Source of the DNA: Deinococcales bacterium | GTDB lineage: Bacteria; Deinococcota; Deinococci; Deinococcales; JAAFIG01 | Reading direction: 5' to 3' | Assembly (NCBI GenBank): GCA_013298595.1 | Contig: JAAFIG010000028.1 | Span: 1-63,992, forward strand | DNA length: 63,992 nucleotides | In this document: one piece after another, positions 1-63,992 of the stretch | How positions within the stretch are numbered: the first letter of the stretch is position 1 | How the letters are laid out: each line of letters begins with the position of its first letter | Translations under genes and position numbers: made by a program | Notes under the pieces: model-generated | What the model was told of the DNA's origin: nothing | Database searches by the model: none | What the model saw: only the letters and a program-made list of their open reading frames with translations

Positions 1-117
1 AACTGTTCGAGCTTTTCTCAAGTTTTTTGGTTGTGGCGATCTGGCTACGACACGAACTCTTTTGGTTCTAGGGGCGAACGATCTGCCACAACTTTTCTAA
101 CCACTCTTAATATACAA

Positions 118-138
118 GGGGCGAGGTATGCCTCACCC
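118..138. repeat. Small palindromic intergenic repeat (GGGCGAGG type)
   Basis: An imperfect inverted repeat GGGCGAGG-tatg-CCTCACCC. A related unit with the same GAGGC(A/G)YGCCTC core lies at 5151-5169 in the opposite orientation. Function unknown. Confidence 0.45.
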
Positions 139-230
139 ACACAACGGGATAATTAGACCTTCTACGAAAGCAGATAAATTTGTTTTGGCAAGGGAGGGGA
201 CAAGCCCCTCACCTACGAAAAATATTGCCG

Positions 231-256
231 TGTAGGGGCGACCCTTGTGGTCGCCT
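231..256. repeat. Small palindromic intergenic repeat (GTAGGG type)
   Basis: The unit is GTAGGGGCGACC-cttgt-GGTCGCC. It has the same design as the units at 5019-5046 and 15785-15810: a GTAGGG start, a CGA-containing stem and a 5-8 base loop. It lies between genes and has no coding potential. Confidence 0.5.
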
Positions 257-291
257 TGCGTCAGCGTTGGTAACACGTAAGTCAAATGTGC

Positions 292-1632
292 TTACAACTT
301 TATTGTCTCGAGCCAAGCTGCAAATTCTTTTTTTCCTCGAGCGAACAGTACAGGGCGTTTTTCGCGTTTACCAAGTTTTTTCTTGTTCTGGAATTCAATT
401 GGTTTTTCGTGTGCCTCGAGTTCTGGTACGAGCGCCCAGTTGGTGTTCATGGGTTGAAAATTCTTGGCTTCGGCAGTGGCTAAAAAACGAACTAAACCAC
501 CTAGCATGGAATTGATTGGTGGTACAACTGGCTCGAGACTAAGGGCAAGTCTGGCAGCGTTAATACCCGCTAACCAACCCGTGGCGGCACTCTCGAGATA
601 ACCTTCTGTACCTGCTAGAACTCCAGCGGTAAGCAGGCGTGGGTGTGCTTTAAATTGTAGGGTTGCCTCGAGCAGTTTGGGTGCACAAAGATAGGTGTTG
701 CGGTGCATCACTCCGTAACGGGCAATTTCGGCTTGCTCGAGTCCTGGAATGGTTTGTACCACTTCTTTTTGATCGCCCCACTTTAAGCCTGTTTGGAAGC
801 CGACAATGCTCCAGAGTTGCCCAGCCGCATCTTCTTGGCGCAGTTGTGCCACAGCGTAAGGTTCGCGTCCTGTGCGAGGATCGGGTAAACCTTTGGGTTT
901 GAGCGGACCAAATCTCGGGGTGTCTATGCCGCGCCGCGCGATTTCTTCGATCGGCATGCAACCTTCAAAAAACTCGAGTTTCTCCCAGTCGTGCGGGGTG
1001 TGCGAACGGGCTTGCTCGAGTCGAGCGTAGAATGCTAAGTACTCTTCTTTGTTAAATGGGCAATTTAAGTAATCGGCTTCTTGTCCGTAACGCCCAGCGC
1101 GGTACACCAAATCCATGTTGATGCTGTCAAACTCGAGCACAGGTGCGGCAGCGTCGTAGAAACTCAGGCGTTCACCACCTGCAAAGCGGCTGAGAATATC
1201 TTCGGCTAAGGCATCGGACGTTAAGGGTCCCGAGGCTATCACCACCACACCTTCGTCAGGTACTCGAGTTAATTCTTCGCGGATAATTTGGATGTTTGGG
1301 TTTGCCTCGAGTGCCGCGCTGACACTGGCACTAAATCCGTCTCGTTCAACCGCTAAGGCTGCACCAGCGGGTAAACGGTTGGCATCGGCGGCTTGCATGA
1401 TGTTGGCATTGGCTAGGCGCATTTCGGCTTGGAGTAATCCTTTGGCGTTGGTATCGCCTTCACCACCAAAGCTGTTGCTGCACACCAATTCAGAAGCGCC
1501 ACTCGAGCGATGAGCTGGGGTCATTTTATGGGGACGCATTTCAAAAAGTTTGACTTGAACTCCTAAACTAGCAGCAGCTAATGCCGCCTGAGAACCCGCT
1601 AAACCTGCACCAATCACAATTACTTCGTTCAT
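292..1632 (-). CDS. trmFO: TrmFO, folate/FAD-dependent tRNA m5U54 methyltransferase
   Basis: This enzyme makes 5-methyluridine at position 54 of the tRNA T loop, using methylene-tetrahydrofolate and FADH2 in the cytoplasm. The protein opens with the Rossmann motif VIGAGLAGSQAA and carries the family stretches ELVCSNSFGGE and FFEGCMPIEE, which contain the two conserved cysteines, followed by GLPDPRTGREPYAVAQLR. I chose the ATG at 1632 (446 residues), because the upstream in-frame ATGs lie inside the terminator hairpin of the preceding gene and the FAD motif must sit at the N-terminus. No clear Shine-Dalgarno is visible. It follows the subtilase gene on the same strand but is separated from it by a strong terminator, so it probably has its own promoter. 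Confidence 0.95.
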   Translation of the reverse strand: MNEVIVIGAGLAGSQAALAAASLGVQVKLFEMRPHKMTPAHRSSGASELVCSNSFGGEGDTNAKGLLQAEMRLANANIMQAADANRLPAGAALAVERDGFSASVSAALEANPNIQIIREELTRVPDEGVVVIASGPLTSDALAEDILSRFAGGERLSFYDAAAPVLEFDSINMDLVYRAGRYGQEADYLNCPFNKEEYLAFYARLEQARSHTPHDWEKLEFFEGCMPIEEIARRGIDTPRFGPLKPKGLPDPRTGREPYAVAQLRQEDAAGQLWSIVGFQTGLKWGDQKEVVQTIPGLEQAEIARYGVMHRNTYLCAPKLLEATLQFKAHPRLLTAGVLAGTEGYLESAATGWLAGINAARLALSLEPVVPPINSMLGGLVRFLATAEAKNFQPMNTNWALVPELEAHEKPIEFQNKKKLGKREKRPVLFARGKKEFAAWLETIKL

Positions 1633-1671
1633 GTTGAGTAGTTTAAGCAAAAACAGTGGGCAGGTGTGAAC

Positions 1672-1707
1672 AAAAAAAATCATCACCCGAATTCGGGTGA
1701 TGATTTT
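1672..1707 (-). terminator. Rho-independent terminator of the subtilase gene
   Basis: A perfect 32-base palindrome (1676-1707, centre at 1691/1692, arms AAAATCATCACCCGAA and its complement). On the minus strand it runs straight into a T8 tract. It separates the subtilase gene from trmFO. Confidence 0.92.
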
Positions 1708-1720
1708 GACCTCGAGAAGC

Positions 1721-3109
1721 TTATTGCACAGCTTTTAAAGCATTGACTAAACCAGCACCACAACCTTGGGAGCATTGGCTGCTCGAGAGTGCTGTGGCGG
1801 TACTTTTGAGTTTGGTCAGAATTTGGGCTGGGGTGAGGCTGCTGTTGCGAGCCAACATCAAACTGACCAAACCTGCCACGTGCGGGGTTGCCATACTGGT
1901 GCCTTGGTAATAGGTGTAGGTGTAAGCGGTACCTGCACTGTTGCGTAACGTGGAGAGCACACCGTCGTCGAGTACGCCATTGCCGTTGGTATCCGATTGG
2001 GTATCGCCACCTGGTGCGGCAACATCCACATACGAACCATAATTGCTGTAATACGCTTTGCCATTGCTGCGGTTTAAGGCGGCGACGGTAATGGTGTTGT
2101 TGCACGAAGCTGGGGTAAATGTGGCGGTGTCTTTGTTGCTGTTACCAGCGGCAACCACCACCGAAACACCTCGAGCGGTAACATCGTTAATCGCGTTTTG
2201 CGTGGCAGTATCGTTGGTGGCACAGGTCTGACCAGCACTGAGCGAACCACCAAGGCTCATGTTAATGACTTTGGCTGGGTTGGCATTGGCTGGAACACCT
2301 GCCACGCTCATACCACCAGACCAACGAATCGCATCAATGATATCAGCGGTGCTACCACCACATCTGCCAAGTACTCGAATTGGTAAAATTCGGGCATTCC
2401 AATTAACACCTGCCACACCAACACCATTGTTAGTGCTCGCACCAATCGTACCTGCAACGTGCGTGCCATGCCATGAACTCGAGCGAGTCACACCATTGCA
2501 AGTGCCGCTATCGCCGACATCGGTGGCATCAGAATCGCGTCCATTGCCATCTTTAGCGGTGGTACTGCTGCTGATAAAATCGTAGCCACCCACAAAACGC
2601 CCTGATAAATCTGGGTGTGCGGTTTTGCCTGTGTCTATGACAGCTACAATGGGGCTATTTGCGCCAGTGGTTAAGTCCCAAGCAGCAGGTAAACTCATCG
2701 CACCATAATGCCATTGGCTGCCATAACTCGGGTCGTTGGGTACAGCGGCTGGGTAATACAAGTAATTGGGTTGGGCAAATTCGACATCAGCTCGAGCACT
2801 GAGTTGCTCGACCAATTCGGGTACGGTTAACCGAGCACCTTGCACTTGTACACCACTCGAGATGTCATAGAGCACTTCGCCACTGTCGAGGTTGCGTTGT
2901 ACGCTTAAATTTGCACCTGCCACACTTAAACTGCTAGGAGCAAGGTTGCTGTCCTTAAATTTAACCAAAACTTCGCCAGCAACATATTGCGGACTGGTAT
3001 CAAAATTGCTTTGCGAACCAGTGTCCACATCCAGGCTGGGTGCATTGTTACATGCACCCAGAAATGCCACGACTAAACCAGAAATGCCAAGACCTTGCCA
3101 TTTTTTCAT
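1721..3109 (-). CDS. Secreted subtilisin-like (S8) serine protease, lipoprotein
   Basis: A 462-residue extracellular protease. The N-terminus is a lipoprotein signal with lipobox LGAC (Cys20). An inhibitor-like propeptide follows, starting with the typical AGEVLVKFK (about 44-115). The catalytic domain shows Asp159 (AVIDTG), His214 (WHGTHVAG), oxyanion Asn323 (AAGN) and Ser405 (GTSMATPHVAG), so all key residues are present. Two extra cysteine pairs suggest disulfides. The ATG at 3109 has a Shine-Dalgarno, CGGAGG, five bases upstream. The product is probably anchored to a membrane and exposed outside the cytoplasm; its substrate is unknown and peptide scavenging is the usual role. A second S8 lipoprotein of different build lies at 55839-57449. 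Confidence 0.93.
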   Translation of the reverse strand: MKKWQGLGISGLVVAFLGACNNAPSLDVDTGSQSNFDTSPQYVAGEVLVKFKDSNLAPSSLSVAGANLSVQRNLDSGEVLYDISSGVQVQGARLTVPELVEQLSARADVEFAQPNYLYYPAAVPNDPSYGSQWHYGAMSLPAAWDLTTGANSPIVAVIDTGKTAHPDLSGRFVGGYDFISSSTTAKDGNGRDSDATDVGDSGTCNGVTRSSSWHGTHVAGTIGASTNNGVGVAGVNWNARILPIRVLGRCGGSTADIIDAIRWSGGMSVAGVPANANPAKVINMSLGGSLSAGQTCATNDTATQNAINDVTARGVSVVVAAGNSNKDTATFTPASCNNTITVAALNRSNGKAYYSNYGSYVDVAAPGGDTQSDTNGNGVLDDGVLSTLRNSAGTAYTYTYYQGTSMATPHVAGLVSLMLARNSSLTPAQILTKLKSTATALSSSQCSQGCGAGLVNALKAVQ

Positions 3110-3521
3110 ATTGCCTCCGAGTTGTAGTAGTACACCCTTAGATTACACATATCTGAAAAATAAAAGCAAGTTTTTCTCGTGATAAAATTCATACTTGACG
3201 CATTGCTATAGAAAAGTAATTCGAGTAGTAAACAGTTTTTGTAAAGTAAGTAAACTCGAGACCATATTGAGAGTTAGACTACAAAACTATAGAAGTCTAA
3301 AGCGCAATTCTATACTGCTGATACCCCTAAGGACTTCCCAAAGTGAGTATCAAGCCTTAGAATGCAGATTGAAAGGCGTATTCATGTTCAAATCTATGCA
3401 AAACTTGATTGCGCGAAAACCATTGCGCGGCTAAAAACGCTAAGCCGCGCCTTATGACACGATTCTAAAAAATTGTTACTCGAGCACGTACTCGAGTCTT
3501 TATTTCCTGTGAGGAGTTTTT
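3110..3521. other. Intergenic region between the protease and lysS
   Basis: No supported gene. The stretch should hold the divergent promoters of the protease and lysS. A hairpin at 3425-3450 (GCGCGGCT / AGCCGCGC) and a pair of CTCGAG sites six bases apart at 3479-3496, able to form a small stem, lie in the lysS leader. The open frame at 3195-3434 lacks a ribosome site and any recognisable similarity, so I do not call it. Confidence 0.5.
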
Positions 3522-5009
3522 ATGCCTGAAATCCATGAACAAACCCAAGCACGTCTCAATAATTTAAGTCAACTCGAAGCGGCTGGTTTTGAGCGTTTCC
3601 CGTATGCTTACCCTAAAACCCATGATGCAGCGGCTTTGCACACAAAATTTGCTGCTCCACTCGAGCCAGGTTTGGAATGGCTCGAGGAAAAAGTGTCTTT
3701 GGCTGGGCGAATTATTTCGTGGCGCGATACGGGTAAACTGATTTTTGCGGATTTACAAGACGAATCTGGGCGGATTCAATTGTTTATGTCTAAAAATGCA
3801 ATTGCCCAATTTGATGCGGCAAAATTTATTGACCTAGGTGACATTATTGGTGTTGAAGGTCATCTCATGACCACCAAAACAGGCATGTTATCAGTCAAAG
3901 TGACTGGTTTTACGCCACTGGTCAAATCTTTGCATCCGCTGCCCAGCGATTACTACGGACTTGCCGATAAGGAATTGCGGTATCGCCGACGTTACTTAGA
4001 TTTGATTGTTTCGCCAGACTCGAGAAAAACCTTTGTCACTCGCAGTAAAATAGTGCGATTCATTCGCAATTTTTTAGATGCTAAAAACTTTATGGAAGTT
4101 GAAGGTCCAACCCTGCAAGCCATCGCAGGTGGTACCGAAGCTAAACCATTCCTCACGCATCACAACGCGCTATCTCACGATTTTTCCTTACGTATTGCTC
4201 TTGAGTTACACCTCAAACGTCTCTTGGTTGGCGGTTTTGAACGCGTCTACGAAATCGGACGGGTTTACCGCAACGAAGGCATCGATCAAACCCACAGCCC
4301 AGAATTCACCATGCTCGAATTGTACTGGGCATATGTGGATTACGAAGCGATTATGCAACTGGTCGAAGAACTCTTCTCGAGTTTAGCCGTTGAAATCACT
4401 GGTGGTACACAAATCGAGTACGCGAGCCAGAGCTTAAATTTCGCTGCTCCATTTGCGCGTCTCGAGTATGTCCCAGCACTTTTGAAGTATGTTCCAGATT
4501 TAGATTTTGATCCACTCGAGTTAGATAAATTGCGAGCCTTCTGCGATGCCCGTTACCCGCAGTGGAAAGCCGTGCCTGATTACAAGCTGCTTGATAAATT
4601 GTTTGGTATGTATGTCGAGCCACTAATTCAAAACCCGACCTTTGTGATTCATCATCCGACTGTGATTAGCCCACTAGCGAAGCCACACCGCACTTTGAAC
4701 GGTGTGACTGAACGCTTTGAGTTATTTGCCAGCGGTTTTGAGATTGCCAACGCTTTTTCTGAACTCAACGATGCCTTTGATCAACGTGCGCGGTTTGAAG
4801 CACAAGCTGCTCGACGTGTTGCTGGTGACGACGAAGCGCCAGAACTGGATGAAGATTTCCTGCTGGCTCTCGAGTATGGAATGCCACCAGCAGGAGGCTT
4901 GGGATTTGGTATTGACCGTTTGGCAATGTTTTTTACCAACCAAACCAGCCTCCGCGATGTGCTGCTTTTTCCGCTCTTGAAACCAGAACGACACGTCGAA
5001 ACAGAGTAG
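3522..5009 (+). CDS. lysS: Lysyl-tRNA synthetase, class II
   Basis: Charges tRNA-Lys with lysine in the cytoplasm. The 495-residue length is normal. An N-terminal OB-fold that binds the anticodon (about 60-145, with [17 protein letters not shown]) precedes the class II catalytic domain. Motif 2 reads [20 protein letters not shown] and motif 3 [15 protein letters not shown], both intact. The ATG at 3522 follows GTGAGGAG at good spacing. The gene appears to stand alone, with hairpin repeats downstream. Confidence 0.97.
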
Positions 5010-5018
5010 TCATTATTG

Positions 5019-5046
5019 TGTGGGACGAGCGCACTTCGTCCCTACA
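5019..5046. repeat. Small palindromic intergenic repeat (GTAGGG type)
   Basis: Read on the minus strand it is TGTAGGGACGAA-gtgcgc-TCGTCCC, an inverted repeat without a T run. It has the same design as the units at 231-256 and 15785-15810. Confidence 0.5.
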
Positions 5047-5150
5047 GCTTTTTCCCACGCAATGTTTTTGCCCCTCGAGATTTTTCAAAGGCAATGTAAA
5101 CAAATCCAAGCGGGTATTACTTTCTCGAGCTTAGTGCGATTACCGTAGCG

Positions 5151-5169
5151 CTGAGGCGTGCCTCGCCCC
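5151..5169. repeat. Small palindromic intergenic repeat (GGGCGAGG type)
   Basis: GAGG-cgtg-CCTCGCCCC, the reverse orientation of the unit at 118-138. Together with the unit at 5019 it fills the lysS-proC gap. Confidence 0.4.
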
Positions 5170-5253
5170 ATTTGGATCATTCTCGAGAGTCAATAAAGCC
5201 TGTGTTGGGCATCTCCTCATGTGGCGTAAAGCCATGACTCGAGGTTGTACCGC

Positions 5254-5259
5254 TATAAT
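5254..5259 (+). promoter_or_regulatory. -10 box of proC (leaderless start)
   Basis: A perfect TATAAT ends seven bases before the proC ATG at 5267, so transcription should begin at or next to the start codon. This promoter decides the start, since no Shine-Dalgarno is present. Confidence 0.75.
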
Positions 5260-5266
5260 GTGGTTA

Positions 5267-6055
5267 ATGAAACTGGGTGTTGTTGGTGTTGGCAAAATGG
5301 GTGAAGCCATTCTCGAGGGTGTGCTTGGGTCGCGGTTACTCGAGCATTCCGAAGTCGGTGTGATTGGTGGTGTGTCGCGGCGAGCTGCCGAAGTTGCCGA
5401 GAAACACGGGGTGGCTTTGCTATCTAAAGCTGATCTTCGCAGCGCCGAACGGGTTTTAATTTGTGTGCAACCCAAAGTTTTCCCAGAAATTTGTCAATGG
5501 ATTGCTCATCCGAACGCTGGGTTTATTAGCATTATGGCTGGTGTGAATTTAGCCAGTTTGTCGCGGCGTATTGGTTCGCGGCGGGTGGTGCGGGTCATGC
5601 CGAATTTGGGTGCAACCATTCATAAGAGTGCAACTGCTATTGTCGGTATGCCCGAAGCTGCGGAGAGTGGCGATCTCGAGTTTGCACAGGCGTTGTTTGC
5701 AGCAGTGGGTGATGTTTACGATTTGCCCGAAGCACTTTTTAATACCTTTACAGGTATGGTTGGGTCTGGTCCTGCGTATGCGGCTATTTTTGCCGAAGCA
5801 CTAGCCGATGGCGGTGTGCGAATGGGCTTGAATCGTAAATTAGCGATTGAGTTAGCAGGTAAGTTACTGATTTCCACAGGTGAGTTGTTGTTGCGAAGAG
5901 TGCATCCCAGTATTCTTAAAGATGAAGTGGCGAGTCCAGGTGGTACGACCATTGCGGGTATTGCCGAAATCGAACGCTATACTTTTCGGGCTGCAATTAT
6001 TGAAGCGGTACGGGCTGCAACTGAACGTGGTCAGCAATTAGGAGAAGACAAATGA
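5267..6055 (+). CDS. proC: Pyrroline-5-carboxylate reductase
   Basis: Performs the last step of proline synthesis, reducing pyrroline-5-carboxylate with NAD(P)H. The protein (262 residues) begins [16 protein letters not shown], the Rossmann GxGxxG motif at the very N-terminus, and carries the family signature near the C-terminus ([16 protein letters not shown]) after [17 protein letters not shown]. The longer open frame upstream is not used: the ATG at 5267 lies seven bases after TATAAT, which indicates a leaderless message. Its stop overlaps the ATG of the next gene (ATGA), so the two are translationally coupled. Confidence 0.95.
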
Positions 6056-6612
6056 AACGCTTTATCATTGTGGTACTGGCATTATTGTTGGTCTCGAGCC
6101 AAGCGCAACAAGGTGGGTATTTTCCTTTAAAAGTGGGCATGCGTTGGGTGTACTCGAGTGGTGAAATTCAGGAGTATGCTCGTGAGGACACGATTTTTAA
6201 TACGAAAGTGGTTGTGATGCAGCGTACTGTCAAGGATCAATTAGCGGGTGAAGATTACTTAGCTGCTAATGGTACAGGTGTGAATTTGGTGGCTAGTCGT
6301 TCTGGGCAACAAGTGACGCGCTACAACCCACCGATTATTATTTATCCAAAAGCGCCATTAAAAGTGGGTATGCAGTGGCAAAGCACAGCTGATATTGGTG
6401 GCGGTTCTAAAATCACCATTGCTACTCAAGTGATTGGTACAGCTGGTGTGAAAATCAAACCTGGGCGTTTTAATGCGTTTATTATTCGCAGCAGTGTTTA
6501 CCAAGCCGATGGCAGTACTGCCACCAACGATTTGTATTTTGTACCCAGTGTTGGCACAGTACGCTACGTTTACGAAGATGGTAACACGATTGATTTAGTC
6601 TCGAGAAAGTAA
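6052..6612 (+). CDS. Secreted protein of unknown function
   Basis: A 186-residue protein with a classical signal peptide ([19 protein letters not shown], cleavage after SQA likely). The mature part starts [14 protein letters not shown], a pattern common in small exported beta-rich proteins, in which the YFP-L--G--W-Y segment precedes a lipocalin- or LolA-like sheet. I do not recognise a named family. It overlaps proC by four bases (ATGA), so it is co-transcribed, with no obvious functional link to proline synthesis. Its 3' end overlaps the convergent TfoX-like gene by 18 bases. Confidence 0.8.
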
Positions 6613-6957
6613 GAGTCCATGTTGTAAAGCAGCAGCTTCCTCGAGTAAGTAGGCTTGTTGCTTTTGGTTGATGTGTTGCCAGGGCATTTGAGTAATTGCG
6701 CCGTGTAATTGTAAAACCAAATTGGGTTGGTGTTGCGGATTGTGTTGTAACAACAACGAATATGTTTCTAATGCACCAAGTTGCACTAAATCGGCTCGAG
6801 TGCGTACCTTGATTTTTTCAAGTGCTGCACAGAGATTGTTGTTGATGTTGTGGAGTTTGGCAACAGGAATTTGTTTTGGGTCGGTGTTGAATTTGGCGTA
6901 CCACCATGCCAGTACACTGCACCACCATCGAAACATGTTCAAAGTCCAAACGCGCAT
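6595..6957 (-). CDS. TfoX C-terminal domain-like protein
   Basis: A 120-residue protein whose residues about 32-110 match the TfoX C-terminal (helix-hairpin-helix-like) domain: a first helix ending in TRADLVQLGALETYSLL, then NLVLQLHGAITQMPWQHINQ, the equivalent of the usual NLLYALEGALRGxHWNELP stretch. The TfoX N-terminal domain is missing; instead there is a tryptophan-rich segment (FRWWCSVLAWWYAKF) that could lie in a membrane. In other bacteria TfoX/Sxy promotes competence gene expression, but stand-alone C-terminal domains have no settled role. A TAAACT box nine bases before the ATG suggests a leaderless message. Confidence 0.75.
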   Translation of the reverse strand: MRVWTLNMFRWWCSVLAWWYAKFNTDPKQIPVAKLHNINNNLCAALEKIKVRTRADLVQLGALETYSLLLQHNPQHQPNLVLQLHGAITQMPWQHINQKQQAYLLEEAAALQHGLLLSRD

Positions 6958-7017
6958 AATGCGGGTAGTTTAACGTGGTTCCTCGAGAGTTAGATGAAAT
7001 GCTGGCATGTATGGCAA

Positions 7018-8436
7018 TTATGGCTCAAGGAAATCCAGTAAGTCGGCATGTTCAACTTCGATAATCATGTTTTGCCCTCGGAAAACAATTTGTCCAGCTT
7101 CTAAACTGGCTTCAAATAATTGATGTCCACCAACCCCTGCAAAAAAAGCTTTAGCAGCTTGGCTATTTTTTAAACGCACCACTCGTTTTTCGGGGATTTT
7201 TTTGCGTTGTTCATCTTGATTTTTTAAATGGGTTAATGCCAGTGTGGTTGGGTCTATGTTTAAATTGGCTGTGGCAGCACTGACTTCAGGGATAAATTGA
7301 AATTGTCCACGTTGCCGTCCAATAATAGCTTCGGCAGCAGTTTTTCCTTGTAATCGTGGGTGTTCGATAGCAACGATCTTGCCATGTTCAAAGAAAATCA
7401 TTGAATCATCTAAATTAAGGACTCCGTTGACAGGACTCACTGTTAACATCTGCATTAAACCAACAGCTCCACCAATATTCTCGAGCCGTCCAGAGAAGCC
7501 TGTGTTGTTTTGAATTTCGATTTTGAAGCGTCCTAATTCTGATTCTAAGGTTTGTAATTGTTGTTTGGTTTCGATTTCGGCAGTTAAATCTTTGATACTG
7601 GTAATGGCTCCGACGACAATGCCATTATGGTCACGGCGTGGTTGAGCATGGTAACGCACTAAACACTCGAGACCATCTTGGCGCAGCAAAACCAATTGTA
7701 ATGTGACAGCTTGTCCTTTTGCCAAGGCGAAAATAATTTGAATAATCTGTGCCTGATTTTCTGCGCGAACAAATTCGGTCAGGCTGCGCCCAATGAAATC
7801 TTTAGCAGGAGCCGCTAGTAGTGTTTCAACATAGGTGTTGACAAATTCAACCACGCCATTTTGGTCAGTGAGCATCACTCCTTCTTGAACAGCTTGGGCA
7901 ACTGAAATGGCTAAATCGTGTTGTACAAAACTGTTTTCTCGAGGTTTTGCTGGGTTGTGTTTATATTGTGCTAACACCAATAAATGTTGTGCGATTTGAT
8001 CGGCAAAACCAATGATTAATTCGCGTTGCACAGCTAGGGTATGCAGTGGTTCAGGTGGTGCGCCGAGTAACCATAATGCCCCAATATTGCCTTCGGGCAT
8101 AGTAATAGCTGTGGCGTAAGCGTTTTTATAGGTTGTTGATTGGGTAAATTCAGCAATTTGTTGCAGCACTCGATGCTCGAGAAATTGCCGAGCCTGCGTT
8201 GGAATGAGCCAATCGGGTATTTGCAAATGCTCGAGTTTGCTGCTTTGTGCATTTAATCCGTAAGCACCTATGATTTTGATGCCACGATTTGAAATGAGGG
8301 CAATAAATGCAGCTTGGCAACGCAAAGATAAGGCTGCTAAATGGGTGGTTCTTTGGGCTGTGCTGGTGAGTTGCTCGATCACCGAGGAGTATCGTTCGAT
8401 GGCACTGAGTGATACTGATGTGGGTGATGAATTCAT
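7018..8436 (-). CDS. GAF-PAS-PATAN (DUF4388) sensory protein
   Basis: A soluble 472-residue signalling protein with no transmembrane segment. Residues about 10-150 look like a GAF domain. Residues about 175-290 are a PAS domain with its C-terminal motif (MLTDQNGVVEFVNTYVE and later GAITSIKDLTAEIE). A short coiled coil follows, and residues about 320-400 are a PATAN/DUF4388 domain (FSGRLENIGGAVGLMQML, FFEHGKIVAIEH). No kinase, GGDEF or DNA-binding domain is present, so it must pass its signal on by protein contact. PATAN domains are known from cyanobacterial and Deinococcus response regulators that act on motility or partner proteins. AAGGG upstream of the ATG may serve as Shine-Dalgarno. Confidence 0.85.
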   Translation of the reverse strand: MNSSPTSVSLSAIERYSSVIEQLTSTAQRTTHLAALSLRCQAAFIALISNRGIKIIGAYGLNAQSSKLEHLQIPDWLIPTQARQFLEHRVLQQIAEFTQSTTYKNAYATAITMPEGNIGALWLLGAPPEPLHTLAVQRELIIGFADQIAQHLLVLAQYKHNPAKPRENSFVQHDLAISVAQAVQEGVMLTDQNGVVEFVNTYVETLLAAPAKDFIGRSLTEFVRAENQAQIIQIIFALAKGQAVTLQLVLLRQDGLECLVRYHAQPRRDHNGIVVGAITSIKDLTAEIETKQQLQTLESELGRFKIEIQNNTGFSGRLENIGGAVGLMQMLTVSPVNGVLNLDDSMIFFEHGKIVAIEHPRLQGKTAAEAIIGRQRGQFQFIPEVSAATANLNIDPTTLALTHLKNQDEQRKKIPEKRVVRLKNSQAAKAFFAGVGGHQLFEASLEAGQIVFRGQNMIIEVEHADLLDFLEP

Positions 8437-8767
8437 AGTGTTTGCCCTTTAGAAGATGTTAAATGATGTTTGTTGGCATGTAGTGTACCGAGTGATTTGG
8501 TTTTCAAATGTGTAAAAATCACGCTACTGTAAAAATATAAACAAAAATCAATCCCCTGCTACTATTATGCTGTAAAAAACAGGTATAGATTTCTGCCAAA
8601 AGAGTTTACTAAAACTTTCGGATCGAATTGGGTGTTTGACGTAATGAAGTGTTTTCAAAAATCAACTAGAGCAGAAATCAGTACCAGTTTTATCTTTTAT
8701 AAATGGTTTGAAGGCTTTGTAGGGTACTTCATACTTTAAATACTTCGAGTATCGTACTATTTGGCAG
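8437..8767. other. AT-rich divergent promoter region
   Basis: No gene is seen. The region is AT-rich, free of CTCGAG, and separates the sensory gene (minus) from the MarR gene (plus). The only feature I can define is the MarR promoter and its candidate operator at the right end. Confidence 0.5.
8740..8760 (+). promoter_or_regulatory. MarR promoter and candidate self-operator
   Basis: The -10 box TACTAT (8755-8760) lies seven bases before the marR ATG, predicting a leaderless transcript. Just upstream, ATACT-TCG-AGTAT (8740-8752) is a perfect 5-3-5 inverted repeat in the -35/-10 spacer, where a MarR dimer would block polymerase. The operator role is inferred. Confidence 0.5.
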
Positions 8768-9289
8768 ATGAATGATTCGATCACCGAAAAAATCGTAACT
8801 CGAACTACACTTGACCCACCCGAACCTCGAGAAAACCTCGAGAGCAGTGTTGTGATGCTGCTTCACCAAATTGCCCACCACGGACGTAACATGTTCATAG
8901 ACGAACTCGGACGCGAAAAACTGGCATTATCACACTGGATGATTCTCGATGAACTTGGCGAAAAAAGTGCTGCTGCCACCATGCGTGAACTCTCCGAAAA
9001 AGTTGGTATGCCACCCTCGAGCGTGACCGGACTGGTTGATATTCTGGTTGAACAAAACAGCCTCGAGCGGTTCAACGACCCCGATGACCGCCGAGTGGTA
9101 CGGGTACGTCTGACCAGCAGTGGTTTAGAACATGTCGCACGCATTCGAGCGCAACTGATGAACCAATACCGCATGGCAATGCAGGACATGACACAAGCCG
9201 AACTCGAGTTGTTATCGCAAATGTACCAACGCATGCTGAAACGCATGATCGAGCATCGGCAGAACACCGAACGGAGGCGCAATGAATAA
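8768..9289 (+). CDS. MarR-family transcriptional regulator
   Basis: A 173-residue winged-helix regulator. The core (about 25-160) reads like MarR: a helix with LSHWMILDELGEKSAAATMRELSEK, recognition helix MPPSSVTGLVDILVEQNSLERF, and the wing DDRRVVRVRLTSSGLE. The start at 8768 follows the -10 box TACTAT by seven bases. It lies 51 bases before the RND pump on the same strand, the usual position for a repressor that controls a drug pump and itself; the ligand is unknown. Confidence 0.93.
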   Translation: MNDSITEKIVTRTTLDPPEPRENLESSVVMLLHQIAHHGRNMFIDELGREKLALSHWMILDELGEKSAAATMRELSEKVGMPPSSVTGLVDILVEQNSLERFNDPDDRRVVRVRLTSSGLEHVARIRAQLMNQYRMAMQDMTQAELELLSQMYQRMLKRMIEHRQNTERRRNE

Positions 9290-9340
9290 AGCTGACAATT
9301 TTCGAGTACAACCTATTGATTGCTTTCCTTGGAGATACTT

Positions 9341-12300
9341 ATGAACTCATTAATTAAATTTTCGTTAAAAAACTCGAGCGTGCTGGTGTTGGTTGTGGTG
9401 CTGATTACCATGGCAGGTATTTTTACCAGCCTGAATATCAAACAAGAATTACTGCCTGATATTCGTTTCCCAGTGATTACCGTTATTACACCATACCCAT
9501 TGGCTGGTCCAGAAATTGTTGAATCACAAGTCACTCGTCCAATCGAAACGGCTTTACAAGGTATTGCCGATTTAGAAAGTTTATCCAGCACCAGCAGCCC
9601 AAATGTTTCGGTAGTGGTGCTCAGTTTTTCTTTTAATGCCAATTTGCGTGAAAAAGAATCACAAATTCAACAAGCTGTTAATCGCGCCCGAGGTACATTC
9701 CCCGAAGGTGTTCAAGACAGTAACGTCAGTGCGATTCGTTTTGGTGATGCCCCAGTGGTACGCCTTGCACTCTCGAGTAATATTCCAATTACAGAATTAA
9801 AACAACGCGTAGATGCCAGAGTTTTACCAAAACTCGAGGGCTTAGCAGGTGTTTCTCGAGTGGATGTCACAGGTGCGCCCAAAGCCCAAGTGCGAATTAC
9901 CTTAGATGACCAAAAAATGACCAAATACAAACTTGATGCCAACAGCATCAACCAAGCCTTGCGTGCCTCAAGTTTAGCCTTTCCTGTTGGTAGTGTCCAA
10001 GACGGTGGCTTAAATGTACCAGTGAAACTTGATAGTGTTGCCACCACAGTTGCCTCCTTAGCAGGTGTGGTTGTGACGGCTCAACCCGATCAAAAAGAAA
10101 TCGAAAAAATTTCAAAATCAGCTCGAGAAGCAGCTGTAGCAGCGGCTCGAGCCCAAGCCCAAGCGTTACAGGGCATCGCTAAATTAGCTACCACAGCTTT
10201 ACAAACTGCTGGACAAGCCGCTGGTTTAGCAGGTCAAGCGATTGGTCAAGCGGGCGCAGCTCGAGGTATCGCTACAGGTGCGGCTGCTGCCGCAGGACAA
10301 GCATTAGGTCAGGCGGGTGCAGCTAGGGGTATTGCGACAGGTGCTGCGGCTGCGGCTGGTCAAGCAGCTCAATTAGCAGGTCAAGCCATTGGTAAAGCCA
10401 GTGCTGCGGATGCAAAAGCGGCTGCTGCTTTAAAAGCAGCCCAAACAGCAGGTCAACAACCACCTGCTACTCAACCACCAACTGATGGTCAAGCACCAAG
10501 CAGTACGATGCCTCCAGTTGGTGCTGTGCCCCCTGCTGGTGAACCACCTGCTGGTTTTCAAATGCCAAATGGTGCAACAGGTCAACCACCAGCTGGTATA
10601 CAAATTCCCAGTGGTGCAATTGGTCAACCACCAAGTGGTTTTCAAATGCCCAGTGGGTCACAACCACCTGCTGGTTTGCAAATACCAACAGGTACAACAG
10701 CCCAAATTCCGAGTGGCTCGAGTTTCCAACTACCTTCAGGCGGTGTAAGTGCCCCAACTGGTAGCGCACCAAGTTTTAGTAGTGGTGGCGCACCGAGTGG
10801 TTTTTCTGGCAGCGCACCCAGTGGTTTTGGTACAGGCTCGAGTTTTGCAGGTACCAGCAGTGGTGCATCAGGTGTGAAATTAATTCCTGTTACCCTTGCC
10901 GAAATTGCTAAAATCGAATTGACCACCGAAGATCCAAAATCCTACACCCGCTTAAATGGTGTTAATGCGGTTGGTTTAAGTGTTTTTAAAACCCAACAAG
11001 GTAACACCTTAACGGTTGCCGATTTAGTCAAAGAAAAACTTCCTGAACTCGAGAAAGCTTTGAATGGCAAAATTACCATTCTGTCTGACCAAGGCGAACC
11101 AATTGCTAAGGGTGTAGAGGCATTGTTAAAAGAAGGTGCATTGGGTGGTTTATTTGCGGTGCTAATCGTATTGATTTTTCTTAGGAATGTTCGTAGCACC
11201 TTAATTACAGCCATTTCGATTCCACTTTCGATTCTGGTTGGTTTGTTATTTCTTGGCGCACAAGGTTTTACATTGAATGTATTAACACTGGGTGGGCTTG
11301 CGATTGCGATTGGTCGGGTTATAGATGATGCCATTGTGGTCATCGAAAATATTTATCACCGACTTGCCAACGGCGATGCCCCACTCAAAGCAGCTTACGA
11401 AGGTGCTCGAGAAGTGGTCGTGCCAATTACAGCCAGTACCATCACCACAGTCGCTGTGTTCTTACCATTGGCATTTGTGGGTGGCATTGCAGGCGAATTC
11501 TTCCGACCACTGGCATTAGCTGTAACCTACTCGATTCTAGCAAGTTTGATTGTGGCATTTACAGTCATTCCGTTATTCTCGAGTATTTTCTTAAAAACAG
11601 CTCCACAGGAAGAAAAAGAAGATTGGTTTGTGCGCGGGTATCGCAACGCAATTACTTGGGCAACAGGGCATAAAGCCATTGTGCTTGGTGTAGCTGTGCT
11701 ACTGCTGATTGGTACAAGTGCTTTGGTCAGTGGTATTCCTACCAATTTTGTTGGCGGTGGCGAAGCCACCAGCGCTGAGGTCAGTGTTAAATTCAAAGAT
11801 GGTACTCGTTTAGCTCGAATTAACGAAGCCAGCAAATTGCTCGAAGCCAAACTCGAGGGTATTCGTAAAGCAGGTCAGATTAAATCATTCCAAACGGTGA
11901 TTGGTACCTCGAGTGGGGCGTTTTCATTCCTAGGTGGTGGCGGTGGTGGTGCCACAGCTAACTTTACAGTGCTTCCAGGCGAAGAGAATGGTCGCAAAAT
12001 TAACATCCGTAAAATTCTTGTGCCATTACTCGAGAAAGAACTCAAAGGTATTGTGGCAAACACCGAACTCAGTGTGCAAGCAGGCGCTGGTGGCGGCGGA
12101 TTTTCACAGAATTTAGAAGTGCAAATCCAAGCTGCTGACACAAAAACATTGCGCTCAGCCACTGAACAAGTGCTGGCAGCCGCTAAAAAAGTGACAGAAG
12201 TTCGTAATGCCTCGAGTAACCTTGATGCGGTTAATCCAGAATTTGTGGTGCGGGTCAATCAGAAAAAAGCCTATGAAAAAGGCATTATTCCTGTGGCAGT

Positions 12301-13237
12301 GGGTGGCACTGTACGCCAAGCCCTACAAGGCTCACAAAGTATTACCTTAACTGTCAACGACCGAGCTGTCGAAGTGTTACTGACTGCCCCTCGAGGTTCG
12401 TACCAAACACTCGAGGCACTGAAAAAACTCAAACTCCGTCCAATCAGTGGTGGCGATAGCATTCGTCTTGAAGAAGTAGCCAGTGTCACCCAAGAACCAG
12501 CCCCCTCGAGTGTGCGGCGTATCAATGGTGAACGTACAGCTGTTGTGACAATGGAACCCGCTGGTAACAATGTTGGTGCTAGTACCCAAAAACTGACCGA
12601 AGCTGTTACAGCCCTGACCTTACCCGAAGGTGCAACTTGGAAAATTGGTGGAGTCAGTGCTAACCAAGCTGAATCGTTTAAATCGCTGGGTGTAGCAATT
12701 CTGGCAGCCATTGCTTTGGTGTACGTGATTATGGTGGCAACTTTCCGTAGCTTATTAACCCCATTTTTACTGCTTGCCTCAATCCCATTGGTGGTGATTG
12801 GTGCCTTCCCATTGTTATTTATCACCCAAACCCCGATTGACTTAGCTGTCTTTTTTGGCTTCCTACTACTGGTAGGTATTGTTGTCACTAACGCCATTGT
12901 ACTGATAGACCTTGTAGACACCCTGCAAGAAAAAGGCATGGAATTACGCACTGCTATCATCGAAGGTGGCTCGAGACGAGTCCGACCAATTGTCATGACT
13001 GCTTTCACCACCATTCTGGCATTGTTACCAGCCGCCCTTGAGTTATTCGGAGCCAGCAGCGGCATTGTTGGTAAACCACTGGCACTCACTGTTATTGGTG
13101 GTTTAACAGCCAGTACATTCCTGACCTTATTTGTTGTACCAGCCCTGTACTTAACTGTGTACGGTAGACGCAAAAGCAAAAGCTCGGCAGCTCGAGCCGC
13201 TAAACAACAGCAAATGCTCGAGGTTTTTGGCGATTGA
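9341..13237 (+). CDS. RND efflux pump inner-membrane subunit with a large low-complexity insert
   Basis: A proton-driven exporter of the AcrB/MMPL superfamily, 1298 residues against the usual 1020-1060. The start at 9341 is set by GGAG ten bases upstream. N-terminal TM1 is followed by the porter segment ELLPDIRFPVITVITPYPLAGP, the central membrane block (GGLFAVLIVLIFLRN, IGRVIDDAIVVIENIYHR, PITASTITTVAVFLPLAF) and the second block ending GGSRRVRPIVMTAFTTILALLP. The key Asp pair in TM4 is seen as DDAIVV. Residues about 250-510 are an Ala/Gln-rich helical tract with a duplicated QAGAARGIATGAAAAAGQA unit, then a Pro/Gly/Ser tract of PPAGxQxP repeats, inserted in the first porter loop. No adaptor or outer-membrane channel gene is adjacent. 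Probably controlled by the preceding MarR. Confidence 0.92.
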   Translation: MNSLIKFSLKNSSVLVLVVVLITMAGIFTSLNIKQELLPDIRFPVITVITPYPLAGPEIVESQVTRPIETALQGIADLESLSSTSSPNVSVVVLSFSFNANLREKESQIQQAVNRARGTFPEGVQDSNVSAIRFGDAPVVRLALSSNIPITELKQRVDARVLPKLEGLAGVSRVDVTGAPKAQVRITLDDQKMTKYKLDANSINQALRASSLAFPVGSVQDGGLNVPVKLDSVATTVASLAGVVVTAQPDQKEIEKISKSAREAAVAAARAQAQALQGIAKLATTALQTAGQAAGLAGQAIGQAGAARGIATGAAAAAGQALGQAGAARGIATGAAAAAGQAAQLAGQAIGKASAADAKAAAALKAAQTAGQQPPATQPPTDGQAPSSTMPPVGAVPPAGEPPAGFQMPNGATGQPPAGIQIPSGAIGQPPSGFQMPSGSQPPAGLQIPTGTTAQIPSGSSFQLPSGGVSAPTGSAPSFSSGGAPSGFSGSAPSGFGTGSSFAGTSSGASGVKLIPVTLAEIAKIELTTEDPKSYTRLNGVNAVGLSVFKTQQGNTLTVADLVKEKLPELEKALNGKITILSDQGEPIAKGVEALLKEGALGGLFAVLIVLIFLRNVRSTLITAISIPLSILVGLLFLGAQGFTLNVLTLGGLAIAIGRVIDDAIVVIENIYHRLANGDAPLKAAYEGAREVVVPITASTITTVAVFLPLAFVGGIAGEFFRPLALAVTYSILASLIVAFTVIPLFSSIFLKTAPQEEKEDWFVRGYRNAITWATGHKAIVLGVAVLLLIGTSALVSGIPTNFVGGGEATSAEVSVKFKDGTRLARINEASKLLEAKLEGIRKAGQIKSFQTVIGTSSGAFSFLGGGGGGATANFTVLPGEENGRKINIRKILVPLLEKELKGIVANTELSVQAGAGGGGFSQNLEVQIQAADTKTLRSATEQVLAAAKKVTEVRNASSNLDAVNPEFVVRVNQKKAYEKGIIPVAVGGTVRQALQGSQSITLTVNDRAVEVLLTAPRGSYQTLEALKKLKLRPISGGDSIRLEEVASVTQEPAPSSVRRINGERTAVVTMEPAGNNVGASTQKLTEAVTALTLPEGATWKIGGVSANQAESFKSLGVAILAAIALVYVIMVATFRSLLTPFLLLASIPLVVIGAFPLLFITQTPIDLAVFFGFLLLVGIVVTNAIVLIDLVDTLQEKGMELRTAIIEGGSRRVRPIVMTAFTTILALLPAALELFGASSGIVGKPLALTVIGGLTASTFLTLFVVPALYLTVYGRRKSKSSAARAAKQQQMLEVFGD

Positions 13238-13284
13238 AACATATGTTAAGCGTAGCGTGACAGTTCCTTGGTACAATGCAGCGA

Positions 13285-14979
13285 ATGAAGTTACGCACTA
13301 AAACCATTATCACTGTGAGTATTGGCGTTTTTTTGCTGATACTCACAGTCTATGGTTTGTTAGCACAACAAACTTTGCAAGCTGCTGAGAAGCTCGAGCA
13401 AAGCGAACTGAGTCGTAACATGGTGCGTGCTAAGAATGCAGTGCTGAATGAACTCCGACAATTACAAACAATTACTCTCGATTGGGGAGTCTACGATGAT
13501 GCTTACGATTATGCTCGAGGACGCAACCCCGATTTTGAATTTACCAGCTTAGTTGGTACTGCGTTATCTGTCATAGATATTGATTACGCAATTATTCAAA
13601 ATACCCAAAACCAAGTCCTGATTTCGCGCCGCCGTACCAACACAGGAGCTTACGAAAGTGGTGTTGGTAACCTTGAATCAATGCTCGAGCCAAGCCAATG
13701 GGTTTGGAAACAACGAGGACGTTTTATTGTTGATTATGGTATTGTTTACGTTAATCAACAATTATTTTTTATTGCCCAAACCCCAATTATTCCAGCCAGC
13801 TCAGTGCAAGAACCTTCTGGCAAACTGACTTTTGTTCGCAAATTTGATCTTGTAACGCTTGCCCAAATCGAAGAACTCGCCCAAATGGATATTCGTGTCT
13901 ACCAAGACCAAAATGTAGACTCCAATCCACTCGAGCAAAAAGCTGGCAAAGGTTTACGTAACGGACAGCAAAATGTTTTCTTACCAAGCGATGAAAATAA
14001 TCTTCTGGGTTTTACCCAACTGGCGGCTACACAAAAAAATGGCATTTTAATGTTACAAGTCGAAAACCCACGTAACGTTTATCGTAATGCTATCGAAAGT
14101 ACACAACGCTTAGCTTGGTCGTCCTTACTGATCGGTATTCTGGTTATCGCTTTAATTCTGGCATTACTTGAATTTGGCATCCTCTCGAGACTCACAGGAT
14201 TACACCGAGACCTGACAGCAGTTGCTGCGATTGGCGATACTGCACAACGCGTCAATATCCGTGGCACAGACGAAATTGCCGACCTTGCCACACAAATTAA
14301 TGCTGGACTGAGCCGCATCGAAGAAACCCAAATTCGTAGTGTGCAACTCGAGTCCAGATTGCAACGCCTCCGCAATGTCGAACTCGAAGCGAACCTCGAA
14401 GCTACTCGCTTAGAACTCTTTGAACGCCTCGCTCGAGTTGCCGAATTCCGTGATAACGAAACTTCTTTGCACACCAGCCGAGTAGGGGATCTTGCCGCAG
14501 AAATAGCTGCTCATATTGGCATGGGCGACCTCGAAGTCGAACGTATTCGTTATGCTGCAAGGTTGCACGACATTGGCAAAATAGCCATTCCAGATTCAAT
14601 CCTTTTTAAACCCGCCACTTTAGAACGCGAAGAATGGACACTGATGCAAAGCCACGCAGCCTTAGGTGCACAAATGCTTGAAGGGAGCGGTTCACCATTA
14701 CTCGAGATGGCACAACTGATCGCTATGACCCACCATGAGCGCTGGGATGGCAGTGGCTACCCACGCAACCTGGAGCGTCAAGATATTCCATTGGTTGGCA
14801 GAATTGTTGGTGTTGCCGACACCTTCGACGCACTCATCAGCCCACGACCCTACAAAAAAGCTTGGACTCGAGAAGCAGCCATTACAGAAATCATAAAAGA
14901 ACGCGATAAACTCTTCGACCCTGTGATTGTAGATGCCTTACTGCAAATCTTGCCAAAATTTGAAAGCCAAAAAACATGA
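13285..14979 (+). CDS. CHASE4-HAMP-HD-GYP cyclic-di-GMP phosphodiesterase
   Basis: A membrane receptor that should hydrolyse cyclic-di-GMP. Layout: TM1 (about 8-27), a periplasmic CHASE4-type sensor (about 35-250, with TLDWGVYDDAYDYA), TM2 (about 270-290), HAMP (about 290-345), a short coiled coil, then HD-GYP (about 375-560) with RLHDIGKIAIPD, MTHHERWDGSGYP and VGVADTFDAL. The HD and GYP residues are intact, so activity is expected. I chose the ATG at 13285 because TACAAT ends seven bases upstream; the ATG at 13276 overlaps that box. A 121-residue gene is coupled downstream through an ATGA overlap. Confidence 0.92.
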   Translation: MKLRTKTIITVSIGVFLLILTVYGLLAQQTLQAAEKLEQSELSRNMVRAKNAVLNELRQLQTITLDWGVYDDAYDYARGRNPDFEFTSLVGTALSVIDIDYAIIQNTQNQVLISRRRTNTGAYESGVGNLESMLEPSQWVWKQRGRFIVDYGIVYVNQQLFFIAQTPIIPASSVQEPSGKLTFVRKFDLVTLAQIEELAQMDIRVYQDQNVDSNPLEQKAGKGLRNGQQNVFLPSDENNLLGFTQLAATQKNGILMLQVENPRNVYRNAIESTQRLAWSSLLIGILVIALILALLEFGILSRLTGLHRDLTAVAAIGDTAQRVNIRGTDEIADLATQINAGLSRIEETQIRSVQLESRLQRLRNVELEANLEATRLELFERLARVAEFRDNETSLHTSRVGDLAAEIAAHIGMGDLEVERIRYAARLHDIGKIAIPDSILFKPATLEREEWTLMQSHAALGAQMLEGSGSPLLEMAQLIAMTHHERWDGSGYPRNLERQDIPLVGRIVGVADTFDALISPRPYKKAWTREAAITEIIKERDKLFDPVIVDALLQILPKFESQKT

Positions 14980-15341
14980 AACCACGCTTTACTCACGGCA
15001 CTGAACTCGATGCTTACCTTGTTTTTACTCAACCACAACTTGTAAACAGTATCAAAAACCCAATCCCAGATTGTAACCTCGAGCACTACCCAGAAAACCC
15101 AAGCCACACTCGAGCCATTCGCATTTACGGCGACACCGCCCACCAAAACGCACTCGAAACACTCCAAACTTTACTCGAGAACAACACCATTCGCTGGGTT
15201 GAACTTGGCATGCGAGGCTATGCCATGATGGAAGGCAAACGCGAATACCGACCTTGGCGCAAAAATATTCATTTAACTCGAGCTGCGTTTCTGGCATTGA
15301 CGGTTGTTGAAGCCGAAACCCGTTATCACGCACCACTTTGA
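14976..15341 (+). CDS. Small protein of unknown function, coupled to the HD-GYP gene
   Basis: A 121-residue soluble protein without signal or membrane segment. It is hydrophilic and basic towards its end (MMEGKREYRPWRKNIHLTRAAF). I recognise no family. Its ATG overlaps the TGA of the HD-GYP gene (ATGA), which argues for co-translation and possibly a related role. Its own stop overlaps a possible TTG start of the following frame. Confidence 0.65.
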   Translation: MKPRFTHGTELDAYLVFTQPQLVNSIKNPIPDCNLEHYPENPSHTRAIRIYGDTAHQNALETLQTLLENNTIRWVELGMRGYAMMEGKREYRPWRKNIHLTRAAFLALTVVEAETRYHAPL

Positions 15342-15538
15342 ATACGCCAAAAAGCGCATTGCTTGTCAAACAAAAACACGTTACGCTCACACTCCAAGCT
15401 CGAGAGCACCACGAAAATCACTTGAACCAAAAAAAAGCCAATTGCCAAAAGCCAGAGCGCCACCACAAACCAAATTCTCGATTCACCAAAGCACTCCAAA
15501 CGAGTTCATGGTCTCGAGCAAAAAATCATGCTTACAAC

Positions 15539-15778
15539 ATGTTCAAATGCCACATTTGCGGTAACAGCATAACAAGCAACACACCTGCCAAACGAATTGT
15601 TCTTGAAACTCGAGAACATGTTTTTCCACCAAGAAAAAAAGTGCATCTGATTCCTGAACATAAACGCAGCAAGAAAAAAACGGCACCAGACTACGCTGAT
15701 GACCCAGGCGGTAAAGGTACACAAATTGTGCGAGAAGCCTTAGTCTGTCCTGAATGTGCGGCAAAAACACGAATCTAG
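15539..15778 (+). CDS. Small zinc-ribbon-like protein
   Basis: A 79-residue protein with two CxxC pairs, CHIC near the N-terminus and CPEC near the C-terminus, which probably bind one zinc. Between them is a basic stretch (RKKVHLIPEHKRSKKK) and GGKGTQIVREALVC. I chose the ATG at 15539, as the first cysteine pair then sits at the N-terminus as in other small ribbons. The frame is open back to a TTG at 15338, but that extension (His/Lys/Asn/Gln rich) has no visible domain and may be spurious. Function unknown; nucleic-acid contact is possible. Confidence 0.6.
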   Translation: MFKCHICGNSITSNTPAKRIVLETREHVFPPRKKVHLIPEHKRSKKKTAPDYADDPGGKGTQIVREALVCPECAAKTRI

Positions 15779-15780
15779 AC

Positions 15781-15817
15781 AAAAAAGGGCGAACCTTATG
15801 TTCGCCCTACGGTTTTT
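15781..15817. terminator. Bidirectional terminator between the zinc-ribbon gene and sufD
   Basis: Stem AGGGCGAAC-cttat-GTTCGCCCT with A6 on the left and T5 on the right, serving the convergent transcripts. It also matches the GTAGGG hairpin design when read on the minus strand. Confidence 0.8.
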
Positions 15818-15823
15818 GGTCAA

Positions 15824-17212
15824 TTACTTCTCGTCGGTTTCGATACGATTAAAGCCCTTAGGCGCACCAACCTTATTGGCTATTACTTCCTCGAGATACT
15901 TCACCACGTTTTTCAGCGGCACACGATTCAGCACATCCTCGAGAAAGGCTGTGACCAGCATTTTCTCAGCAATCGGACGAGTGATGCCTCTCGAGCGAAG
16001 GTAAAACAATTCTTGTTCATCCACTGGCGCGGTGGTGCTGCCGTGACTGCAACGCACATCGTTGGCGTTAATCTCGAGTTGCGGCACACTGTCCGAACGG
16101 GCTTCATCGGAAAGCAGCAATGTGCGGTTCTTCTGGTACGCATCGGTTTTTTGGGCATTGAGTTCAACTTTAATTAGCCCGCTAAACACGCCTCGAGCCT
16201 GATCTGCTAACACACCTTTGAACAATAAATCCGAGTGTGCCCTTGGCATAATGTGATGCTGCAAAGTTTGCTGATCGAAATGCTGATCTTTATCAGCAAA
16301 GTAAATTGCTAACATTTCCGAACTCGAGTTGGTCTGCAAAGCACTTTGCACTTCGGTACGCGATAAACTCGAACCCATTGTCACATACAAACTATTCAAA
16401 GTCGCATCAGACTCGAGATTTGATTTGATACGCTGAATATGGGTGACACCACGACCCCAGTTTTGAATTGCCACGTAACGCAAATTTGCACCTTTGGCAA
16501 GGAATAATTCGACCACACCAAAATTTGCGCTTTTCAAATCAGGGCTATCCTGCTCGTCAATATACGTAACCTTGGCATTCTCCTCGAGCACTACCAAAGT
16601 CCGCGAAGCCACAAAAGCACCGTCCTGCTCGAGATAACGAAAACCACCAAGTGGTAACTCGAGTTCGACATTCTTAGGCACATACAAGAAAAAACCGTTT
16701 TCCCAAATAGCCGCGTTCAAAGCTGTGAACTTATCTTCATCCAAATGCGGAATGTGCTCGTAACGCTCGAGAGCAAGGGCGCTAGGGTCTGGGTATGCCG
16801 CGCCAACCACACTGTACAAATACTTCTGAACAAGGTCTGGGTGACTCGAGACAGCCGTTTTCAAATCCGTAAAAATAACGCCTTTTTTCTCGAGTTCGCT
16901 TGGTACATCCGAGTAAATAACCGAATTACCAGACAGCACAATTCGCCCCGCCGCATCGGTGCTACTTAGGCGATCACGAATTTTTTCTGGCAAAGCCTCG
17001 AGACTCGAGATTGGATTAACTGCATTGGCAGGTGCAAAATTCTCTGGCTTGAAACGGCGCAGATTTGTGTACTTCCATGCTTCGACTGCTGTGGTTGGCA
17101 CAGCACGATCATTGTAAATCTCGAGGGCTTTAGCTCGAGCCTCGAGCAACCACGCAGGTTCGGCACGGTCAGGGAGGGTAGTGAATGGGGATTGAGTGGT
17201 TAATTGGGTCAT
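15824..17212 (-). CDS. sufD: SufD, Fe-S cluster assembly scaffold subunit
   Basis: Part of the SufBCD complex that builds Fe-S clusters on a scaffold in the cytoplasm. The 462-residue protein has the SufD N-terminal helical part (AEPAWLLEARAKALEIYNDR, EAWKYTNLRRF) and the SufB/D beta-helix core ending ANDVRCSHGSTTAPVDEQELFYLRSRGI, where the His of CSHG is a conserved SufD feature. The ATG at 17212 overlaps the stop of the upstream 138-residue gene. It is the last gene of the suf operon but is separated from sufB by about 1.4 kb of accessory genes. Confidence 0.95.
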   Translation of the reverse strand: MTQLTTQSPFTTLPDRAEPAWLLEARAKALEIYNDRAVPTTAVEAWKYTNLRRFKPENFAPANAVNPISSLEALPEKIRDRLSSTDAAGRIVLSGNSVIYSDVPSELEKKGVIFTDLKTAVSSHPDLVQKYLYSVVGAAYPDPSALALERYEHIPHLDEDKFTALNAAIWENGFFLYVPKNVELELPLGGFRYLEQDGAFVASRTLVVLEENAKVTYIDEQDSPDLKSANFGVVELFLAKGANLRYVAIQNWGRGVTHIQRIKSNLESDATLNSLYVTMGSSLSRTEVQSALQTNSSSEMLAIYFADKDQHFDQQTLQHHIMPRAHSDLLFKGVLADQARGVFSGLIKVELNAQKTDAYQKNRTLLLSDEARSDSVPQLEINANDVRCSHGSTTAPVDEQELFYLRSRGITRPIAEKMLVTAFLEDVLNRVPLKNVVKYLEEVIANKVGAPKGFNRIETDEK

Positions 17213-17625
17213 GATTCAGATTCTCCTGTAGTGTTTTTAGCTGAATAAAGTCGAAGATAAGCCATGTTTGATTTCGCTGGGGCAAGACGAAGTTCTTTTC
17301 GTAAGTTTTCACGCAACAAGTGAATGAGTGGATTCAAACTTGCACCTTTGTTTCCAGAAAACTCACTAATAAACTCTTTTGCAAGTTCGGCTTCTTGAGA
17401 AGTTCCAAACAATTGAATATCTGCCATTACTGCTTCAAACTCTTTTTTGTCTATTTCCTTGCGATTTGAATTTTTTTCTAATTTTTGAAACGCCTCTATT
17501 AAATATTTCGTTCTTAAATCTCGTATTTTATTGGCTCGATCTCTAGTCATAGTAAATAAATGGACAATTAGCCAGCCGAAAATACCTGCCGCAATCGTGA
17601 GTGCAAATTTCAGTGTATCATCCAT
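17209..17625 (-). CDS. Membrane-anchored protein of unknown function within the suf operon
   Basis: A 138-residue protein with one N-terminal membrane helix (LKFALTIAAGIFGWLIVHLF), then a charged helical cytoplasmic part rich in Lys and Glu. I recognise no family; the layout resembles small proteins of defence or phage islands with one helix and a coiled tail. It overlaps sufD by four bases, so it is translated together with sufD. With the VapBC pair upstream it looks like an insertion into the suf operon. Confidence 0.65.
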   Translation of the reverse strand: MDDTLKFALTIAAGIFGWLIVHLFTMTRDRANKIRDLRTKYLIEAFQKLEKNSNRKEIDKKEFEAVMADIQLFGTSQEAELAKEFISEFSGNKGASLNPLIHLLRENLRKELRLAPAKSNMAYLRLYSAKNTTGESES

Positions 17626-17688
17626 ACTTTGATTCCATTCATATCTAATAAATAACTTGTTCTCGAGCTTCAGTTCTAACCCATGTAG

Positions 17689-17705
17689 GATGGGCTTTGC
17701 CCATC
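17689..17705. repeat. Small palindromic intergenic repeat
   Basis: GATGGGC-ttt-GCCCATC, preceded by GTAG, between vapC and the next gene. A perfect inverted repeat without a clear T tract on either strand. Confidence 0.45.
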
Positions 17706-17755
17706 AACTTATACCCGACTATCTTCTATCCTCTTCTCGAGCTTTGGCGCTTGCT

Positions 17756-18160
17756 TTAAGTTCTTTCAATCCAATTCTCGAGTTTCAAACCTTTTATTCG
17801 ATCAAAGTGCTTTGAATTATCAGAAATAAGTGTTTCTCCTAAACTCATGGCAGTTGCAGCGATTAAAATATCATTGTCTTCAAGTTTTGTTCCCTTTTGT
17901 TTCAAATCCCACCAAATTTCGGATGCCACTTTGTATGTATGAAAGTCTGGAATAACCAATTCTAAATTATCTAAAAATTCTTCAAGAGTAGTTTTACGCT
18001 TCACAAATCTAGGGTCGAATGCGCCTCGTTGGAGTTCGTAGTAGGTGATTGCGGAAATGCCAAGAACTTCGCCGTGGTCAATTGCTTGGTCGTATTGCTC
18101 GAGTACAGAAAGTGATTTGCGTACTAGCGCACTAACAATGTTTGTATCAAGTATCAGCAC
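17756..18160 (-). CDS. VapC-type PIN-domain ribonuclease toxin
   Basis: A PIN nuclease of about 134 residues. VLILDTNIVSAL at the N-terminus gives the first acidic residue, EL in ISAITYYELQRG the second, and EDNDILIAATAMSLGETLISDN the last group (DxxIAAxA), so the Mg-binding site is complete. I chose the GTG at 18160, which has GGAG five bases upstream and gives the typical PIN N-terminus; an ATG at 18187 is the alternative. It overlaps the preceding small gene, as toxins and antitoxins often do. VapC toxins usually cleave tRNA or rRNA; the target here is unknown. Confidence 0.88.
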   Translation of the reverse strand: MLILDTNIVSALVRKSLSVLEQYDQAIDHGEVLGISAITYYELQRGAFDPRFVKRKTTLEEFLDNLELVIPDFHTYKVASEIWWDLKQKGTKLEDNDILIAATAMSLGETLISDNSKHFDRIKGLKLENWIERT

Positions 18161-18350
18161 GACTGCTCCATGGGTTTCGTTGTACATTTTCCATAAAAGC
18201 TGCTCGTTCCTCTTCAGTGCTTTCACCAAGTTCTCGAGCCAATCTTTTCAGGTTTTCTCGACGATGCTGTGCAAGAATACCCTGCAACCACTCGAGGTCT
18301 GCTTCGGTCATGGTTTCAATTTTTTGATGGAGCTGCTCTTTGATACTCAT
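18147..18350 (-). CDS. Probable VapB-type antitoxin
   Basis: A 67-residue, highly charged helical protein that starts MSIKEQLHQKIETMTEADLE, with GAGGTG as ribosome site seven bases before the ATG. It ends 14 bases inside vapC. No AbrB, RHH or Phd fold is obvious; the same helical style (a short N-terminal dimer helix, then KRLARELGESTEEERAAF) occurs in antitoxins paired with PIN toxins. Its role as antitoxin rests on position and size. Longer upstream frames are not supported. Confidence 0.75.
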   Translation of the reverse strand: MSIKEQLHQKIETMTEADLEWLQGILAQHRRENLKRLARELGESTEEERAAFMENVQRNPWSSRADT

Positions 18351-18571
18351 GGTTTCACCTCGTAATTCATTGTAAGGCTTTTGTATTTTTCTCGAGCTGT
18401 AGGAATCACTCAGATTGTGCGCTATCAGTTCTTGACATCTAGTAAATGATAAATTCAGCGGCGAGATTTCTTTATTGTTTTTACAGGGTAAACGCGAAAA
18501 TTTTTGTTGAAGGTAGGTTTCTTTTTCGTCAGAAAGGGGACGACCATTGTTCGTAACCGCCCCCATGAAAA

Positions 18572-20014
18572 CTAACCGACTGACCCTTCCATCTCGAGTT
18601 CAATCAAGCGGTTGAGTTCTACTGCGTACTCGAGTGGTAATTCCTTGGCAATCGGTTCGATGAATCCGCGCACAATCAAACCTGTTGCGGCTTCTTCGCT
18701 TAACCCTCGAGACATTAGGTAGAACACTTGTTCATCGTTGATTTTAGATACGGTGGCTTCGTGTCCAACGGAAGCAGTTTTTTCTTCGATTTCGATGTAT
18801 GGGTAAGTATCAGTTCTCGAGTCATCGTTTAAGAGTAGCGCATCGCATTCGACGTTGCTTTTGGCGTTTTTTGCACCATCATAAATCTTGACCAGACCAC
18901 GGTAACTCGAGCGTCCATTGTTTTTGCTAATGCTTTTAGAAACAATACTCGAGCTTGTGTTTGGGGCGAAATGCACGACTTTACCACCAGCATCTTGGTG
19001 TTGCCCTGTGGTTGCCATAGCAATGGATAGAATCTCGCCACGAGCACCTGGCTCGAGGAGGTACGTGGCTGGGTATTTCATGGTGACTTTGCTGCCGAGG
19101 TTGCCGTCCACCCATTCCATGACTGCGCCTTCGTATACGGCTGCGCGTTGTGTAACAAGGTTGTAGACATTATGCGACCAGTTTTGGATGGTGCTGTAAC
19201 GCATCCGAGCGCCTTTTTTAACCACAATTTCAATCACACCAGAGTGGAAGCTATCACTCGAGTAACTTGGTGCGGTGCAACCTTCGATGTAATGGGCATA
19301 AGCACCTTCGTCAATAATTATCAAGGTGCGTTCAAACTGTCCGCTGTTCTCGGCGTTGATACGGAAATAGGTTTGCAATGGTACTTCGACTTGCACACCT
19401 TTTGGTACGTAGACAAAGCTACCACCAGACCAAACAGCGCTGTTAACGGCTGCGAACTTATTATCCTCGGGTGGGATAACCGTACCGAAATGTTCGCGGA
19501 AAAGTTCTGGGTGTTCGCGCATTCCATCTTCGATACTCAGGAAAATTACGCCAAGTTTTTCCCATTCTTCTTTCAGGTTGTGATACACCATCTCAGATTC
19601 GTATTGAGCACCAACGCCTGCCAGCATTCCACGTTCGGATTCTGGAATTCCGAGCTTATCAAAGGTGCGTTTAATGTCGTCTGGAACATCATCCCAAGTT
19701 CGGCTATTGAGCATATCTGTGGGTTTGATGTAGTAGTAAATATTCTCGAGATCAAGCCCACTTAAATCCGCACCCCATTTAGGAATTGGTTTGCTGCGGT
19801 AAATGTCAAGAGCTTTCATGCGGAACTCGAGCATCCAAGCAGGTTCTTCTTTGGATTTACTAATCAGTTCGACAACTTCTCGAGATAAGCCTTTAGGGGC
19901 TTTGATGGTGTAATTCTCGGGTTGGCTCCAACCGAATTCGTATGCCTCGTTGATCTGGGCAATGGCGGCATCGGGGATGTTATCGCTAAAACGTTCTTCG
20001 ATTGCTTCGGGCAT
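18572..20014 (-). CDS. sufB: SufB, Fe-S cluster assembly scaffold subunit
   Basis: The main scaffold of the SufBC(2)D complex. The protein (480 residues) starts MPEAIEERFSD and carries the typical SufB stretches WGADLSGLDLENIYYYI, VPKGVQVEVPLQTYFRIN, EGCTAPSYSSDSFHSGVIEI (with the conserved Cys) and HEATVSKINDEQVFYLMSRG with the conserved Glu and His. The ATG at 20014 is preceded by AAGGAG, four bases away; the 30-residue upstream extension is not used. It lies 34 bases after sufC. Confidence 0.97.
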   Translation of the reverse strand: MPEAIEERFSDNIPDAAIAQINEAYEFGWSQPENYTIKAPKGLSREVVELISKSKEEPAWMLEFRMKALDIYRSKPIPKWGADLSGLDLENIYYYIKPTDMLNSRTWDDVPDDIKRTFDKLGIPESERGMLAGVGAQYESEMVYHNLKEEWEKLGVIFLSIEDGMREHPELFREHFGTVIPPEDNKFAAVNSAVWSGGSFVYVPKGVQVEVPLQTYFRINAENSGQFERTLIIIDEGAYAHYIEGCTAPSYSSDSFHSGVIEIVVKKGARMRYSTIQNWSHNVYNLVTQRAAVYEGAVMEWVDGNLGSKVTMKYPATYLLEPGARGEILSIAMATTGQHQDAGGKVVHFAPNTSSSIVSKSISKNNGRSSYRGLVKIYDGAKNAKSNVECDALLLNDDSRTDTYPYIEIEEKTASVGHEATVSKINDEQVFYLMSRGLSEEAATGLIVRGFIEPIAKELPLEYAVELNRLIELEMEGSVG

Positions 20015-20048
20015 AAAGCTCCTTGTGGTGCGGGTGTTTCTCGAGAAT

Positions 20049-20810
20049 TTAAAAGGCTGCTGCTGGTTGCGCGGCTGCCATAGCTTTGACTGGTTCGTAA
20101 CCATTTGCCTCGAGTTCGACGGCTAATTCTTTACCACCTGATTTGACGATGCGTCCGTCTACCATGATATGCACCATGTCTGGCACAATAAACTCGAGCA
20201 AGCGGTTGTAATGGGTTATCATCAGGGCGCTAAAATTGGCGCTTCGCATGGCGTTAACGCCTTTGGCTACAACTTTGAGTGCGTCGATGTCTAAGCCTGA
20301 ATCGGTTTCGTCCATCAGGGCGCAGCTTGGCTCGAGCATCAGCATTTGTAGGATTTCGTTGCGTTTTTTCTCACCACCACTGAAACCTTGGTTCAGGTAA
20401 CGGTTGACCCAGCTTTCGTCCCAGTCGAGAATCTCGAGGGCGCGGGTGAGTTTTTTGTAGAAATCCATGAATTGGACTTCTTGTCCTGTACGGGCTTGAA
20501 TGGCAAGGCGAAGGAAATTGGCAACAGTCACACCTGGAATCTCGACGGGGTATTGAAATGCAAGGTATAAGCCTTGACGGGCGCGTTCGTCTGGCTCGAG
20601 TTCGAGGATGTTTACGCCGTTATAAAGCACTTCGCCGCGTTCGATGGTGTATTCGGGTGCGCCTGCAATGGCTTTAACAAGGGTGCTTTTGCCGTTACCG
20701 TTGGGTCCCATGATGGCATGGAATTGCCCAGCTGGTACGTGTAGGTTTACACCTTTGAGAATCATTTCGTTGTCTATGCTGACCCATAAGTCTTTAATTT
20801 CGAGGTTCAC
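20049..20810 (-). CDS. sufC: SufC, Fe-S assembly ATPase
   Basis: The ABC-type ATPase that drives the SufBCD complex. It has 253 residues with Walker A GPNGNGKST (35-43), the signature FSGGEKKR and Walker B CALMDETDSGLD; these are normal for SufC. The start is a GTG at 20810, with AAGGAG five bases upstream. It is the first gene of the suf operon; a palindromic operator candidate lies about 60 bases upstream. Confidence 0.97.
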   Translation of the reverse strand: MNLEIKDLWVSIDNEMILKGVNLHVPAGQFHAIMGPNGNGKSTLVKAIAGAPEYTIERGEVLYNGVNILELEPDERARQGLYLAFQYPVEIPGVTVANFLRLAIQARTGQEVQFMDFYKKLTRALEILDWDESWVNRYLNQGFSGGEKKRNEILQMLMLEPSCALMDETDSGLDIDALKVVAKGVNAMRSANFSALMITHYNRLLEFIVPDMVHIMVDGRIVKSGGKELAVELEANGYEPVKAMAAAQPAAAF

Positions 20811-20860
20811 TTTTTCTCCTTAGGACTCGAGTGTTTTGTGACTCGAGAAATACTGATTTG

Positions 20861-20886
20861 ATTATGCTATTAGGAATGATTCCTAA
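20861..20886 (-). promoter_or_regulatory. suf operon promoter with a 17-bp palindromic operator
   Basis: TTAGGAAT-G-ATTCCTAA (20870-20886) is a perfect 8-1-8 palindrome. On the minus strand it is followed by a CATAAT -10 box (20866-20861), about 50 bases before sufC. The TTAGG...CCTAA ends recall DtxR/IdeR iron boxes, so iron-dependent control is a reasonable inference; Fur- or IscR-type binding is not excluded. Confidence 0.6.
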
Positions 20887-20979
20887 CTTGAGTTTAGGTT
20901 ACACGAGCCAGACATGAATCTCAAGTGCGGAAGTCGGGATTTAGTAAGGCAACAAAATTTCGGCAGAGCCTCGAGTTCA

Positions 20980-21576
20980 TCAATGTGTTTTTATAAAATT
21001 GACTGCTTGAGACCGAACCCGTTTTACAGGGTCTTTGGTGAGCGCGAGTCTGACCTCCAAAGGCGTGTTAAATGCGTATGCCACAGCCCCACGAATAATT
21101 TCATCTGAATTCTGAGCAAGTTTTGTTAAAACAAAAGCTGGGCAATCGACTCTTAGTGCTGCGTATAAAACAACTTGTGAATCGGGGTCTTGACTGAGCA
21201 GATCGTATAAGTGCTGTGTGAGACTTTGATTTTCAGTCAATGCCAGACGCACATTGAGTTCAGGGTGTTTCGTTAAAGTCTCGAGTAAAGTCATGGGTGC
21301 GTTGGTACTCTTAGCAACTGCTTCTACCACTGTGGGTTGTTTGCAACCAGCCAGTTTCTCGAGGATAGTTGTACTCACATTTGGATTGCCTGCCACAGCT
21401 TTAAGAATTGTCCATTTGCCATGTCCGCTCAGGTACTCGAGGGCTATTAGTGGGGTGTTCGGATTGCTTGCCACAGCATACTGCACCGTTGAGTCAGGTG
21501 TTCTGGCTAACTCAAGTAAACGCGTTGGTAAAGTTTTCTTATTTTTTGCTTCTTTTTTAAGTGCGACAATGTCCAT
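20980..21576 (-). CDS. Leucine-rich repeat variant (LRV)/HEAT-like repeat protein
   Basis: A 198-residue alpha-solenoid. At least seven repeats of about 24 residues follow the pattern V--AVA-NPNTP---LE-L (for example TVQYAVASNPNTPLIALEYL and TILKAVAGNPNVSTTILEKL). LRV proteins sometimes carry an N-terminal Fe-S cluster, but no Cys cluster is present here. The fold serves protein contact; the partner is unknown. It starts four bases after the tetR stop, so it is probably co-transcribed with tetR. Confidence 0.8.
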   Translation of the reverse strand: MDIVALKKEAKNKKTLPTRLLELARTPDSTVQYAVASNPNTPLIALEYLSGHGKWTILKAVAGNPNVSTTILEKLAGCKQPTVVEAVAKSTNAPMTLLETLTKHPELNVRLALTENQSLTQHLYDLLSQDPDSQVVLYAALRVDCPAFVLTKLAQNSDEIIRGAVAYAFNTPLEVRLALTKDPVKRVRSQAVNFIKTH

Positions 21577-21580
21577 GTGC

Positions 21581-22219
21581 TTATTCTCTGTGAGCCAAAA
21601 TGCCTTGAATGCTTAACTGCACCACAGACTTTGCCATGTTTTTCGCACTTTTGGCTGTAGTGGTTTTACTGAGCGGACTCTCGAGTAAAATGCAGCTGAG
21701 TCCGTGTACTACGCTCCATAAGGTGATGACAATATCTTGGGGGTTTTCTGCAATAATTTGTTTGGCATTTTGTGCCTCGAGTACAGTGTTGTGTAGTACA
21801 GCTTGGGCATTGATGCCGGCTGTTTCGAGTGGGTCGAAATCGCCTTCTTCAGCGCAAAGTTCACGGCGGAACATAAATCGAAATTCGGCTAGGTGTTCAA
21901 AAGCAAACATCACATAAGCAATGCCAACTTGCTCAAGTTGCTCGAGGGGACTGTGTTTCTTGTGTTTAGCGTTGCTCAGAGCGGTGGTGAGTTTGCTAAA
22001 GGCTTCGATGGCAAGTGCTCGAGTCAGGTCGCGTTTGTCAGCAAAGTGATGGTAAGGCGCGGCAGGGGAGACATTGGCGCGGCGTGCTACTTCGCGCAGT
22101 GTAAAGTTGTCCACGCCGATTTCTGAGGCGAGTTCTCGAGCTGCGTCGAGTAAGGCGTTTCGTAGGTCACCGTGGTGGTAGCGCCCAGGTTTTGTTTGGG
22201 TTGCAACAGAACTTGACAT
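21581..22219 (-). CDS. TetR/AcrR-family regulator
   Basis: A 212-residue regulator. The N-terminal HTH reads YHHGDLRNALLDAARELASE...FTLREVARRANVSPAAPYHHFADKRDL, and the C-terminal part is of the type often seen with YHHGDL-type N-termini. TAGAAT lies seven bases before the ATG, so the message is leaderless. A 22-bp block over this start (22208-22229) is repeated exactly in front of the oxidoreductase gene at 23542, which suggests that both promoters are targets of this protein. The effector is unknown. Confidence 0.92.
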   Translation of the reverse strand: MSSSVATQTKPGRYHHGDLRNALLDAARELASEIGVDNFTLREVARRANVSPAAPYHHFADKRDLTRALAIEAFSKLTTALSNAKHKKHSPLEQLEQVGIAYVMFAFEHLAEFRFMFRRELCAEEGDFDPLETAGINAQAVLHNTVLEAQNAKQIIAENPQDIVITLWSVVHGLSCILLESPLSKTTTAKSAKNMAKSVVQLSIQGILAHRE

Positions 22220-22229
22220 TGTTTAGATT
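22208..22229. promoter_or_regulatory. Candidate TetR operator, copy 1
   Basis: Twenty-two bases (core TTGACATTGTTTAGATT) are identical to 23424-23445. The copy lies over the tetR start codon and just downstream of its TAGAAT box, a place where binding would block the gene's own transcription. The operator role is inferred. Confidence 0.5.
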
Positions 22230-22271
22230 CTAGCACAGCCATTCGGAAAGAACCTTAAAATTAGATCACTG

Positions 22272-23279
22272 TTACTCGAGTCTTATCACATTGCTGATTT
22301 CGGCTATTTGTTGAAGTTGTGCCATTAAACCCTCGAGTGGTGTTTGCATTGCAAACCAAGTTTTGTGGACTTCGATCACAAGGTTCACTTCTGGGTTATC
22401 TGGATAAAGATACATACCAGAACGGTGCTGGTTGGGTGAGAAAATGCTGTAAATATTTCTGGTTCTGCCTTCTTCTTCTGCCCATGCCAGTATTCCTGTA
22501 TATTCCGAATTATTATTTTGGGCATGAAGTTTTAGTGTTTCGTCATCTAAATAAAGTGGTAAATGCCCACTGTGCCATATTGCAAAATTGTAATGACCGT
22601 GTCGGTCATCATTTTCATAGCTTTTAAGGGCAATAGCAAAGTGTTTAGCAATGGCTTGTACGGTGGTTTCGTAATTGGTTTGGCTGACAATACCAATAAA
22701 AACTTCTAATTGATGCTCAGTGTCAAGCTCTAAGTTTTGCAAAAAAGTATCAAAACTATCAAAACGCATTATTTCAGCAAAACTTAAAAAGCTCTTAGTT
22801 GCATCATCCTCGGTGATATATGGATCATCGTCAATGATGACTACTGCTGGGTTTTTGGAAATTGTTTCGCTACGATAACCGTAGTCGAGACAAAGCGCAC
22901 CATGACCATCCAAACCCGAAATAAGAATCAGGCGCTCGGGGTAAAAAGGTTTTAAAGTTTTTTTGGCTTCTAACAATTCTTCATCGCTGTAAGTCGCTAA
23001 AATATACGCATTAAATTGATAGATATAGTACTCGAGGTCTGGGCGTATTTGGGAAAAACCACCAGCAAAACTAAATTTTTCAACACCATGAATTTGACTA
23101 TAACGGATACTGCCGCCATTTTGCTGTTGCATAATTTTGCGGTAATTGTTTGGTAAAGCAAAACCAATCTTTGCTTCAAACGCATCTAATTGTGCCACAC
23201 TTCTGCCTTGAGTGTGTTCATCAAAGCCTTCTGCAGGCTGTTTGATGAAATTCTTAAATTGAATGGTATTGAATTCCAT
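22272..23279 (-). CDS. SMI1/KNR4 (SUKH) domain protein
   Basis: A protein of about 335 residues. The first half is a SUKH/SMI1-KNR4 fold: RSVAQLDAFEAKIGFALPNNYRKIMQQQNGG, then LISGLDGHGALCLDYGY and NPAVVIIDDD, closing with FLSFAEIMRFDSFDTFLQNLE. SUKH proteins are often immunity proteins against secreted toxins, but no toxin gene is adjacent. The second half (about 220-335) has no clear match. The ATG at 23279 places the fold near the N-terminus; an in-frame TTG at 23360 would add 27 residues. CTCGAG is rare here compared with the neighbours. Confidence 0.75.
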   Translation of the reverse strand: MEFNTIQFKNFIKQPAEGFDEHTQGRSVAQLDAFEAKIGFALPNNYRKIMQQQNGGSIRYSQIHGVEKFSFAGGFSQIRPDLEYYIYQFNAYILATYSDEELLEAKKTLKPFYPERLILISGLDGHGALCLDYGYRSETISKNPAVVIIDDDPYITEDDATKSFLSFAEIMRFDSFDTFLQNLELDTEHQLEVFIGIVSQTNYETTVQAIAKHFAIALKSYENDDRHGHYNFAIWHSGHLPLYLDDETLKLHAQNNNSEYTGILAWAEEEGRTRNIYSIFSPNQHRSGMYLYPDNPEVNLVIEVHKTWFAMQTPLEGLMAQLQQIAEISNVIRLE

Positions 23280-23423
23280 GAAATGTATTAAAACAGCTTT
23301 TCGTGTAAGTAAGATGGGTTGTTTATGACCGTATTTAAGGTGTTTTTGCAATTGGCTCAATAGTAATTTTTGTTCATTCTTGAATTGCTACGAGTAGCTT
23401 GTTTTTGAGCTTAGGTTTACTTG

Positions 23424-23493
23424 AGAACTTGACATTGTTTAGATTTCATTATATCTTATCACTGTTCAGATTCTAAGCATTGTTAAGATCATG
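23424..23493. promoter_or_regulatory. Triple operator-like repeat before the oxidoreductase gene
   Basis: Copy 2 of the 22-bp block (23424-23445) is followed by two weaker versions: CACTGTTCAGATTCTAAG (23460-23477) and CATTGTTAAGATCATG (23478-23493). The second keeps the ATTCTA that follows copy 1. This looks like a set of binding sites for the TetR encoded 1.2 kb away. Confidence 0.5.
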
Positions 23494-23541
23494 TTTTAGC
23501 TGCTGACTTCTCGTTTTAGCTAAAACCAAAAGGAGTGAATT

Positions 23542-24510
23542 ATGAAAAACGTTATCTTCGGAACAGGACCTCTCGGACGCGCCACCATGAATGCTTTACT
23601 GGCTCGAGGTGAAGTCGTACAAATGGTTAATCGCAGCGGCATCATGCCGAACATCCCCTCGAGGGTCAAAGTTATTAAAGCTGATGCGTACAATCTCGAA
23701 AGTGCCAAGCAAGCAGCTTTTGGGGCAAGTGTGGTTTATAACTGCACTGCTCCTGAATACACAGCAAAAGCTTGGACAACACAACTACCAATTTTGTGGA
23801 GCAATATCCTCGAGAGTGCCGCAGCTCAAAATGCCAAATTGGTGATTGGCGATAACTTGTACTTGTACGATCAAGTTGGCATAAATATCCACGAAGATTT
23901 ACCGATGCAAAGTAGTACAAACAAAGGAAAAGCCCGAATTTTAGCGGCAACAAAAATGCTCGAGGCACACAAACGCGGATTGGTCGAAGTGGCGATGCTA
24001 CGCGGCGCAGATTTTTTTGGCGAGTATGCCACCAACCAAAGCCACCTTGGTTCTCGAGTTATTCCTGCCATGCTACACGGCAAACCTGCTCAGATGATTG
24101 GCAATCTCGAGTTGCCGCACAGTATGACGTACATCAAAGATTTTGGTTTAGCCACTGCTATGGTTGGTGCAAGTAATGATGCTTACGGACAAGCATGGCA
24201 TGTACCAAATGCCCCAACCATCTCCAGACGCAAAATCCTCGAGACACTGGCTGGCATCATTGGGCAGCCACTTAAAGTTCAAGTGATGCCTAAATTTTTA
24301 ATGTCAGCCCTTGGATTATTTATTGAACCTTTGCGTGAAGTTGGCGAAATGATGTACCAATTCGAGCAACCATATATTGTTAATCACAATAAATTTATCA
24401 CCAAGTTTGGTGATATTCACACGCCCCTCGAGACAGCTCTGGAAGACACCGTGACATGGTTTAGAACCCTCGAGCCAAGCGTGAAGCAGCTTACAAAACA
24501 AACTGCTTAA
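23542..24510 (+). CDS. NAD(P)-dependent oxidoreductase, atypical SDR/epimerase-like
   Basis: A 322-residue Rossmann protein starting MKNVIFGTGPLGRATMNALL (GxGxxG). It has the extended-SDR style of NAD-dependent epimerases (VYNCTAPEYTAKAWTTQLP, LVIGDNLYLYDQ, MLRGADFFGEY), but no YxxxK is evident at the usual place, so it is an atypical SDR and may bind or reduce an unknown ligand. AAAAGGAG precedes the ATG. It is followed by a membrane protein on the same strand; both are probably under the TetR at 21581. Confidence 0.85.
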   Translation: MKNVIFGTGPLGRATMNALLARGEVVQMVNRSGIMPNIPSRVKVIKADAYNLESAKQAAFGASVVYNCTAPEYTAKAWTTQLPILWSNILESAAAQNAKLVIGDNLYLYDQVGINIHEDLPMQSSTNKGKARILAATKMLEAHKRGLVEVAMLRGADFFGEYATNQSHLGSRVIPAMLHGKPAQMIGNLELPHSMTYIKDFGLATAMVGASNDAYGQAWHVPNAPTISRRKILETLAGIIGQPLKVQVMPKFLMSALGLFIEPLREVGEMMYQFEQPYIVNHNKFITKFGDIHTPLETALEDTVTWFRTLEPSVKQLTKQTA

Positions 24511-24531
24511 TCTATAAAGTTTTTCGTATAG

Positions 24532-24551
24532 CTTCGTCCCTTGGTACGAAG
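24532..24551. repeat. Small intergenic hairpin
   Basis: CTTCGT-cccttggt-ACGAAG between the oxidoreductase and the membrane-protein gene. It has a weak stem and no T run, and resembles the other short palindromes in style only. Confidence 0.35.
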
Positions 24552-24663
24552 ACAGAAAAATTCATAATCCATACACTTCAACAGTCTTTGTAATGGTCAG
24601 CAAAGATATCCTGCACAGAGTTTTCTCGAGTGCTAGGTCAAGCATTGCCATAAGGAGTACAAC

Positions 24664-25641
24664 ATGACACTCAGGAATCAAACACCAAATTTTCTCGAAC
24701 AGGCTTGGCAAACTAATAAATCCCTAACCGTTTTACTACTGGTTTGTCTGACTACCATGACCCTAAGTTTTCTTGGACTATTCATAGACCCACGTTTGAC
24801 CGAAATTTTAAACACACCGACTTGGACTAAAACGTTTAAATTCTCGGTTTCCTTTGTTCTATATGCAGCCACTTTGCTCTGGGTATTACCGTTCCTCGAG
24901 CCTCGTTTTCAAAAAAGTGCTGGAATCGCCGCCACTATTGTTAGCAATGCGGGTTTAATCGAAGTGGTTTTGATTGTCGTTCAAGGTTTCCGCGCCGTGC
25001 CAATGCACTTTAACGAAACCACACCTTTAAATACACTGCTTTGGCAGATTATGACAGGTACAATTGGTGTTTTGTTACTTGGCTACATTGCTTTTATGGT
25101 CATTGCGTGGCGTGGAATCAGAACCAATGCTGTGCTGGCATGGGGTATTCGTCTGAGTTTTGTTGTTACTTTAGTCGGTTTATTACAGGGCTTTTTTATG
25201 ACTGGACCAAGTGCAGTACAAAATAAAGCAATGGATGCAGGACAAACGGTGGGCATTGTTGGCGCACATACTGTTGGAAGCTCGAGTTTGACACCAGATA
25301 ATGGTGAGGGTTTACCGTTACTTGGTTGGAGTACCAAACACGGTGATTTGCGAATTGGACATTTTATTGGTTTGCACGCACTGCAATTGCTACCACTTCT
25401 GGCACTCTGGCTTTCGCGCCGCCGTGAAATTTGGCTAACCGAAAAACATCGCAATAACTTACTCAGTATTGCCGCAATTGGTTACTTGGCAATGGTTTTC
25501 TTGGTCACATGGCAAGCACTTCGTGGACAATCTATTATTGCGCCAGATGTCCAGACAATCAGTGCGTTTTTGGGTGTATTTGGGACAGTGGCATTAATAA
25601 CTTTTGCTATTATTTTCCAGGCTCGAGCCACCAGAATCTAA
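24664..25641 (+). CDS. Integral membrane protein, eight predicted helices
   Basis: A 325-residue protein with eight hydrophobic segments, beginning with SLTVLLLVCLTTMTLSFLGL and ending ISAFLGVFGTVALITFAIIF. A Gly/Asp-rich loop between helices 5 and 6 (PDNGEGLPLLGWSTKHGDLRIGHF) includes charged residues and a His, possibly a ligand site. I do not recognise a named transporter family. It lies 153 bases after the oxidoreductase gene on the same strand, so the two may form a TetR-controlled unit. Confidence 0.8.
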   Translation: MTLRNQTPNFLEQAWQTNKSLTVLLLVCLTTMTLSFLGLFIDPRLTEILNTPTWTKTFKFSVSFVLYAATLLWVLPFLEPRFQKSAGIAATIVSNAGLIEVVLIVVQGFRAVPMHFNETTPLNTLLWQIMTGTIGVLLLGYIAFMVIAWRGIRTNAVLAWGIRLSFVVTLVGLLQGFFMTGPSAVQNKAMDAGQTVGIVGAHTVGSSSLTPDNGEGLPLLGWSTKHGDLRIGHFIGLHALQLLPLLALWLSRRREIWLTEKHRNNLLSIAAIGYLAMVFLVTWQALRGQSIIAPDVQTISAFLGVFGTVALITFAIIFQARATRI

Positions 25642-26240
25642 GCTCGAGCCAACACCGCTAATCGTACCCGTTTTGCGCCAGCGTCAATCAAAGCTAAGCT
25701 TGCTTCGGTCATGGTCGTACCACTGGTGTGCACATCGTCTATTAGTAAAATCTCGAGTCCGCGCACATGCCCAATGGTTGTAAAGGCATCCTCGAGATTT
25801 GCTACGCGGTCTTTTTTAGCTAACCGAGCTTGTTGTTGGGTTGCTCGAACTCGTTGTAAACTCATCTGCATAGGAACATGTAAAGTTTGTGCTACAGCTT
25901 TTGCGAGTACAGCTGCTTGGTTATACCCGCGTTGTCGTGCTCGAGAAATATGCAACGGCACAGGCACAACCACATCCGAGCGCCACCCCGCTTCGATGGT
26001 TGCTTGGGCTAAACGCTGACCAAGTGGTACTGCCACCACCCGAGTTTGGGCAAATTTCAAAGCCCGAACGGCTCGCTCGAGCTTCCCACCATATGCGCCA
26101 AGATGTAATAAATTTCCCTCGAGTACAGGTTGCAAACCCTGTGTGCACTTGGCACACACACCATGTTCTGCCCCAATTAAAGTCTGTCCACACATGGCGC
26201 AACGCATTGGCAGGAAAGTGTTCAGAACACTGGCAAGCAT
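25638..26240 (-). CDS. comF: ComF-family phosphoribosyltransferase-like protein
   Basis: A 200-residue protein with the ComFC layout: an N-terminal zinc site (Cys14, 17, 29, 32), then a type I phosphoribosyltransferase fold with VVPVPLHISRARQRGYNQAAVLAKAVAQ and the PRPP loop ILLIDDVHTSGTTMTEA. ComFC acts in the passage of transforming DNA into the cytoplasm in naturally competent bacteria. The 3' end overlaps the convergent membrane-protein gene by four bases. No other com genes are adjacent. Confidence 0.93.
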   Translation of the reverse strand: MLASVLNTFLPMRCAMCGQTLIGAEHGVCAKCTQGLQPVLEGNLLHLGAYGGKLERAVRALKFAQTRVVAVPLGQRLAQATIEAGWRSDVVVPVPLHISRARQRGYNQAAVLAKAVAQTLHVPMQMSLQRVRATQQQARLAKKDRVANLEDAFTTIGHVRGLEILLIDDVHTSGTTMTEASLALIDAGAKRVRLAVLARA

Positions 26241-26280
26241 GGCTGTAGTGTAAGGGTAAAAGAGGAAAGAAGAAAGAGGA

Positions 26281-26305
26281 AGGGCTGTAGCGAGGCTATA
26301 GCCCT
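26281..26305. repeat. Small palindromic intergenic repeat
   Basis: AGGGCTGTAG-cgagg-CTATAGCCCT between comF and acuA, one mismatch in the stem. No T run. It fits the set of small hairpins found in gaps of this window. Confidence 0.4.
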
Positions 26306-26344
26306 AAAGGACAATTCAAAGCGTATAGCTGTTAAACTTTGTGT

Positions 26345-26956
26345 ATGCGTGTTGTCTCGAGTCCGTATGGTGGTATTGAAGTGTTGGCTTGTGCTGACCC
26401 TGCTTTGATTGCTCGGCTCGAGATGGACACGAGTTTAGATGTGTTTCGGCAACCAGCTTTGCAACATCAGGCTTTAATTGGTATTGCTCAGGATTCGGAT
26501 ACGTGTGTTTGTATTGCTAAATTGGGACATCGGATTGTTGGGTATGCAACTTTTCATCCACCAGATGATATTGAACGTTGGAGTGATTCTAAAGTACCTG
26601 GCTTGCTCGAACTTGGGGCTGTGGAAACCAGTAAAACCCATCGTGGGCGGCATTTGGCTCGGACTTTACTCGAGGTTGGTTTTGGCACAGGTCGGTATAA
26701 CGATAAAATTGTGATAGCCACAATTTACCAATGGCATTTTGATTTGGATAGCACAGGTTTAACCAGTCATGCGTATCGAAAATTATTGGAACGCTTGTAT
26801 TCCAGTGTTGGTTTTGCAGTCTACAAAACCGATGACCCAGAGATTGCCTATTACCCAGGGAATTCTTTAATGGCTCGAGTTGGCGAACGTGCTTTGCCAG
26901 ACCTCCAAAAAGAATTTGATCGTTTGCGTTTTCTCGAGAGTGGGTGGCGACTTTGA
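26345..26956 (+). CDS. acuA: AcuA-like protein acetyltransferase (GNAT)
   Basis: In Bacillus, AcuA acetylates and switches off acetyl-CoA synthetase. This 203-residue protein follows AcuA along its length: DVFRQPALQHQALIGIA, GHRIVGYATFHPPDDIERW, LELGAVETSKTHRGRHLARTLL (acetyl-CoA loop), IYQWHFDLDSTGL, AYRKLLERL, DDPEIAYYPGNSLMARVG and FDRLRF. The start at 26345 lies six bases after TAAACT (leaderless). It overlaps acuC by 13 bases. No acuB or acsA gene is present in the window. Confidence 0.9.
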   Translation: MRVVSSPYGGIEVLACADPALIARLEMDTSLDVFRQPALQHQALIGIAQDSDTCVCIAKLGHRIVGYATFHPPDDIERWSDSKVPGLLELGAVETSKTHRGRHLARTLLEVGFGTGRYNDKIVIATIYQWHFDLDSTGLTSHAYRKLLERLYSSVGFAVYKTDDPEIAYYPGNSLMARVGERALPDLQKEFDRLRFLESGWRL

Positions 26957-28080
26957 GTGGCACAGTTTTCTTATTTAATCCAAGTACCCTCGAGTACGAT
27001 TTAGGGCAGCATCATCCATTTAAGAGTATTCGCCCCAAGGCAGTGAAGCATTTGCTCGAGTGCTACGGAGTTACTTTGCAAGTCCAAGATTTTACAGCAG
27101 CGACACTTGAAGATATTTTAACCGTGCATTCTCGAGGTTATGTACAACGGGTGATCAAAGCTTCTGGTGGTGAACCTGTGTCAGATGCACTCGAGTACGG
27201 TATTGGTACGTCTGACACACCAATTTTTCCAAAAATGCACGAAGCTACCTCGAGTGTGGTTGGTGGTACTTTACAAGCGGCTCGTTTAATTGCCAGTGGT
27301 CAGGCTTCTCGAGTCTTGTCTTTAGCGGGTGGTTTACATCACGCGCAACTTAGTTCGGGTGGTGGGTTTTGTGTGTATAACGATTTATCTGTGGCAATCC
27401 GAGCATTGACCGCGCAGGGTTTACGCGTTGCGTACCTAGATGTAGATGCTCATCATGGTGATGGTGTGCAGTGGTTGCATTATCAAGAAAATAATGTGTT
27501 AACCATTTCTTTGCACGAAACAGGGCGCTATTTATTTCCAGGCACTGGCAGCCCCTTTGAACTCGGACGCGGTGAAGGTTTGGGATACAGTTTGAACGTA
27601 CCACTCGAGCCTTACACCCAAGATCATTCCTACCTCGAGGCATTAGAACGAATCCTCGAGCCTGCCTTAAAATGGTTTTGTCCTGATGTTCTGGTTGTAC
27701 AAGGTGGTGCAGATTCTCACGAATTTGATCCATTGGCAGATTTGGGTTTAACGGTGCAAGGTTATGCCAATGTTTACAGGTACATTGTGCAACTTGCTGA
27801 GCAATACACCAATGGCAAAATTCTTGCCACAGGTGGTGGCGGCTATGCCACTTTACATGCTGTTCCGCGAGTCTGGGCACAACTTTACGCAGCGCTTGAA
27901 GGTATACAATTACCAGATACCATCCCTGCTGCTTGGCTCGAGTTTTGGCAACCAAAAAGTCAAGAAATTCTGCCCACAACCATGACCGATACACCACAAG
28001 AAATTCCACGTCTTGAGCAAATCGAAAGAGAAAATGCCAAAACGGTTACTCAATTACTCGAGGCTTGGGGAAAAAGGTAA
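26944..28080 (+). CDS. acuC: AcuC-like protein deacetylase (histone deacetylase family)
   Basis: A zinc-dependent lysine deacetylase that should reverse the AcuA modification. The 378-residue protein has the class I HDAC motifs: LSLAGGLHHAQ with the His pair, AYLDVDAHHGDGVQW with zinc ligands Asp and His, GGADSHEFDPLADLGLT with the third ligand Asp, and ATGGGGY with the Tyr. The GTG at 26944 or a TTG at 26953 may be the start; the former gives MATLSGTVFLF. The gene is translationally coupled to acuA. Confidence 0.93.
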   Translation: MATLSGTVFLFNPSTLEYDLGQHHPFKSIRPKAVKHLLECYGVTLQVQDFTAATLEDILTVHSRGYVQRVIKASGGEPVSDALEYGIGTSDTPIFPKMHEATSSVVGGTLQAARLIASGQASRVLSLAGGLHHAQLSSGGGFCVYNDLSVAIRALTAQGLRVAYLDVDAHHGDGVQWLHYQENNVLTISLHETGRYLFPGTGSPFELGRGEGLGYSLNVPLEPYTQDHSYLEALERILEPALKWFCPDVLVVQGGADSHEFDPLADLGLTVQGYANVYRYIVQLAEQYTNGKILATGGGGYATLHAVPRVWAQLYAALEGIQLPDTIPAAWLEFWQPKSQEILPTTMTDTPQEIPRLEQIERENAKTVTQLLEAWGKR

Positions 28081-28125
28081 GAGAAAGGCATAACAGCTAG
28101 AGATTTGCTTTTACCCTTTGCGTTG

Positions 28126-29166
28126 TTATTTCCTCTCCATTTCCTCAAGGACACGAATACGTTCTGGGGTAATTGGGTGAGTGCGAAAAATATCTTGAAT
28201 GGTTTTTTCGGTTTGGCTTGGTTTACTTTTTTCTCGGCTACCTTCTAAGTTTTCCAGCATGTCACGCATGGCTTTGGTGCTACCAACTGTCTCGAGCAAA
28301 TACTTACCAGCCACTTGATCAGATTGGAACTCAAATTCTTGACTGTAACCACTTTGTAAAAGTAAAGCAGGTAAGCTGGTACCTAAGCCAGCCACGCTGC
28401 TAAAATCACCAACAAAAATACCTGCTAGTAAGACAATACCAACACTTTGGTATAAATTTCGCAGTCCGTGACGATGAATCACATGTCCAACTTCGTGTGC
28501 CAACACAGCTTCGATCTCGAGATCGGATTTTGCAAGTTTCACCAGTTCATCGGTCATGACCACAGTGCCACTGGGTAAAGCAAACGCATTAGCACCAATT
28601 TCAGCACCACTGCGCAGCATTAATTCATAAGGGTAATCTTTACCAATACGGTTTTTGACTCGAGCAAAAATGCTTTGTAACTGAGCAGCTCGAGTTGCCG
28701 ACAACTTGGTTTTTTGTAGTAAATTGCCATCAATACTTTTGAATGCCGAATCGGTAATGGTTTTAAGCACCGAAATAGGTGTCACTGCCGCCGCTTGAGC
28801 TGCAATCCAAGGCACGCCAAAACGAATAAAACCAACAGTTGCAAGGATGAGACCAACAAAGCAAACCAATACCAAACGCCAACTCTGCTCGAGTTTATGA
28901 ACAAAACGCATGCCTTTATTTGCCCCTAAACTTTGTTCAAGCGCAGCAACGGCAGTAAAATCAATAGACTCGAGTTTTTCACCAGAACGCAATTTTATAA
29001 CCCGAGTGGTTTTACCAAGGATCGGTTCGATACGAATATCTGTTAAAGCTTTTTGCAGACTTATATCCGAACCAATAATCTCGAGCGTCTGCCCAGATAC
29101 TGTCACATTGACAGGGTAAGCATGAGCGGTTTTGCCGTCAAAAAAATTGGCTTTAAAAGTTGTCAT
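28126..29166 (-). CDS. M48-family membrane metalloprotease
   Basis: A zinc protease of 346 residues. An N-terminal beta-rich domain (about 1-85, MTTFKANFFDGKTAHAYPV) precedes one membrane helix (about 98-118, LVLVCFVGLILATVGFI). The peptidase domain shows EAVLAHEVGHVIHRHG (HEXXH) and a downstream QSDQVAGKYLLE that may give the third ligand (the usual motif is ExDxxA; the first Glu lies in EFEFQSD). This resembles BepA/HtpX-type envelope quality control. Its start overlaps the stop of the DUF898 gene by four bases, a known pairing of YjgN-like proteins with M48 proteases. Confidence 0.9.
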   Translation of the reverse strand: MTTFKANFFDGKTAHAYPVNVTVSGQTLEIIGSDISLQKALTDIRIEPILGKTTRVIKLRSGEKLESIDFTAVAALEQSLGANKGMRFVHKLEQSWRLVLVCFVGLILATVGFIRFGVPWIAAQAAAVTPISVLKTITDSAFKSIDGNLLQKTKLSATRAAQLQSIFARVKNRIGKDYPYELMLRSGAEIGANAFALPSGTVVMTDELVKLAKSDLEIEAVLAHEVGHVIHRHGLRNLYQSVGIVLLAGIFVGDFSSVAGLGTSLPALLLQSGYSQEFEFQSDQVAGKYLLETVGSTKAMRDMLENLEGSREKSKPSQTEKTIQDIFRTHPITPERIRVLEEMERK

Positions 29167-30278
29167 AAACCAACATCCACATTGAAGAAATCAGTGGCAG
29201 CATCGCCTAAGGCACTTTGTTGTTGATCGTTTAAATCGGCAGCGATGCTATCTAAATCACCTTTGCTGGTAATACTGATATGGCTGAGTAAATACTTGAC
29301 ATGACGTACTTTTGCCCATGCAGAAAGTAGACCAAGTGAAAAAATAATAGCAACAAGGTTTGAGAAACGAATCCACATGATATCTCTGGCGCGTAGATCG
29401 CTATTAAAGACCATAAAATCACCAGCTCGAGATTGGTTTAGAGTGTAATTGACTGTGCGAGCATAAACAAATTGTTGTAAGAAAACACTGCCAAAAATAA
29501 TGACAATGTAAATACTAATCAGTAAACTAATGATTCCAGATATACCGCCTAAACCAGATAGGCTAGTAGCTCGAGTGGTTAATAATCCTTGTGTGGTAAT
29601 AAATACAGGAATGGCAACCAAAACCCCAATGCCAAAAGCACTGGCGTAAATACTGTAAAATGTGCCACTGGTGCCAAGAAATTTGTTTTTCAGCGAACCA
29701 AAAGCAGCATTGCCAAGTACCCATTGGCGTTGCCGAAAAGCAATGTACGGGAATGCCAGACCAAGTGTAGGAATAGTCAGTAGTGGCAACAAAGCATAAT
29801 GAATATAACTATCCATTAAATTGCCATGAAAACGAAAACGAATATTGCGATATGAACTATTAAACGCCAGAAAGCGCATACTCTGAAAAATCAGATACGG
29901 AAATGCCACAGCTAAAGCTAAGCCAGCTGCACTTGCCCAAAGTGGTGCAAAATTTGTTACCAACGAATAAATAAGGAATAAACCACCAACAATTAAATTG
30001 CCTTTCAGAATTGGAATGGGTTGCCCAAGGTACTCAAATCCATGCTCTGCAAGCCGAGTATTGGCATAAAAATACTGCCGAGTTCGCACTTTTGCCCAAG
30101 CTGCATAAATACCAAGTGTGATAATTGTCAAAAAAACATTGACAATCCAAATCCGAAAATATTCCCCTGCCGAACCCGTAAATTCAAACCGATGTACTTG
30201 TGTACGTAGCACAGGTGGCGGTGCTGGTGGTATTTGAGGCTCGTATTGAGGTCTGCCATAAACATAGTCATCTTGCAT
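29163..30278 (-). CDS. DUF898 (YjgN-like) membrane protein
   Basis: A 371-residue protein that opens with a Pro-rich cytoplasmic segment, then RFEFTGSAGEYFRIWIVNVFLTIITLGIYAAWAKVR, typical of DUF898, which recurs in shortened form near the C-terminus (DIMWIRFSNLVAIIFSLGLLSAWAKVRHVKYL). About eight membrane helices. The function of DUF898 proteins is not established. The ATG at 30278 has GGGAG as ribosome site; the 8-residue extension upstream is less likely. It is coupled to the M48 protease gene. Confidence 0.9.
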   Translation of the reverse strand: MQDDYVYGRPQYEPQIPPAPPPVLRTQVHRFEFTGSAGEYFRIWIVNVFLTIITLGIYAAWAKVRTRQYFYANTRLAEHGFEYLGQPIPILKGNLIVGGLFLIYSLVTNFAPLWASAAGLALAVAFPYLIFQSMRFLAFNSSYRNIRFRFHGNLMDSYIHYALLPLLTIPTLGLAFPYIAFRQRQWVLGNAAFGSLKNKFLGTSGTFYSIYASAFGIGVLVAIPVFITTQGLLTTRATSLSGLGGISGIISLLISIYIVIIFGSVFLQQFVYARTVNYTLNQSRAGDFMVFNSDLRARDIMWIRFSNLVAIIFSLGLLSAWAKVRHVKYLLSHISITSKGDLDSIAADLNDQQQSALGDAATDFFNVDVGL

Positions 30279-30341
30279 GAATTCACTCCCAGCCTCGAGC
30301 ATACAAGAAAAACTGTTTTTTCGTGCCGCAACTGACCAAAT

Positions 30342-31007
30342 CTAATCAATCACTCGCCAGCCACGTTGTTTAGCAATTTCCTCGAGTTCGGTATCGCCAC
30401 TGGCAACGATGGCTTCTTGAGCTAACTCGAGCATGGGAATATCTGGCATGGTGTCGCCGTAAGCTTTGCTTAGTGTGTTACCTGCTAAATATGTCTCGAG
30501 GCGTTGGCGTTTTGTATTACCAACATTGATTGCACCAATAATTTTGCCTGTTAATTTGTCATTGATGATCTCGAGTGGTGTACCCACCACTTCAAATCCG
30601 TAATGCGCTGCAACTGCTTTAAGTACAGGTTCGTAGGTACCACTGACAATAATCACTCGAGCATCAGCAGCTTTGGCTTGTATAAGTTCGTTAATTACAT
30701 TTTGGCGCATGTTTGGTAAAACCTGATGTTTGGCAATCCATTCGGCAATACCAGTAAATTCGGTCTCGGTAAGCCCTGCAAATAACTGCATCACTCGAGC
30801 TGTCCAAAGATTCTGAAATTCGCGTTTGGGTAATAACCCCATTTTACTCAAGAAAAAAGATGGCAATTGAGTAAAAAAGAACCATTGAAAATCTCGTTTA
30901 TGCCCATGAGCCTCGAGGTACGCCCGTATTCCACGCCATGTTTCACCAGTGGTGAGTGTCCCCTCGAGATCCGAAGCAATGATAATTTGGCTGTTTTGCT
31001 GAGTCAT
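30342..31007 (-). CDS. HAD-IB family hydrolase (SerB-like phosphatase)
   Basis: A 221-residue HAD protein. Motif I is SDLEGTLT (Asp13 nucleophile), motif II IIVSGTYEPV, motif III lies around GNTKRQRLE, and motif IV reads KAYGDTMPDIPML. The usual second Asp of DxDGT is Glu15 here. The helical cap (about 25-100) is of the SerB/HAD-IB kind. The substrate is not evident: phosphoserine, phospholipid or sugar phosphates are possible. Confidence 0.85.
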   Translation of the reverse strand: MTQQNSQIIIASDLEGTLTTGETWRGIRAYLEAHGHKRDFQWFFFTQLPSFFLSKMGLLPKREFQNLWTARVMQLFAGLTETEFTGIAEWIAKHQVLPNMRQNVINELIQAKAADARVIIVSGTYEPVLKAVAAHYGFEVVGTPLEIINDKLTGKIIGAINVGNTKRQRLETYLAGNTLSKAYGDTMPDIPMLELAQEAIVASGDTELEEIAKQRGWRVID

Positions 31008-31041
31008 GAGTTCCTTGGGTGTTTCTAGCCTTTGTTTTTCG

Positions 31042-31416
31042 CTAAGCCTTTACAGCTGTAATCGCAATTGTGCATCTCGAGATACAAACTAATTTCCCTG
31101 CTTCATCTGTTATTTGAATATCCCAGATGTGGGTGGTTTTGCCTCGGTGCAGTGGGGTAGCGGTGGCGGTCACATAGCCATCGCGTTTTGGTCGGATGTG
31201 ATTAGCATTGATCTCGAGTCCAAAAGCAGTTTCGTTATTTTCGGCAACATTGAGGTAAGCACCAAAACTGGCAACAGTTTCGGCAAGGGCAACCGATGCT
31301 CCGCCGTGTAAGAAACCAAAGGGTTGATGGACAATGGGTTGTACAGGCATTTTAGCGACCACTCGGTCTTTTGTGGATTCGAGAACTTCGATGCCGAGGT
31401 GTTCGATCAGGGTCAT
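31042..31416 (-). CDS. Hotdog-fold thioesterase (YbdB/YdiI/PaaI group)
   Basis: A 124-residue acyl-CoA thioesterase. The core IVHQPFGFLHGGASVALAETVASFGA is the PaaI/YdiI signature with catalytic Glu in the helix ALAETVAS. AKMPVQPIVHQ and NHIRPKRDGYVTATATPLHRG complete the fold. It overlaps the upstream thioesterase gene by four bases and is the last gene of the TetR-thioesterase-thioesterase unit. The natural acyl-CoA is unknown (phenylacetate or menaquinone pathway esters are usual for the family). Confidence 0.92.
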   Translation of the reverse strand: MTLIEHLGIEVLESTKDRVVAKMPVQPIVHQPFGFLHGGASVALAETVASFGAYLNVAENNETAFGLEINANHIRPKRDGYVTATATPLHRGKTTHIWDIQITDEAGKLVCISRCTIAITAVKA

Positions 31417-31910
31417 AACGTACCGCCTGGTTTGAAAATCTGAAATGTGGCACTGGCATGGGCGTACAATTTGCCATCTTCGCCTAGCAATTTGGCTTCA
31501 GCAGTGGCAATGCTGCGCCCAAAATGAACGATTTTGCCTTCAGCAATAACCTTACCAGTGTTTGTGGTCATGGCACGAACATATTTAATGCCTAAATCTA
31601 TGGTGCTCGAGACCATACCAGCAGGAATCATGGCTTGAACCGCGCAGCCTAAGGCGCTGTCAAGAATGGCAGCGGCGTACCCACCATGAATTGTGCCAAT
31701 AGGGTTGTTCAGATAATCCTCAGTTATGCCTTCAAAAATGGCATGTCCAGCTTCGATTTTGACTAAGGTAAAACCAAGGGTATTAGCAATGCTTGGGGCG
31801 GGTAATTCGCCACGCAGCATGGCTTGCAGCGATTCCAACCCAGTCATTTCCAGAACTTCTTGACTCGAGATACGACGCGGATCGTAGGTATAAGAACGGG
31901 TTTTCAACAT
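31413..31910 (-). CDS. PaaI-like hotdog thioesterase
   Basis: A 165-residue hotdog protein with NNPIGTIHGGYAAAILDSALGCAVQAMI and IDLGIKYVRAMTTNTGKVIAEG. The helix carries Asp (ILDSALG) where the sister gene has Glu, the two common variants of the catalytic acid. The ATG at 31910 is chosen: GGAGG lies six bases upstream, while the ATG at 31916 would abut it. The tetR stop lies between, so translation is coupled. Confidence 0.9.
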   Translation of the reverse strand: MLKTRSYTYDPRRISSQEVLEMTGLESLQAMLRGELPAPSIANTLGFTLVKIEAGHAIFEGITEDYLNNPIGTIHGGYAAAILDSALGCAVQAMIPAGMVSSTIDLGIKYVRAMTTNTGKVIAEGKIVHFGRSIATAEAKLLGEDGKLYAHASATFQIFKPGGTL

Positions 31911-31912
31911 GA

Positions 31913-32527
31913 TCATCCTCCAGCGTACAAAAAGGCTTTAGACTCTAGTCCATCAATATGCTGCTCGAGGAATTTCAGGACTCGTTCAATATGAATGGTG
32001 TCGCGGTACATCTTGGATAACATCACTGCGCCTTCAAGCGATGCCAGCATTACACTTGAGAAAGCTTCAGGGTCTAAGTCGCGGCGCAACTCACCGCTGG
32101 CAATGCCTCTCTCGAGAATGCCTTTAATCGCGGTTCGCCACCCTTCAAGCGCACGGCGCACACTAGGGCGTAAGCTTGGCAAAGCATCATCAGCTTCGAT
32201 AGCCGCATTGAGCATGGGGCAGCCACCACGAATTGGTGGGTCGGTCAGAAAACTCTGAAAGACTTCTAGCACAGCTTTTAACCTCGATTTGGCATCACGG
32301 CGTTCCTCGAGCAAGGTGTTATACCGAGCTTCAACTTTTTGAATGGCAAACAAAAAAGCTTGTTGCATCAGGCTCTCTTTGTTTTCAAAATGATTATAAA
32401 TGCCCCCTTTCTCGAGTTTGGTGGCGGTCATAATGTCGGATAAGCTGGTACTGGCATAGCCTTGGCGGTTAAATAAAACCGCGCTTTGCTCGAGAATCAG
32501 TTCTTTGGTGCGTTCACCTTTTCGCAT
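31913..32527 (-). CDS. TetR/AcrR-family regulator of the thioesterase operon
   Basis: A 204-residue regulator with HTH TKELILEQSAVLFNRQGYASTSLSDIMTATKLEKGGIYNHFENKESLM and a TetR_C ligand domain (RGGCPMLNAAIEADDALPSLR is seen in YxaF/LmrA-type members). AAGGAA precedes the ATG. It leads the operon with the two thioesterases, so it probably senses an acyl-CoA or an aromatic compound. ACCAAGTGGT, a near-palindrome about 40 bases upstream (32557-32566), may be its operator. Confidence 0.9.
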   Translation of the reverse strand: MRKGERTKELILEQSAVLFNRQGYASTSLSDIMTATKLEKGGIYNHFENKESLMQQAFLFAIQKVEARYNTLLEERRDAKSRLKAVLEVFQSFLTDPPIRGGCPMLNAAIEADDALPSLRPSVRRALEGWRTAIKGILERGIASGELRRDLDPEAFSSVMLASLEGAVMLSKMYRDTIHIERVLKFLEQHIDGLESKAFLYAGG

Positions 32528-32528
32528 A

Positions 32529-32982
32529 AAACTTCCTTAGATGAGAATAAAAAAAACCACTTGGTCTTTTTTAACGCTACGACAACGTGACCGAAATTGT
32601 CAAGCAGAAAACAAGCTAAAACAGTAAAACCACCGCTATGACAGCTTTATGAGAAAAACAGCTTTTTCATGACAAGCCACTTGACTCCCTCTCACACAAT
32701 GCAAAACCCAAACCTGCAGTAAATTCGACCAAGACACACTTAGAGTTGACTTTGCATCCTCTCATCATGGTAAAATCTGAGATGGAGCAGATCACAACAG
32801 AACCACTCGCCATCAAAAGCGAAACCCCAAACGGTTCTCGAGTACCTGCAACGTGCAACGCCTACGCCAAAAGAACCATCAGGGACACCCTCGAGAGAGG
32901 AAACACGGCAACTCGCCTTGAGACCCCCTTATAAGTTTCTGAGTAACCATAAAGCCGCGCATAACTCTTTTAGGGGGTAGTA
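32529..32982. other. Intergenic region with slpA promoter and long leader
   Basis: No gene is seen. Facing slpA, TTGACT (32746-32751) and TAAAAT (32771-32776, spacing 19) could form a promoter with a leader of about 200 bases. In the leader ACCCCCT (32923-32929) is the exact complement of the slpA ribosome site AGGGGGT (32972-32978). The left end holds the TetR promoter. Confidence 0.5.
32923..32978 (+). promoter_or_regulatory. Possible ribosome-site sequestering hairpin of slpA
   Basis: ACCCCCT at 32923-32929 can pair over seven bases with AGGGGGT at 32972-32978, which contains the slpA Shine-Dalgarno, closing a loop of 42 bases. This could mask the start codon unless another fold or a protein opens it. 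Confidence 0.4.
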
Positions 32983-35900
32983 ATGAAGAAATTCCCAGCA
33001 GCCATGTTGTTGACTGCAGCGCTCAGTGCCGGTGCAACCGCATTCGCGCAAGCAGGCACCAACCCAACAGGGCAGGTAGACCCAGCCTCTGCCCAAACCC
33101 AAAACCAGAAACCAGCGGAATTGAAAGACATTCCAGCCGGTCACTGGGCATCCGAAGCTGTCAAAGTAGCAGCGAACTGCGGTATCGTTCGTGGCTTCCC
33201 AGACGGCACTTTCCGTGGTAACGAACCCGTCAGCCGTTACCAAGCAGCTGCTATCGTGGCTCGTTTGCTCGACGCAATTCGCAATGGCGAATGTGGCATT
33301 CCTAAGTATGCTACCCAAGCCGACCTGCAAGCTGCTGTGACTGCTGTCAATACTCGTATTGATAACATCAACACAACAGGCACACCAACCTTGAGTGCAG
33401 CCGACCTTGTTGCATTGCAAAATGCCATCCAAGAACTCGCTGCTGACCTTGCCCAACTCGGAGTCCGCGTAGCAGACCTCGAGGACAACGCTGTTTCCCA
33501 AGACGACTTGGCTCGAGTTGAAGAAATCGCAACCCAAGCCCGCGACCTTGCCGAAGCCGCTGCTGCTGCTGCCCAAGAAGCAAACGACACCGCAACAGGT
33601 GCTCTTGACACTGCAACAGGCGCACAAAGCACAGCCGACGAAGCACTTGCTGCCGCTGCTGCTGCCCAACAAACAGCTGACGATGCTGCTGCTGCTATCG
33701 AAGCTGCCCAACAAACAGCCGATGATGCCCTCGACGCTGCTGCCAATGCTCAACAAGCAGCCGACGATGCAATGGCAGTTGCTGAAGCTGCCCAACAAAG
33801 CGCTGACGATGCACTCGCTGCTGCTGCCGCTGCTCAACAAAGCGCCGACGATGCCGTTGCCGCTGCTGAAACAGCCCAAAGCACAGCCGACGAAGCACTC
33901 GCCGCTATCACCGCTGCTCAAGAAGCCGCCGACGCAGCCCTTGCCGCTGCTGAAGTCGCCCAACAAACAGCTGACGACGCATTGGCACTTGCCCAAGCTG
34001 CCCAACCAGCCGGCGATTACGCAACCAACGAAGACCTCGCAAGCGTTGCAGAAACAGCCAGCCAAGCAAAAGACTTGGCAGAAGCCGTAGCTGCTGCCCT
34101 CGAGACTGCAAGTGGTGGCTCAATTGACCTTGGCGCAATTAGCGACCTCCAAGATCAAATCGAAGCAGCCAGCATTGCCGCTGACACAGCACTTGCTCAA
34201 TCCCGCGAACTCCAAGACCGCTACGACGAACTCAACGGACGCGTAGACGACCTCGAGAGCCAACTCGGTGAACTCGGCGCAACCGTCGAAGGACAAGCAG
34301 ACAGCATCGCAGCTCTCAACGACCTTGTTGTCTTGCTCAACCAAGACACACTGTCACTCCAAGACCGCGTCACCCAACTCGAGCGTGGACTTGCAGACAC
34401 CACAGCTGCATTCGACGACGTAGCCGCAAACGCAGCCAGCCAAGAAGACCTCGAGTCTTTACGCGAATTCACCACACTCCTCCGCCGCGACCAAACAGCT
34501 TTGTCTGACCGCGTAGGCGAACTCGAAGCTCGAGTTGGACGTGTAGAGAACCGCGTGACAGCTGTTGAAGGACGCGTTAGTGCATTGGAAGCCAATGCGT
34601 TCACTATCAGTGGAACAATTGGGCTTAGCTACCGCCGCTCCAGTGTTTGGCGCGAAGATGGCAACAGCTTAGCCGCTTTTGATTTCGACATTGACCGTCT
34701 TGCATTGCCAAATGGTGGATTTAATGGTGGTTTCTCGAGCGGTACTGGCGATGGTTCCGTAAGTACTAACGCCCGTACATTCTCTGATTTTGCTGGTGGT
34801 GACGGTGGTACAAACGGAACCCGTTCTGTTAATGCTAACGGTCAATCAGGTCAATTAGTACGTCTCGAGGGTCGTATTGCCCCAAGTGTTACATTGAACT
34901 TTGGTTTCAAACCACGTGCTTTGATTGGTGCAACAACCAATGGTTTGGGTAACACTTTCTCAATCACATTAAACTTGGCTTTGGTCACATCAACCCCATT
35001 TAGTGGTACAAGTGGTGGACGTGACTCAGTTGTCAATCCAGCCACATTTAGCCTTAGCAGCTTAGCTTTGGCTTATGAGGTTGGTTCAGCTCCGTTGCTT
35101 ATTAAGTTTGGTGTCAATGTTGGCTTTGCTTTCACTAAGTATGGTTTTGCTAACTCTGGTGGCGTAGGTGATGGTATTGTCGCGTCTCTCGATGGTGCTG
35201 GTTTGTTGCCACTTAATCCAAAACTTAGTGTTGTTTATCAATCACGTGGTGGTGCAGATGGCGACTTCTTCTACTTCACGGGTGCTAAAGGCTCCCTCAG
35301 CTTGTTGCCTGGTTTGACTGGCGGCGTTTACTACGTCGTTGGTGGAGAAGACATTATTACCAGTGCATTAACCCGCGATACAACCACACTGTATGGTTTA
35401 GACTTCAGCGGAAAACTCTTCGGCTTCCTTGACCTTAGTGGTGAATGGAACGCAAGCCAATTTGCTACTGCTACAAATGCAACAACAGTTAATCGGGTTG
35501 CAACATTTGTAAACGCAGGCGTTAACTTTGATCCATTCACTATCGGTGCAAACTGGCGTTATGTGGATGCTGGTTGGAGTGGCAACAGCTCCGACCTTTC
35601 TAATGATGGTGGACCATACGCAGATAACCAAACAGGCTTTGGTGTAACCCTTGGTGCAAAGAACTTGCTTGGTTTCCTAAACCTCAATGGTTACTTTGAT
35701 AGCCGTTCCTTACCAACAGGTAGTGCTGCTCCAGTGGGTAACGGACCTGGTCGCCCAGCAGGAATCAATTTCCAAGGTGGCTTACTCAGCACCAGCATGG
35801 ATACTAATGGTGCAACCAGCACAGGATCCACAGACTTTGGTGTTGTTGTTGGTTTGAACTTGGTTGGCTTTGATCTCCAAGGTTACTTCTTCAATGAATC

Positions 35901-36591
35901 AGAAGTTGCTGGTAGCACAGCAGTTTATGGACGCACCGACCTTGGCTTCTCCTTAGCTAATGCTGGCAAGTTGATTCCAGGTGTTAATGTTGTCTTTGGC
36001 TTCGGCTCAAGTAGCAACTCGTTGGTTGCAGCTGATACCCGTACGACACTGTATGCTTACGCTGATACATCGTTTAGCTTGGCTGGCTTTACAGTCGCGC
36101 CAAAAGTATACTTTGCAACCCGTGATAGCAATGGTGGTGCTACATTCGGTACAGATGACATCACCCAATTCGGCGCTGCTGTAACTGCTGGTGGTGACTT
36201 CCTCCTCGGATCGAAGATTGCTCTTGGCGTTGCGTTTGATACTGCAAGTCATACAGTTGGCGCATCAGCTTCGAGTACATTCTTGTTCAGCGCTGGTTTG
36301 AGCTGGGCAAATGGTCCGTTGCCAGGCAGTACTTTTGGCGTTAGCTTCTCAACTCGTGCTGATATTGCTCGCAGTGGTACTGGTTTCGGACCAAGCTTCG
36401 CAGCACCAGTTGCAATTGGTAGCTGGGGTGCAGATGGTGCAGGGGCAGCAGTGCTTACAGGTGTTACTTTCAACTTTGATTACTATGGTTTAGCATTCCG
36501 TTACGGAATCTTCAACCATACCAATATCAATGGTGCTCCAGTTGTCACATGGGGTTCACGTTTCAGCATTGGTTACAGCCTCAAGTTCTAA
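32983..36591 (+). CDS. slpA: SlpA-like S-layer/outer-membrane surface protein with SLH domain
   Basis: A 1202-residue major envelope protein. The signal peptide ends AFA-QA (residue 24). One SLH domain (about 47-100, DIPAGHWASEAVKVAANCGIVRGFPDGTFR) should bind the secondary polymer of the cell wall. Residues about 125-550 are a long coiled coil with about ten Ala-rich units of the form AAQQTADDALAAA, and residues about 560-1202 are Gly/Ser/aromatic beta-strand repeats ending in Phe (FSIGYSLKF), as in outer-membrane barrels. This is the architecture of Deinococcus/Thermus SlpA, which ties the outer membrane to the wall. AGGGGG precedes the ATG. The barrel half has no CTCGAG and uses different codons from the neighbours, consistent with very high expression. 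Confidence 0.93.
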   Translation: MKKFPAAMLLTAALSAGATAFAQAGTNPTGQVDPASAQTQNQKPAELKDIPAGHWASEAVKVAANCGIVRGFPDGTFRGNEPVSRYQAAAIVARLLDAIRNGECGIPKYATQADLQAAVTAVNTRIDNINTTGTPTLSAADLVALQNAIQELAADLAQLGVRVADLEDNAVSQDDLARVEEIATQARDLAEAAAAAAQEANDTATGALDTATGAQSTADEALAAAAAAQQTADDAAAAIEAAQQTADDALDAAANAQQAADDAMAVAEAAQQSADDALAAAAAAQQSADDAVAAAETAQSTADEALAAITAAQEAADAALAAAEVAQQTADDALALAQAAQPAGDYATNEDLASVAETASQAKDLAEAVAAALETASGGSIDLGAISDLQDQIEAASIAADTALAQSRELQDRYDELNGRVDDLESQLGELGATVEGQADSIAALNDLVVLLNQDTLSLQDRVTQLERGLADTTAAFDDVAANAASQEDLESLREFTTLLRRDQTALSDRVGELEARVGRVENRVTAVEGRVSALEANAFTISGTIGLSYRRSSVWREDGNSLAAFDFDIDRLALPNGGFNGGFSSGTGDGSVSTNARTFSDFAGGDGGTNGTRSVNANGQSGQLVRLEGRIAPSVTLNFGFKPRALIGATTNGLGNTFSITLNLALVTSTPFSGTSGGRDSVVNPATFSLSSLALAYEVGSAPLLIKFGVNVGFAFTKYGFANSGGVGDGIVASLDGAGLLPLNPKLSVVYQSRGGADGDFFYFTGAKGSLSLLPGLTGGVYYVVGGEDIITSALTRDTTTLYGLDFSGKLFGFLDLSGEWNASQFATATNATTVNRVATFVNAGVNFDPFTIGANWRYVDAGWSGNSSDLSNDGGPYADNQTGFGVTLGAKNLLGFLNLNGYFDSRSLPTGSAAPVGNGPGRPAGINFQGGLLSTSMDTNGATSTGSTDFGVVVGLNLVGFDLQGYFFNESEVAGSTAVYGRTDLGFSLANAGKLIPGVNVVFGFGSSSNSLVAADTRTTLYAYADTSFSLAGFTVAPKVYFATRDSNGGATFGTDDITQFGAAVTAGGDFLLGSKIALGVAFDTASHTVGASASSTFLFSAGLSWANGPLPGSTFGVSFSTRADIARSGTGFGPSFAAPVAIGSWGADGAGAAVLTGVTFNFDYYGLAFRYGIFNHTNINGAPVVTWGSRFSIGYSLKF

Positions 36592-36603
36592 TCTCGAATC
36601 TCG

Positions 36604-36639
36604 AAAAAAAGACCCCCGCGCAAGCGGGGGTCTTTTTTT
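36604..36639. terminator. Strong bidirectional terminator between slpA and trxB
   Basis: GACCCCCGC-gcaa-GCGGGGGTC flanked by A7 and T7, shared by the convergent slpA and trxB genes. Confidence 0.95.
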
Positions 36640-36656
36640 ACTTTAATTTGGGTTGT

Positions 36657-37595
36657 TTAATCGGCTGCAACCAGTTGATCCTCGAGGTCTGCAATGTACT
36701 TTTCGGCTTTCATGGCGGCTTTGGTGCCTGCGCCAACACTGGTGCTGAGTTGCCTGTAAATTTCGTCGGAGACATCGCCTGCACTGAATAACCCTGAGAT
36801 GCTGGTGTAAATTTCGTCTTTGACAGCTACGTAACCATGGGTGTTTAGTTCGACGGTATTCTCGAGGAATTTGGTGTTTGGTTCGTGTCCTACGTATATG
36901 AATACACCATCTGTGGGGATAATAGTCTCGAGTCCTGTTTTGATATTTTTGGCGCGAACACCACTGACTAATTCGTCACCAAGAACTTCTTCAACAACAG
37001 TATCCCAAATAAATTTCATTTTAGGGTTTTTGAAAGCACGATCTTGGGCAACTTTGTTAGCGCGGAGTGTGTCGCGGCGGTGAACTATGGTGACAGTTTC
37101 AGCAAATTTGGTTAAAAAAGTGCCCTCTTCGATGGCAGCGTCGCCGCCACCAACAACAATCACATGTTTGCCTCGGTAAAAGAAACCATCGCAAGTCGCG
37201 CAGGTACTTACACCGCGTCCGTAAAATTTATCTTCGCCTGGAACATCTAAACGCTTAGGATTTGCACCTGTGGCAATAATCACAACATGAGCATTGTAGG
37301 TTTTGTCGTAACCACGCAAACGAAAACCATTGCCAATTTTCTCGAGGCTTTGGACTTCGTCGTAAATAATTTCTGCACCAAATTTTTCGGCTTGAGCAAC
37401 CATACGGCTTGAAAGTTCAGGTCCTGAGATAACATCAGGGAAACCTGGGTAATTTTCGACTTCTTCGGTTTGAGCAATTTGTCCGCCTGGGTTACCTTTT
37501 TCGACAATAGCGGTTTTTAAACCACCTCGTCCTGCGTAAATACCTGCGGTTAAACCAGCGGGTCCAGCTCCAATAATCAGTACATCGTATGTCAT
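36657..37595 (-). CDS. trxB: Thioredoxin reductase
   Basis: The flavoenzyme that reduces thioredoxin with NADPH. The protein (312 residues) has FAD motif [10 protein letters not shown] (9-18), the redox pair Cys132-Cys135 (TCATCDG), NADPH motif [12 protein letters not shown] and the FAD-binding C-terminus [11 protein letters not shown]. The ATG at 37595 has AGGAG eight bases upstream; the 26 upstream residues in frame are not part of the protein. It stands alone, convergent with slpA. Confidence 0.96.
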
Positions 37596-37687
37596 AAAAA
37601 CTCCTATGAACTCGAGGGTAACTCGAGGATAGCTCCAAAATACCACCTGTTTGTTGAATTGGCAGTTAGGCAAAGTACGTTCTTGGT

Positions 37688-38278
37688 TTAACGATGGTTC
37701 ATTGGCATGGCAGTTGGGGCGGGGAGTTCTGTGCCGCCGCGTTTTTTGAGGTAGCTTCGCATAGCATCTATTTCAATTTGTTGATTGCGGATAATGCCAT
37801 TAGCTAGAACTTGAACAATCTCTCGAGGATTGGTTTCTAAAATCGTTTTTGCCATGATTGCACCGCCTTGATGATGCCGAATCATCAGTTGTAAAAAAAG
37901 TTTTTCAGCTTCTTTGGCTGGCAATGTGGAAAGTTTAGAAACATCAGCTCGAGCTGCCATACCCATTTGCTCACCTTTGCCATTCATGGTTGGTTCGCGC
38001 CCCGTCAGTGGCAGATTCCAAGTATTTAACCAAGCCTGCATTTGTCCAACTTCGTTTTGTTGGGTTAAGAACATATCTGTTACCAGTAATGTAAATTCTT
38101 CATCGTTGGTTATTCGGTCACGAATGCGTACAGCCATATCAACAGCCTGCATATGATGTGCCCGCATATCTCGAGCAAAAACCACTTCGGGGCTGTTCTC
38201 GAGTGGTGATGTGATACTCGAACGACCTAGGAAAATACCTAATGCAAGGGCAAAAAGTGTTAGAAAAATCCAGCGCAT
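37688..38278 (-). CDS. DUF305 exported ferritin-like protein
   Basis: A 196-residue protein with an N-terminal membrane anchor or signal ([18 protein letters not shown]). Two DUF305 halves follow, with the hallmark pairs [11 protein letters not shown] and [13 protein letters not shown], rich in Met and His, which suggests metal (copper) binding. The family fold is ferritin-like; its role is not settled, but copper handling has been proposed. CAGAAT lies six bases before the ATG, so the message is probably leaderless. Confidence 0.9.
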
Positions 38279-38310
38279 ATCTGCATTCTGCCCTGTTTAG
38301 ATGAAAGAAA

Positions 38311-38338
38311 GCAAAATCCCCTGTCATGGGGATTTTGC
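38311..38338 (-). terminator. Terminator of the BTAD-lipoprotein unit
   Basis: GCAAAATCCCC-tgtca-TGGGGATTTTGC, a strong stem with T-rich flank on the minus strand, just after the lipoprotein stop. Confidence 0.85.
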
Positions 38339-38349
38339 TTGAGCGTAAC

Positions 38350-39189
38350 TTAATTCAGGGTTTTGGTTACAACGGGTGGAGTACCACAAGCTTGATAAAC
38401 AATTTGCACAGTTAACCTACCTCGAGTAAGGATTTGCACACCACCAACGATACGTTGTGAAGCACAACTCGGTGCAACTTGTAATGGTGTTGGCGTGGTG
38501 GTGGTGTAACTACGGCTCGGAAAATTCCCTCGAGTCCATGTAACAGTGCTGTTTGTGGTTAAAGCCCCAGCAGGAAATGGTTGATCTGGTTGAATGATTC
38601 CACCATTCGAGGTGAACAGGAATTGCATTTGATTTTCTAAAGTTTGGGTTAAACGACTAGGGCGCTCAAGTACGGTCTGAATATTGTTTTCTCGAGCGAC
38701 AGATAATTTATCTGCGTTGAGGGTTGCGCCTCGAGTACCATTGCGGGTTTCGCTGATAAGTACAGTGCCAAAGCGTTTATCCGTCACTTTGAAATTGATA
38801 AATATGGACTGATACCCAATACTGGGATTGGTGGCAGTATCGAGAATCCGAATGCGTCCAGTAATACTGCGGTTGACATTATTAGCGAGGGCTTTGTTGC
38901 AATTAAATTGGTAAGTGACATCGTCTGGGATGTTATCAGAGTCTGCATCGGTTTCTGAACCAGCGACAATGGTTCGGCAATTTGGGGCTGCTTGCACAGT
39001 AATATCTTGATTTTCAACGACTAAGACAGTTTCTGAAACCCCTAGGGTAAAAACAGAGGCTTCTGTTTCGCTAATGACAATTTCTTGTAAATCGTCAAAT
39101 TCATCGGTACTAAGATCATCAGTGTTGCTGTTCTGTAAACAAGCGGTTAAAGATAAAAAAGCCAAACTCCAAATAAACCAGTGTCTCAT
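38350..39189 (-). CDS. Lipoprotein of unknown function downstream of a BTAD regulator
   Basis: A 279-residue lipoprotein with lipobox LTAC (Cys17). The mature part is acidic near the start (NTDDLSTDEFDDLQE) and then beta-rich and Thr/Asn-rich, with several cysteines (NCRT, NCNK, SCAS, ACGT) that may form disulfides. A stretch DADSDNIPDD resembles a short calcium-binding loop. I recognise no family. Its ATG overlaps the stop of the 61-residue gene (ATGA), so it is translated with it. Confidence 0.75.
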   Translation of the reverse strand: MRHWFIWSLAFLSLTACLQNSNTDDLSTDEFDDLQEIVISETEASVFTLGVSETVLVVENQDITVQAAPNCRTIVAGSETDADSDNIPDDVTYQFNCNKALANNVNRSITGRIRILDTATNPSIGYQSIFINFKVTDKRFGTVLISETRNGTRGATLNADKLSVARENNIQTVLERPSRLTQTLENQMQFLFTSNGGIIQPDQPFPAGALTTNSTVTWTRGNFPSRSYTTTTPTPLQVAPSCASQRIVGGVQILTRGRLTVQIVYQACGTPPVVTKTLN

Positions 39190-39371
39190 CGTAACCCCCG
39201 TGTTGAACCATCGTCCGTTAAAGAACGCAAATATCGTGTTAGAGCCTGCAAATCTTCAAAGCGAATCGGTGCGTGCTGTTCTGAACCCTCAAGCCAAACG
39301 GCACTAGGACTTGTTTTGTTACTGGGTGTTAATCGTAAACGGAACACCAATTCGTTTTTGGTTGTTTTCAT
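39186..39371 (-). CDS. 61-residue partner protein in the BTAD operon
   Basis: A very small protein: an N-terminal FRLRLTPSNKTSP strand, then AVWLEGSEQHAPIRFEDLQALTRYLRSL. Similar short proteins with a W-G-V-H-V/F--L-EL--FL pattern occur next to BTAD regulators in Chloroflexi and relatives, so a link to this regulator is likely. AGGAGG precedes the ATG by six bases, a strong ribosome site. It overlaps the lipoprotein gene by four bases and starts 21 bases after the regulator gene. Confidence 0.75.
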   Translation of the reverse strand: MKTTKNELVFRLRLTPSNKTSPSAVWLEGSEQHAPIRFEDLQALTRYLRSLTDDGSTRGLR

Positions 39372-39392
39372 GGTGAACCTCCTGCTGGCACT

Positions 39393-42300
39393 TTAGATGC
39401 AAGGGCGTTCCAAAAACGTTCCAAGATTGCCAAATTCCGTACCAAGGTGTTTTTCGAGTTCATGACGAAGGTTGCTATGTTTCTTTTGCCATGATTTAAC
39501 ACGGGTTGCAAGCACTTCGGATAACCATAATGCTTCGAGTGAAGTAGGCAGGGATTTAAGCAGTTTTTCTGCGCGGTCTGTGATATCTTCGCCAATACGA
39601 GAACGCATCAGTAACATCCGTGCCTCGAGCCAATTTGGTAATTGAGGTAAGTCATTAAAAACCGCTTTCGCTTCTTGATTTGCACTTGCAAGGCAACAGG
39701 CATAATAAACGCGGTATTCAAGTTGAACAGCACGTATTTGAGGCTCGAGTTGGCTTAGTAATGCAGTGGCTAAGGTAATATTTTTTTGCTGTAAAGCAGC
39801 TCGAGTGCGATGAATAGCAATTGGTGCAATATATGATTGCCCTGCTTGTTCAAGTAGCAATTCAGCTTGTTCAAGATGTTCTAAAGCCTTAGCAGATGCT
39901 TGTAATCCAAGGTAAGCATCTGCAAGCCAAAGATGTTGTACCAATGTTTGTGCTGGGTTGCTGAGTGTTTGGCTTTGGGTCAGGGCAAGATGGGCATTTT
40001 CTAAGGCAGGTTTAAGTTGACCAGTGCGGTATTGAACTCGTGAAAGCATAGCGGTAAATTGACATTCTCGAGCCAACATTTTCCCTTGTGTGAGTGATAA
40101 ACCTTCAGTAATCGGGTTTTTGGCAGCAGAAAATAAACCTGCCCTTAGTTGTTCTGCACAAAGTAAAACTAGAGATACAGTTAAAACTCGCTCGAGGTCA
40201 TATTCTCGAGCGAGTTTTGTGGCTCGTTGTAAACGATCAAGAGCTTCGGAATTGCGTCCAAGTAATCCAAGTAATTGCCCGACTTGTGCTAATTCAGTTA
40301 TTTCCTGTTCACGTTGGCGTAGCCCTTTGTAAATGCTGTAGGCGCGTTCGGCTTGCTCAAGGGCTTTAGGTAAATCATTCAACCGACGATAAACTTCTTT
40401 GAGACTCGAGTGCAATTCGGCTGCAATTTCTCCACGTTTTTGAATTTGTAATCCTTCAAGTAATTTTTCTCGTGCTTTCTCTGCTTGCCCAGAACCAGTT
40501 AATGCTGTGCCAATCAGCAATAATGCTTCGGCTCGAGTTTCCCCTTGGGCTTCTTCGAGTGCTTCTTGGGCTTGCTCGAGGGCTGCCGAGAATTGTCCTC
40601 GGTAGAGGTGCGCTTTGGCAGTCAATAATTGTGCTCTGACACTGTACTCGAGGGGTAAGGCATGGCTGAGGTCTTGCATGGTGCTGGCGTGTTGCTCGAG
40701 TGCGTCGAGGTCTAGGAGAGTCAAGGCAAGGTCGGCACTTTGGGCATGAATGGTAAAACGGGTTGCATTGTCTGGTTCGAGGCTTAGGGCTTTTTTGTAA
40801 GTGTTACGGGCTTCTTGATGAGCGAAGATGGCTCGGGCAGTTTGAGCAGCTTTGATAAGCCACGGTATGGCTTCTTGAGCGCGTCCACTTTGCTCGAGAT
40901 GCCAAGCAATTCGGGCTGGTTTTTGATTGTTGCGTATGAACTGGTCGGCGAGACGGCGATGAATCATTCGTTCGCGTTCTGGGCTGAAATCCTCGAGCAA
41001 ACTGCGGCGTACTACATCGTGACTAAAACGGTAATTGCTTTGTTCACGGCGAATCAGTTGCGCGGTGGTGGCTCGCTCGAGGGCATGAATGGCTTCGTTT
41101 TCTGAAAGAGCACTGGCGCTGAGTAAATGTTCAGCATCGAATGGGTCGCCGCTGAGGGCAGCCACTTCGAGGATGCGTTTCACGGCTGCACCAAGATGAT
41201 GGATACGACCCATGACGAGTTCACGAACATTATTTGGAATGGGTAATTCGGTGTAATCGGCAGTGTTGGTATCAAAAGCACTTGTCCAAGTGCCATCTGG
41301 CTCGAGGGTAAGAGTGCCATTTTCAAAGAAGCCTTGTAAGGTCTCGAGGGTTAACAGTGGGTTGCCACCACTGGCAAGGTGCAGGCGTTGGGCAAAAAGT
41401 GGTGCATGTTGTCCTGATAGGGATTGGAGTAAGCCAAGGGTTTGGTTTTCGTTAAAACTTGGTAGGGCGTGTTGTCCCAGTAAATGTTCGCGGTTTAAGG
41501 TGCTTAATAGATTTTGTAAATCTGGGTTTTCGCTGCTTTCTAAATCTCGGGTTGTGGCAAGCATTAGGCAGTGTTTACGAGCTAAATGGGCAATCACTTC
41601 TAAGCTGCTGGGGTCGAACCAGTGAAGGTCATCAAGCACTATGTATTCATTGGCTTGTAGTGTGGCTTGTAAGGCTCTTGTAAGGGCTTCAATGAACTTT
41701 GCCCGTCCAAGTGAACCAGAGGTGTTGGCGCTATCTATTATTGCTTCTGAGAAGAATTCTGGGATCAGTCTTGCCACTTCGCGCCGCCAAACCAATTCCA
41801 TATTTTCTGGGTGGATACGCTGCTCGAGTAACGCTGTGCGTAAGGTTTCGGCGATTGGATAAAGTGGAATATTGCTGGCACTGGCAAAGCCACGTAGTGT
41901 TAAAAAATAGCCTTTTGTACGAGCAAAATCTTCGACTAAACGGGTTTTGCCAACACCAACTTCGCCTTGTACAATGCGTAAAGGTACAGTTTGTTGCTCG
42001 AGCCAAGCCCAAGCTGTTTCGCGTCCAACCAATGGTGGGCGCAGCAAATTTGGGCGTTGCACAGTGGTTTCTAAGAATTCTGCTGGTTCGGGTAAGGCTC
42101 GTTCAATGCGCTCGAGTAATTCTAGGGTTTCAGGTAAGGGTTTTAAGCCAAATTCGTTTTTGAGCATTTGCTCGAGTGCATCAAAACGTTCAAGAGCAGC
42201 GGCTCGTTCGCCTAAACGCCAATGTAATCGCATGATTTGACGATGATGCACTTCTTGTAAACCGTCGAGCTGTAACAAGGCTTGATGTGCTGCCAGTGCC

Positions 42301-42797
42301 CCACGTAAATCTGTACTTGCTTCGAGTTGTGTGGCTTGCGCTGCCCATAATTGTGTGGCAATACTGCGTAAGTACTCGCGTTTTTGCTCGAGCCAAACTT
42401 CAAATTCGGTAGCAGCATTGATTTCTAAACCCATTAAAAACTCGCCCTGATATAACTCGAGCGCCGCGTTTGCTTCTGTTTTTGCAAGTGTCTCGAATTG
42501 GGCAACATCAGAATGGATTGGTTGCAATGCCACATGGGTTGCTGTCACTTCGAGCAGAGGCGCGAGTGGTGTTTCCCGTAAACGAAACAATTCTTTACGC
42601 AAATTATTACGCGCAGCTTCTTCGGGTAGATCAGACCATAACATCCCCGCTAAACGTCCTCGAGCCACACCACCTTCGAGGGTCACAAAAGCCAGTAAAG
42701 CCAATGCCTTACGCGTGGCTAAGGTAACTGGTTGCCCTTCAAATAAGACCACACCACGCCCAAATAAGCGTAACTCGAGGGTTGGGCTACTGGTCAT
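39393..42797 (-). CDS. BTAD/AAA/TPR transcriptional regulator (SARP-LuxR type size)
   Basis: An 1134-residue regulator. The N-terminal winged helix (about 8-90, LELRLFGRGVVLFEGQPVTLATRKALALLAFV) and the BTAD helical domain (about 95-235) are followed by an AAA ATPase with Walker A GEVGVGKT (278-285) and a Walker B-like YIVLDDLHW, then a long TPR array to about 1115. Proteins of this form act as signal-integrating activators. TAAACT six bases before the ATG suggests a leaderless transcript. Downstream genes for a 61-residue protein and a lipoprotein look like its operon. A shorter relative lies at 53113-55803. Confidence 0.92.
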   Translation of the reverse strand: MTSSPTLELRLFGRGVVLFEGQPVTLATRKALALLAFVTLEGGVARGRLAGMLWSDLPEEAARNNLRKELFRLRETPLAPLLEVTATHVALQPIHSDVAQFETLAKTEANAALELYQGEFLMGLEINAATEFEVWLEQKREYLRSIATQLWAAQATQLEASTDLRGALAAHQALLQLDGLQEVHHRQIMRLHWRLGERAAALERFDALEQMLKNEFGLKPLPETLELLERIERALPEPAEFLETTVQRPNLLRPPLVGRETAWAWLEQQTVPLRIVQGEVGVGKTRLVEDFARTKGYFLTLRGFASASNIPLYPIAETLRTALLEQRIHPENMELVWRREVARLIPEFFSEAIIDSANTSGSLGRAKFIEALTRALQATLQANEYIVLDDLHWFDPSSLEVIAHLARKHCLMLATTRDLESSENPDLQNLLSTLNREHLLGQHALPSFNENQTLGLLQSLSGQHAPLFAQRLHLASGGNPLLTLETLQGFFENGTLTLEPDGTWTSAFDTNTADYTELPIPNNVRELVMGRIHHLGAAVKRILEVAALSGDPFDAEHLLSASALSENEAIHALERATTAQLIRREQSNYRFSHDVVRRSLLEDFSPERERMIHRRLADQFIRNNQKPARIAWHLEQSGRAQEAIPWLIKAAQTARAIFAHQEARNTYKKALSLEPDNATRFTIHAQSADLALTLLDLDALEQHASTMQDLSHALPLEYSVRAQLLTAKAHLYRGQFSAALEQAQEALEEAQGETRAEALLLIGTALTGSGQAEKAREKLLEGLQIQKRGEIAAELHSSLKEVYRRLNDLPKALEQAERAYSIYKGLRQREQEITELAQVGQLLGLLGRNSEALDRLQRATKLAREYDLERVLTVSLVLLCAEQLRAGLFSAAKNPITEGLSLTQGKMLARECQFTAMLSRVQYRTGQLKPALENAHLALTQSQTLSNPAQTLVQHLWLADAYLGLQASAKALEHLEQAELLLEQAGQSYIAPIAIHRTRAALQQKNITLATALLSQLEPQIRAVQLEYRVYYACCLASANQEAKAVFNDLPQLPNWLEARMLLMRSRIGEDITDRAEKLLKSLPTSLEALWLSEVLATRVKSWQKKHSNLRHELEKHLGTEFGNLGTFLERPCI

Positions 42798-42839
42798 CCC
42801 CCGAGTTTAATCGAAAAACCAAACAGAAAAGCTATTGGT

Positions 42840-43196
42840 TTACTCGAGACTATAATTTAATGAACCTGTGGCTTCATTCATTTCGATTTTTAGGGCATAA
42901 GTACCAGCAGCTAAAGTCAGGCGCACATCGTAATCATCCACAAATTCGCGTTTTAGTACATCGTTTATTCGCACACTGATACGACCTTCTTTTAAACCAC
43001 CCCAAATGCGTAAGCTACTGGCTCGAGTTAAAGTTAGGGTACGCTCAAGCGGACGACGGGTATGACTAAGGAATGCTGGTGTGTATGGTGGGTAGCCTAA
43101 ATAAAAATTGCCATAAACCTGAAAAGTAATGATTGTGAAATATGTTAATAATCCCACAATAATCAATCCCCACTGCCAGCGTTTAAATTTGTACAT
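42840..43196 (-). CDS. Small membrane-anchored protein of unknown function
   Basis: A 118-residue protein with one N-terminal helix (WGLIIVGLLTYFTIITFQVY), then a beta-rich outer part: RISVRINDVLKREF, YDVRLTLAAGTYALKIEM. The last segment reads like a beta-sandwich (carbohydrate-binding or PEGA-like) fold. GAGGAG precedes the ATG. It lies 42 bases upstream of the BTAD gene and could share its transcript, though a -10 box lies between them. Confidence 0.7.
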   Translation of the reverse strand: MYKFKRWQWGLIIVGLLTYFTIITFQVYGNFYLGYPPYTPAFLSHTRRPLERTLTLTRASSLRIWGGLKEGRISVRINDVLKREFVDDYDVRLTLAAGTYALKIEMNEATGSLNYSLE

Positions 43197-43305
43197 AGCT
43201 TATAACTCCTCGTTTTTCGCTTCTAGCTTCGTCTTTTTTGTGTACCTTTTGCCCTTGCCTTGCGCTTTTGCGCTAATCCACTTTCTATGAGTACAATAGG
43301 CGCTA

Positions 43306-44058
43306 ATGGTTAAAGTCATCGCCATCGGAGATGTTCATGCAGACTGGGCGTTATTGCACGGTGCATTAAAAGCCTCATTTGCTATGGACACACACGGGAA
43401 TCCTACCCAGCCTGTGTTAGATGGACGGTACCGAGTTATCCTTATGGGCGACTTAGTGCATCCTAAAACCATTGTGCAATACGAAGAATTGACTGGACGC
43501 GAAGGTTACGATTTCCGCGACCCAGATCACTTAAAGAGTGCTTCTCGAGCACAGGTGCGTGAGTTACATAAACTCAAAGAATTTGTTGAAAAATCGGCTG
43601 GGCATGTACAAATTATTCTTGGCAATCATGACGATGCTGCCCTCGAGCATAAGTTTTTATTAGGTAATGCCATGGGTGTGATCCATGCCGAGTTTGACCC
43701 AAGTAAAGGCGGCGTGCCACTTCCCGAGGATTTACAAAACTGGTTTCGGGGTTTTGAACGCTTTATTCGCATAGATGGCATTCATTTCTCACATGCAGGA
43801 CCATTGCCAGGCATGATGTACTTTGATGATTTCTTTTACAACGACCGTGATTCAAAACACTGGTGGCATGAAAAATCACACTATGTCAAAGATGCAGGAC
43901 ATACCTTTGGAGTCTATGGGCATACTGTGATGAAAGAAGGCATTGTGCTGGACTTAAAAAATAGCTTTGCCATGATAGATGCACTCGAAAAACGACAATA
44001 TCTCGAGATGCTGATTGCTGATGATGGACAATTCCAAGCTCGAGTGGCAGATTTTTAA
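43306..44058 (+). CDS. Calcineurin-like metallophosphoesterase
   Basis: A 250-residue phosphoesterase of the Ser/Thr-phosphatase-like group. All five metal motifs are present: GDVHAD (Asp and His near residue 10), ILMGDLVH, ILGNHDDA, the FSHAGP His and VYGHTV. A Tyr-rich insert lies between motifs 4 and 5. TACAAT lies eight bases before the ATG (leaderless). The gene is followed by the tRNA-tig cluster on the same strand, but a new promoter starts there. The substrate is unknown (phosphoprotein or diadenosine polyphosphate are possible). Confidence 0.9.
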   Translation: MVKVIAIGDVHADWALLHGALKASFAMDTHGNPTQPVLDGRYRVILMGDLVHPKTIVQYEELTGREGYDFRDPDHLKSASRAQVRELHKLKEFVEKSAGHVQIILGNHDDAALEHKFLLGNAMGVIHAEFDPSKGGVPLPEDLQNWFRGFERFIRIDGIHFSHAGPLPGMMYFDDFFYNDRDSKHWWHEKSHYVKDAGHTFGVYGHTVMKEGIVLDLKNSFAMIDALEKRQYLEMLIADDGQFQARVADF

Positions 44059-44060
44059 TC

Positions 44061-44089
44061 TTGACAGATACGAACTTGCCGTTTACACT
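44061..44089 (+). promoter_or_regulatory. Strong promoter of the tRNA-His/tRNA-Leu/tig cluster
   Basis: TTGACA (44061-44066), 17-base spacer, TACACT (44084-44089), about 28 bases before tRNA-His. This is the best sigma-70-type promoter in the window. Confidence 0.85.
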
Positions 44090-44116
44090 CTATGCCGCAT
44101 CTTCTGATGCGTTTGT

Positions 44117-44194
44117 GGTGGGTGTAGCTCAGTCGGTTAGAGCGCCGCTCTGTGGCAGCGGAGGTCGCGGGTTCAAATCCCGTCTCCTACCCCA
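44117..44194 (+). tRNA. tRNA-His (GTG)
   Basis: Complete cloverleaf with CCA encoded. The extra 5' G (44117) faces C73, as expected for tRNA-His. Anticodon stem CCGCT/AGCGG closes the loop CTGTGGC with anticodon GTG. T arm GCGGG-TTCAAAT-CCCGT. The acceptor stem shows a U6-U67 mismatch and a G3-U70 pair. Confidence 0.95.
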
Positions 44195-44200
44195 AAAGAG

Positions 44201-44230
44201 ACTCGAGGGAATTTAACCTCGAGTTCTTTT
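44201..44230 (+). terminator. CTCGAG-armed hairpin between the two tRNA genes
   Basis: ACTCGAGG-gaatttaa-CCTCGAGT followed by TCTTTT. It may end or attenuate the transcript after tRNA-His or act as a processing signal. Confidence 0.7.
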
Positions 44231-44279
44231 ATTGATTATCTTTGATTCTTGTAGTAGGCTTTTGCGGCTCTACTGGTAT

Positions 44280-44364
44280 GCGAGGATGGCGGAATTGGTA
44301 GACGCGCTGGACTTAGGATCCAGTGCCGTAAGGTGTGCGGGTTCAAGTCCCGCTTCTCGCACCA
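44280..44364 (+). tRNA. tRNA-Leu (TAG)
   Basis: Acceptor GCGAGGA/TTCTCGC with A73 and encoded CCA. Anticodon stem CTGGA/TCCAG, loop CTTAGGA with anticodon TAG. A long variable arm (GTGCCGTAAGGTGT) marks it as class II Leu. It lies 50 bases before tig. Confidence 0.95.
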
Positions 44365-44414
44365 AAAATATAGTGTACCCAGCGGCTCAGCCGCGTTTTT
44401 AAGGAGTTTTTGAT

Positions 44415-45665
44415 ATGGCAGAGTTGCTCGAGCGTCAAGGAAATAAAGTCAAGTTCAAAGTTGTGGTTTCGGCTGGCGAAGTTACGCAAGCTTTTGACCG
44501 TATTATGAATGCGTTGGTTCGTGAAGTACGAGTTCCAGGGTTTCGTCCTGGCAAAGCACCTAAAGCCATGATTGAAAAACGTGTTGGACGCGATTTTGTT
44601 GAAAACGAAGTGGCTAAGCATTTGATTGAACAAAATTATGGCAATGCTGTCAAGGAATTAAAATTGATTCCTTTAACTGCCAATGTTGACCCAGGTAAAA
44701 TTGCACAAGGCACAGATTTTGAATTTACGGTGGATGCCGAGAACTACCCAGAATTGACATTGCCAAACTGGCAAGCTTTTAGTATCGAAGCTGTTGCGCC
44801 AACAGTCAACGAAGAAGACGTGCAAAAAGCGCTTACCGAATTACAACAAAATCGTGCGACTTACGAACAAGTGGATCGTACTGCCGAAGCCGAGGATTTA
44901 GTCAATGTCGAAATCCTCGAGGGCGAAGATGCAGGTAAAACGTACCCCGTGTACCTCGAGCGAGCCGAAGCTGGTGTGCGGAATGCCTTGCTTGGACAAG
45001 GTGTAGGTGCAGCGGTTGAAGTTGTTGTTGCTGGTGGCGAAGCCGAAGAAGATAACGAAGAAACCACATTGAAAGTTAAAATTCTCGACATCAAAAACAA
45101 AGTTGTTCCCGAACTCAATGCCGAATTTGTCAGCAGCTTCCAACTCGAGAATGTAGACAGCGTCGAAGCCCTCACAGAACGGGTCAAAGCCGATCTGGAA
45201 GCCCAAGCAATTGCCAATGGCAAACAAGCAAAACGTGATGAATTTGTTAAAAAACTTGGTGAAGGCAGCACTGTGGACATCCCAGAAGTGATGATTGAAC
45301 GCCGTAAAGCCGCTATGGAACAGGATCTCGAGACAGACTTGAAAAAACAAGGTATTACTCTCGAAGCCTACCGAGCGTACTTAGGTGGCGAAAATAAACT
45401 CGAGGAATTTGAACAAGAAATCCTCACAGGTGCACAATTACGAGTCCGTAATGACCTTGCACTCGAGAAACTAACCGAAAGCCTGAATGTTGAATTAAGC
45501 CCAGACGAATGGTCAACAGCTCTGCGTAACTATGCTGTTTCAATTCGCACCAGCGTACCAAACCTGTTAAAAGCTTTAGGTGACGAAGGCACAGAAAACT
45601 TCCGCCTGATCGCAACCCGAGATAAAGCCTTAGAGACAGCCTTAAACCAAATTAGCGCCAGCTAA
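44415..45665 (+). CDS. tig: Trigger factor, ribosome-bound chaperone and prolyl isomerase
   Basis: A 416-residue chaperone that receives nascent chains at the ribosome exit. The N-terminal domain has the ribosome signature GFRPGKAPKAMIEKRVG, followed by the FKBP-like isomerase domain (about 150-230, ADLVNVEILEGEDAGKTYPVYL) and the helical C-terminal arms. AAGGAG lies nine bases before the ATG. The cluster with two tRNA genes shares the strong promoter at 44061, and a CTCGAG-armed terminator ends it. Confidence 0.95.
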   Translation: MAELLERQGNKVKFKVVVSAGEVTQAFDRIMNALVREVRVPGFRPGKAPKAMIEKRVGRDFVENEVAKHLIEQNYGNAVKELKLIPLTANVDPGKIAQGTDFEFTVDAENYPELTLPNWQAFSIEAVAPTVNEEDVQKALTELQQNRATYEQVDRTAEAEDLVNVEILEGEDAGKTYPVYLERAEAGVRNALLGQGVGAAVEVVVAGGEAEEDNEETTLKVKILDIKNKVVPELNAEFVSSFQLENVDSVEALTERVKADLEAQAIANGKQAKRDEFVKKLGEGSTVDIPEVMIERRKAAMEQDLETDLKKQGITLEAYRAYLGGENKLEEFEQEILTGAQLRVRNDLALEKLTESLNVELSPDEWSTALRNYAVSIRTSVPNLLKALGDEGTENFRLIATRDKALETALNQISAS

Positions 45666-45682
45666 AAATGGAAAGCATGTTA

Positions 45683-45715
45683 AGCTCGAGAGTACAAGCA
45701 CTCTCGAGCTTTTTA
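45683..45715 (+). terminator. Terminator of tig, arms built on CTCGAG
   Basis: AGCTCGAGAGT-acaagc-ACTCTCGAGCT followed by TTTTATT, a perfect 11-bp stem with CTCGAG in each arm. Confidence 0.93.
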
Positions 45716-45850
45716 TTGCCCCAAACCAAAGTGCAGGTTGTTCTGTGTTTTGCGTCACTCAAGAAAACTGCAACCCATGCGATACTATAAAAAGTGCCAA
45801 TTCGTAAACCAGACTCCAAACAAAAAATAACCAACACGGAGAAAACCTCA

Positions 45851-46138
45851 ATGACCCACTTTATGCCTAACCAAACAGACCTCGAGCAAACCTTTGCAAT
45901 ACTTGGCTCAAGCGAACAAATGGTACTGCGTTTACGCACAGGCTTAGTGGATGGGCATCGGCACACACTACGCGAAGTCAGTGCTTTTCTTGGCACAACT
46001 CGAGCCATTGCTCGCAGCTTAGAATGGCAAAGCTGGCAAAAATTGCAAATCCATGCACAACAAAACGAAACAGCCTCGGAAAGTGTGCATTACTTACTCG
46101 AGCGTTGCCGCATTCGTAAAGCCCGCACCACCAATTAA
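45851..46138 (+). CDS. Mini-protein consisting of a sigma-70 region 4-like domain
   Basis: A 95-residue protein. Residues about 20-65 read LGSSEQMVLRLRTGLVDGHR then HTLREVSAFLGTTRAIARSLEWQSWQKL, which parallels region 4 of primary sigma factors (EREVLRLRFGLxDG...TLEEVGxxFGVTRERIRQIEAKALRKL). Regions 1-3 are absent. A helical tail follows (SVHYLLERCRIRKAR). The start with GGAG nine bases upstream is the ATG at 45851; a GTG at 45794 just after a TACTAT box is an alternative that adds 19 residues. The recognition helix keeps the TR---R pattern, so -35-like DNA or RNA-polymerase flap contact is possible. ParA follows after 15 bases. Confidence 0.8.
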   Translation: MTHFMPNQTDLEQTFAILGSSEQMVLRLRTGLVDGHRHTLREVSAFLGTTRAIARSLEWQSWQKLQIHAQQNETASESVHYLLERCRIRKARTTN

Positions 46139-46153
46139 GCTACAATACACAGT

Positions 46154-46738
46154 ATGCGAATACTGTTGGTTAGCCTTAAAGGTGGTGTTGGTAAAACCAC
46201 CACAGCTGTGCATTTAGCAGGAGCACTTGCAGCGAAGGGTAAAACCCTGCTGGTAGATGCCGACCCAGCGCAAGGAGCCTTAGAATGGGCAACTCGAGGG
46301 ACTGGGTTGCCTTTTGATGTGGTCTTACCCGAAGATGCCAAACCCAAAAAGTACGACTTTGTGATTGTTGATACCAGAGCGCAACCCAAAGGCAAAACTT
46401 TAGATGAATTTACCCGTAAAGCCGATTTACTGATTTGCCCTACCAGCCCCAGTGCCCTTGCGCTCGAAACCATGCCACGTTTACAAGCCGAACTCGAGGA
46501 TTTGCCATATAAAGCCCTAATAACGCTCACGCCACCGCCACCATCAAAAGACGCAGCTCGAGCCAGTCAACGCTTAATAGACATGGAATTTCCAAGATTC
46601 AAAACCATTATGCGCCGTTATGCTGCCCTCGAGAAAGCTGCAATTGCAGGGTGTTTAGTATCAGAAATTCGTGACCCTCGAGCCATGCAAGCTTGGGCAG
46701 ATATTCAAGCACTCACCAAAGAAGTGCTGAAAAAATAA
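46154..46738 (+). CDS. ParA/MinD-type P-loop ATPase
   Basis: A compact 194-residue ParA-like ATPase. Walker A is deviant KGGVGKTTTAVHLA near the N-terminus, followed by LLVDADPAQGALEWA and DFVIVDTRAQ (Walker B with the extra acidic residue replaced by TR). It resembles the short orphan ParA proteins of plasmids and phages rather than chromosomal Soj. No parB gene or parS site is seen. TACAAT lies seven bases before the ATG (leaderless). Confidence 0.88.
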   Translation: MRILLVSLKGGVGKTTTAVHLAGALAAKGKTLLVDADPAQGALEWATRGTGLPFDVVLPEDAKPKKYDFVIVDTRAQPKGKTLDEFTRKADLLICPTSPSALALETMPRLQAELEDLPYKALITLTPPPPSKDAARASQRLIDMEFPRFKTIMRRYAALEKAAIAGCLVSEIRDPRAMQAWADIQALTKEVLKK

Positions 46739-46761
46739 GCCGCCAGCTTCAAGCTGACGGC
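46739..46761 (-). terminator. Terminator of the PEGA-like membrane-protein gene
   Basis: GCCGCCAGCTTCAAGCTGACGGC, an 11-base arm hairpin with one mismatch. On the minus strand it is followed by TTATTTTTTC; it lies in the 36-base gap between convergent genes. Confidence 0.75.
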
Positions 46762-46774
46762 AAAAATCGAACCT

Positions 46775-47497
46775 TTACTTTTTGAGGTACACAGGAATAT
46801 TTTTGTTCTTAGGAGTTTCGATTTTACCTGCATTGAAAGTTTGAAAACCTTCTGCTTCGATACTATACGTATACGAACCAGCAGCTAAGCCTTCAAAGAC
46901 ATTTGGTGTTGTTCCTCGAGCCACTTCAACACCATCTTTGGAAAGAATCACAGTTCCATTAACAGCCACTTTGCCATTGGTGAACGCCGAAACGCGCACA
47001 CGGCAGGGACACTGGGCATTACTGGCAGTCGTCAAGCCTTGCTTAACAATCACTTTGCGTTTAATACTCGAGCCATCAGCCGCTTTGACTTCAAATTCGT
47101 ACTCACCAACAGCGGGTGTTGGTACATAAAAAGACCATTTACTGTTCGCATCGGCACTGGTTGTACCTTCAAGCACACCATTCTTGTAAATCTCGAGATT
47201 CTCGCCTGTAACGCCTGTCCCCTCGAGAATAAAGTCTTGAGCGTTGAGTTCCTCGGCTTCAGCGGGGTACAAGAATGCCATGACACCTGCACTTGCATTT
47301 GGTGTTGTAGTAGGTGTGGCAGCTGTAGCAGAACCATCAGGAATCAGTACGCCAGCAGCGGCGGCTAAACCAATTAGCCCACCACCAATAGCAATCATGA
47401 TTGGTTTGCGTTTACGACCCATGCTCATGGAGACCGCACCCGCAACAAGTGTTCCCAAACCCAATAATAACAATGGCAAAAACATCAAAACGTTCAT
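46775..47497 (-). CDS. Membrane protein with PEGA/carboxypeptidase-regulatory-like domains
   Basis: A 240-residue protein. Two N-terminal membrane helices (VLMFLPLLLLGLGTLVAGAV and IMIAIGGGLIGLAAAAGVLI) are followed by a Thr/Pro linker and two beta-sandwich domains: DFILEGTGVTGENLEIYKNG (Ig-like) and VSAFTNGKVAVNGTVILSKDGVEVARG...GSYTYSIEAEGFQTF (PEGA-like). The domains face the cell envelope. The ATG at 47497 has AAGGAG five bases upstream; the ORF extends further but without a ribosome site. Function unknown; surface or polysaccharide contact is typical for PEGA domains. Confidence 0.82.
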   Translation of the reverse strand: MNVLMFLPLLLLGLGTLVAGAVSMSMGRKRKPIMIAIGGGLIGLAAAAGVLIPDGSATAATPTTTPNASAGVMAFLYPAEAEELNAQDFILEGTGVTGENLEIYKNGVLEGTTSADANSKWSFYVPTPAVGEYEFEVKAADGSSIKRKVIVKQGLTTASNAQCPCRVRVSAFTNGKVAVNGTVILSKDGVEVARGTTPNVFEGLAAGSYTYSIEAEGFQTFNAGKIETPKNKNIPVYLKK

Positions 47498-47646
47498 TTT
47501 TCTCCTTAGAAAATACACTCGAGATTTGTAAACCTCGAGCATAATGTGTTCTTACAAGCAGTGTACCTAAAAATCCGAGGGGCGGATGCACCTCGAGAAT
47601 GGCAAAATCAAGGTTTTACCCTACTGTTTGCAGTAGACTCGAGGGC

Positions 47647-48921
47647 GTGAGTGTCCAAACCATTGCTGGTCGTCCGAATTTACAAAGCATCTGGCAGAGT
47701 TTATCCGACCCTGTGCGTCGTAACTTAATAGTGTTATTTGTTGCTCAAGCCCTTGCTACCAGTGCTACAACAGTGTCCACAACCCTCTCGAGTATCATTA
47801 TTTTTAATATCACAGGGGCTGAAAGTTTGTCGGGTTTACCCAGTACCATTAACTTTTTTGTGTCTGCCATCACTGCGTACTGGGCTGGGCGAATCATGCA
47901 AATCAAAGGGCGACGCTTTGGACTGGGCTGGGGGTACGCCATTGGAGTGCTTGGCGCGATTATTGCAGCGACAATGGCACTCGAGAAGAACCTAATTGGC
48001 TTCCTGATTGGTGGCGCACTGGTCGGAGCATCCAATGGTGCGATTCAACAAGCTAAGTATGCGGCTGGAGAAATGGTCTCGAGCAACGTGCGAGGAACTG
48101 TCATTGGTGCTTTGGTCACAGGCAGTGCTTTTGGTAGTGTGCTCAGTTGGGTGGTTGCACCATTGGTACAAGGTTTTGCTAAAAGCCAAGGGATTCCCAC
48201 TATCGAATTTGGCTGGTACTTAGGAGCTTTTTGGTTACTGCTTGGCGCATTATTACTCTTTTTTGGATTGCGCCCAGACCCCAGTACTCTGGCAGTTAAA
48301 GAAATCAGCACCATCCCTCGAGAAATCCCGAACACCTCGAGTCGCAGTTGGGCAGAATTACTGAAAATTCCTGATATGCGCTTAGCCTTGGTCTCGATGG
48401 GCTTAGGACAAATGGTGATGGTTGGTTTAATGGTGTTAATGCCATTACACGCCAAACACCTTGGACACGAAGAAAGTGCCACAGGTTTAATCTCGGTACA
48501 TGTGCTTGGTATGTTTGCTTTTGGTTGGCTGACAGGCAGATTAGTGGACACATGGGGACGCAAACTGGTGATTCAACTAGGCGCAGCTCAACTGATGCTG
48601 GCAGGCTTTGTCGCTGTTTTTGCCACTCGCCCACTCGAGATGGGTTTTAGTTTATTTGTGCTTGGCTTGGGTTGGAATTTTTGCAGTGTTGCAGGGAGTA
48701 CGCTGCTAACCGATCATCTCGAGTCTCATGAACGTGCAAGAGTGCAAGGCAGTGCCGAGTTAGTGGTTTGGTTATCGGCAGCTATTGGCGCATTAGGGGG
48801 TGGGTTAATTGTTGGAGCGTTTGGATTCCCAGTGATTGGCTGGGTGGCATTGGGTGTCGGCGCACTGCCAATGCTGGCAACTTGGGTGCTTGTTCGGCAA
48901 CAGCACAAAAACGTTGCGTAA
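47647..48921 (+). CDS. Major facilitator superfamily transporter
   Basis: A 424-residue transporter with 12 predicted helices. The loop 2-3 motif is partly kept (YWAGRIMQIKGRRFGLGW, and in the second half GWLTGRLVDTWGRKLVI). The start is the GTG at 47647: TAGACT (47634-47639) lies seven bases upstream, predicting a leaderless transcript, and the protein then begins VSVQTIAGRPNLQ. The upstream frame to 47599 is probably untranslated. The substrate is unknown; drug or sugar export is common for this branch. Confidence 0.9.
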   Translation: MSVQTIAGRPNLQSIWQSLSDPVRRNLIVLFVAQALATSATTVSTTLSSIIIFNITGAESLSGLPSTINFFVSAITAYWAGRIMQIKGRRFGLGWGYAIGVLGAIIAATMALEKNLIGFLIGGALVGASNGAIQQAKYAAGEMVSSNVRGTVIGALVTGSAFGSVLSWVVAPLVQGFAKSQGIPTIEFGWYLGAFWLLLGALLLFFGLRPDPSTLAVKEISTIPREIPNTSSRSWAELLKIPDMRLALVSMGLGQMVMVGLMVLMPLHAKHLGHEESATGLISVHVLGMFAFGWLTGRLVDTWGRKLVIQLGAAQLMLAGFVAVFATRPLEMGFSLFVLGLGWNFCSVAGSTLLTDHLESHERARVQGSAELVVWLSAAIGALGGGLIVGAFGFPVIGWVALGVGALPMLATWVLVRQQHKNVA

Positions 48922-48926
48922 TCAAT

Positions 48927-51611
48927 TTATTGACTGATGAGTTCAACTTCGGGAATGGTTAGCTCACCTAGTTGTTTTGCCCAGATTCGCACAAAGCGGG
49001 CGGTGCTGGCATTGGGCAATACGATGGTGCTTGGATTGCCAATACTGCCATTGATTTCGGATCGCCATACAAGATTTTCGGGTAAGGCTAATGCCTCTGC
49101 GAGGGTCATTTGGTTTGAGAACACAGGAAAATCAGCAGCCATGACCCAAACATTGCCAAACGATTGCGTGCCATTTGAACGTAAACGAATTTCTTTAAGG
49201 GTGTAGCGTTTCTCGAGGTCAATTTGCCACCAAGCCAGTGGCACACCACTGGCATGAGCGTAGGTGTTGATGTCTCCGTCTACCGCAAATGTACCCGCAC
49301 GGTTGAATTCCATGGCGGATAAGGCTGGGTTGCGTGGATTGGCGGTATTTGAGAATAATCGAGCCACGTTATTGCCATTTGAAGCGTTGGCGTAAGCAAT
49401 CGCAGCAGTTGAAGTATTTAATGGTACGGCATGAACAACAGTGGCGTTGCCCTCGGCAACCAGCAGCACTTGTCCATCACCTGATTTTGGGTGTTCTTGA
49501 TTGCGAAGTGTTAATACCCCAGAGTTGCTGCCTGCGGCAATGGTCAGTGGGTCGCTGGTCACGGTGTAATACGGATTATCGGCTGCTAAGTTGGGTTGTT
49601 TGGGAATCTCGAGTCGAACCGAAATGGGTCCGTTATACCCACCTGAGCGGTCTACACCGATGCTTAAAGTGGTACTCGAGTTGGCAGCCAAATACACGGG
49701 TGCGCCAAGGTTTAAGCGATACCCTGCATTGCTGCTTGGGGCAGGGGCATTCACGGCTGGTGTGCTGTTGTCGTTGTTGGCAAATTCACCACTAATCAGC
49801 ACATTGTTGAGTTGCACAGGTCCAGACTCGAGGAATTCGTATAAGGTTGGTCCTGGGAAAGGTCCGTACTCGAGGGTGGTTCGATTGCTAGGGTTGTTGG
49901 CGGTGCGGGCAATGGCAACGGAATCTGATAATTGGGTGGTGTCTGGTTCGCCTTGGTTGTTTATCACCACGGCTCGGCTGTCAGCCACAATGCTGTTCAG
50001 GATGGGTTTGAAATTGGTTGACCAAAAAGCGGCATTGCGGCATTTATAGGCAGTTATGCCACTGATGGTGGCGGCTTGTGAACCAATAATGCCGCGTTGA
50101 TCGAAACGGAAACACGAACCAGCTTCTTCTGGGGCGTAACCAAGATTGAACACGCTTTTACCACCATCCACTGGATTACCAATAAAATTGATCGAATGTG
50201 CCACATTGTCTTTGAACTCGAGTAAGTACGAATTGGTAGCGAATTCTGCCACAGTTTTAGCAATCACAGGGATTTTATCGGTTCGGACATCAGCAAGGAT
50301 ATACCCCCAGCCGTTTTCCACGCCAGCCACGACATTTCCTCGCACGGTGTTCTGCGGATTGGTCAGCCAAAAACCAGCTTGGCGTTCGGCTCGGTCACTG
50401 TCACCATCTTTTAAGCTCAGTCGGTGTTTACGTAGCACATAACCGACTTGCATCACTAAGTTATTGGTCAGGATATTGTTGCGTTCCACGCCATCTTCCA
50501 GAAAAACCGCATGACCAGGCAGATTGAAAATCACGTTATTATCGGCTTTAACCCCATTGGACTGATGAATCACAACACCGCGCTGAAAGGTATCATGAAT
50601 ACTCGAGTTCTGAATAAAACTTCCGCTCGAGGTATCCTGATTGAGATGCCAATGCACAGGGTAACGACCAAGCATTCCTTGTTGTCCTAAACCAGTCACT
50701 TCGATGTTTTGTAAACGCACAGTTGAACCTGTCATAAACATCATATGTCCACCAAAACGCCCAGACTCGAGACGTTGACCATCACCATTTTGTTTGCCTT
50801 GTGCATCAAAGGCTTCTGGGTTAAAACCAGGCAGGGTGCGTTCTTGATTATCAATGCTTTTAATCACAATGTTACGACTTAAATTACCAACTTCGGCTCG
50901 CATATCTAGGGTTTGATTGCCGTACATTTGCGGGGCTTGTCCCCAATGGTCAAACTCGAGCGGGCGATCTAATGTAATGGTCTGACCTGCAATGGCGGTA
51001 ATGCTGCGTTTTTCTGCTTGCAGGGCATCAAAATCACTGGGGGCAACTGCAATTTCATCGCCGACTTGCCACCCGTCGAGTGAATCTTCCAATGACAACT
51101 CGGTTGCTCCTTGTAATGCCGAGGCATTCAAATGTGTCCAACTGCGTTTGTTCTGCCCGTACAACTCGAGTGTGCCACCCATTGTACCTAAGAATTTTGT
51201 TCCCATCCCCATAATTTTTTCATTTGGGTTTGTTCCTGCGAGTTGAATCACAAATCGCTTATCAAATGGTTGAGTTGCAGTGCCGACACTGAATTTGCCT
51301 GACCCGTGCAGCATTATCCAATTTGCCGTTAGCTCGAGGTTTTGGTTGGCAGCAACGAGTGTACCTTCAACTGTTAAACTGGCAACTCGAGTAGAACGAT
51401 CTAAAGTGATGGTTTTGCCAGCAGGAATAACCACAGCACTGTTCGTATCAGGTAATGTGCCACCCCACGTGATCGGGTCGGACCATTGTGTCCCTGTACC
51501 ATTGGCAGGCGTGGGCACGGGATTTTGGCTCGAGGCTGGTTGTGTACAAGCAAACAGTATCAGCCCAAGTATTGATAGCAAAAACAGCGAACGAGGAGCA
51601 ATAATGGTCAT
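48927..51611 (-). CDS. CEMIP/TMEM2-like lipoprotein: G8 domain, beta-helix, discoidin domain
   Basis: An 894-residue lipoprotein with lipobox LFAC (Cys22). The G8 domain (about 40-155, SDPITWGGTLPDTNSAVVIP) is followed by a right-handed beta-helix. Its core has the family stretches GRYPVHWHLNQ, SIHDTFQRGVVIHQSNGVKA, GHAVFLEDGVERNNILTNN and FWLTNPQNTVRGNVVAG, close to those of vertebrate CEMIP and TMEM2, which take part in hyaluronan breakdown. A C-terminal discoidin (F5/8 type C) domain (about 750-890, AWWQIDLEKRYTLKEIRLRS) ends in FVRIWAKQLGELTIPEVELI. It is probably a surface protein that binds or cleaves a polysaccharide; activity is not shown. AGGAG precedes the ATG at 51611. Confidence 0.9.
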   Translation of the reverse strand: MTIIAPRSLFLLSILGLILFACTQPASSQNPVPTPANGTGTQWSDPITWGGTLPDTNSAVVIPAGKTITLDRSTRVASLTVEGTLVAANQNLELTANWIMLHGSGKFSVGTATQPFDKRFVIQLAGTNPNEKIMGMGTKFLGTMGGTLELYGQNKRSWTHLNASALQGATELSLEDSLDGWQVGDEIAVAPSDFDALQAEKRSITAIAGQTITLDRPLEFDHWGQAPQMYGNQTLDMRAEVGNLSRNIVIKSIDNQERTLPGFNPEAFDAQGKQNGDGQRLESGRFGGHMMFMTGSTVRLQNIEVTGLGQQGMLGRYPVHWHLNQDTSSGSFIQNSSIHDTFQRGVVIHQSNGVKADNNVIFNLPGHAVFLEDGVERNNILTNNLVMQVGYVLRKHRLSLKDGDSDRAERQAGFWLTNPQNTVRGNVVAGVENGWGYILADVRTDKIPVIAKTVAEFATNSYLLEFKDNVAHSINFIGNPVDGGKSVFNLGYAPEEAGSCFRFDQRGIIGSQAATISGITAYKCRNAAFWSTNFKPILNSIVADSRAVVINNQGEPDTTQLSDSVAIARTANNPSNRTTLEYGPFPGPTLYEFLESGPVQLNNVLISGEFANNDNSTPAVNAPAPSSNAGYRLNLGAPVYLAANSSTTLSIGVDRSGGYNGPISVRLEIPKQPNLAADNPYYTVTSDPLTIAAGSNSGVLTLRNQEHPKSGDGQVLLVAEGNATVVHAVPLNTSTAAIAYANASNGNNVARLFSNTANPRNPALSAMEFNRAGTFAVDGDINTYAHASGVPLAWWQIDLEKRYTLKEIRLRSNGTQSFGNVWVMAADFPVFSNQMTLAEALALPENLVWRSEINGSIGNPSTIVLPNASTARFVRIWAKQLGELTIPEVELISQ

Positions 51612-51804
51612 GAATTCTCCTATCAAACAATAAGTCAAAGTGAATCAACAACTGGGTCTGGAATAAATAAACTTCGAGATATGCCTCATTGTAATCCTTA
51701 GCAGTTCAGTCTTAGTGTAAAAAAATTCATGCTAGAGTCAATAAATAACGAACTTATGCCAATCAACCCAATATGTTTATTCACAGCCGAGTTGTAATCG
51801 ACAC

Positions 51805-51833
51805 AAAAAAGCGCTCGAGAAAATCTCGAGCGC
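51805..51833 (-). terminator. Terminator of rpmI-rplT, arms built on CTCGAG
   Basis: A perfect 10-bp stem GCGCTCGAGA-aaa-TCTCGAGCGC followed on the minus strand by T6, 20 bases after rplT. Confidence 0.93.
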
Positions 51834-51852
51834 CATCTAAAACCAATTTAAT

Positions 51853-52209
51853 TTACGCGTGAGCTTGTTTAGCAGCGGCGACCAGTTGCTCAAAAGCGGC
51901 TGGTTCGCGCACAGCAATATCAGCAAGCATCTTGCGATCCACTTCGATATTGGCTTTCTTTAAGCCGTTAATGAAAACGCTGTAACTCATGCCGTGAATG
52001 CGTGTGGCGGCGTTGATACGTTGAATCCATAAACGACGGAAATCGCGTTTTTTGTTGCGGCGGTCACGGTAGCTGTATGTGGCTGCGTTCAGCAAGGTTT
52101 GTGATGCGTTTTTGTAGTTCTTGGAGCGTGAACCCCAGAAACCCTTGGCGCGTTTTAAGATCACTTTGTGACGACGACGACGGACAATACCGGTCTTTGC
52201 GCGTGGCAT
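51853..52209 (-). CDS. rplT: 50S ribosomal protein L20
   Basis: A 118-residue ribosomal protein starting [20 protein letters not shown] with [15 protein letters not shown] and [20 protein letters not shown], all canonical. Its ATG overlaps the rpmI stop (TAATG), so they are translated together. L20 represses its own operon in other bacteria. CTCGAG occurs only in the terminator behind it, not in the gene. Confidence 0.98.
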
Positions 52210-52412
52210 TATTTACCTCCGTAAGGAATCATGCGAAGCACGCGTTCCTGATCGGCTTCGGCAAGCACGTAAGCTTTGCCTTTGCCACGAATTTCATCGC
52301 CGCTTTTGTGGTACGAAAGGTGGCGTTTGCCTGCCTTCCATGCCATTGCTTTGCCAGTTCCGCTGATTTTAATGCGGCTGGTAGCAACTTTTCTGGTCTT
52401 TAACTTACCCAT
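52209..52412 (-). CDS. rpmI: 50S ribosomal protein L35
   Basis: A 67-residue protein starting [20 protein letters not shown] and ending [10 protein letters not shown]. The ATG at 52412 has GGAGG five bases upstream; the track extension is not used. infC, which usually precedes rpmI-rplT, is absent; a promoter 100 bases upstream starts the unit. Confidence 0.97.
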
Positions 52413-52515
52413 TATTTCCTCCGCTCGAGAATTTCGTTGTTTGAAGTAAACACTAATTCTGATTATTGGCGGCAGACGCTGCTGCACTTAGAGCCATAAC
52501 ACTGCAAGCCGTGGG

Positions 52516-52544
52516 AGTGTACCAGATGCTCGAGTAAAGCGCAA
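52516..52544 (-). promoter_or_regulatory. rpmI-rplT promoter
   Basis: On the minus strand TTGCGC (52544-52539), 17-base spacer, TACACT (52521-52516). The -10 is the same TACACT as at tRNA-His. The leader would be about 97 bases long. Confidence 0.6.
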
Positions 52545-52600
52545 GGATTTTTTGGCATGTCTCATGTTTGATGGGTTCAGGCTGGTAGACTGGGTGTCTC

Positions 52601-53047
52601 ATGAATGGAAAAACTTTTGCCCGTAGTTTTATGATGCATCGTGCGGCTCTGATCGAATTGCTCGAGAAAATCCCTGCCGATCAAGCCGATTTTAAAGCTT
52701 GGGATGGTGGTATGACCTTCACCAAACTTGCCGATCATTTGTCTGGTTCGAGTACACGTATGGCTGTTTTTATGCGTGGTGAGAAGCCCGATCCGATTGA
52801 ACCAAGTGCCGATTTTACAGCGGCGATTGCGCGTTTAAAAACCAATTTGACCGATACTCAAACCATGCTCGAGGGTTTAACGTCTGAGGGGTTGCAAAAA
52901 GTTGTGCCTGCTTTTGGTGGGCGTGAAATGCCTGTGGCGATGCTGGCAGATTTTTTGATTCAGCACGAAGCACATCATAAGGGGCAGATTTGGATGATGG
53001 CGCGAATGATTGGTGTTGAACCACAAATGTTTATTAAAATGGGCTAA
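52601..53047 (+). CDS. DinB-family protein
   Basis: A 148-residue four-helix bundle metal protein. The His triad is visible: MHRAALIELLEK (His13), KLADHLSG and HEAHHKGQIWMMARMIG at the end. The family includes DinB and thiol-dependent enzymes such as bacillithiol transferases; the exact role here is open. TAGACT lies nine bases before the ATG. A terminator follows. Confidence 0.85.
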   Translation: MNGKTFARSFMMHRAALIELLEKIPADQADFKAWDGGMTFTKLADHLSGSSTRMAVFMRGEKPDPIEPSADFTAAIARLKTNLTDTQTMLEGLTSEGLQKVVPAFGGREMPVAMLADFLIQHEAHHKGQIWMMARMIGVEPQMFIKMG

Positions 53048-53061
53048 TTGGCTCGAGTTTG

Positions 53062-53089
53062 GGTAGGCAATGGTTGCCTACCTTTTTTG
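53062..53089 (+). terminator. Terminator after the DinB gene
   Basis: GGTAGGCAA-tgg-TTGCCTACC with T6. It lies between the DinB stop and the next gene's promoter, inside what would be an upstream extension of the BTAD frame, ruling that extension out. Confidence 0.93.
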
Positions 53090-53112
53090 TTTTGCCTGTT
53101 AGACTACTAACC

Positions 53113-55803
53113 ATGTTGCGTCTCGAGGTGCTGGGGTCTGTGCAGGTCTTGCTGCACGGTAAACCAGTGTCGCTTGGGGTTAAACCTTTGGCATTGCTGG
53201 TGTATTTGGCACTCGAGGGGCGCACAAATCGGCGGGCGTTAGGGGCGCTGATTTGGGATGATGCTCCGAACCCATTAAACAATGTTTCGGTGGCAAAAAA
53301 TCAACTCGAGAAAGCGCTTGGTGATGTACTGGATGCCGATGTGGACTCGCTTGCCTTGAAAAGTTTTTCTTGCGATGCCCTCGAGTTTCATGCCAGTCAT
53401 CCCGATTCATGGGCTTTATGGCGTGGTGGTTTTTTTACGGGTCTGCGTTTAGCAGGTTGGGAGAAGCAATTATCCGACGCGTGGCAAGATTGGTTGTACG
53501 CTACGCGCTCGAGATTAACGGCTGAACGGCAAAAACTGGCGGTGCACCTAGCAGAAGCCCAGATTGCAACGGGGCAACTCGAGGCGGCACTTGAATTTTT
53601 AGAAGTGGCAACCAGTGGCGATGAACCACTCGAGGATGCTGCTACCAAGCAAATTCTGGTGTTGGGTGCACTGGGTCGCGCTCAAGCTGCGCTCGAGGTT
53701 TTTACGCGCTTAGCACGGTTGCTGCGTGAAGAACTGGGTGTCGAACCGATGCCTGAAACGCTGGCTGCCCTCGAGTTTGCTCGAGCCGATGCTGTGGCTT
53801 GCAAAGCTAAACTGGGTGCTAGAGTTATCAGTACCGTACCGAGCGCCAAAGCCGATGTGCCATTTGTTGGACGCGACTCGCAAACACAACAACTTGGTAC
53901 GTTTTTACAATCTGCGCCAGCTCGGGTCGCCATTATTGAAGGCGAACCCGGCGCGGGAAAAACCCGTTTAGCCCTTGAAATCCTCGAGCAAAGCAATCTT
54001 CGATTCTGGCATCTCGAGTGCTTACACGGGGCATTAAGTGGTGCGACACTGGCATCTTTGGTAACACAACTTGGCAGTCTGGACGCACTACCTGCCGACT
54101 CGAGAAGTGCCTTGGAACGTTTACTCGGTTTACGCGATGCCAAGGAATCCTTACCACCTGATCTCGAGCAAAAAGCTATTTTTCTGGGGATTCGCGCTTT
54201 ACTTGTACAAACTGCGCCTAAGGTTGCGTTGCTATTCGACGATCTGCAATGGGCGGACGATTTAACCCTGCGTTTTCTTGGCTGGTGCTTTGCCGAGCCA
54301 ATGCCCCTCGAGCAATTTTGTGTGCTGATAACCCTGCGTAATACCGAAAGTGCTAGGGGAGATGTACCAAATGTCCTCGCTGATTTTGCTCGTCGTGGTA
54401 TTTCAACACGCCTCGCTTTACCCGCCCTCGAGATGGAAGCTGTCCAAACCCTCGCCACACAATTTGGTAAAACCACCGATGCAGCAACGCTCTACAATGC
54501 TTCTGGAGGTAACCCATTTTATTTACTCGAGTTGCTGCGTTCCCCCGATGGTAAAGGACGCATCGCCGAGTTAATTCGTGCGCGGCTCGAGGGACTTGGC
54601 AGTGTGGCTCAGCAAATGCTCGAGGCACTGTGTATCGTTGGCAGCAATGCCTCGGTGGCTTTGCTGCGAGCTGTGTCTGGGCGTTCACTCGACGAAGAAC
54701 ACGATGCCTTGGTCACATTAACCGCTGCTGCTTTACTGCACACCACCGATACAGTACGCTTTGCCCACGACTTGGTACGCGAAAGTATCGAAACACAACT
54801 CAGTGCGGCTCGAGCGCAACTTTTGCACCTCCGAGCAGCTCGAGCATCACAACCCGTCGAAGCTGCCACACATTACTGGGCAGCCCGTGAAGCCTGGCTC
54901 GAGACGGACACCAACAATGCTATTCAAGCCTTCCTCGAGTTAGGCACCCGCCAAGGCTACCGAGGCGAACGTGAACCTGCGCTGATTTGGTTTGAACGCG
55001 CCCTCGAGCACTGCCCAGACACCATGCGAGCCACAGTCATGATCGAACAAGCCTCGTTACTCGAGCGATTCGGCGATTACCAAGCCGCGATGCAACAACT
55101 CGCCGATGCAGAATGGTGGCTCGAAACAGACTTACAAAAAGCCAAAGTGTTGGTGGCTCGAGGGTTTATTTTGCAACGTGAATTGCGTGATTTTACAGGA
55201 GCTGAACAAGCTTTACTCGAGGCACAAAAGCTACTAGCAGGACAAAAAAACCGTGAGACACTGCTGATTTATGGTGATGCTGTGCATTTATTAGGCACCG
55301 TAGCATTCCAACAAAAAAAATATACAGAAGCCCTCGAGCATTACCAAACTGCCTACAAATTAAGACAGAATTTACGTGACAATATGCGACTCGCAGAAAG
55401 CCTGAGTGGGCTTGGGAGTGTTTGTATTTCGCTTAACGATACTCGAGCGGAAAAATTTATTCTTGAAAGTATCAAATTGCGTCGTGAGCTTGGCGATTTG
55501 ATACGTGTCACAAGATCATTAACTAACCTTACGGCACTTTATCACCAACAGGGTAAAATTGAAGCTGCACTCTCTGCCCAACGTGAGGCTTTAGACACGC
55601 AGTACCACATTGGTAATTCAACAGATATCGCTATTTCTCTGAATAATCTTGGTGTTTTTCTATTTGATGCGGGTGATATTGTCGCTGCTGCTGACCATTA
55701 TAGACAAGCTATTGAGATTATGCAGAAAAATCAACTTGAACCTCGAGTTGATTTCTTAGCTAATCTCGCTGAAGCCGAAGCGATACTGGCTCAAGACCTT
55801 TAA
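53113..55803 (+). CDS. BTAD/AAA/TPR transcriptional regulator
   Basis: An 896-residue regulator with the same layout as the one at 39393: winged helix (about 1-85, MLRLEVLGSVQVLLHGKPVS), BTAD helices (about 90-230), AAA ATPase with Walker A EGEPGAGKTRLALEI near residue 280 and Walker B VALLFDDLQWADD, then TPR repeats (about 600-890). It is shorter because the TPR part is shorter. The start at 53113 lies seven bases after TAGACT (leaderless). CTCGAG is dense here: about 30 copies. It is followed by a subtilase lipoprotein gene 35 bases on. Confidence 0.92.
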   Translation: MLRLEVLGSVQVLLHGKPVSLGVKPLALLVYLALEGRTNRRALGALIWDDAPNPLNNVSVAKNQLEKALGDVLDADVDSLALKSFSCDALEFHASHPDSWALWRGGFFTGLRLAGWEKQLSDAWQDWLYATRSRLTAERQKLAVHLAEAQIATGQLEAALEFLEVATSGDEPLEDAATKQILVLGALGRAQAALEVFTRLARLLREELGVEPMPETLAALEFARADAVACKAKLGARVISTVPSAKADVPFVGRDSQTQQLGTFLQSAPARVAIIEGEPGAGKTRLALEILEQSNLRFWHLECLHGALSGATLASLVTQLGSLDALPADSRSALERLLGLRDAKESLPPDLEQKAIFLGIRALLVQTAPKVALLFDDLQWADDLTLRFLGWCFAEPMPLEQFCVLITLRNTESARGDVPNVLADFARRGISTRLALPALEMEAVQTLATQFGKTTDAATLYNASGGNPFYLLELLRSPDGKGRIAELIRARLEGLGSVAQQMLEALCIVGSNASVALLRAVSGRSLDEEHDALVTLTAAALLHTTDTVRFAHDLVRESIETQLSAARAQLLHLRAARASQPVEAATHYWAAREAWLETDTNNAIQAFLELGTRQGYRGEREPALIWFERALEHCPDTMRATVMIEQASLLERFGDYQAAMQQLADAEWWLETDLQKAKVLVARGFILQRELRDFTGAEQALLEAQKLLAGQKNRETLLIYGDAVHLLGTVAFQQKKYTEALEHYQTAYKLRQNLRDNMRLAESLSGLGSVCISLNDTRAEKFILESIKLRRELGDLIRVTRSLTNLTALYHQQGKIEAALSAQREALDTQYHIGNSTDIAISLNNLGVFLFDAGDIVAAADHYRQAIEIMQKNQLEPRVDFLANLAEAEAILAQDL

Positions 55804-55838
55804 GGGTGATTTAAGGGTTAGCGCTGTACAATAATGGC

Positions 55839-57449
55839 ATGTCAAAGTCGCCTTACTATCTTGTTTTGTTGCCTGCACTGTTTATTGCGTGTATGCCACC
55901 TAAACCCTTAAAGCCCGAGGCGTATAGCACTTTTGTTGCTTCTGGTAGCACCACAGTGATACTTCGTGGCAAGGATTTGAAAGCCACTCGAGCCACTTTA
56001 GCTGGACAAGTGGCAACGACTGTTGAGCCAAGTGCGACGCTTGATTCGTTACGAATAGTTGTACCTCAGCCGCTCTCAAGTGGAGATACCAGTGTGCTTC
56101 TCGAGTTTGATGGGATGAGTTCTGTTACAAAAGATGTGCATGTTTTGCCTGCCAGTGCCGATATTCCAGCGACTGACCTTGCCACTGATCGAGAAAAATA
56201 CTTGCTCAAAGGCGCAGGTTTTCTAGCAGTCCCACCAAGTCTCAGCCAGACAACTTTAGATGCTGCGATCAGTGCCGCAGGATTCTCGAGTGTTAGTACT
56301 AACGAACCAATTGCAGGTTCAGATGGGGTTTGTGCTAATCGTTTTGTCAGTGTTCAAGACACACAAACCACTCGAAGTACACTCGAGGGCTTAAATGCTT
56401 TGAATACTCAACTTGAGCAGAATATACCTGCTGATGTGGATTTTGAACTGAATGCAGTGATTGTACAAAATCAACCAGATGCGTTTTCCTCGAGTAATCC
56501 CGCTTCAACCCCTCGAGTTTCTCCACAAGCCTTACCCGACGGACTCTCGAGTGTCCGAATTGCAGTGCTAGATAGTGGTATCAGCAATAATTCAGCGTTT
56601 CGGATTCAAGCCAATACGGTGATTGATGTGGCTGCGGCTCGTAATTTTACTACCGAAGACTCGAGTGATCCTGCGCCACTGGCAACCGATGTGACCGATT
56701 TAGCTAAGGATTTGACGACAGGTACAGTAGTTGGACATGGTACAGCTGTGGCAGGGGCTATTTTGCAAACTCTGCGCGAAGGTATTGGTATAGATGGTGT
56801 GCTATTTAATGGGGCGAACAGCATTGTGCCAATTAAAATCTGTGAAGGTGGTAATGGGCGTTGTCGTTCCTCGAGTGCCGTCGCTGGTATTTGTTATGCC
56901 ACCAGTCTTGCCAGTAGTTCCAGACCTGTGAAAGTGCTGAATTTATCGATTGGTGGTGAACTCCCCTCGAGCCTGATGCGTCAAGCCCTCGAGCATGCTG
57001 TTAGCAAAGGTATTAGTGTGATTACTAGTGCTGGTAACAAAGGTACAAATGCGGCACGACCAGTCAATTACCCAGCACAGTACAGTGTCAACTCGAGTAA
57101 TCCTGAAATTAATGGGTTGCTGGCTGTGGGCAGTGTTGGACAAGGCGCAGGAGCGATTACGCCTAGTGATTTCTCGAGTATTGGTAATTGGGTTTCGTTA
57201 ACTGCGCCTGGTGAAAAACTGGATTTACCCAGTGCAGCAGGTGGACTTGCAGTATTTTCGGGTACCAGTTTTAGTGCCCCTCGAGTAGCAGCGGCGGCGT
57301 TGTTACTTCATGCTAAAGCTTTGCCTAATAGTGTTAGTCCTGCGGTTGTGAAAACCAAACTCATCTCGAGTGTCAAGCCAGTGGCTGGTTGTAACAGCGA
57401 GCAATGTGGCGCAGGTTTGTTTGAATTAAGTTCTGCTTTAAACCCTTAA
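55839..57449 (+). CDS. Subtilase (S8) lipoprotein downstream of a BTAD regulator
   Basis: A 536-residue lipoprotein with lipobox FIAC (Cys18). A TIG/IPT-like beta-sandwich (about 28-103) and a propeptide-like section precede the protease domain (about 235-535): Asp245 (AVLDSG), His300 (VGHGTAVAG), Asn400 (TSAGN) and Ser477 (SGTSFSAPRVAA). All catalytic residues are present, with GTSFSAP in place of the usual GTSMATP. TACAAT lies six bases before the ATG (leaderless). It is probably controlled with, or by, the adjacent BTAD regulator; the propeptide differs from that of the protease at 1721. Confidence 0.9.
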   Translation: MSKSPYYLVLLPALFIACMPPKPLKPEAYSTFVASGSTTVILRGKDLKATRATLAGQVATTVEPSATLDSLRIVVPQPLSSGDTSVLLEFDGMSSVTKDVHVLPASADIPATDLATDREKYLLKGAGFLAVPPSLSQTTLDAAISAAGFSSVSTNEPIAGSDGVCANRFVSVQDTQTTRSTLEGLNALNTQLEQNIPADVDFELNAVIVQNQPDAFSSSNPASTPRVSPQALPDGLSSVRIAVLDSGISNNSAFRIQANTVIDVAAARNFTTEDSSDPAPLATDVTDLAKDLTTGTVVGHGTAVAGAILQTLREGIGIDGVLFNGANSIVPIKICEGGNGRCRSSSAVAGICYATSLASSSRPVKVLNLSIGGELPSSLMRQALEHAVSKGISVITSAGNKGTNAARPVNYPAQYSVNSSNPEINGLLAVGSVGQGAGAITPSDFSSIGNWVSLTAPGEKLDLPSAAGGLAVFSGTSFSAPRVAAAALLLHAKALPNSVSPAVVKTKLISSVKPVAGCNSEQCGAGLFELSSALNP

Positions 57450-57724
57450 AAATATGTTTTGTACGTTCGGCTGGAGCATTTGCTCCAGCTTTTTTATTGG
57501 CTCGAGTATTCAAATAATTAAATAGCCTCGAGGCTGTTTCTCACGGCTTGAGTGTGCAAACAGACCAATAACCATTACAAGGTGTTTTTACCTTTAAGGG
57601 CATTTTATGACCCTGCTTCTAAGCTTAATTCATCCAACGAGGAAATACCTCGAGATTCAAAAGGGGACTTATGAAACAGCAAGCAAATTGGCAATCGGCA
57701 ATTCGGCTCGAGAAGAGGATACTT
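57450..57724 (+). other. Intergenic region upstream of the DUF11 lipoprotein gene
   Basis: It holds the terminator of the subtilase gene at its left end and, further right, the promoter of the next gene. I see no gene. Confidence 0.45.
57470..57497 (+). terminator. Terminator of the subtilase gene
   Basis: GCTGGAGC-attt-GCTCCAGC followed by T6. Confidence 0.93.
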
Positions 57725-59953
57725 ATGAATGCAAAGCGTTTGATGATTCAATTGGCACTCGGTACGGTAGTCATGGCGGGTTTAGCGGCTTGTAATCAGA
57801 ATTTTCCTAATGTACTTGATTTTGGTGATGTCATTGTTGATGATGCAGGTGCAGTGGTTAGCAAAATTCCTGGGGTGACTCCAATTGGTGACCCAGTAGA
57901 TGAGGCGATTCCGATTATTAAATGGGAACTCCCAAGTTCGTTTCCGAAGGCTTGTAATACCAGTGCGAACATTGTTCAGAATCCAAAGTTCATGGTCAGT
58001 ACCGGATCTGGGAATATTCCACCTGCAACCATTCCACCTTGGCAACAGGCGTGGGGGACACCTCAATTAAGTCTGATGATGGGTCATGGTAATCCAAAAT
58101 TTGTGCAAATGTGGGGTTTCTTAGATGGTGGTGAAGCAATTCGGCAAACGGTTGGGGTGATGTCGGGTTCTTATGATGTGTATTTTTCGGCAAAACAATT
58201 TAATATTGCAAGCAATCCTTTGCCCTTACGAATTCACTTAAAAACCTCAGCTGGTCTGACAAATCCGTGGATTGCACCTGATATTAATATTCCTGCACCT
58301 TCGACGACTTGGACAATGTATGGTCCAATTACAATTACACCACCGTCCGGTGCTGACACCATTACTGTAGCCTCGAGTAACTTAACACCGTTTGCACAAG
58401 CAGAACCTAAAACAGTTTCTTGGGGACAGGTTGATAATGTTTGTATTTTACGAAAAGTTGTTGAACCTGAACCTGCCGATGTAAGCATTACTAAAGCATT
58501 AGAAATGCCAGCTGTTGCAGGACAACCAAATTACTACTTATTAAATGTCAATAATGCAGGTCCAGGAGCAACTACAGGAACAACTGTTGTTACCGATGTG
58601 TTACCAGCAGGTGTGACCTATAATCCAAGTATTGTGCCACCAGCTGGTTGGACTTGTAATACCTTGAGCTTACCAACGATTACATGTCAAACCAACGCAC
58701 CAATGCCACCTAATACCTCCGTACAATTAGTGATTCCAGTTATGATCAATCAAGACCAAGGTATTATTACCAATTGTGCGAGTGTCACAGCCCCAAATGA
58801 TCCAAAACCACAAAATAATCAATACTGTATAGAATCCGAAGTACAACAACCAAAACCATTTGATTTGGAAATCAAGAAAGACCTGAAAACCAAACCCGCA
58901 GTAGCAGGTCAACCAAATAGCTTTGTTTTAACAGTGACTAATCTTGGACCAAACTCGAGTAGCGCACCTGTAACCGTAACAGACACATTACCACCAGGTG
59001 TAACGTATAACCCATCTGCTTTAGTTCCTGCTGGTTGGAGTTGCACATTTGTTGCACCAACACTGACTTGCCAAACTTTAACGCCAATGCCTTTCCCAAG
59101 CAATGCACAAATCGTTATTCCTGTGACCGTTAATCAACAACAAGGTGTGCTCGAGAATTGCGCTACTGTGGCTGCTGTTGGTGATACCAATATTCAAAAC
59201 GATCGTTCTTGTGTAGCAACAGATGTTGTGCCAGCCAAACCAATTGATATTGCGATTCGTAAGCAATTATTAGGTGCTACCAGTTTACCAGCAGGTGGAA
59301 TTGGCACATACAAGTTAAATATTCTCAACCTTGGTGGTGCGATTTCCGCTGGTCCTACAGTTGTAATTGACAACATGCCAATTGGTTTAACACTGTTGAC
59401 CGCTTCAATTGTTGCTACACCTGCCGCTGATTGGAATTGCGCTGCAAGCACAACGACTCAACTCAATTGTACTTACGCTGGTTCGTATTCAATTGCCACT
59501 GGTTACTCGAGTAGTCTGCAATTTGATGTACAAGTCGCTGGTGGTTTTATTGGATCAGTTAAGAATTGCGCTAAAATTAGTTTAGCCAGCGATACCGTGC
59601 CAAGCAATAATGTTTCCTGCATCAAGAATCCAATTAAGAACCAAGTTATTTCTGATCCGTTTGAACTGGCTTTGAGTGATGCGATGACTCAACTCGAGGA
59701 TTACCTTGAAACCTCGCCTGATGAAGCAACTGCAATACAAAGAGCCACCAGTGGTTTGAAAGATACCTTGAAGACCCAAGTGCGTTTAATGCCTAATTTG
59801 ACTCTCGAGCCAACTGGCACAGATCCCGATACCTTTAATGCTATTTTTCAAGGTGATGCTGGTACATCTCCAACCTTACTCAGTGTGAGAATTAAGTGCT
59901 GGGTGAGTTACCCACCACTTCAAGCAGGTTGCACCATCACGATTACTTTGTAG
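57725..59953 (+). CDS. DUF11-repeat surface lipoprotein
   Basis: A 742-residue lipoprotein with lipobox LAAC (Cys23). Residues about 60-250 form a beta-rich domain with PWQQAWGTPQLSLMMGHGN and GQVDNVCILRK, similar to carbohydrate-binding modules. Three DUF11 repeats of about 125 residues follow (about 255-630), each with the pattern DVSITKALEMPAVAGQPNYY...VTDVLPAGVTYNPS...PAGWTCNT...NCASVT, with paired cysteines that could form disulfides. A short C-terminal domain ends CTITITL. DUF11 proteins are surface or adhesion proteins. The ATG at 57725 follows AGAGGA; earlier starts lack a ribosome site. Confidence 0.9.
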   Translation: MNAKRLMIQLALGTVVMAGLAACNQNFPNVLDFGDVIVDDAGAVVSKIPGVTPIGDPVDEAIPIIKWELPSSFPKACNTSANIVQNPKFMVSTGSGNIPPATIPPWQQAWGTPQLSLMMGHGNPKFVQMWGFLDGGEAIRQTVGVMSGSYDVYFSAKQFNIASNPLPLRIHLKTSAGLTNPWIAPDINIPAPSTTWTMYGPITITPPSGADTITVASSNLTPFAQAEPKTVSWGQVDNVCILRKVVEPEPADVSITKALEMPAVAGQPNYYLLNVNNAGPGATTGTTVVTDVLPAGVTYNPSIVPPAGWTCNTLSLPTITCQTNAPMPPNTSVQLVIPVMINQDQGIITNCASVTAPNDPKPQNNQYCIESEVQQPKPFDLEIKKDLKTKPAVAGQPNSFVLTVTNLGPNSSSAPVTVTDTLPPGVTYNPSALVPAGWSCTFVAPTLTCQTLTPMPFPSNAQIVIPVTVNQQQGVLENCATVAAVGDTNIQNDRSCVATDVVPAKPIDIAIRKQLLGATSLPAGGIGTYKLNILNLGGAISAGPTVVIDNMPIGLTLLTASIVATPAADWNCAASTTTQLNCTYAGSYSIATGYSSSLQFDVQVAGGFIGSVKNCAKISLASDTVPSNNVSCIKNPIKNQVISDPFELALSDAMTQLEDYLETSPDEATAIQRATSGLKDTLKTQVRLMPNLTLEPTGTDPDTFNAIFQGDAGTSPTLLSVRIKCWVSYPPLQAGCTITITL

Positions 59954-59970
59954 TTGCTCGAGTTACAAGA

Positions 59971-59999
59971 ACCTCCCAAAAACTGGGAGGTTTTATTTT
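59971..59999. terminator. Bidirectional terminator between the DUF11 and RNA-ligase genes
   Basis: ACCTCCCA-aaaac-TGGGAGGT followed by TTTATTTT on the plus strand. It sits in the short gap between convergent genes and reaches the stop codon of the RNA-ligase gene. Confidence 0.85.
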
Positions 60000-61039
60000 G
60001 TTTTCTCGAGTTGAGGTATTTGCAACAGATTGCGTTCTGTTTGCTGTTGTACCCAGTGTTGGCTGGTTTGTACATGATTGTGTCGAACAAATTTTGCCAC
60101 TGAAACCCGAAATGCTTTGTACGAGAATGCACTTGCGAGCCGTACAACATACCCTTCAGTGTGCTGTTGATTTTTGTTGTTCCAAAGTTGCTGAATGATG
60201 TGCTGATCAAACGTACCATCGTATAAAACTGGAACGGTTTTGATACCCAGTAAGTGAAACCACTCGAGACTTTCTGCCCAAGGTAAACACTGGTTTTGAT
60301 TGTTCCAAATGCTAAAGCCTAAAAAGTAAGACTCGAGGTTGGTGTAATGAATTGAGTGTTTAGCAAATACATTTTCCCCACAAATTCGCCAACCTTCTGG
60401 AATATCTGCTTTGATGCTTGCCCAGAATTGCTTGACCCAATTACGGCTTGGGTGGTGTCGTCCGTCCACACTACGTGCATGAATATGATCGCAGTACATG
60501 GTAGTGTTTTCACCGTCCATTTTCTCGGTCACGACAACTTGTTGCCCAATAAAAGACTCGAGTGAATTAAGCGCTCGGTCGTCGCTGTTAACAGCTTCTG
60601 ACCATGGCAAATGCAATGTTCGGGGGTACTTTACCCAATGCGTAAAATCCCTGAGTACATCGCCTTTGGCTAAGATTTTTTGTACGCTTTCATCACTGAA
60701 CAATTCGCCTTTTAAGCGCTGCCCATTGGGCAGGATTGGATTGCCCCATTTGTCATAACGCTGTTCGGAATCTAAATGTTCTGGCAAAATAATTCGAGTA
60801 ATACCACAAGCAACGCGTAAATCTTCAACCGTCAAAAGTGTTGTCTCAGCCGCGATATGGTGTTCTTCACAAACTGAGGCACCATTCTCGAGATAATACC
60901 CACCATCTGACCATAAGCGCCGCTCGAGAATATGATGCGCGTCCACAGCTGGTTTCTTGCATATCACGCAACAATGTGCATCGCGGGCAAAGACACTTTC
61001 GCGGAAAGCTGTTCGGGTGAGTAAAATCGGTTTTTTCAT
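59993..61039 (-). CDS. HNH nuclease-RNA ligase fusion protein
   Basis: A 348-residue two-domain protein. Residues about 10-75 form an HNH nuclease: Cys24/Cys27, AHHILERRLWSDGG (His35-His36), LENG (Asn52) and CEEHH (Cys57, His60/61). Residues about 160-330 form a nucleotidyltransferase of the RNA ligase family: motif I TEKMDGENT (Lys173 adenylation site), HARSVDGRHHPSRNW, motif III-like RICGENVFAKHSIHY, motif IV EGYVVRL and motif V VAKFVRH. So it may cut and seal RNA or nicked DNA. It starts two bases after the GNAT stop and is the last gene of a three-gene unit. Confidence 0.88.
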   Translation of the reverse strand: MKKPILLTRTAFRESVFARDAHCCVICKKPAVDAHHILERRLWSDGGYYLENGASVCEEHHIAAETTLLTVEDLRVACGITRIILPEHLDSEQRYDKWGNPILPNGQRLKGELFSDESVQKILAKGDVLRDFTHWVKYPRTLHLPWSEAVNSDDRALNSLESFIGQQVVVTEKMDGENTTMYCDHIHARSVDGRHHPSRNWVKQFWASIKADIPEGWRICGENVFAKHSIHYTNLESYFLGFSIWNNQNQCLPWAESLEWFHLLGIKTVPVLYDGTFDQHIIQQLWNNKNQQHTEGYVVRLASAFSYKAFRVSVAKFVRHNHVQTSQHWVQQQTERNLLQIPQLEKTK

Positions 61040-61041
61040 GG

Positions 61042-61821
61042 TCAGTGTTTCTCGAGTTGGAATTGTTTTTCGGTTTTTTTAAAGCCAACACTTTCGTAAA
61101 TGCCAGCTGCGATGTATTCAGGGTCGGCGACCATCACAAGGGTTTTGACTTTCTCGAGCCCAAGTTTGGCAACATGATGCACCAGTGTTCCGCACAGTCC
61201 GAGCCGCCTAAATTCTGGGTGGGTGGCAACCCATTGGAAGCGCCCTACGTCTTGCCAGAAGTACAAACCTAAACTGGCAGCTAAGCGTCCCTCGAGAAAG
61301 GCTCCCCAGAAATGTCCGTGTCCTGCGGTGCTGATGCGTTGCATTTCTGCGCCTTTGCGTTCAACAAAATCTTGGTAGCCAGCACCTTCGCGGTCAGCTT
61401 CGGGGAGAGCAGCATTCACAGCACATTCGAGGTTGATCCACTCGAGCCAGTCGGCGTTCTCGAGGATGCGAATTTGGCAGTCGGTACTGATTTTTGCTGG
61501 TGTTTGCACGGCTTGGGCTGTCATGACGATGCTTTGGTCAAAGTCAAAACCTGCTTCGATAAAAGCGGTGACATCTCCAGATTGTTCGGGGTCGTCCCAC
61601 CCAAGGGCAATGTGCGTAGCGTTTGGATGCTCGAGCTTAAAAGCTGCTTGCCACACTGCGAGATCGGACTTGGTTGGAGGTTGTTTAAACAGTAAGAAAT
61701 TGCCCCAACGATAAGTTGGGTTTTTGGGTGTGCGAATGACAGTGTAGTTTTCGTGCTCGAGGATTTCGCCTTCAAAGCTACGAAAAAATAAATCAGTTTT
61801 GTAACCAAAGGATTGAATCAT
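61042..61821 (-). CDS. GNAT-family acetyltransferase
   Basis: A 259-residue protein whose C-terminal half is a GNAT fold: IRILENADWLEWINLECAVN, GHFWGAFLEGRLAASLGLYF, then the acetyl-CoA loop ATHPEFRRLGLCGTLVHHVAKLG (R-x-x-G-x-C/A form) and the end ADPEYIAAGIYESVGF. The N-terminal half (about 1-130) is a second, degenerate GNAT-like lobe. The acceptor is unknown. AAGGAA precedes the ATG, which overlaps the stop of the AbrB-like gene (ATGA). The RNA ligase gene follows directly. Confidence 0.9.
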   Translation of the reverse strand: MIQSFGYKTDLFFRSFEGEILEHENYTVIRTPKNPTYRWGNFLLFKQPPTKSDLAVWQAAFKLEHPNATHIALGWDDPEQSGDVTAFIEAGFDFDQSIVMTAQAVQTPAKISTDCQIRILENADWLEWINLECAVNAALPEADREGAGYQDFVERKGAEMQRISTAGHGHFWGAFLEGRLAASLGLYFWQDVGRFQWVATHPEFRRLGLCGTLVHHVAKLGLEKVKTLVMVADPEYIAAGIYESVGFKKTEKQFQLEKH

Positions 61822-61985
61822 GATTTCCTTTTGAGGTGTTCTGGTATGACTTGGACGGGTGTGATAATCCAGCGCCTGTCTTCTAGTTTCTCGAGTTGTA
61901 CGTGCTTACCAGCGTAGTCTTTGCCGAGTGAGATTTGTCCGCTGGCGGAGATGGTTTTCAGTTCGGTTTTGTGTGGTTGTGCCAT
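61818..61985 (-). CDS. AbrB/antitoxin-like 55-residue protein
   Basis: A small gene too short for usual ORF cut-offs. The translation reads MAQPHKTELKTISASGQISL then GKDYAGKHVQLEKLEDRRW and IITPVQVIPEHLKRKS. The middle SxxGQISLGKxYAGKxVxLE resembles the swapped-hairpin AbrB-type or antitoxin fold of short bacterial proteins that regulate their own operon. TATAAC lies eight bases before the ATG (leaderless). Its stop overlaps the GNAT start (ATGA), so it leads the operon GNAT-RNA ligase, and it may act as its repressor or antitoxin. Confidence 0.85.
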   Translation of the reverse strand: MAQPHKTELKTISASGQISLGKDYAGKHVQLEKLEDRRWIITPVQVIPEHLKRKS

Positions 61986-62007
61986 AACACCATGTTATAC
62001 ACAAATA

Positions 62008-62457
62008 TTATTCACTTGGTTGCCAAACGCCTTGTAAGCGCCGTAGCAATACAATTTGTCCAAGGTGGTATGCGTTGTGCAACGCAAAATCAAGCAGTAA
62101 ATCGGCAATGGTTTCTTCGCCTCCAAGGTATGCTTGACCAAGCAGTGCTCCATCATCACAAAGTTGTTTTAATCCCTCGAGTGAAGCAAAAAAATCCTCG
62201 AGTGTATTTTGCCATTCCTCGAGTGGCAGTGTTGGTGGGAATTCATTGCCTGTTTGAGGTATTCGCTTACCAGCGCGCAGGTTGGTCAGGGCTTGGCGTT
62301 GCCACCATGCCATGTGTGCCACATGCCCAGCAATGCTATGCAGCGAATTTTGGGGAATCGCAATGGCAATGCTTGGCTCGAGGTTCGCTAGGATTTCTTG
62401 GGGTTTTTGAAAAGAAACTCCACCCTCGAGCATGTTTTTTATCGTTGCTCCAATCAT
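62008..62457 (-). CDS. DinB-like protein
   Basis: A 149-residue four-helix bundle protein. The His motifs HSIAGHVAHMAWWQRQAL and HNAYHLGQIVLLRRLQGVW are visible and would bind a metal. The family is the same broad group as the protein at 52601, with low similarity. It overlaps the upstream double-GNAT gene by four bases (ATGA), so it is coupled to it. Role unknown; thiol-dependent detoxification is one option in the family. Confidence 0.82.
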   Translation of the reverse strand: MIGATIKNMLEGGVSFQKPQEILANLEPSIAIAIPQNSLHSIAGHVAHMAWWQRQALTNLRAGKRIPQTGNEFPPTLPLEEWQNTLEDFFASLEGLKQLCDDGALLGQAYLGGEETIADLLLDFALHNAYHLGQIVLLRRLQGVWQPSE

Positions 62458-63407
62458 GGGTTACCTCCTGATAATTCTTTGATGCATTCTATCCAAGCGG
62501 GGCATTGCTGAAAACCTAGTTTGGTGTTCAGTGCCAGTATGGGAAGGTTATTGCTGTCGTTCCAAGTACGAATTTCAGGGTAACCATTGGTTTTTGCCCA
62601 CTCGAGACACGCGACTTTTAAAGCCAAAGCAATGTGTTTGCCTCGAGCTTCGCGGCGCACACCTGTCAAACCAATATTTAAGTGCTCACCATCGGTTTTA
62701 AACAGTTGGGATAAGCCAATCAATTCGCCATTTTGGACTGCTAAAAATGTACCTTTGAATAACACTTTTGGACTTTCGAGATTCCATTTCAAAAAATCAT
62801 CGTACCCGCGTTCTGTAGCTGGATATGCTCGAGGTACGTCGAGGGATGTGTCTTGTTTCAATTGGTAGTATTTTTGTTTAGCATTTTCAAATGATAATAC
62901 TTGCTCAAGGTTGAGTATCTGAATGCCTTGCAACTCGAGTTCAGCAGCTAAATGGGCATACGGTAATGCGTCAAATTCGGGTACGGCAATGCGGTTTTCC
63001 CATGTTCGCATTTTCTCAGTGAAACCGTTAGCTTTTAGGAATGCTAAACCGTTTTTGTCTTCTCGAGTATTACTGATAAAACCAATCGGATCGTGTGGTT
63101 GCAACGCCTCAAGCAATGATGCCCAAAGCTTTGAACCAATGCCTTGACGCTGATATTCTGGGCGCACTACCACCCATAAGCGAAAACGTTGTGGGTGGTA
63201 CTGCCCAATATCTTGGGTGTAATGACCATAAGCAACAGCTTTACCCTCGAGCCAAGCAACAAGGCGTTGATGTTTAATGTGGCTTGGTCGGTTTGTATCG
63301 TCTTGGCGGTTACTTTCGGCGCTGTATGGATCATCGGTAAAGACCGAATTTTCGATGTCTGACATCACCTGATAATCGTTTTCGGTGAAAGATTTAATCT
63401 CGAGCAT
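62454..63407 (-). CDS. Double GNAT acetyltransferase
   Basis: A 317-residue protein with two GNAT lobes. Lobe 1 (about 1-150) reads FRLWVVVRPEYQRQGIGSKLWASLLEAL (canonical R/Q-x-x-G-x-G/A), ending FLKANGF. Lobe 2 (about 160-317) reads GELIGLSQLF, TGVRREARGKHIALALKVACLEWA and LALNTKLGF. The ATG at 63407 has AAGGAG five bases upstream and overlaps the stop of the next gene. The two-lobe form is that of mycothiol synthase and of several antibiotic acetyltransferases, but the target is not known. The neighbour at 63407 is a paralogue. Confidence 0.88.
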   Translation of the reverse strand: MLEIKSFTENDYQVMSDIENSVFTDDPYSAESNRQDDTNRPSHIKHQRLVAWLEGKAVAYGHYTQDIGQYHPQRFRLWVVVRPEYQRQGIGSKLWASLLEALQPHDPIGFISNTREDKNGLAFLKANGFTEKMRTWENRIAVPEFDALPYAHLAAELELQGIQILNLEQVLSFENAKQKYYQLKQDTSLDVPRAYPATERGYDDFLKWNLESPKVLFKGTFLAVQNGELIGLSQLFKTDGEHLNIGLTGVRREARGKHIALALKVACLEWAKTNGYPEIRTWNDSNNLPILALNTKLGFQQCPAWIECIKELSGGNP

Positions 63408-63992
63408 CAAAACTCCTTTTTCATCACCAGCACCGCTGGTTGGCGCACGAAACCGAGTTTGTCGTTAATCGCAAGCATGGCTGCATTGCGGGTGTCGTTG
63501 TCGGTGCGGATGGTGGTAAAACCATGTGTTTGTGCCACTTCGATTTGTTTTATTTTTAAGGCAGTGGCAATGCCTCGTCCTCGAGCTTCTTGGGTGGTGG
63601 CGGTTAGCCATTGATCTACCCAGCCTTCTCGAGCACCACGAAAACACCCTGTAAAACCGATAATTTTGTTGTTCTCGAGAGCATAAAACGAGGCATCACT
63701 GAGGGTTTCGCTGTCTGATAAAATATTTTCATCAAAAAATTCAAAAGTAATGCGTGTTGCAGGCTCAGATCGTGGGACATCGAGTCGCACAATTTCAAAA
63801 ACTTCGTGTAATTCTTGTCGGCGCTCAAGGGAATCGGCTGCTTGCCAAGAAACCAGTTGCACACCGCTTTGCTCTAAACTCGAGATTTTTGCTTGGTATG
63901 GTTGACTCGAGAAATTGCTGATGTCTAGTAAACTCTCAAAATCGCGTTTGATTTCGGTATAACCGCGTTTTGTCGCAAACTGCATGGCTCGA
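63407..63992 (-). CDS. GNAT acetyltransferase, cut at its N-terminus by the window edge
   Basis: The frame stays open to the last base, so this is the C-terminal part (at least 194 residues). It ends as does its neighbour: EGWVDQWLTATTQEARGRG, then IATALKIKQIEVAQTHGF and MLAINDKLGFVRQPAVLVMK. It also starts inside a lobe (MQFATKRGYTEIKRDFESLL), so the full protein is probably another double GNAT. The apparent ATG at 63985 is not a real start. Tandem duplication with the 62454 gene is likely. Confidence 0.88.
   Translation of the reverse strand, partial: RAMQFATKRGYTEIKRDFESLLDISNFSSQPYQAKISSLEQSGVQLVSWQAADSLERRQELHEVFEIVRLDVPRSEPATRITFEFFDENILSDSETLSDASFYALENNKIIGFTGCFRGAREGWVDQWLTATTQEARGRGIATALKIKQIEVAQTHGFTTIRTDNDTRNAAMLAINDKLGFVRQPAVLVMKKEF

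Follow-up and report, generated by a model that had tools for sequence, protein, structure and literature searches.

Genome-Wide Iteration of the Palindrome CTCGAG in an Uncultured Family of Deinococcales

Introduction

Which force can fill a bacterial chromosome with copies of a single six-base word? This question is raised by the stretch of DNA analysed here (the window, 63,992 nt in total), in which the palindrome CTCGAG recurs throughout. Its host belongs to an uncultured Deinococcales family (f1), with relatives deposited as "Deinococcales bacterium" MAGs. A preliminary description of the window had likened the word to HIP1 of cyanobacteria. The function of HIP sequences has been debated for decades, and CTCGAG offers an independent case in another phylum. 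As relatives display the trait in strong, moderate or no form, its causes are traceable by comparison.

Abundance and Distribution of CTCGAG

The window contains 405 exact copies of CTCGAG (6.3 per kb), and no hexamer is more common; CTCGAA/TTCGAG, with 50 copies, remains far below. Sites follow each other at a mean spacing of 157 bases (SD 156) with an approximately exponential distribution, the bases flanking them carry no information content, and intergenic and coding densities are alike (6.2 and 6.3 per kb). The preliminary description had counted 36 copies in the first 6 kb and about 30 at 53.0-55.8 kb, anticipated several hundred in total and judged words of the CTCGAA type less extreme; recounting returned 36 and 31, and the other two statements hold as well. 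Individual features are compiled in Table 1. A separate observation concerns the gene for a 1202-aa SLH/porin-like protein, which is CTCGAG-poor (2.5 sites per kb) and contains the widest interval between neighboring sites anywhere in the window.

Table 1. Positions of the features discussed, in the window and at loci of the genomes compared
Feature	Sequence	Coordinates	Strand	Remarks
CTCGAG array	window	1..63992	.	405 copies, 15-36 per 4 kb
Stretch counted first	window	1..6000	.	36 CTCGAG
lysS	window	3522..5009	+	sites within conserved gene, alignable to relatives
sufB	window	18572..20104	-	served to identify the lineage; orthologs in three "Deinococcales bacterium" MAGs, their loci with 6.7-7.8 CTCGAG/kb
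SLH/porin-like gene	window	32983-36591		
Largest inter-site gap	window	34864..36686	+	1817 bases, 3' half of SLH/porin-like gene
tRNA-His/tRNA-Leu spacer	window	44195..44279	+	85 bases with 2 CTCGAG; 0 in either tRNA
Dense stretch	window	53000..55800	.	31 CTCGAG, nearly all within BTAD-type regulator gene 53059-55803
Low-GC gene pair	L106 (G000 C66)	2643-5089		
Gamma-type methyltransferase and neighbour	L083 (G001)	342-2782		
Broken XhoI-family endonuclease and neighbour	L316 (G009)	2830-5226		
Orphan methyltransferase	L097 (G015)	4339-6087		

In the genome of the window (G000, 4.58 Mb), 27,159 copies of CTCGAG face only 15 of the reversed word GAGCTC, corresponding to one CTCGAG about every 160 bases in genic and intergenic DNA alike. 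In a 932-kb sample covering 20% of this genome, with genes called by a simple open-frame rule, the densities amount to 6.16 per kb in coding DNA and 6.04 per kb in spacers, and they are equal near gene starts and stops too.

Null Models and Saturation

A third-order Markov null predicts 127 copies in the window, yielding an observed/expected ratio (o/e) of 3.2. The sites inflate the very 4-mers on which this null is built, so that it makes the effect look smaller than it is. A codon-aware null, in which synonymous codons were shuffled within genes with protein and codon usage kept, predicts 39.6 copies in genes of the window, while 368 are observed (o/e 9.3). The three frames hold 216, 89 and 63 copies against shuffle expectations of 25, 11 and 3.4, and the same null gives o/e values of 5.7-10.2 in five other strongly enriched genomes, again in all frames. 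No other 6-mer palindrome in the window is comparable, the second by o/e, CTATAG, having only 3 copies. Occurrence in all three frames and between genes had been reported before, together with the argument that Leu-Glu codon preference is insufficient as a cause. Both stand, as no frame is exclusive, and neither an o/e near 1 nor enrichment of a single frame, the two outcomes named earlier as contrary to the claim, was found. The over-representation is confirmed and is stronger than first claimed.

The degree of saturation becomes apparent when only compatible sequence contexts are considered. In the 932-kb sample, 67% of Leu-Glu pairs are written CTC-GAG, compared with 1.6% under neutrality (odds ratio 128). 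For frame 1, 65% of [APST]-Arg-[VADEG] carry CTCGAG against a neutral 4.2% (odds ratio 43), and for frame 2, 40% of x-Ser-[Ser/Arg] against 1.2% (odds ratio 57). Spacers of the same sample hold 667 copies, where 18.6 are expected from base composition and 8-12 from masked Markov models. A single multiplicative factor, roughly 40-130, fits every sequence context. Iteration this strong points to a strong force on the DNA sequence itself.

Footprint in the Proteome

The consequences extend to the encoded proteins. The sample of G000 contains 4281 Leu-Glu pairs, 2.35-fold the 1824 expected from composition, and the corresponding z of 57.5 is the largest among all 400 dipeptides; Ser-Ser, which CTCGAG can also encode, is second by z with 16.6. 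The o/e of Leu-Glu is 1.01 in loci of other prokaryotes, 1.17 in the trait-free relative G004 and 0.76-0.95 in Thermus samples. When orthologs were aligned across four strong genomes, site differences accompanied by an amino-acid change outnumbered silent ones (391 vs 147). The force on CTCGAG is strong enough to alter proteins, and the case is one of a DNA word reshaping a proteome.

Conservation, Turnover, and Acquired DNA

The preliminary description had proposed a comparison with relatives at aligned sites, and this turned out in favor of the iteration. At positions with the same CTCGAG-compatible amino acids in both genomes, 82-84% of G000 sites are matched in G001, compared with 30-38% occupancy where G000 has no site (Fisher p 5e-9; these fill figures count sites, not independent events), and synonymous codon identity in this comparison is 0.52. 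In the trait-free G004 of family f2, 1 of 9 G000 sites (0.11) is matched.

Words that differ from CTCGAG by one base offer a view of how sites are lost. In intergenic DNA, transition one-offs are in excess (TTCGAG 2.97, CTTGAG 2.07, CCCGAG 2.37; overall 2.1-3.0), while transversion one-offs lie near or below expectation (0.68-1.44). Since reversible mutation plus selection on the exact word alone predicts neutral deviants, the excess implies either decay through transitions combined with another route of regain, or residual activity of the deviant words.

Genes of low-GC islands (L106, L147, L150 and L162) contain 0-1 sites per kb, which suggests that foreign DNA acquires CTCGAG slowly. One of these loci, in G000 itself, is a gene pair of 32% GC with one N6/N4-type methyltransferase and zero CTCGAG (L106, Table 1). 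This restriction-like island is a recent acquisition. The absence of CTCGAG may serve as an acquisition clock.

Phylogenetic Distribution

Densities of 5.9-7.7 CTCGAG per kb are found in each of the four genomes of f1 and in genus g11, which belongs to family f2. Within f2, G008 has 3.6 per kb and G004 0.3 per kb, and moderate enrichment appears in some genera across the 111 genomes of the class. Samples of Meiothermus-like genomes (f5 g13 and g23) reach o/e values of 2.4-4.2, and f5 genus g7, putatively Thermus, stays near 1, the genus names in f4 and f5 being inferred. Culturable genera are represented among the moderate genomes of the Meiothermus type, which makes methylation, binding and uptake testable at the bench. 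The CTCGAG-dense contigs among the viral ones listed are high in GC (64-71%) and mostly bear GAGCTC too.

One genome of family f3 (G104, genus g29) stands apart. A sample of 48% GC (L348) gives a codon-aware o/e of 8.5 for CTCGAG; genome-wide, only 2.3 copies per kb are found, with a Leu-Glu o/e of 1.31. Here, the same process may have arisen independently or may still be at an earlier stage.

The strong genomes (the window and samples of G000-G003 and G012) severely avoid almost all other GC-rich 6-mer palindromes, with observed against expected counts in their samples of 0/93 for GAGCTC, 0/126 for TTCGAA, 0/99 for TCGCGA and 0/64 for CCGCGG; GGCC in G000 has an o/e of 0.01. The set of avoided palindromes differs between species and seemingly exceeds what the few resident restriction systems explain. 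Moderate and trait-free relatives display less avoidance. Such severe avoidance makes the exception of CTCGAG more striking.

A Probable Recognition Word Kept Site by Site

These features are probably best explained by CTCGAG being a HIP-like recognition word, which is kept by site-wise selection or conversion and read by a putative symmetric protein. The word would be held near saturation along the whole chromosome, in genes as in spacers, by a force acting on each site. Taking the odds ratio over neutral of 40-130 (ln odds ratio 3.8-4.9), the strength per site would be about 4-5 in 2Ns units. From the exact six-base two-fold symmetry and the lack of flank preference we infer that the reader is a protein, presumably a single one, which is itself symmetric and binds or modifies DNA in a sequence-specific manner. 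Sites would decay mainly via transitions and would be kept or restored by selection or allelic conversion, as modelled for neisserial uptake sequences. Several points weigh against this explanation. The search returned no trans-acting factor, a density of one site per 160 bases far exceeds the needs of strand-directed repair or DNA uptake, and the moderate enrichment seen in further genera may reflect a force that is ancient and general rather than lineage-specific.

In its more specific form, a HIP without methylation coupling, the force would come from a chromosome-wide sequence-specific protein or recombination process exerting a 2Ns of about 4-5 per CTCGAG. We give this form slightly less than an even chance. 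If true, a methylation-independent force fills two thirds of the Leu-Glu codon pairs and more than doubles Leu-Glu in the proteome. The likelihoods that we assign below to methyltransferase, uptake and nucleoid readings overlap with that of the recognition word and are not additive.

Methyltransferases and XhoI Homologs

The preliminary description had suggested an orphan methyltransferase of XhoI-type specificity. We searched 21 genomes for members of PF00145, PF02384, PF01555, PF07669 and PF02086, followed by clustering. No methyltransferase of these five Pfam families is common to G000-G003 and G012, an absence that would mean little in any one genome, as the relatives are MAGs of 58-96% completeness, and means more across several. 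The best candidate, the C5 enzyme L082, occurs only in G000, G001, G012 and G105, with orthologs of 74-80% in G001 and 59-62% in G012. Its family was not found in G002 or G003, and the copy of G105 holds a stop. L082 lacks an adjacent endonuclease in G000 and G001 and is thus an orphan there, while an HNH protein adjoins the G012 copy. Because CTCGAG density in the gene is near normal, i.e., at equilibrium, L082 is an old resident. The gamma-type enzymes L080, L083 and L085 each adjoin a protein of ~310 aa; these neighbors are mutually unrelated and look like restriction partners. By eye, the neighbor at L083 in G001 resembles BsuBI/PstI-family endonucleases, and CTGCAG is observed 0 times in this genome against 26 expected.

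Restriction-modification systems usually lead to avoidance of their recognition word. A XhoI-family endonuclease (PF04555) was not found in G000-G003, G008, G012 or G016, and a resident XhoI system was rejected as candidate since the endonuclease is missing from the strong genomes. It is present in G018, G042 and G048 and broken in G009. In f4 g10, the three genomes with the endonuclease have 1390-1947 CTCGAG and the three without it 3640-4718. The XhoI-bearing genomes display avoidance of CTCGAG, the opposite of the strong genomes. In G009, the XhoI-family gene broken by stops lies beside an intact Eco57I-type methyltransferase of 583 aa. The moderately enriched, Meiothermus-like G015 encodes a 582-aa relative of the latter (48% identical) with no endonuclease neighbor at its locus. 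This orphan is the only positive hint of a link between CTCGAG and a methyltransferase. Of the enzyme suggested earlier, one orphan relative is thus present in a moderate genome, and none shared by the strong genomes was found in the five families searched.

Methylation-coupled maintenance, in which CTCGAG would be marked by an orphan methyltransferase and both created and kept through methyl-directed repair or some other process that depends on methylation, amounts to Elhai's model with another word. Cyanobacterial HIPs track cognate methyltransferases (PMC4390886), and an orphan CTCGAG methyltransferase is reported in Nocardia (PMC4752239). The G015 orphan and the residence of L082 in G000 and G001 are in line with this, and the enzymes may be unrelated from genome to genome while sharing one specificity. 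With the five families yielding no enzyme that all strong genomes share and L082 missing or interrupted as described, we nevertheless regard such coupling as rather unlikely.

Uptake or Recombination Signal

CTCGAG could alternatively favor uptake of kin DNA or strand exchange, with transformation spreading the sites by molecular drive. The neisserial DUS carries the same population-genetic signature, with a 2Nes of about 4 and transition one-offs as the commonest deviants (PMC2397512), and the excess of transition one-offs reported above is hard to obtain from reversible mutation and selection alone. However, DUS occur about once per 1.1 kb, matching the length of conversion tracts, whereas CTCGAG is filled in at one per 160 bases, and a six-base palindrome provides little kin-specific information. 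We consider this scenario unlikely.

Nucleoid Protein and Short-Range Spacing

A dimeric nucleoid protein that binds CTCGAG everywhere, with a small fitness gain per site through chromosome packaging or segregation, appears to us no more probable than the uptake scenario, and no less. The uniformity over genes, spacers and gene edges and the two-fold symmetry of the word fit such a protein, and so does the fill of compatible codon positions, which amounts to 22-27% within 17 bp of another site, 54-60% at 18-49 bp and 72-78% beyond 80 bp; a second site close to the first would seem to be of no use. The trend is replicated in other strong genomes. In genes, pairs of sites less than 18 bp apart reach only about a quarter of their expected number. 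In spacers, 33 are observed against 43.6 expected (0.76), compatible with no depletion. As spacers lack a clear depletion, a binding footprint is not established, and the difference between genes and spacers counts against the recognition word as well. The spacing analysis revealed neither helical phasing nor a preferred spacing, and the nucleoid reading comes with no candidate protein.

Possible sources of the short-range depletion are a protein footprint, messenger hairpins or the protein-level cost of two nearby changes. Hairpin avoidance was disfavored as the cause, since inverted repeats in general show no comparable depletion within genes, but spacers lack the effect.

Mutational Bias, Codon Usage, and Artefacts

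A mutational or repair bias, such as Vsr-type very-short-patch repair or a biased polymerase, would produce CTCGAG in the absence of selection and would explain the uniformity of coding and non-coding DNA. Vsr (PF03852) is absent from all strong genomes, which renders Vsr-type repair very unlikely; CTTGAG/CTCAAG, which Vsr should remove, are in excess, and any such bias must restore CTCGAG from several different one-offs. The bias reading as a whole is improbable, clearly more so than the preceding ones. Vsr genes do lie near C5 methyltransferases in relatives lacking strong iteration (L092/L311 in G008 C11, L310 in G010 C7).

That the iteration is an ordinary result of codon usage, Leu-Glu preference or assembly artefact, with nothing in its favor except that frame 0 is the commonest, has virtually no likelihood left and is already refuted by the synonymous shuffle, the three frames, the spacers and the near absence of the reversed word, and for an artefact by independent MAGs from other studies that also carry the iteration.

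Comparison with Known Systems

The preliminary description had known of no equivalent in this lineage. Our literature search agrees, as none of the work it covered describes iteration of CTCGAG in Deinococcota. XhoI/PaeR7I restriction-modification systems recognize the same word; the strong genomes differ in having no XhoI-family endonuclease. The Chi hotspot is recognized by RecBCD, AddAB or AdnAB and displays a strand orientation bias, which the self-complementary CTCGAG cannot have. The uptake sequences of Neisseriaceae and Pasteurellaceae (DUS/USS) are longer (about 9-12 bases) and not palindromic. They resemble CTCGAG in being genome-wide, conserved across species and clade-restricted, and DUS also in selection strength and dominant one-offs (PMC2397512), while CTCGAG is a six-base palindrome with uninformative flanks and is denser than one per ~1.1 kb. 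For Nocardia, Blow et al. 2016 (PMC4752239) described an orphan methyltransferase whose CTCGAG sites cluster locally near dnaA; here, the same word covers the whole chromosome at constant density.

The closest parallel is HIP1, GCGATCGC, of Cyanobacteria, treated along with alternate HIPs by Elhai 2015 (PMC4390886). The likeness drawn in the preliminary description proved apt. Like the cyanobacterial HIPs, CTCGAG is a palindrome over-represented genome-wide, in coding DNA in any frame and in intergenic DNA; it is specific to a clade with sporadic loss in relatives, conserved at aligned sites and accompanied by informative one-offs. The word itself is another one, sharply limited to six bases, and it is found in another phylum, in Deinococcales. 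HIP1 reaches 300-2700 copies per million bases, so that the 5.9-7.7 CTCGAG per kb are more than double the maximum of 2.7 per kb for the HIP1 8-mer in Elhai's Table 2, and the saturation model of the same work, with about one site per 1000 bases, cannot account for the density of CTCGAG (PMC4390886). In further contrast to HIP1, the strong CTCGAG genomes share no common methyltransferase of the five families searched, though non-homologous enzymes of one specificity may be at work, and the word has more than doubled Leu-Glu in the proteome.

Follow-up and report, generated by a model that had tools for sequence, protein, structure and literature searches.

It is disputed whether, and by which mechanism, CEMIP and TMEM2 cut hyaluronan (HA), and their active site has never been confidently assigned. 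The stretch of Deinococcales DNA analysed here (63,992 nucleotides, hereafter the window) harbors a gene whose product had been described as a CEMIP/TMEM2-like surface lipoprotein. The locus raises two questions: what such a protein might do in a bacterium, and whether bacterial proteins of this kind may help in locating the site at which the vertebrate proteins act.

Gene organization and genomic surroundings

The gene, referred to as P0001, is an ORF of 894 aa located on the minus strand, running from the ATG at position 51611 to the end of the stop codon at position 48927 (48927..51611). The preliminary description had placed an ORF at the same coordinates without assigning it a strand. On the 5' side of the ATG, the sequence contains a Shine-Dalgarno motif, GGAG (51617..51620, minus strand), preceded by a sigma-70-like promoter, TTGACT-16-TACACT (51714..51741, minus strand); the latter is a consensus match only, of a type that in the window is barely commoner than in shuffled sequence. 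A strong intrinsic terminator, with an 11-pair stem and a T run, follows rplT (51810..51834, minus strand). Since it divides P0001 from the upstream rpmI-rplT operon, the gene probably represents a transcription unit of its own.

Apart from rpmI-rplT, the surroundings of P0001 comprise genes for an MFS transporter, a ParA-type ATPase, BTAD/AAA/TPR regulators and a subtilase, that is, housekeeping or unrelated functions. Two large BTAD/AAA/TPR regulators are encoded in the window, at 53059-55803 (plus strand) and 39393-42797 (minus strand). The subtilase (55839-57449, plus strand) has a lipobox-like start, FIAC, and lies beside a gene (57671-59953, plus strand) for a protein with three DUF11 repeats.

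Domain architecture of the predicted protein

All of the features described below are encoded on the minus strand. The protein begins with a putative signal peptide (residues 1-22, 51546..51611), recognised by inspection and by comparison with aligned relatives: its hydrophobic run ends in the lipobox L19-F20-A21-C22, where F at position -2 is unusual, and in most relatives a signal end of the form LxAC is aligned at the same place. Cys22 is presumed to be lipidated, and P0001 is probably lipid-anchored and extracytoplasmic, in agreement with the earlier assignment to the lipoproteins.

The signal peptide is followed by a G8 domain (PF10162; residues 48-162, 51126..51470; E 1.1e-28, 100 bits against a Pfam cut-off of 22.9), forming the first turns of a beta-helix, as it is reported to do in TMEM2 (PMC10206443). 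On its 3' side lies the CEMIP beta-helix proper (PF24606, CEMIP_beta-hel; residues 286-476, 50184..50756), which is recognised by Pfam (E 5.5e-53, 180.3 bits against a cut-off of 27.3), by the AlphaFold2 model and by fold comparison. The generic Beta_helix and NosD models of Pfam give weak matches, and no NCBIfam model matches the protein.

The C-terminal part is less sharply defined. A low-confidence model points to a putative Ig-like beta-sandwich at about residues 632-745 (49377..49718), in the place that domain X occupies in TMEM2. The discoidin domain that had been proposed for the C-terminus is borne out, if by a small margin: residues 772-880 (48972..49298) match the F5/8 type C family with 31.1 bits against a Pfam cut-off of 28.2, a real but marginal score for a region whose model is of low confidence and lacks confirmation at the fold level. 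The same region is matched by Sm-hPAF in a sequence search of the PDB (E 0.0023). When folded alone as a single sequence, the C-terminal part reached a pLDDT of 45 and was left out of the fold search. Among the 27 aligned bacterial relatives, P0001 alone has an F5/8C domain.

Relationship with the TMEM2/CEMIP core

The core of P0001 has a single sequence relative in the PDB, human TMEM2 (8c6i; phmmer, E 7.9e-34), and a profile constructed on the 27 bacterial relatives likewise retrieves only 8c6i (540 bits, E 1.4e-160), with a match that spans the G8 domain, the beta-helix and domain X and reaches TMEM2 chain position 1056. The fold comparison gives the same picture. The AlphaFold2 model of P0001 (built on a 10-row alignment, with pLDDT >90 in much of residues 50-440 and <50 after residue 608) is superimposed by VIA on 8c6i over 491 residues (Z 29.4, 3.1 Å, 28% identity), against Z <=23.2 for other beta-helices, and Foldseek returns 8c6i at 3.7e-22, against 1e-9 for the next fold. 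TMEM2 is therefore the clear best match in both the profile and the structure comparison that had been suggested as a check, and the homology of the core to CEMIP/TMEM2, supported also by the G8 and PF24606 matches, lies far beyond chance.

This bears on the opposite case named in the preliminary description, i.e., a generic pectate-lyase-like beta-helix whose histidine motifs would resemble those of CEMIP by chance. Right-handed beta-helices are indeed numerous among the structural neighbours: lyases, epimerases and hydrolases such as AlgG/AlgE, PL6 and GH28, together with NosD, share the fold at Z 18-23, and the weak Beta_helix and NosD matches in Pfam agree with them. Their structure-based identity to P0001 is only 7-14%, though, and none of them is matched in the sequence search of the PDB, whereas TMEM2 is set apart by sequence, by Foldseek and by VIA; the PF24606 score of 180 bits and the presence of all seven residues characteristic of the family (see below) complete the evidence on which this case was discarded, its residual probability being negligible. 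By VIA, NosD is the runner-up (Z 23.2), level with the alginate epimerases (about 22), so its rank provides no evidence for copper.

In TMEM2/CEMIP2 (8C6I) and in CEMIP/KIAA1199/HYBID, as in P0001, the G8 domain opens a continuous right-handed beta-helix and the residues RYPxHxH...R....H...GH....E are present. The vertebrate proteins differ in carrying a POMGNT1-like lectin domain inserted after G8, a C-terminal lectin-like domain and domain X, and they are type II membrane or secreted proteins, whereas P0001 would be a bacterial lipoprotein ending in Ig-like and discoidin parts. The first of these differences is evident from the alignment, where P0001 residues 162 to 170 span TMEM2 chain positions 162 to 334; about 170 TMEM2 residues, corresponding to the first lectin-like (GG) domain and including R265, D273 and D286, are missing according to both Pfam and the alignment. 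The second lectin-like domain is also absent, the C-terminus of P0001 being of the F5/8 type C instead. Domain X, through which the profile of the bacterial family runs, is lacking as well, since a profile of the family from which P0001 and its sisters had been left out aligns to P0001 only as far as residue 608, so that the family homology ends at about residues 608-627. The supposed equivalence with CEMIP thus does not extend beyond the core: as judged from its sequence, P0001 shares the CEMIP core and is not a CEMIP orthologue. It is also among the members more distant from TMEM2, with a core identity of 32%; the C2 paralogue reaches 35% and L085, from the same phylum, 43%, and P0001 is therefore not the best bacterial proxy. 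Fibrocystin (PKHD1) and PKHD1L1 also have G8 and PbH1 units that are homologous to TMEM2 (PMC13424714), but, unlike P0001, they are giant IPT-containing eukaryotic membrane proteins.

The conserved histidine-rich region

The two motifs quoted in the preliminary description, GRYPVHWHLNQ and GHAVFLEDGVERNNILTNN, both lie where the family is most strongly conserved. The former (residues 315-325, 50637..50669) contains R316, Y317, H320 and H322, the two histidines corresponding to TMEM2 H550 and H552. On what would be the next coil, R344 and H349 (50565..50582) are aligned with TMEM2 R580 and H585. The latter motif (residues 366-384, 50460..50516) contains H367, E372 and N384, with H367 and E372 corresponding to TMEM2 H603 and E608. 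TMEM2 numbers were derived from the 8c6i chain, in which 23 vector residues precede residues 106-1383 according to the methods section of PMC10206443.

Thirteen positions (E304, R316, Y317, H320, H322, R344, H349, H367, E372, N384, W415, N426 and H472) are invariant in 27/27 bacterial sequences, and TMEM2 agrees at all of them in a wider alignment of 56 rows, about 47 of which have letters at the conserved columns, fragments lacking some of these. In this wider set, R316, H320, H322, R344, H349, H367 and E372 are kept by all of the approximately 45 cellular homologues that cover the columns, and departures are found only in two distant proteins from viral contigs, L090 and L092.

The spacing of these residues is regular, with 24 and 23 residues separating 320, 344 and 367, and 27 and 23 separating 322, 349 and 372; the AlphaFold2 model of P0001 has strands at residues 319-322, 346-349 and 369-371. 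In TMEM2, His552 has been placed in the Ni2+ site of 8c6i and equated with PKHD1L1 His2479, a residue altered in a family with hearing loss (PMC11043200). The structure paper lists one Ni2+ without discussion and states that the active site could not be assigned (PMC10206443). By their spacing, residues 320/344/367 and 322/349/372 would stand on successive coils of the helix; the geometry of the pocket is inferred from this spacing together with the published Ni2+ site. Since conservation across bacteria and human is confined to the histidine-rich region, this is the best place to seek the disputed active site. The conserved residues would probably form a chemical site common to the whole family, the lectin insert of the vertebrate proteins being an add-on for recognition. 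It had been anticipated that bacterial cores would inform the mechanism of CEMIP, and they do so to the extent that such deep conservation favours the histidine region over the lectin insert.

Distribution and descent of the family

Proteins with a G8/CEMIP core are widespread in bacteria and already known to Pfam (PF10162 plus PF24606) and to RefSeq; plasmid records label them "G8 domain-containing protein". They share the two Pfam domains of P0001, and in its phylum they are mostly lipoprotein-like and 800-1000 aa long. Profile searches disclosed PF24606 in 39 of the 111 genomes of Deinococcota, with five copies in the genome under investigation. The L20 protein of the latter is most similar to that in the D. 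radiodurans ribosome, followed by T. thermophilus, which agrees with its place in this phylum. The four paralogues of P0001 are located on contigs C2, C11, C34 and C45, the C2 copy being canonical and the most similar to TMEM2. Elsewhere, the domain was found in 11/350 genomes from the phylum of a Chloroflexaceae MAG, in 3/247 from the class of a Saprospiraceae MAG and, above the cut-off, in 1/240 from the class of a Rhodospirillales MAG, each of these three samples containing its own seed genome.

In a maximum-likelihood tree, P0001 joins L008, from the Chloroflexaceae, and L079, from another genome of its own family (88/74), while TMEM2 falls on a long branch among the canonical bacterial sequences (87/69); both placements are to be considered tentative. 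A phage origin of P0001 was rejected, given that phage records yielded no match and that the relatives on viral contigs are distant and mostly devoid of the conserved columns. One of them, encoded by L090 (5914-8289, plus strand) in a viral collection and possibly representing host DNA, is a distant G8 protein with a C-terminal PA14 domain that retains the R, H and H of RYPxHxH but no other part of the conserved set. In the Chloroflexota copy L132 (2807-5825, plus strand), two overlapping frames (473 and 548 aa) meet inside PF24606, which might reflect either a frameshift or an assembly error.

Cupredoxin fusions in Chloroflexota

Eight of the 12 sampled Chloroflexota ORFs of the family (L008, which is the same as L123, L122, L125-L129 and L132) carry an N-terminal cupredoxin. 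L008 has two such domains (PF00127, E 3e-20), the second of which shows the full type-1 ligand pattern H..CxxHxxM; this pattern also occurs in L122, as CSLHAGM, in a domain left incomplete by the end of the contig. In the other six (L125-L129 and L132), the pattern is H..CxxD, where Asp replaces the second His, and the usual Met follows in all of them except L126. In single-sequence Pfam searches, L127-L129 give no cupredoxin match and L125 and L126 fall below the cut-off; a profile built on the eight domains matches copper nitrite reductase, amicyanin and plastocyanin (best 5e-20). When the L008 cupredoxins were searched against 14 genomes, the same CEMIP-like ORFs were returned in six other Chloroflexota genomes. 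Hence, a predicted copper-type domain is recurrently fused to the beta-helix bearing the invariant histidine-rich site.

These fusions might suggest that a redox metal is bound in the histidine pocket and that polysaccharide is cleaved there by oxidation, the cupredoxin of some relatives donating electrons or copper. The grouping of P0001 with the cupredoxin-bearing L008 in the tree and the Ni2+ reported at the site in 8c6i (PMC11043200) point in the same direction, although the Ni2+ may derive from the affinity resin. The fusions by themselves do not show a copper mechanism, in that the domain is missing from P0001 and from every member sampled in its phylum, and six of the eight cupredoxins lack one usual ligand. 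Moreover, cleavage by CEMIP/HYBID has been described as endo-beta-N-acetylglucosaminidase-like, i.e., hydrolytic (PMC6888145), and the activity of TMEM2 has been reported to be Ca2+-dependent (PMC10276149). On balance, a redox enzyme of the copper type appears rather improbable.

Proposed function

P0001 belongs to the G8/CEMIP family and has the right-handed beta-helix as its core, and we consider it moderately probable that it is active on polysaccharides through its histidine pocket. The working site would be formed by R316, Y317, H320, H322, R344, H349, H367 and E372 on three successive coils; these residues would have acid/base and carboxylate-binding roles, possibly holding a metal, and would attack a carboxylated extracellular polysaccharide, either hydrolytically or by beta-elimination. 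The Ig-like and discoidin parts at the C-terminus may serve to present this polymer or to bind it. As the substrate, an exopolysaccharide of bacterial or environmental origin is more likely than animal hyaluronan. In the open-licence literature, no paper on bacterial CEMIP homologues was found, nor any report of enzymatic activity in a bacterial member.

The core might instead belong to a non-catalytic adhesin or surface coat, in which beta-helix and discoidin domain bind polysaccharide and the histidine cluster is structural or metal-stabilised, as perhaps in fibrocystin and PKHD1L1. Discoidin domains are typical binding modules, a CAZyme neighbourhood is absent, and PKHD1L1, a coat protein of stereocilia, retains the histidine (H2479, equivalent to TMEM2 H552; PMC11043200). 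One laboratory, moreover, reports that pure sTMEM2 neither cleaves HA nor detectably binds it (PMC10206443). Another laboratory reports that HA is degraded by purified TMEM2 (PMC10474455), and approximately seven charged or polar residues strictly kept in one region, across phyla and in TMEM2, are more than a scaffold usually needs; a purely adhesive role is therefore regarded as possible but doubtful.

A genuine bacterial hyaluronidase, directed against animal or capsule hyaluronan, is very unlikely. The homology of the core to TMEM2 would speak for it, but P0001 lacks the lectin-like insert in which substitutions of R265, D273 and D286 are reported to abrogate TMEM2 activity (PMC10206443), and the genes of the family are solitary, their surroundings showing no link to uronates or to a host. 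Neither a recurring partner gene nor a setting of polysaccharide utilisation was found around P0001 or its homologues, and among the 156 flanking ORFs nothing recurs apart from local synteny and a handful of common families. A hyaluronan-degradation context was sought and rejected accordingly: GH88 never exceeds the cut-off in this genome, occurring only below it. The Lyase_8 profile matched none of the sequences searched, controls included, and does not bear on the question. Hyaluronan is thus unsupported as a substrate of P0001.

Implications for the TMEM2/CEMIP family

The hyaluronidase activity of TMEM2 is itself a matter of dispute, with two negative papers (PMC10206443, PMC10276149) and one positive (PMC10474455). 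The authors of the positive study attribute the discrepancy to the fluorescent HA product (PMC10474455), a product that was degraded by the testicular hyaluronidase control of the negative one (PMC10206443).

It is conceivable, if improbable, that the CEMIP/TMEM2 family was ancestrally one of metal enzymes, with the invariant histidine pocket, rather than the lectin insert, being catalytic, and with a redox or transition metal that in some bacteria would be supplied by the fused cupredoxin. HisTrap is a nickel resin. It was used to purify the inactive TMEM2, which crystallised with Ni2+ (PMC10206443), and the active one was purified on cobalt resin (PMC10474455). If the proposal were true, the metal state would help to explain the difference between the two preparations.

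The bacterial cores lack the lectin insert and yet have the conserved residues intact, so recognition is probably separable from the chemical site; in TMEM2, H550, H552, R580, H585, H603 and E608 would probably form the chemical site, and the lectin insert would probably serve in substrate recognition. Bacterial proteins may be easier to make, and relatives with up to 43% core identity to TMEM2 would be better proxies than P0001. The value of the bacterial family would thus lie in the residues that it shares with TMEM2 and in the copper-domain fusions of some of its members, rather than in a bacterial hyaluronidase.
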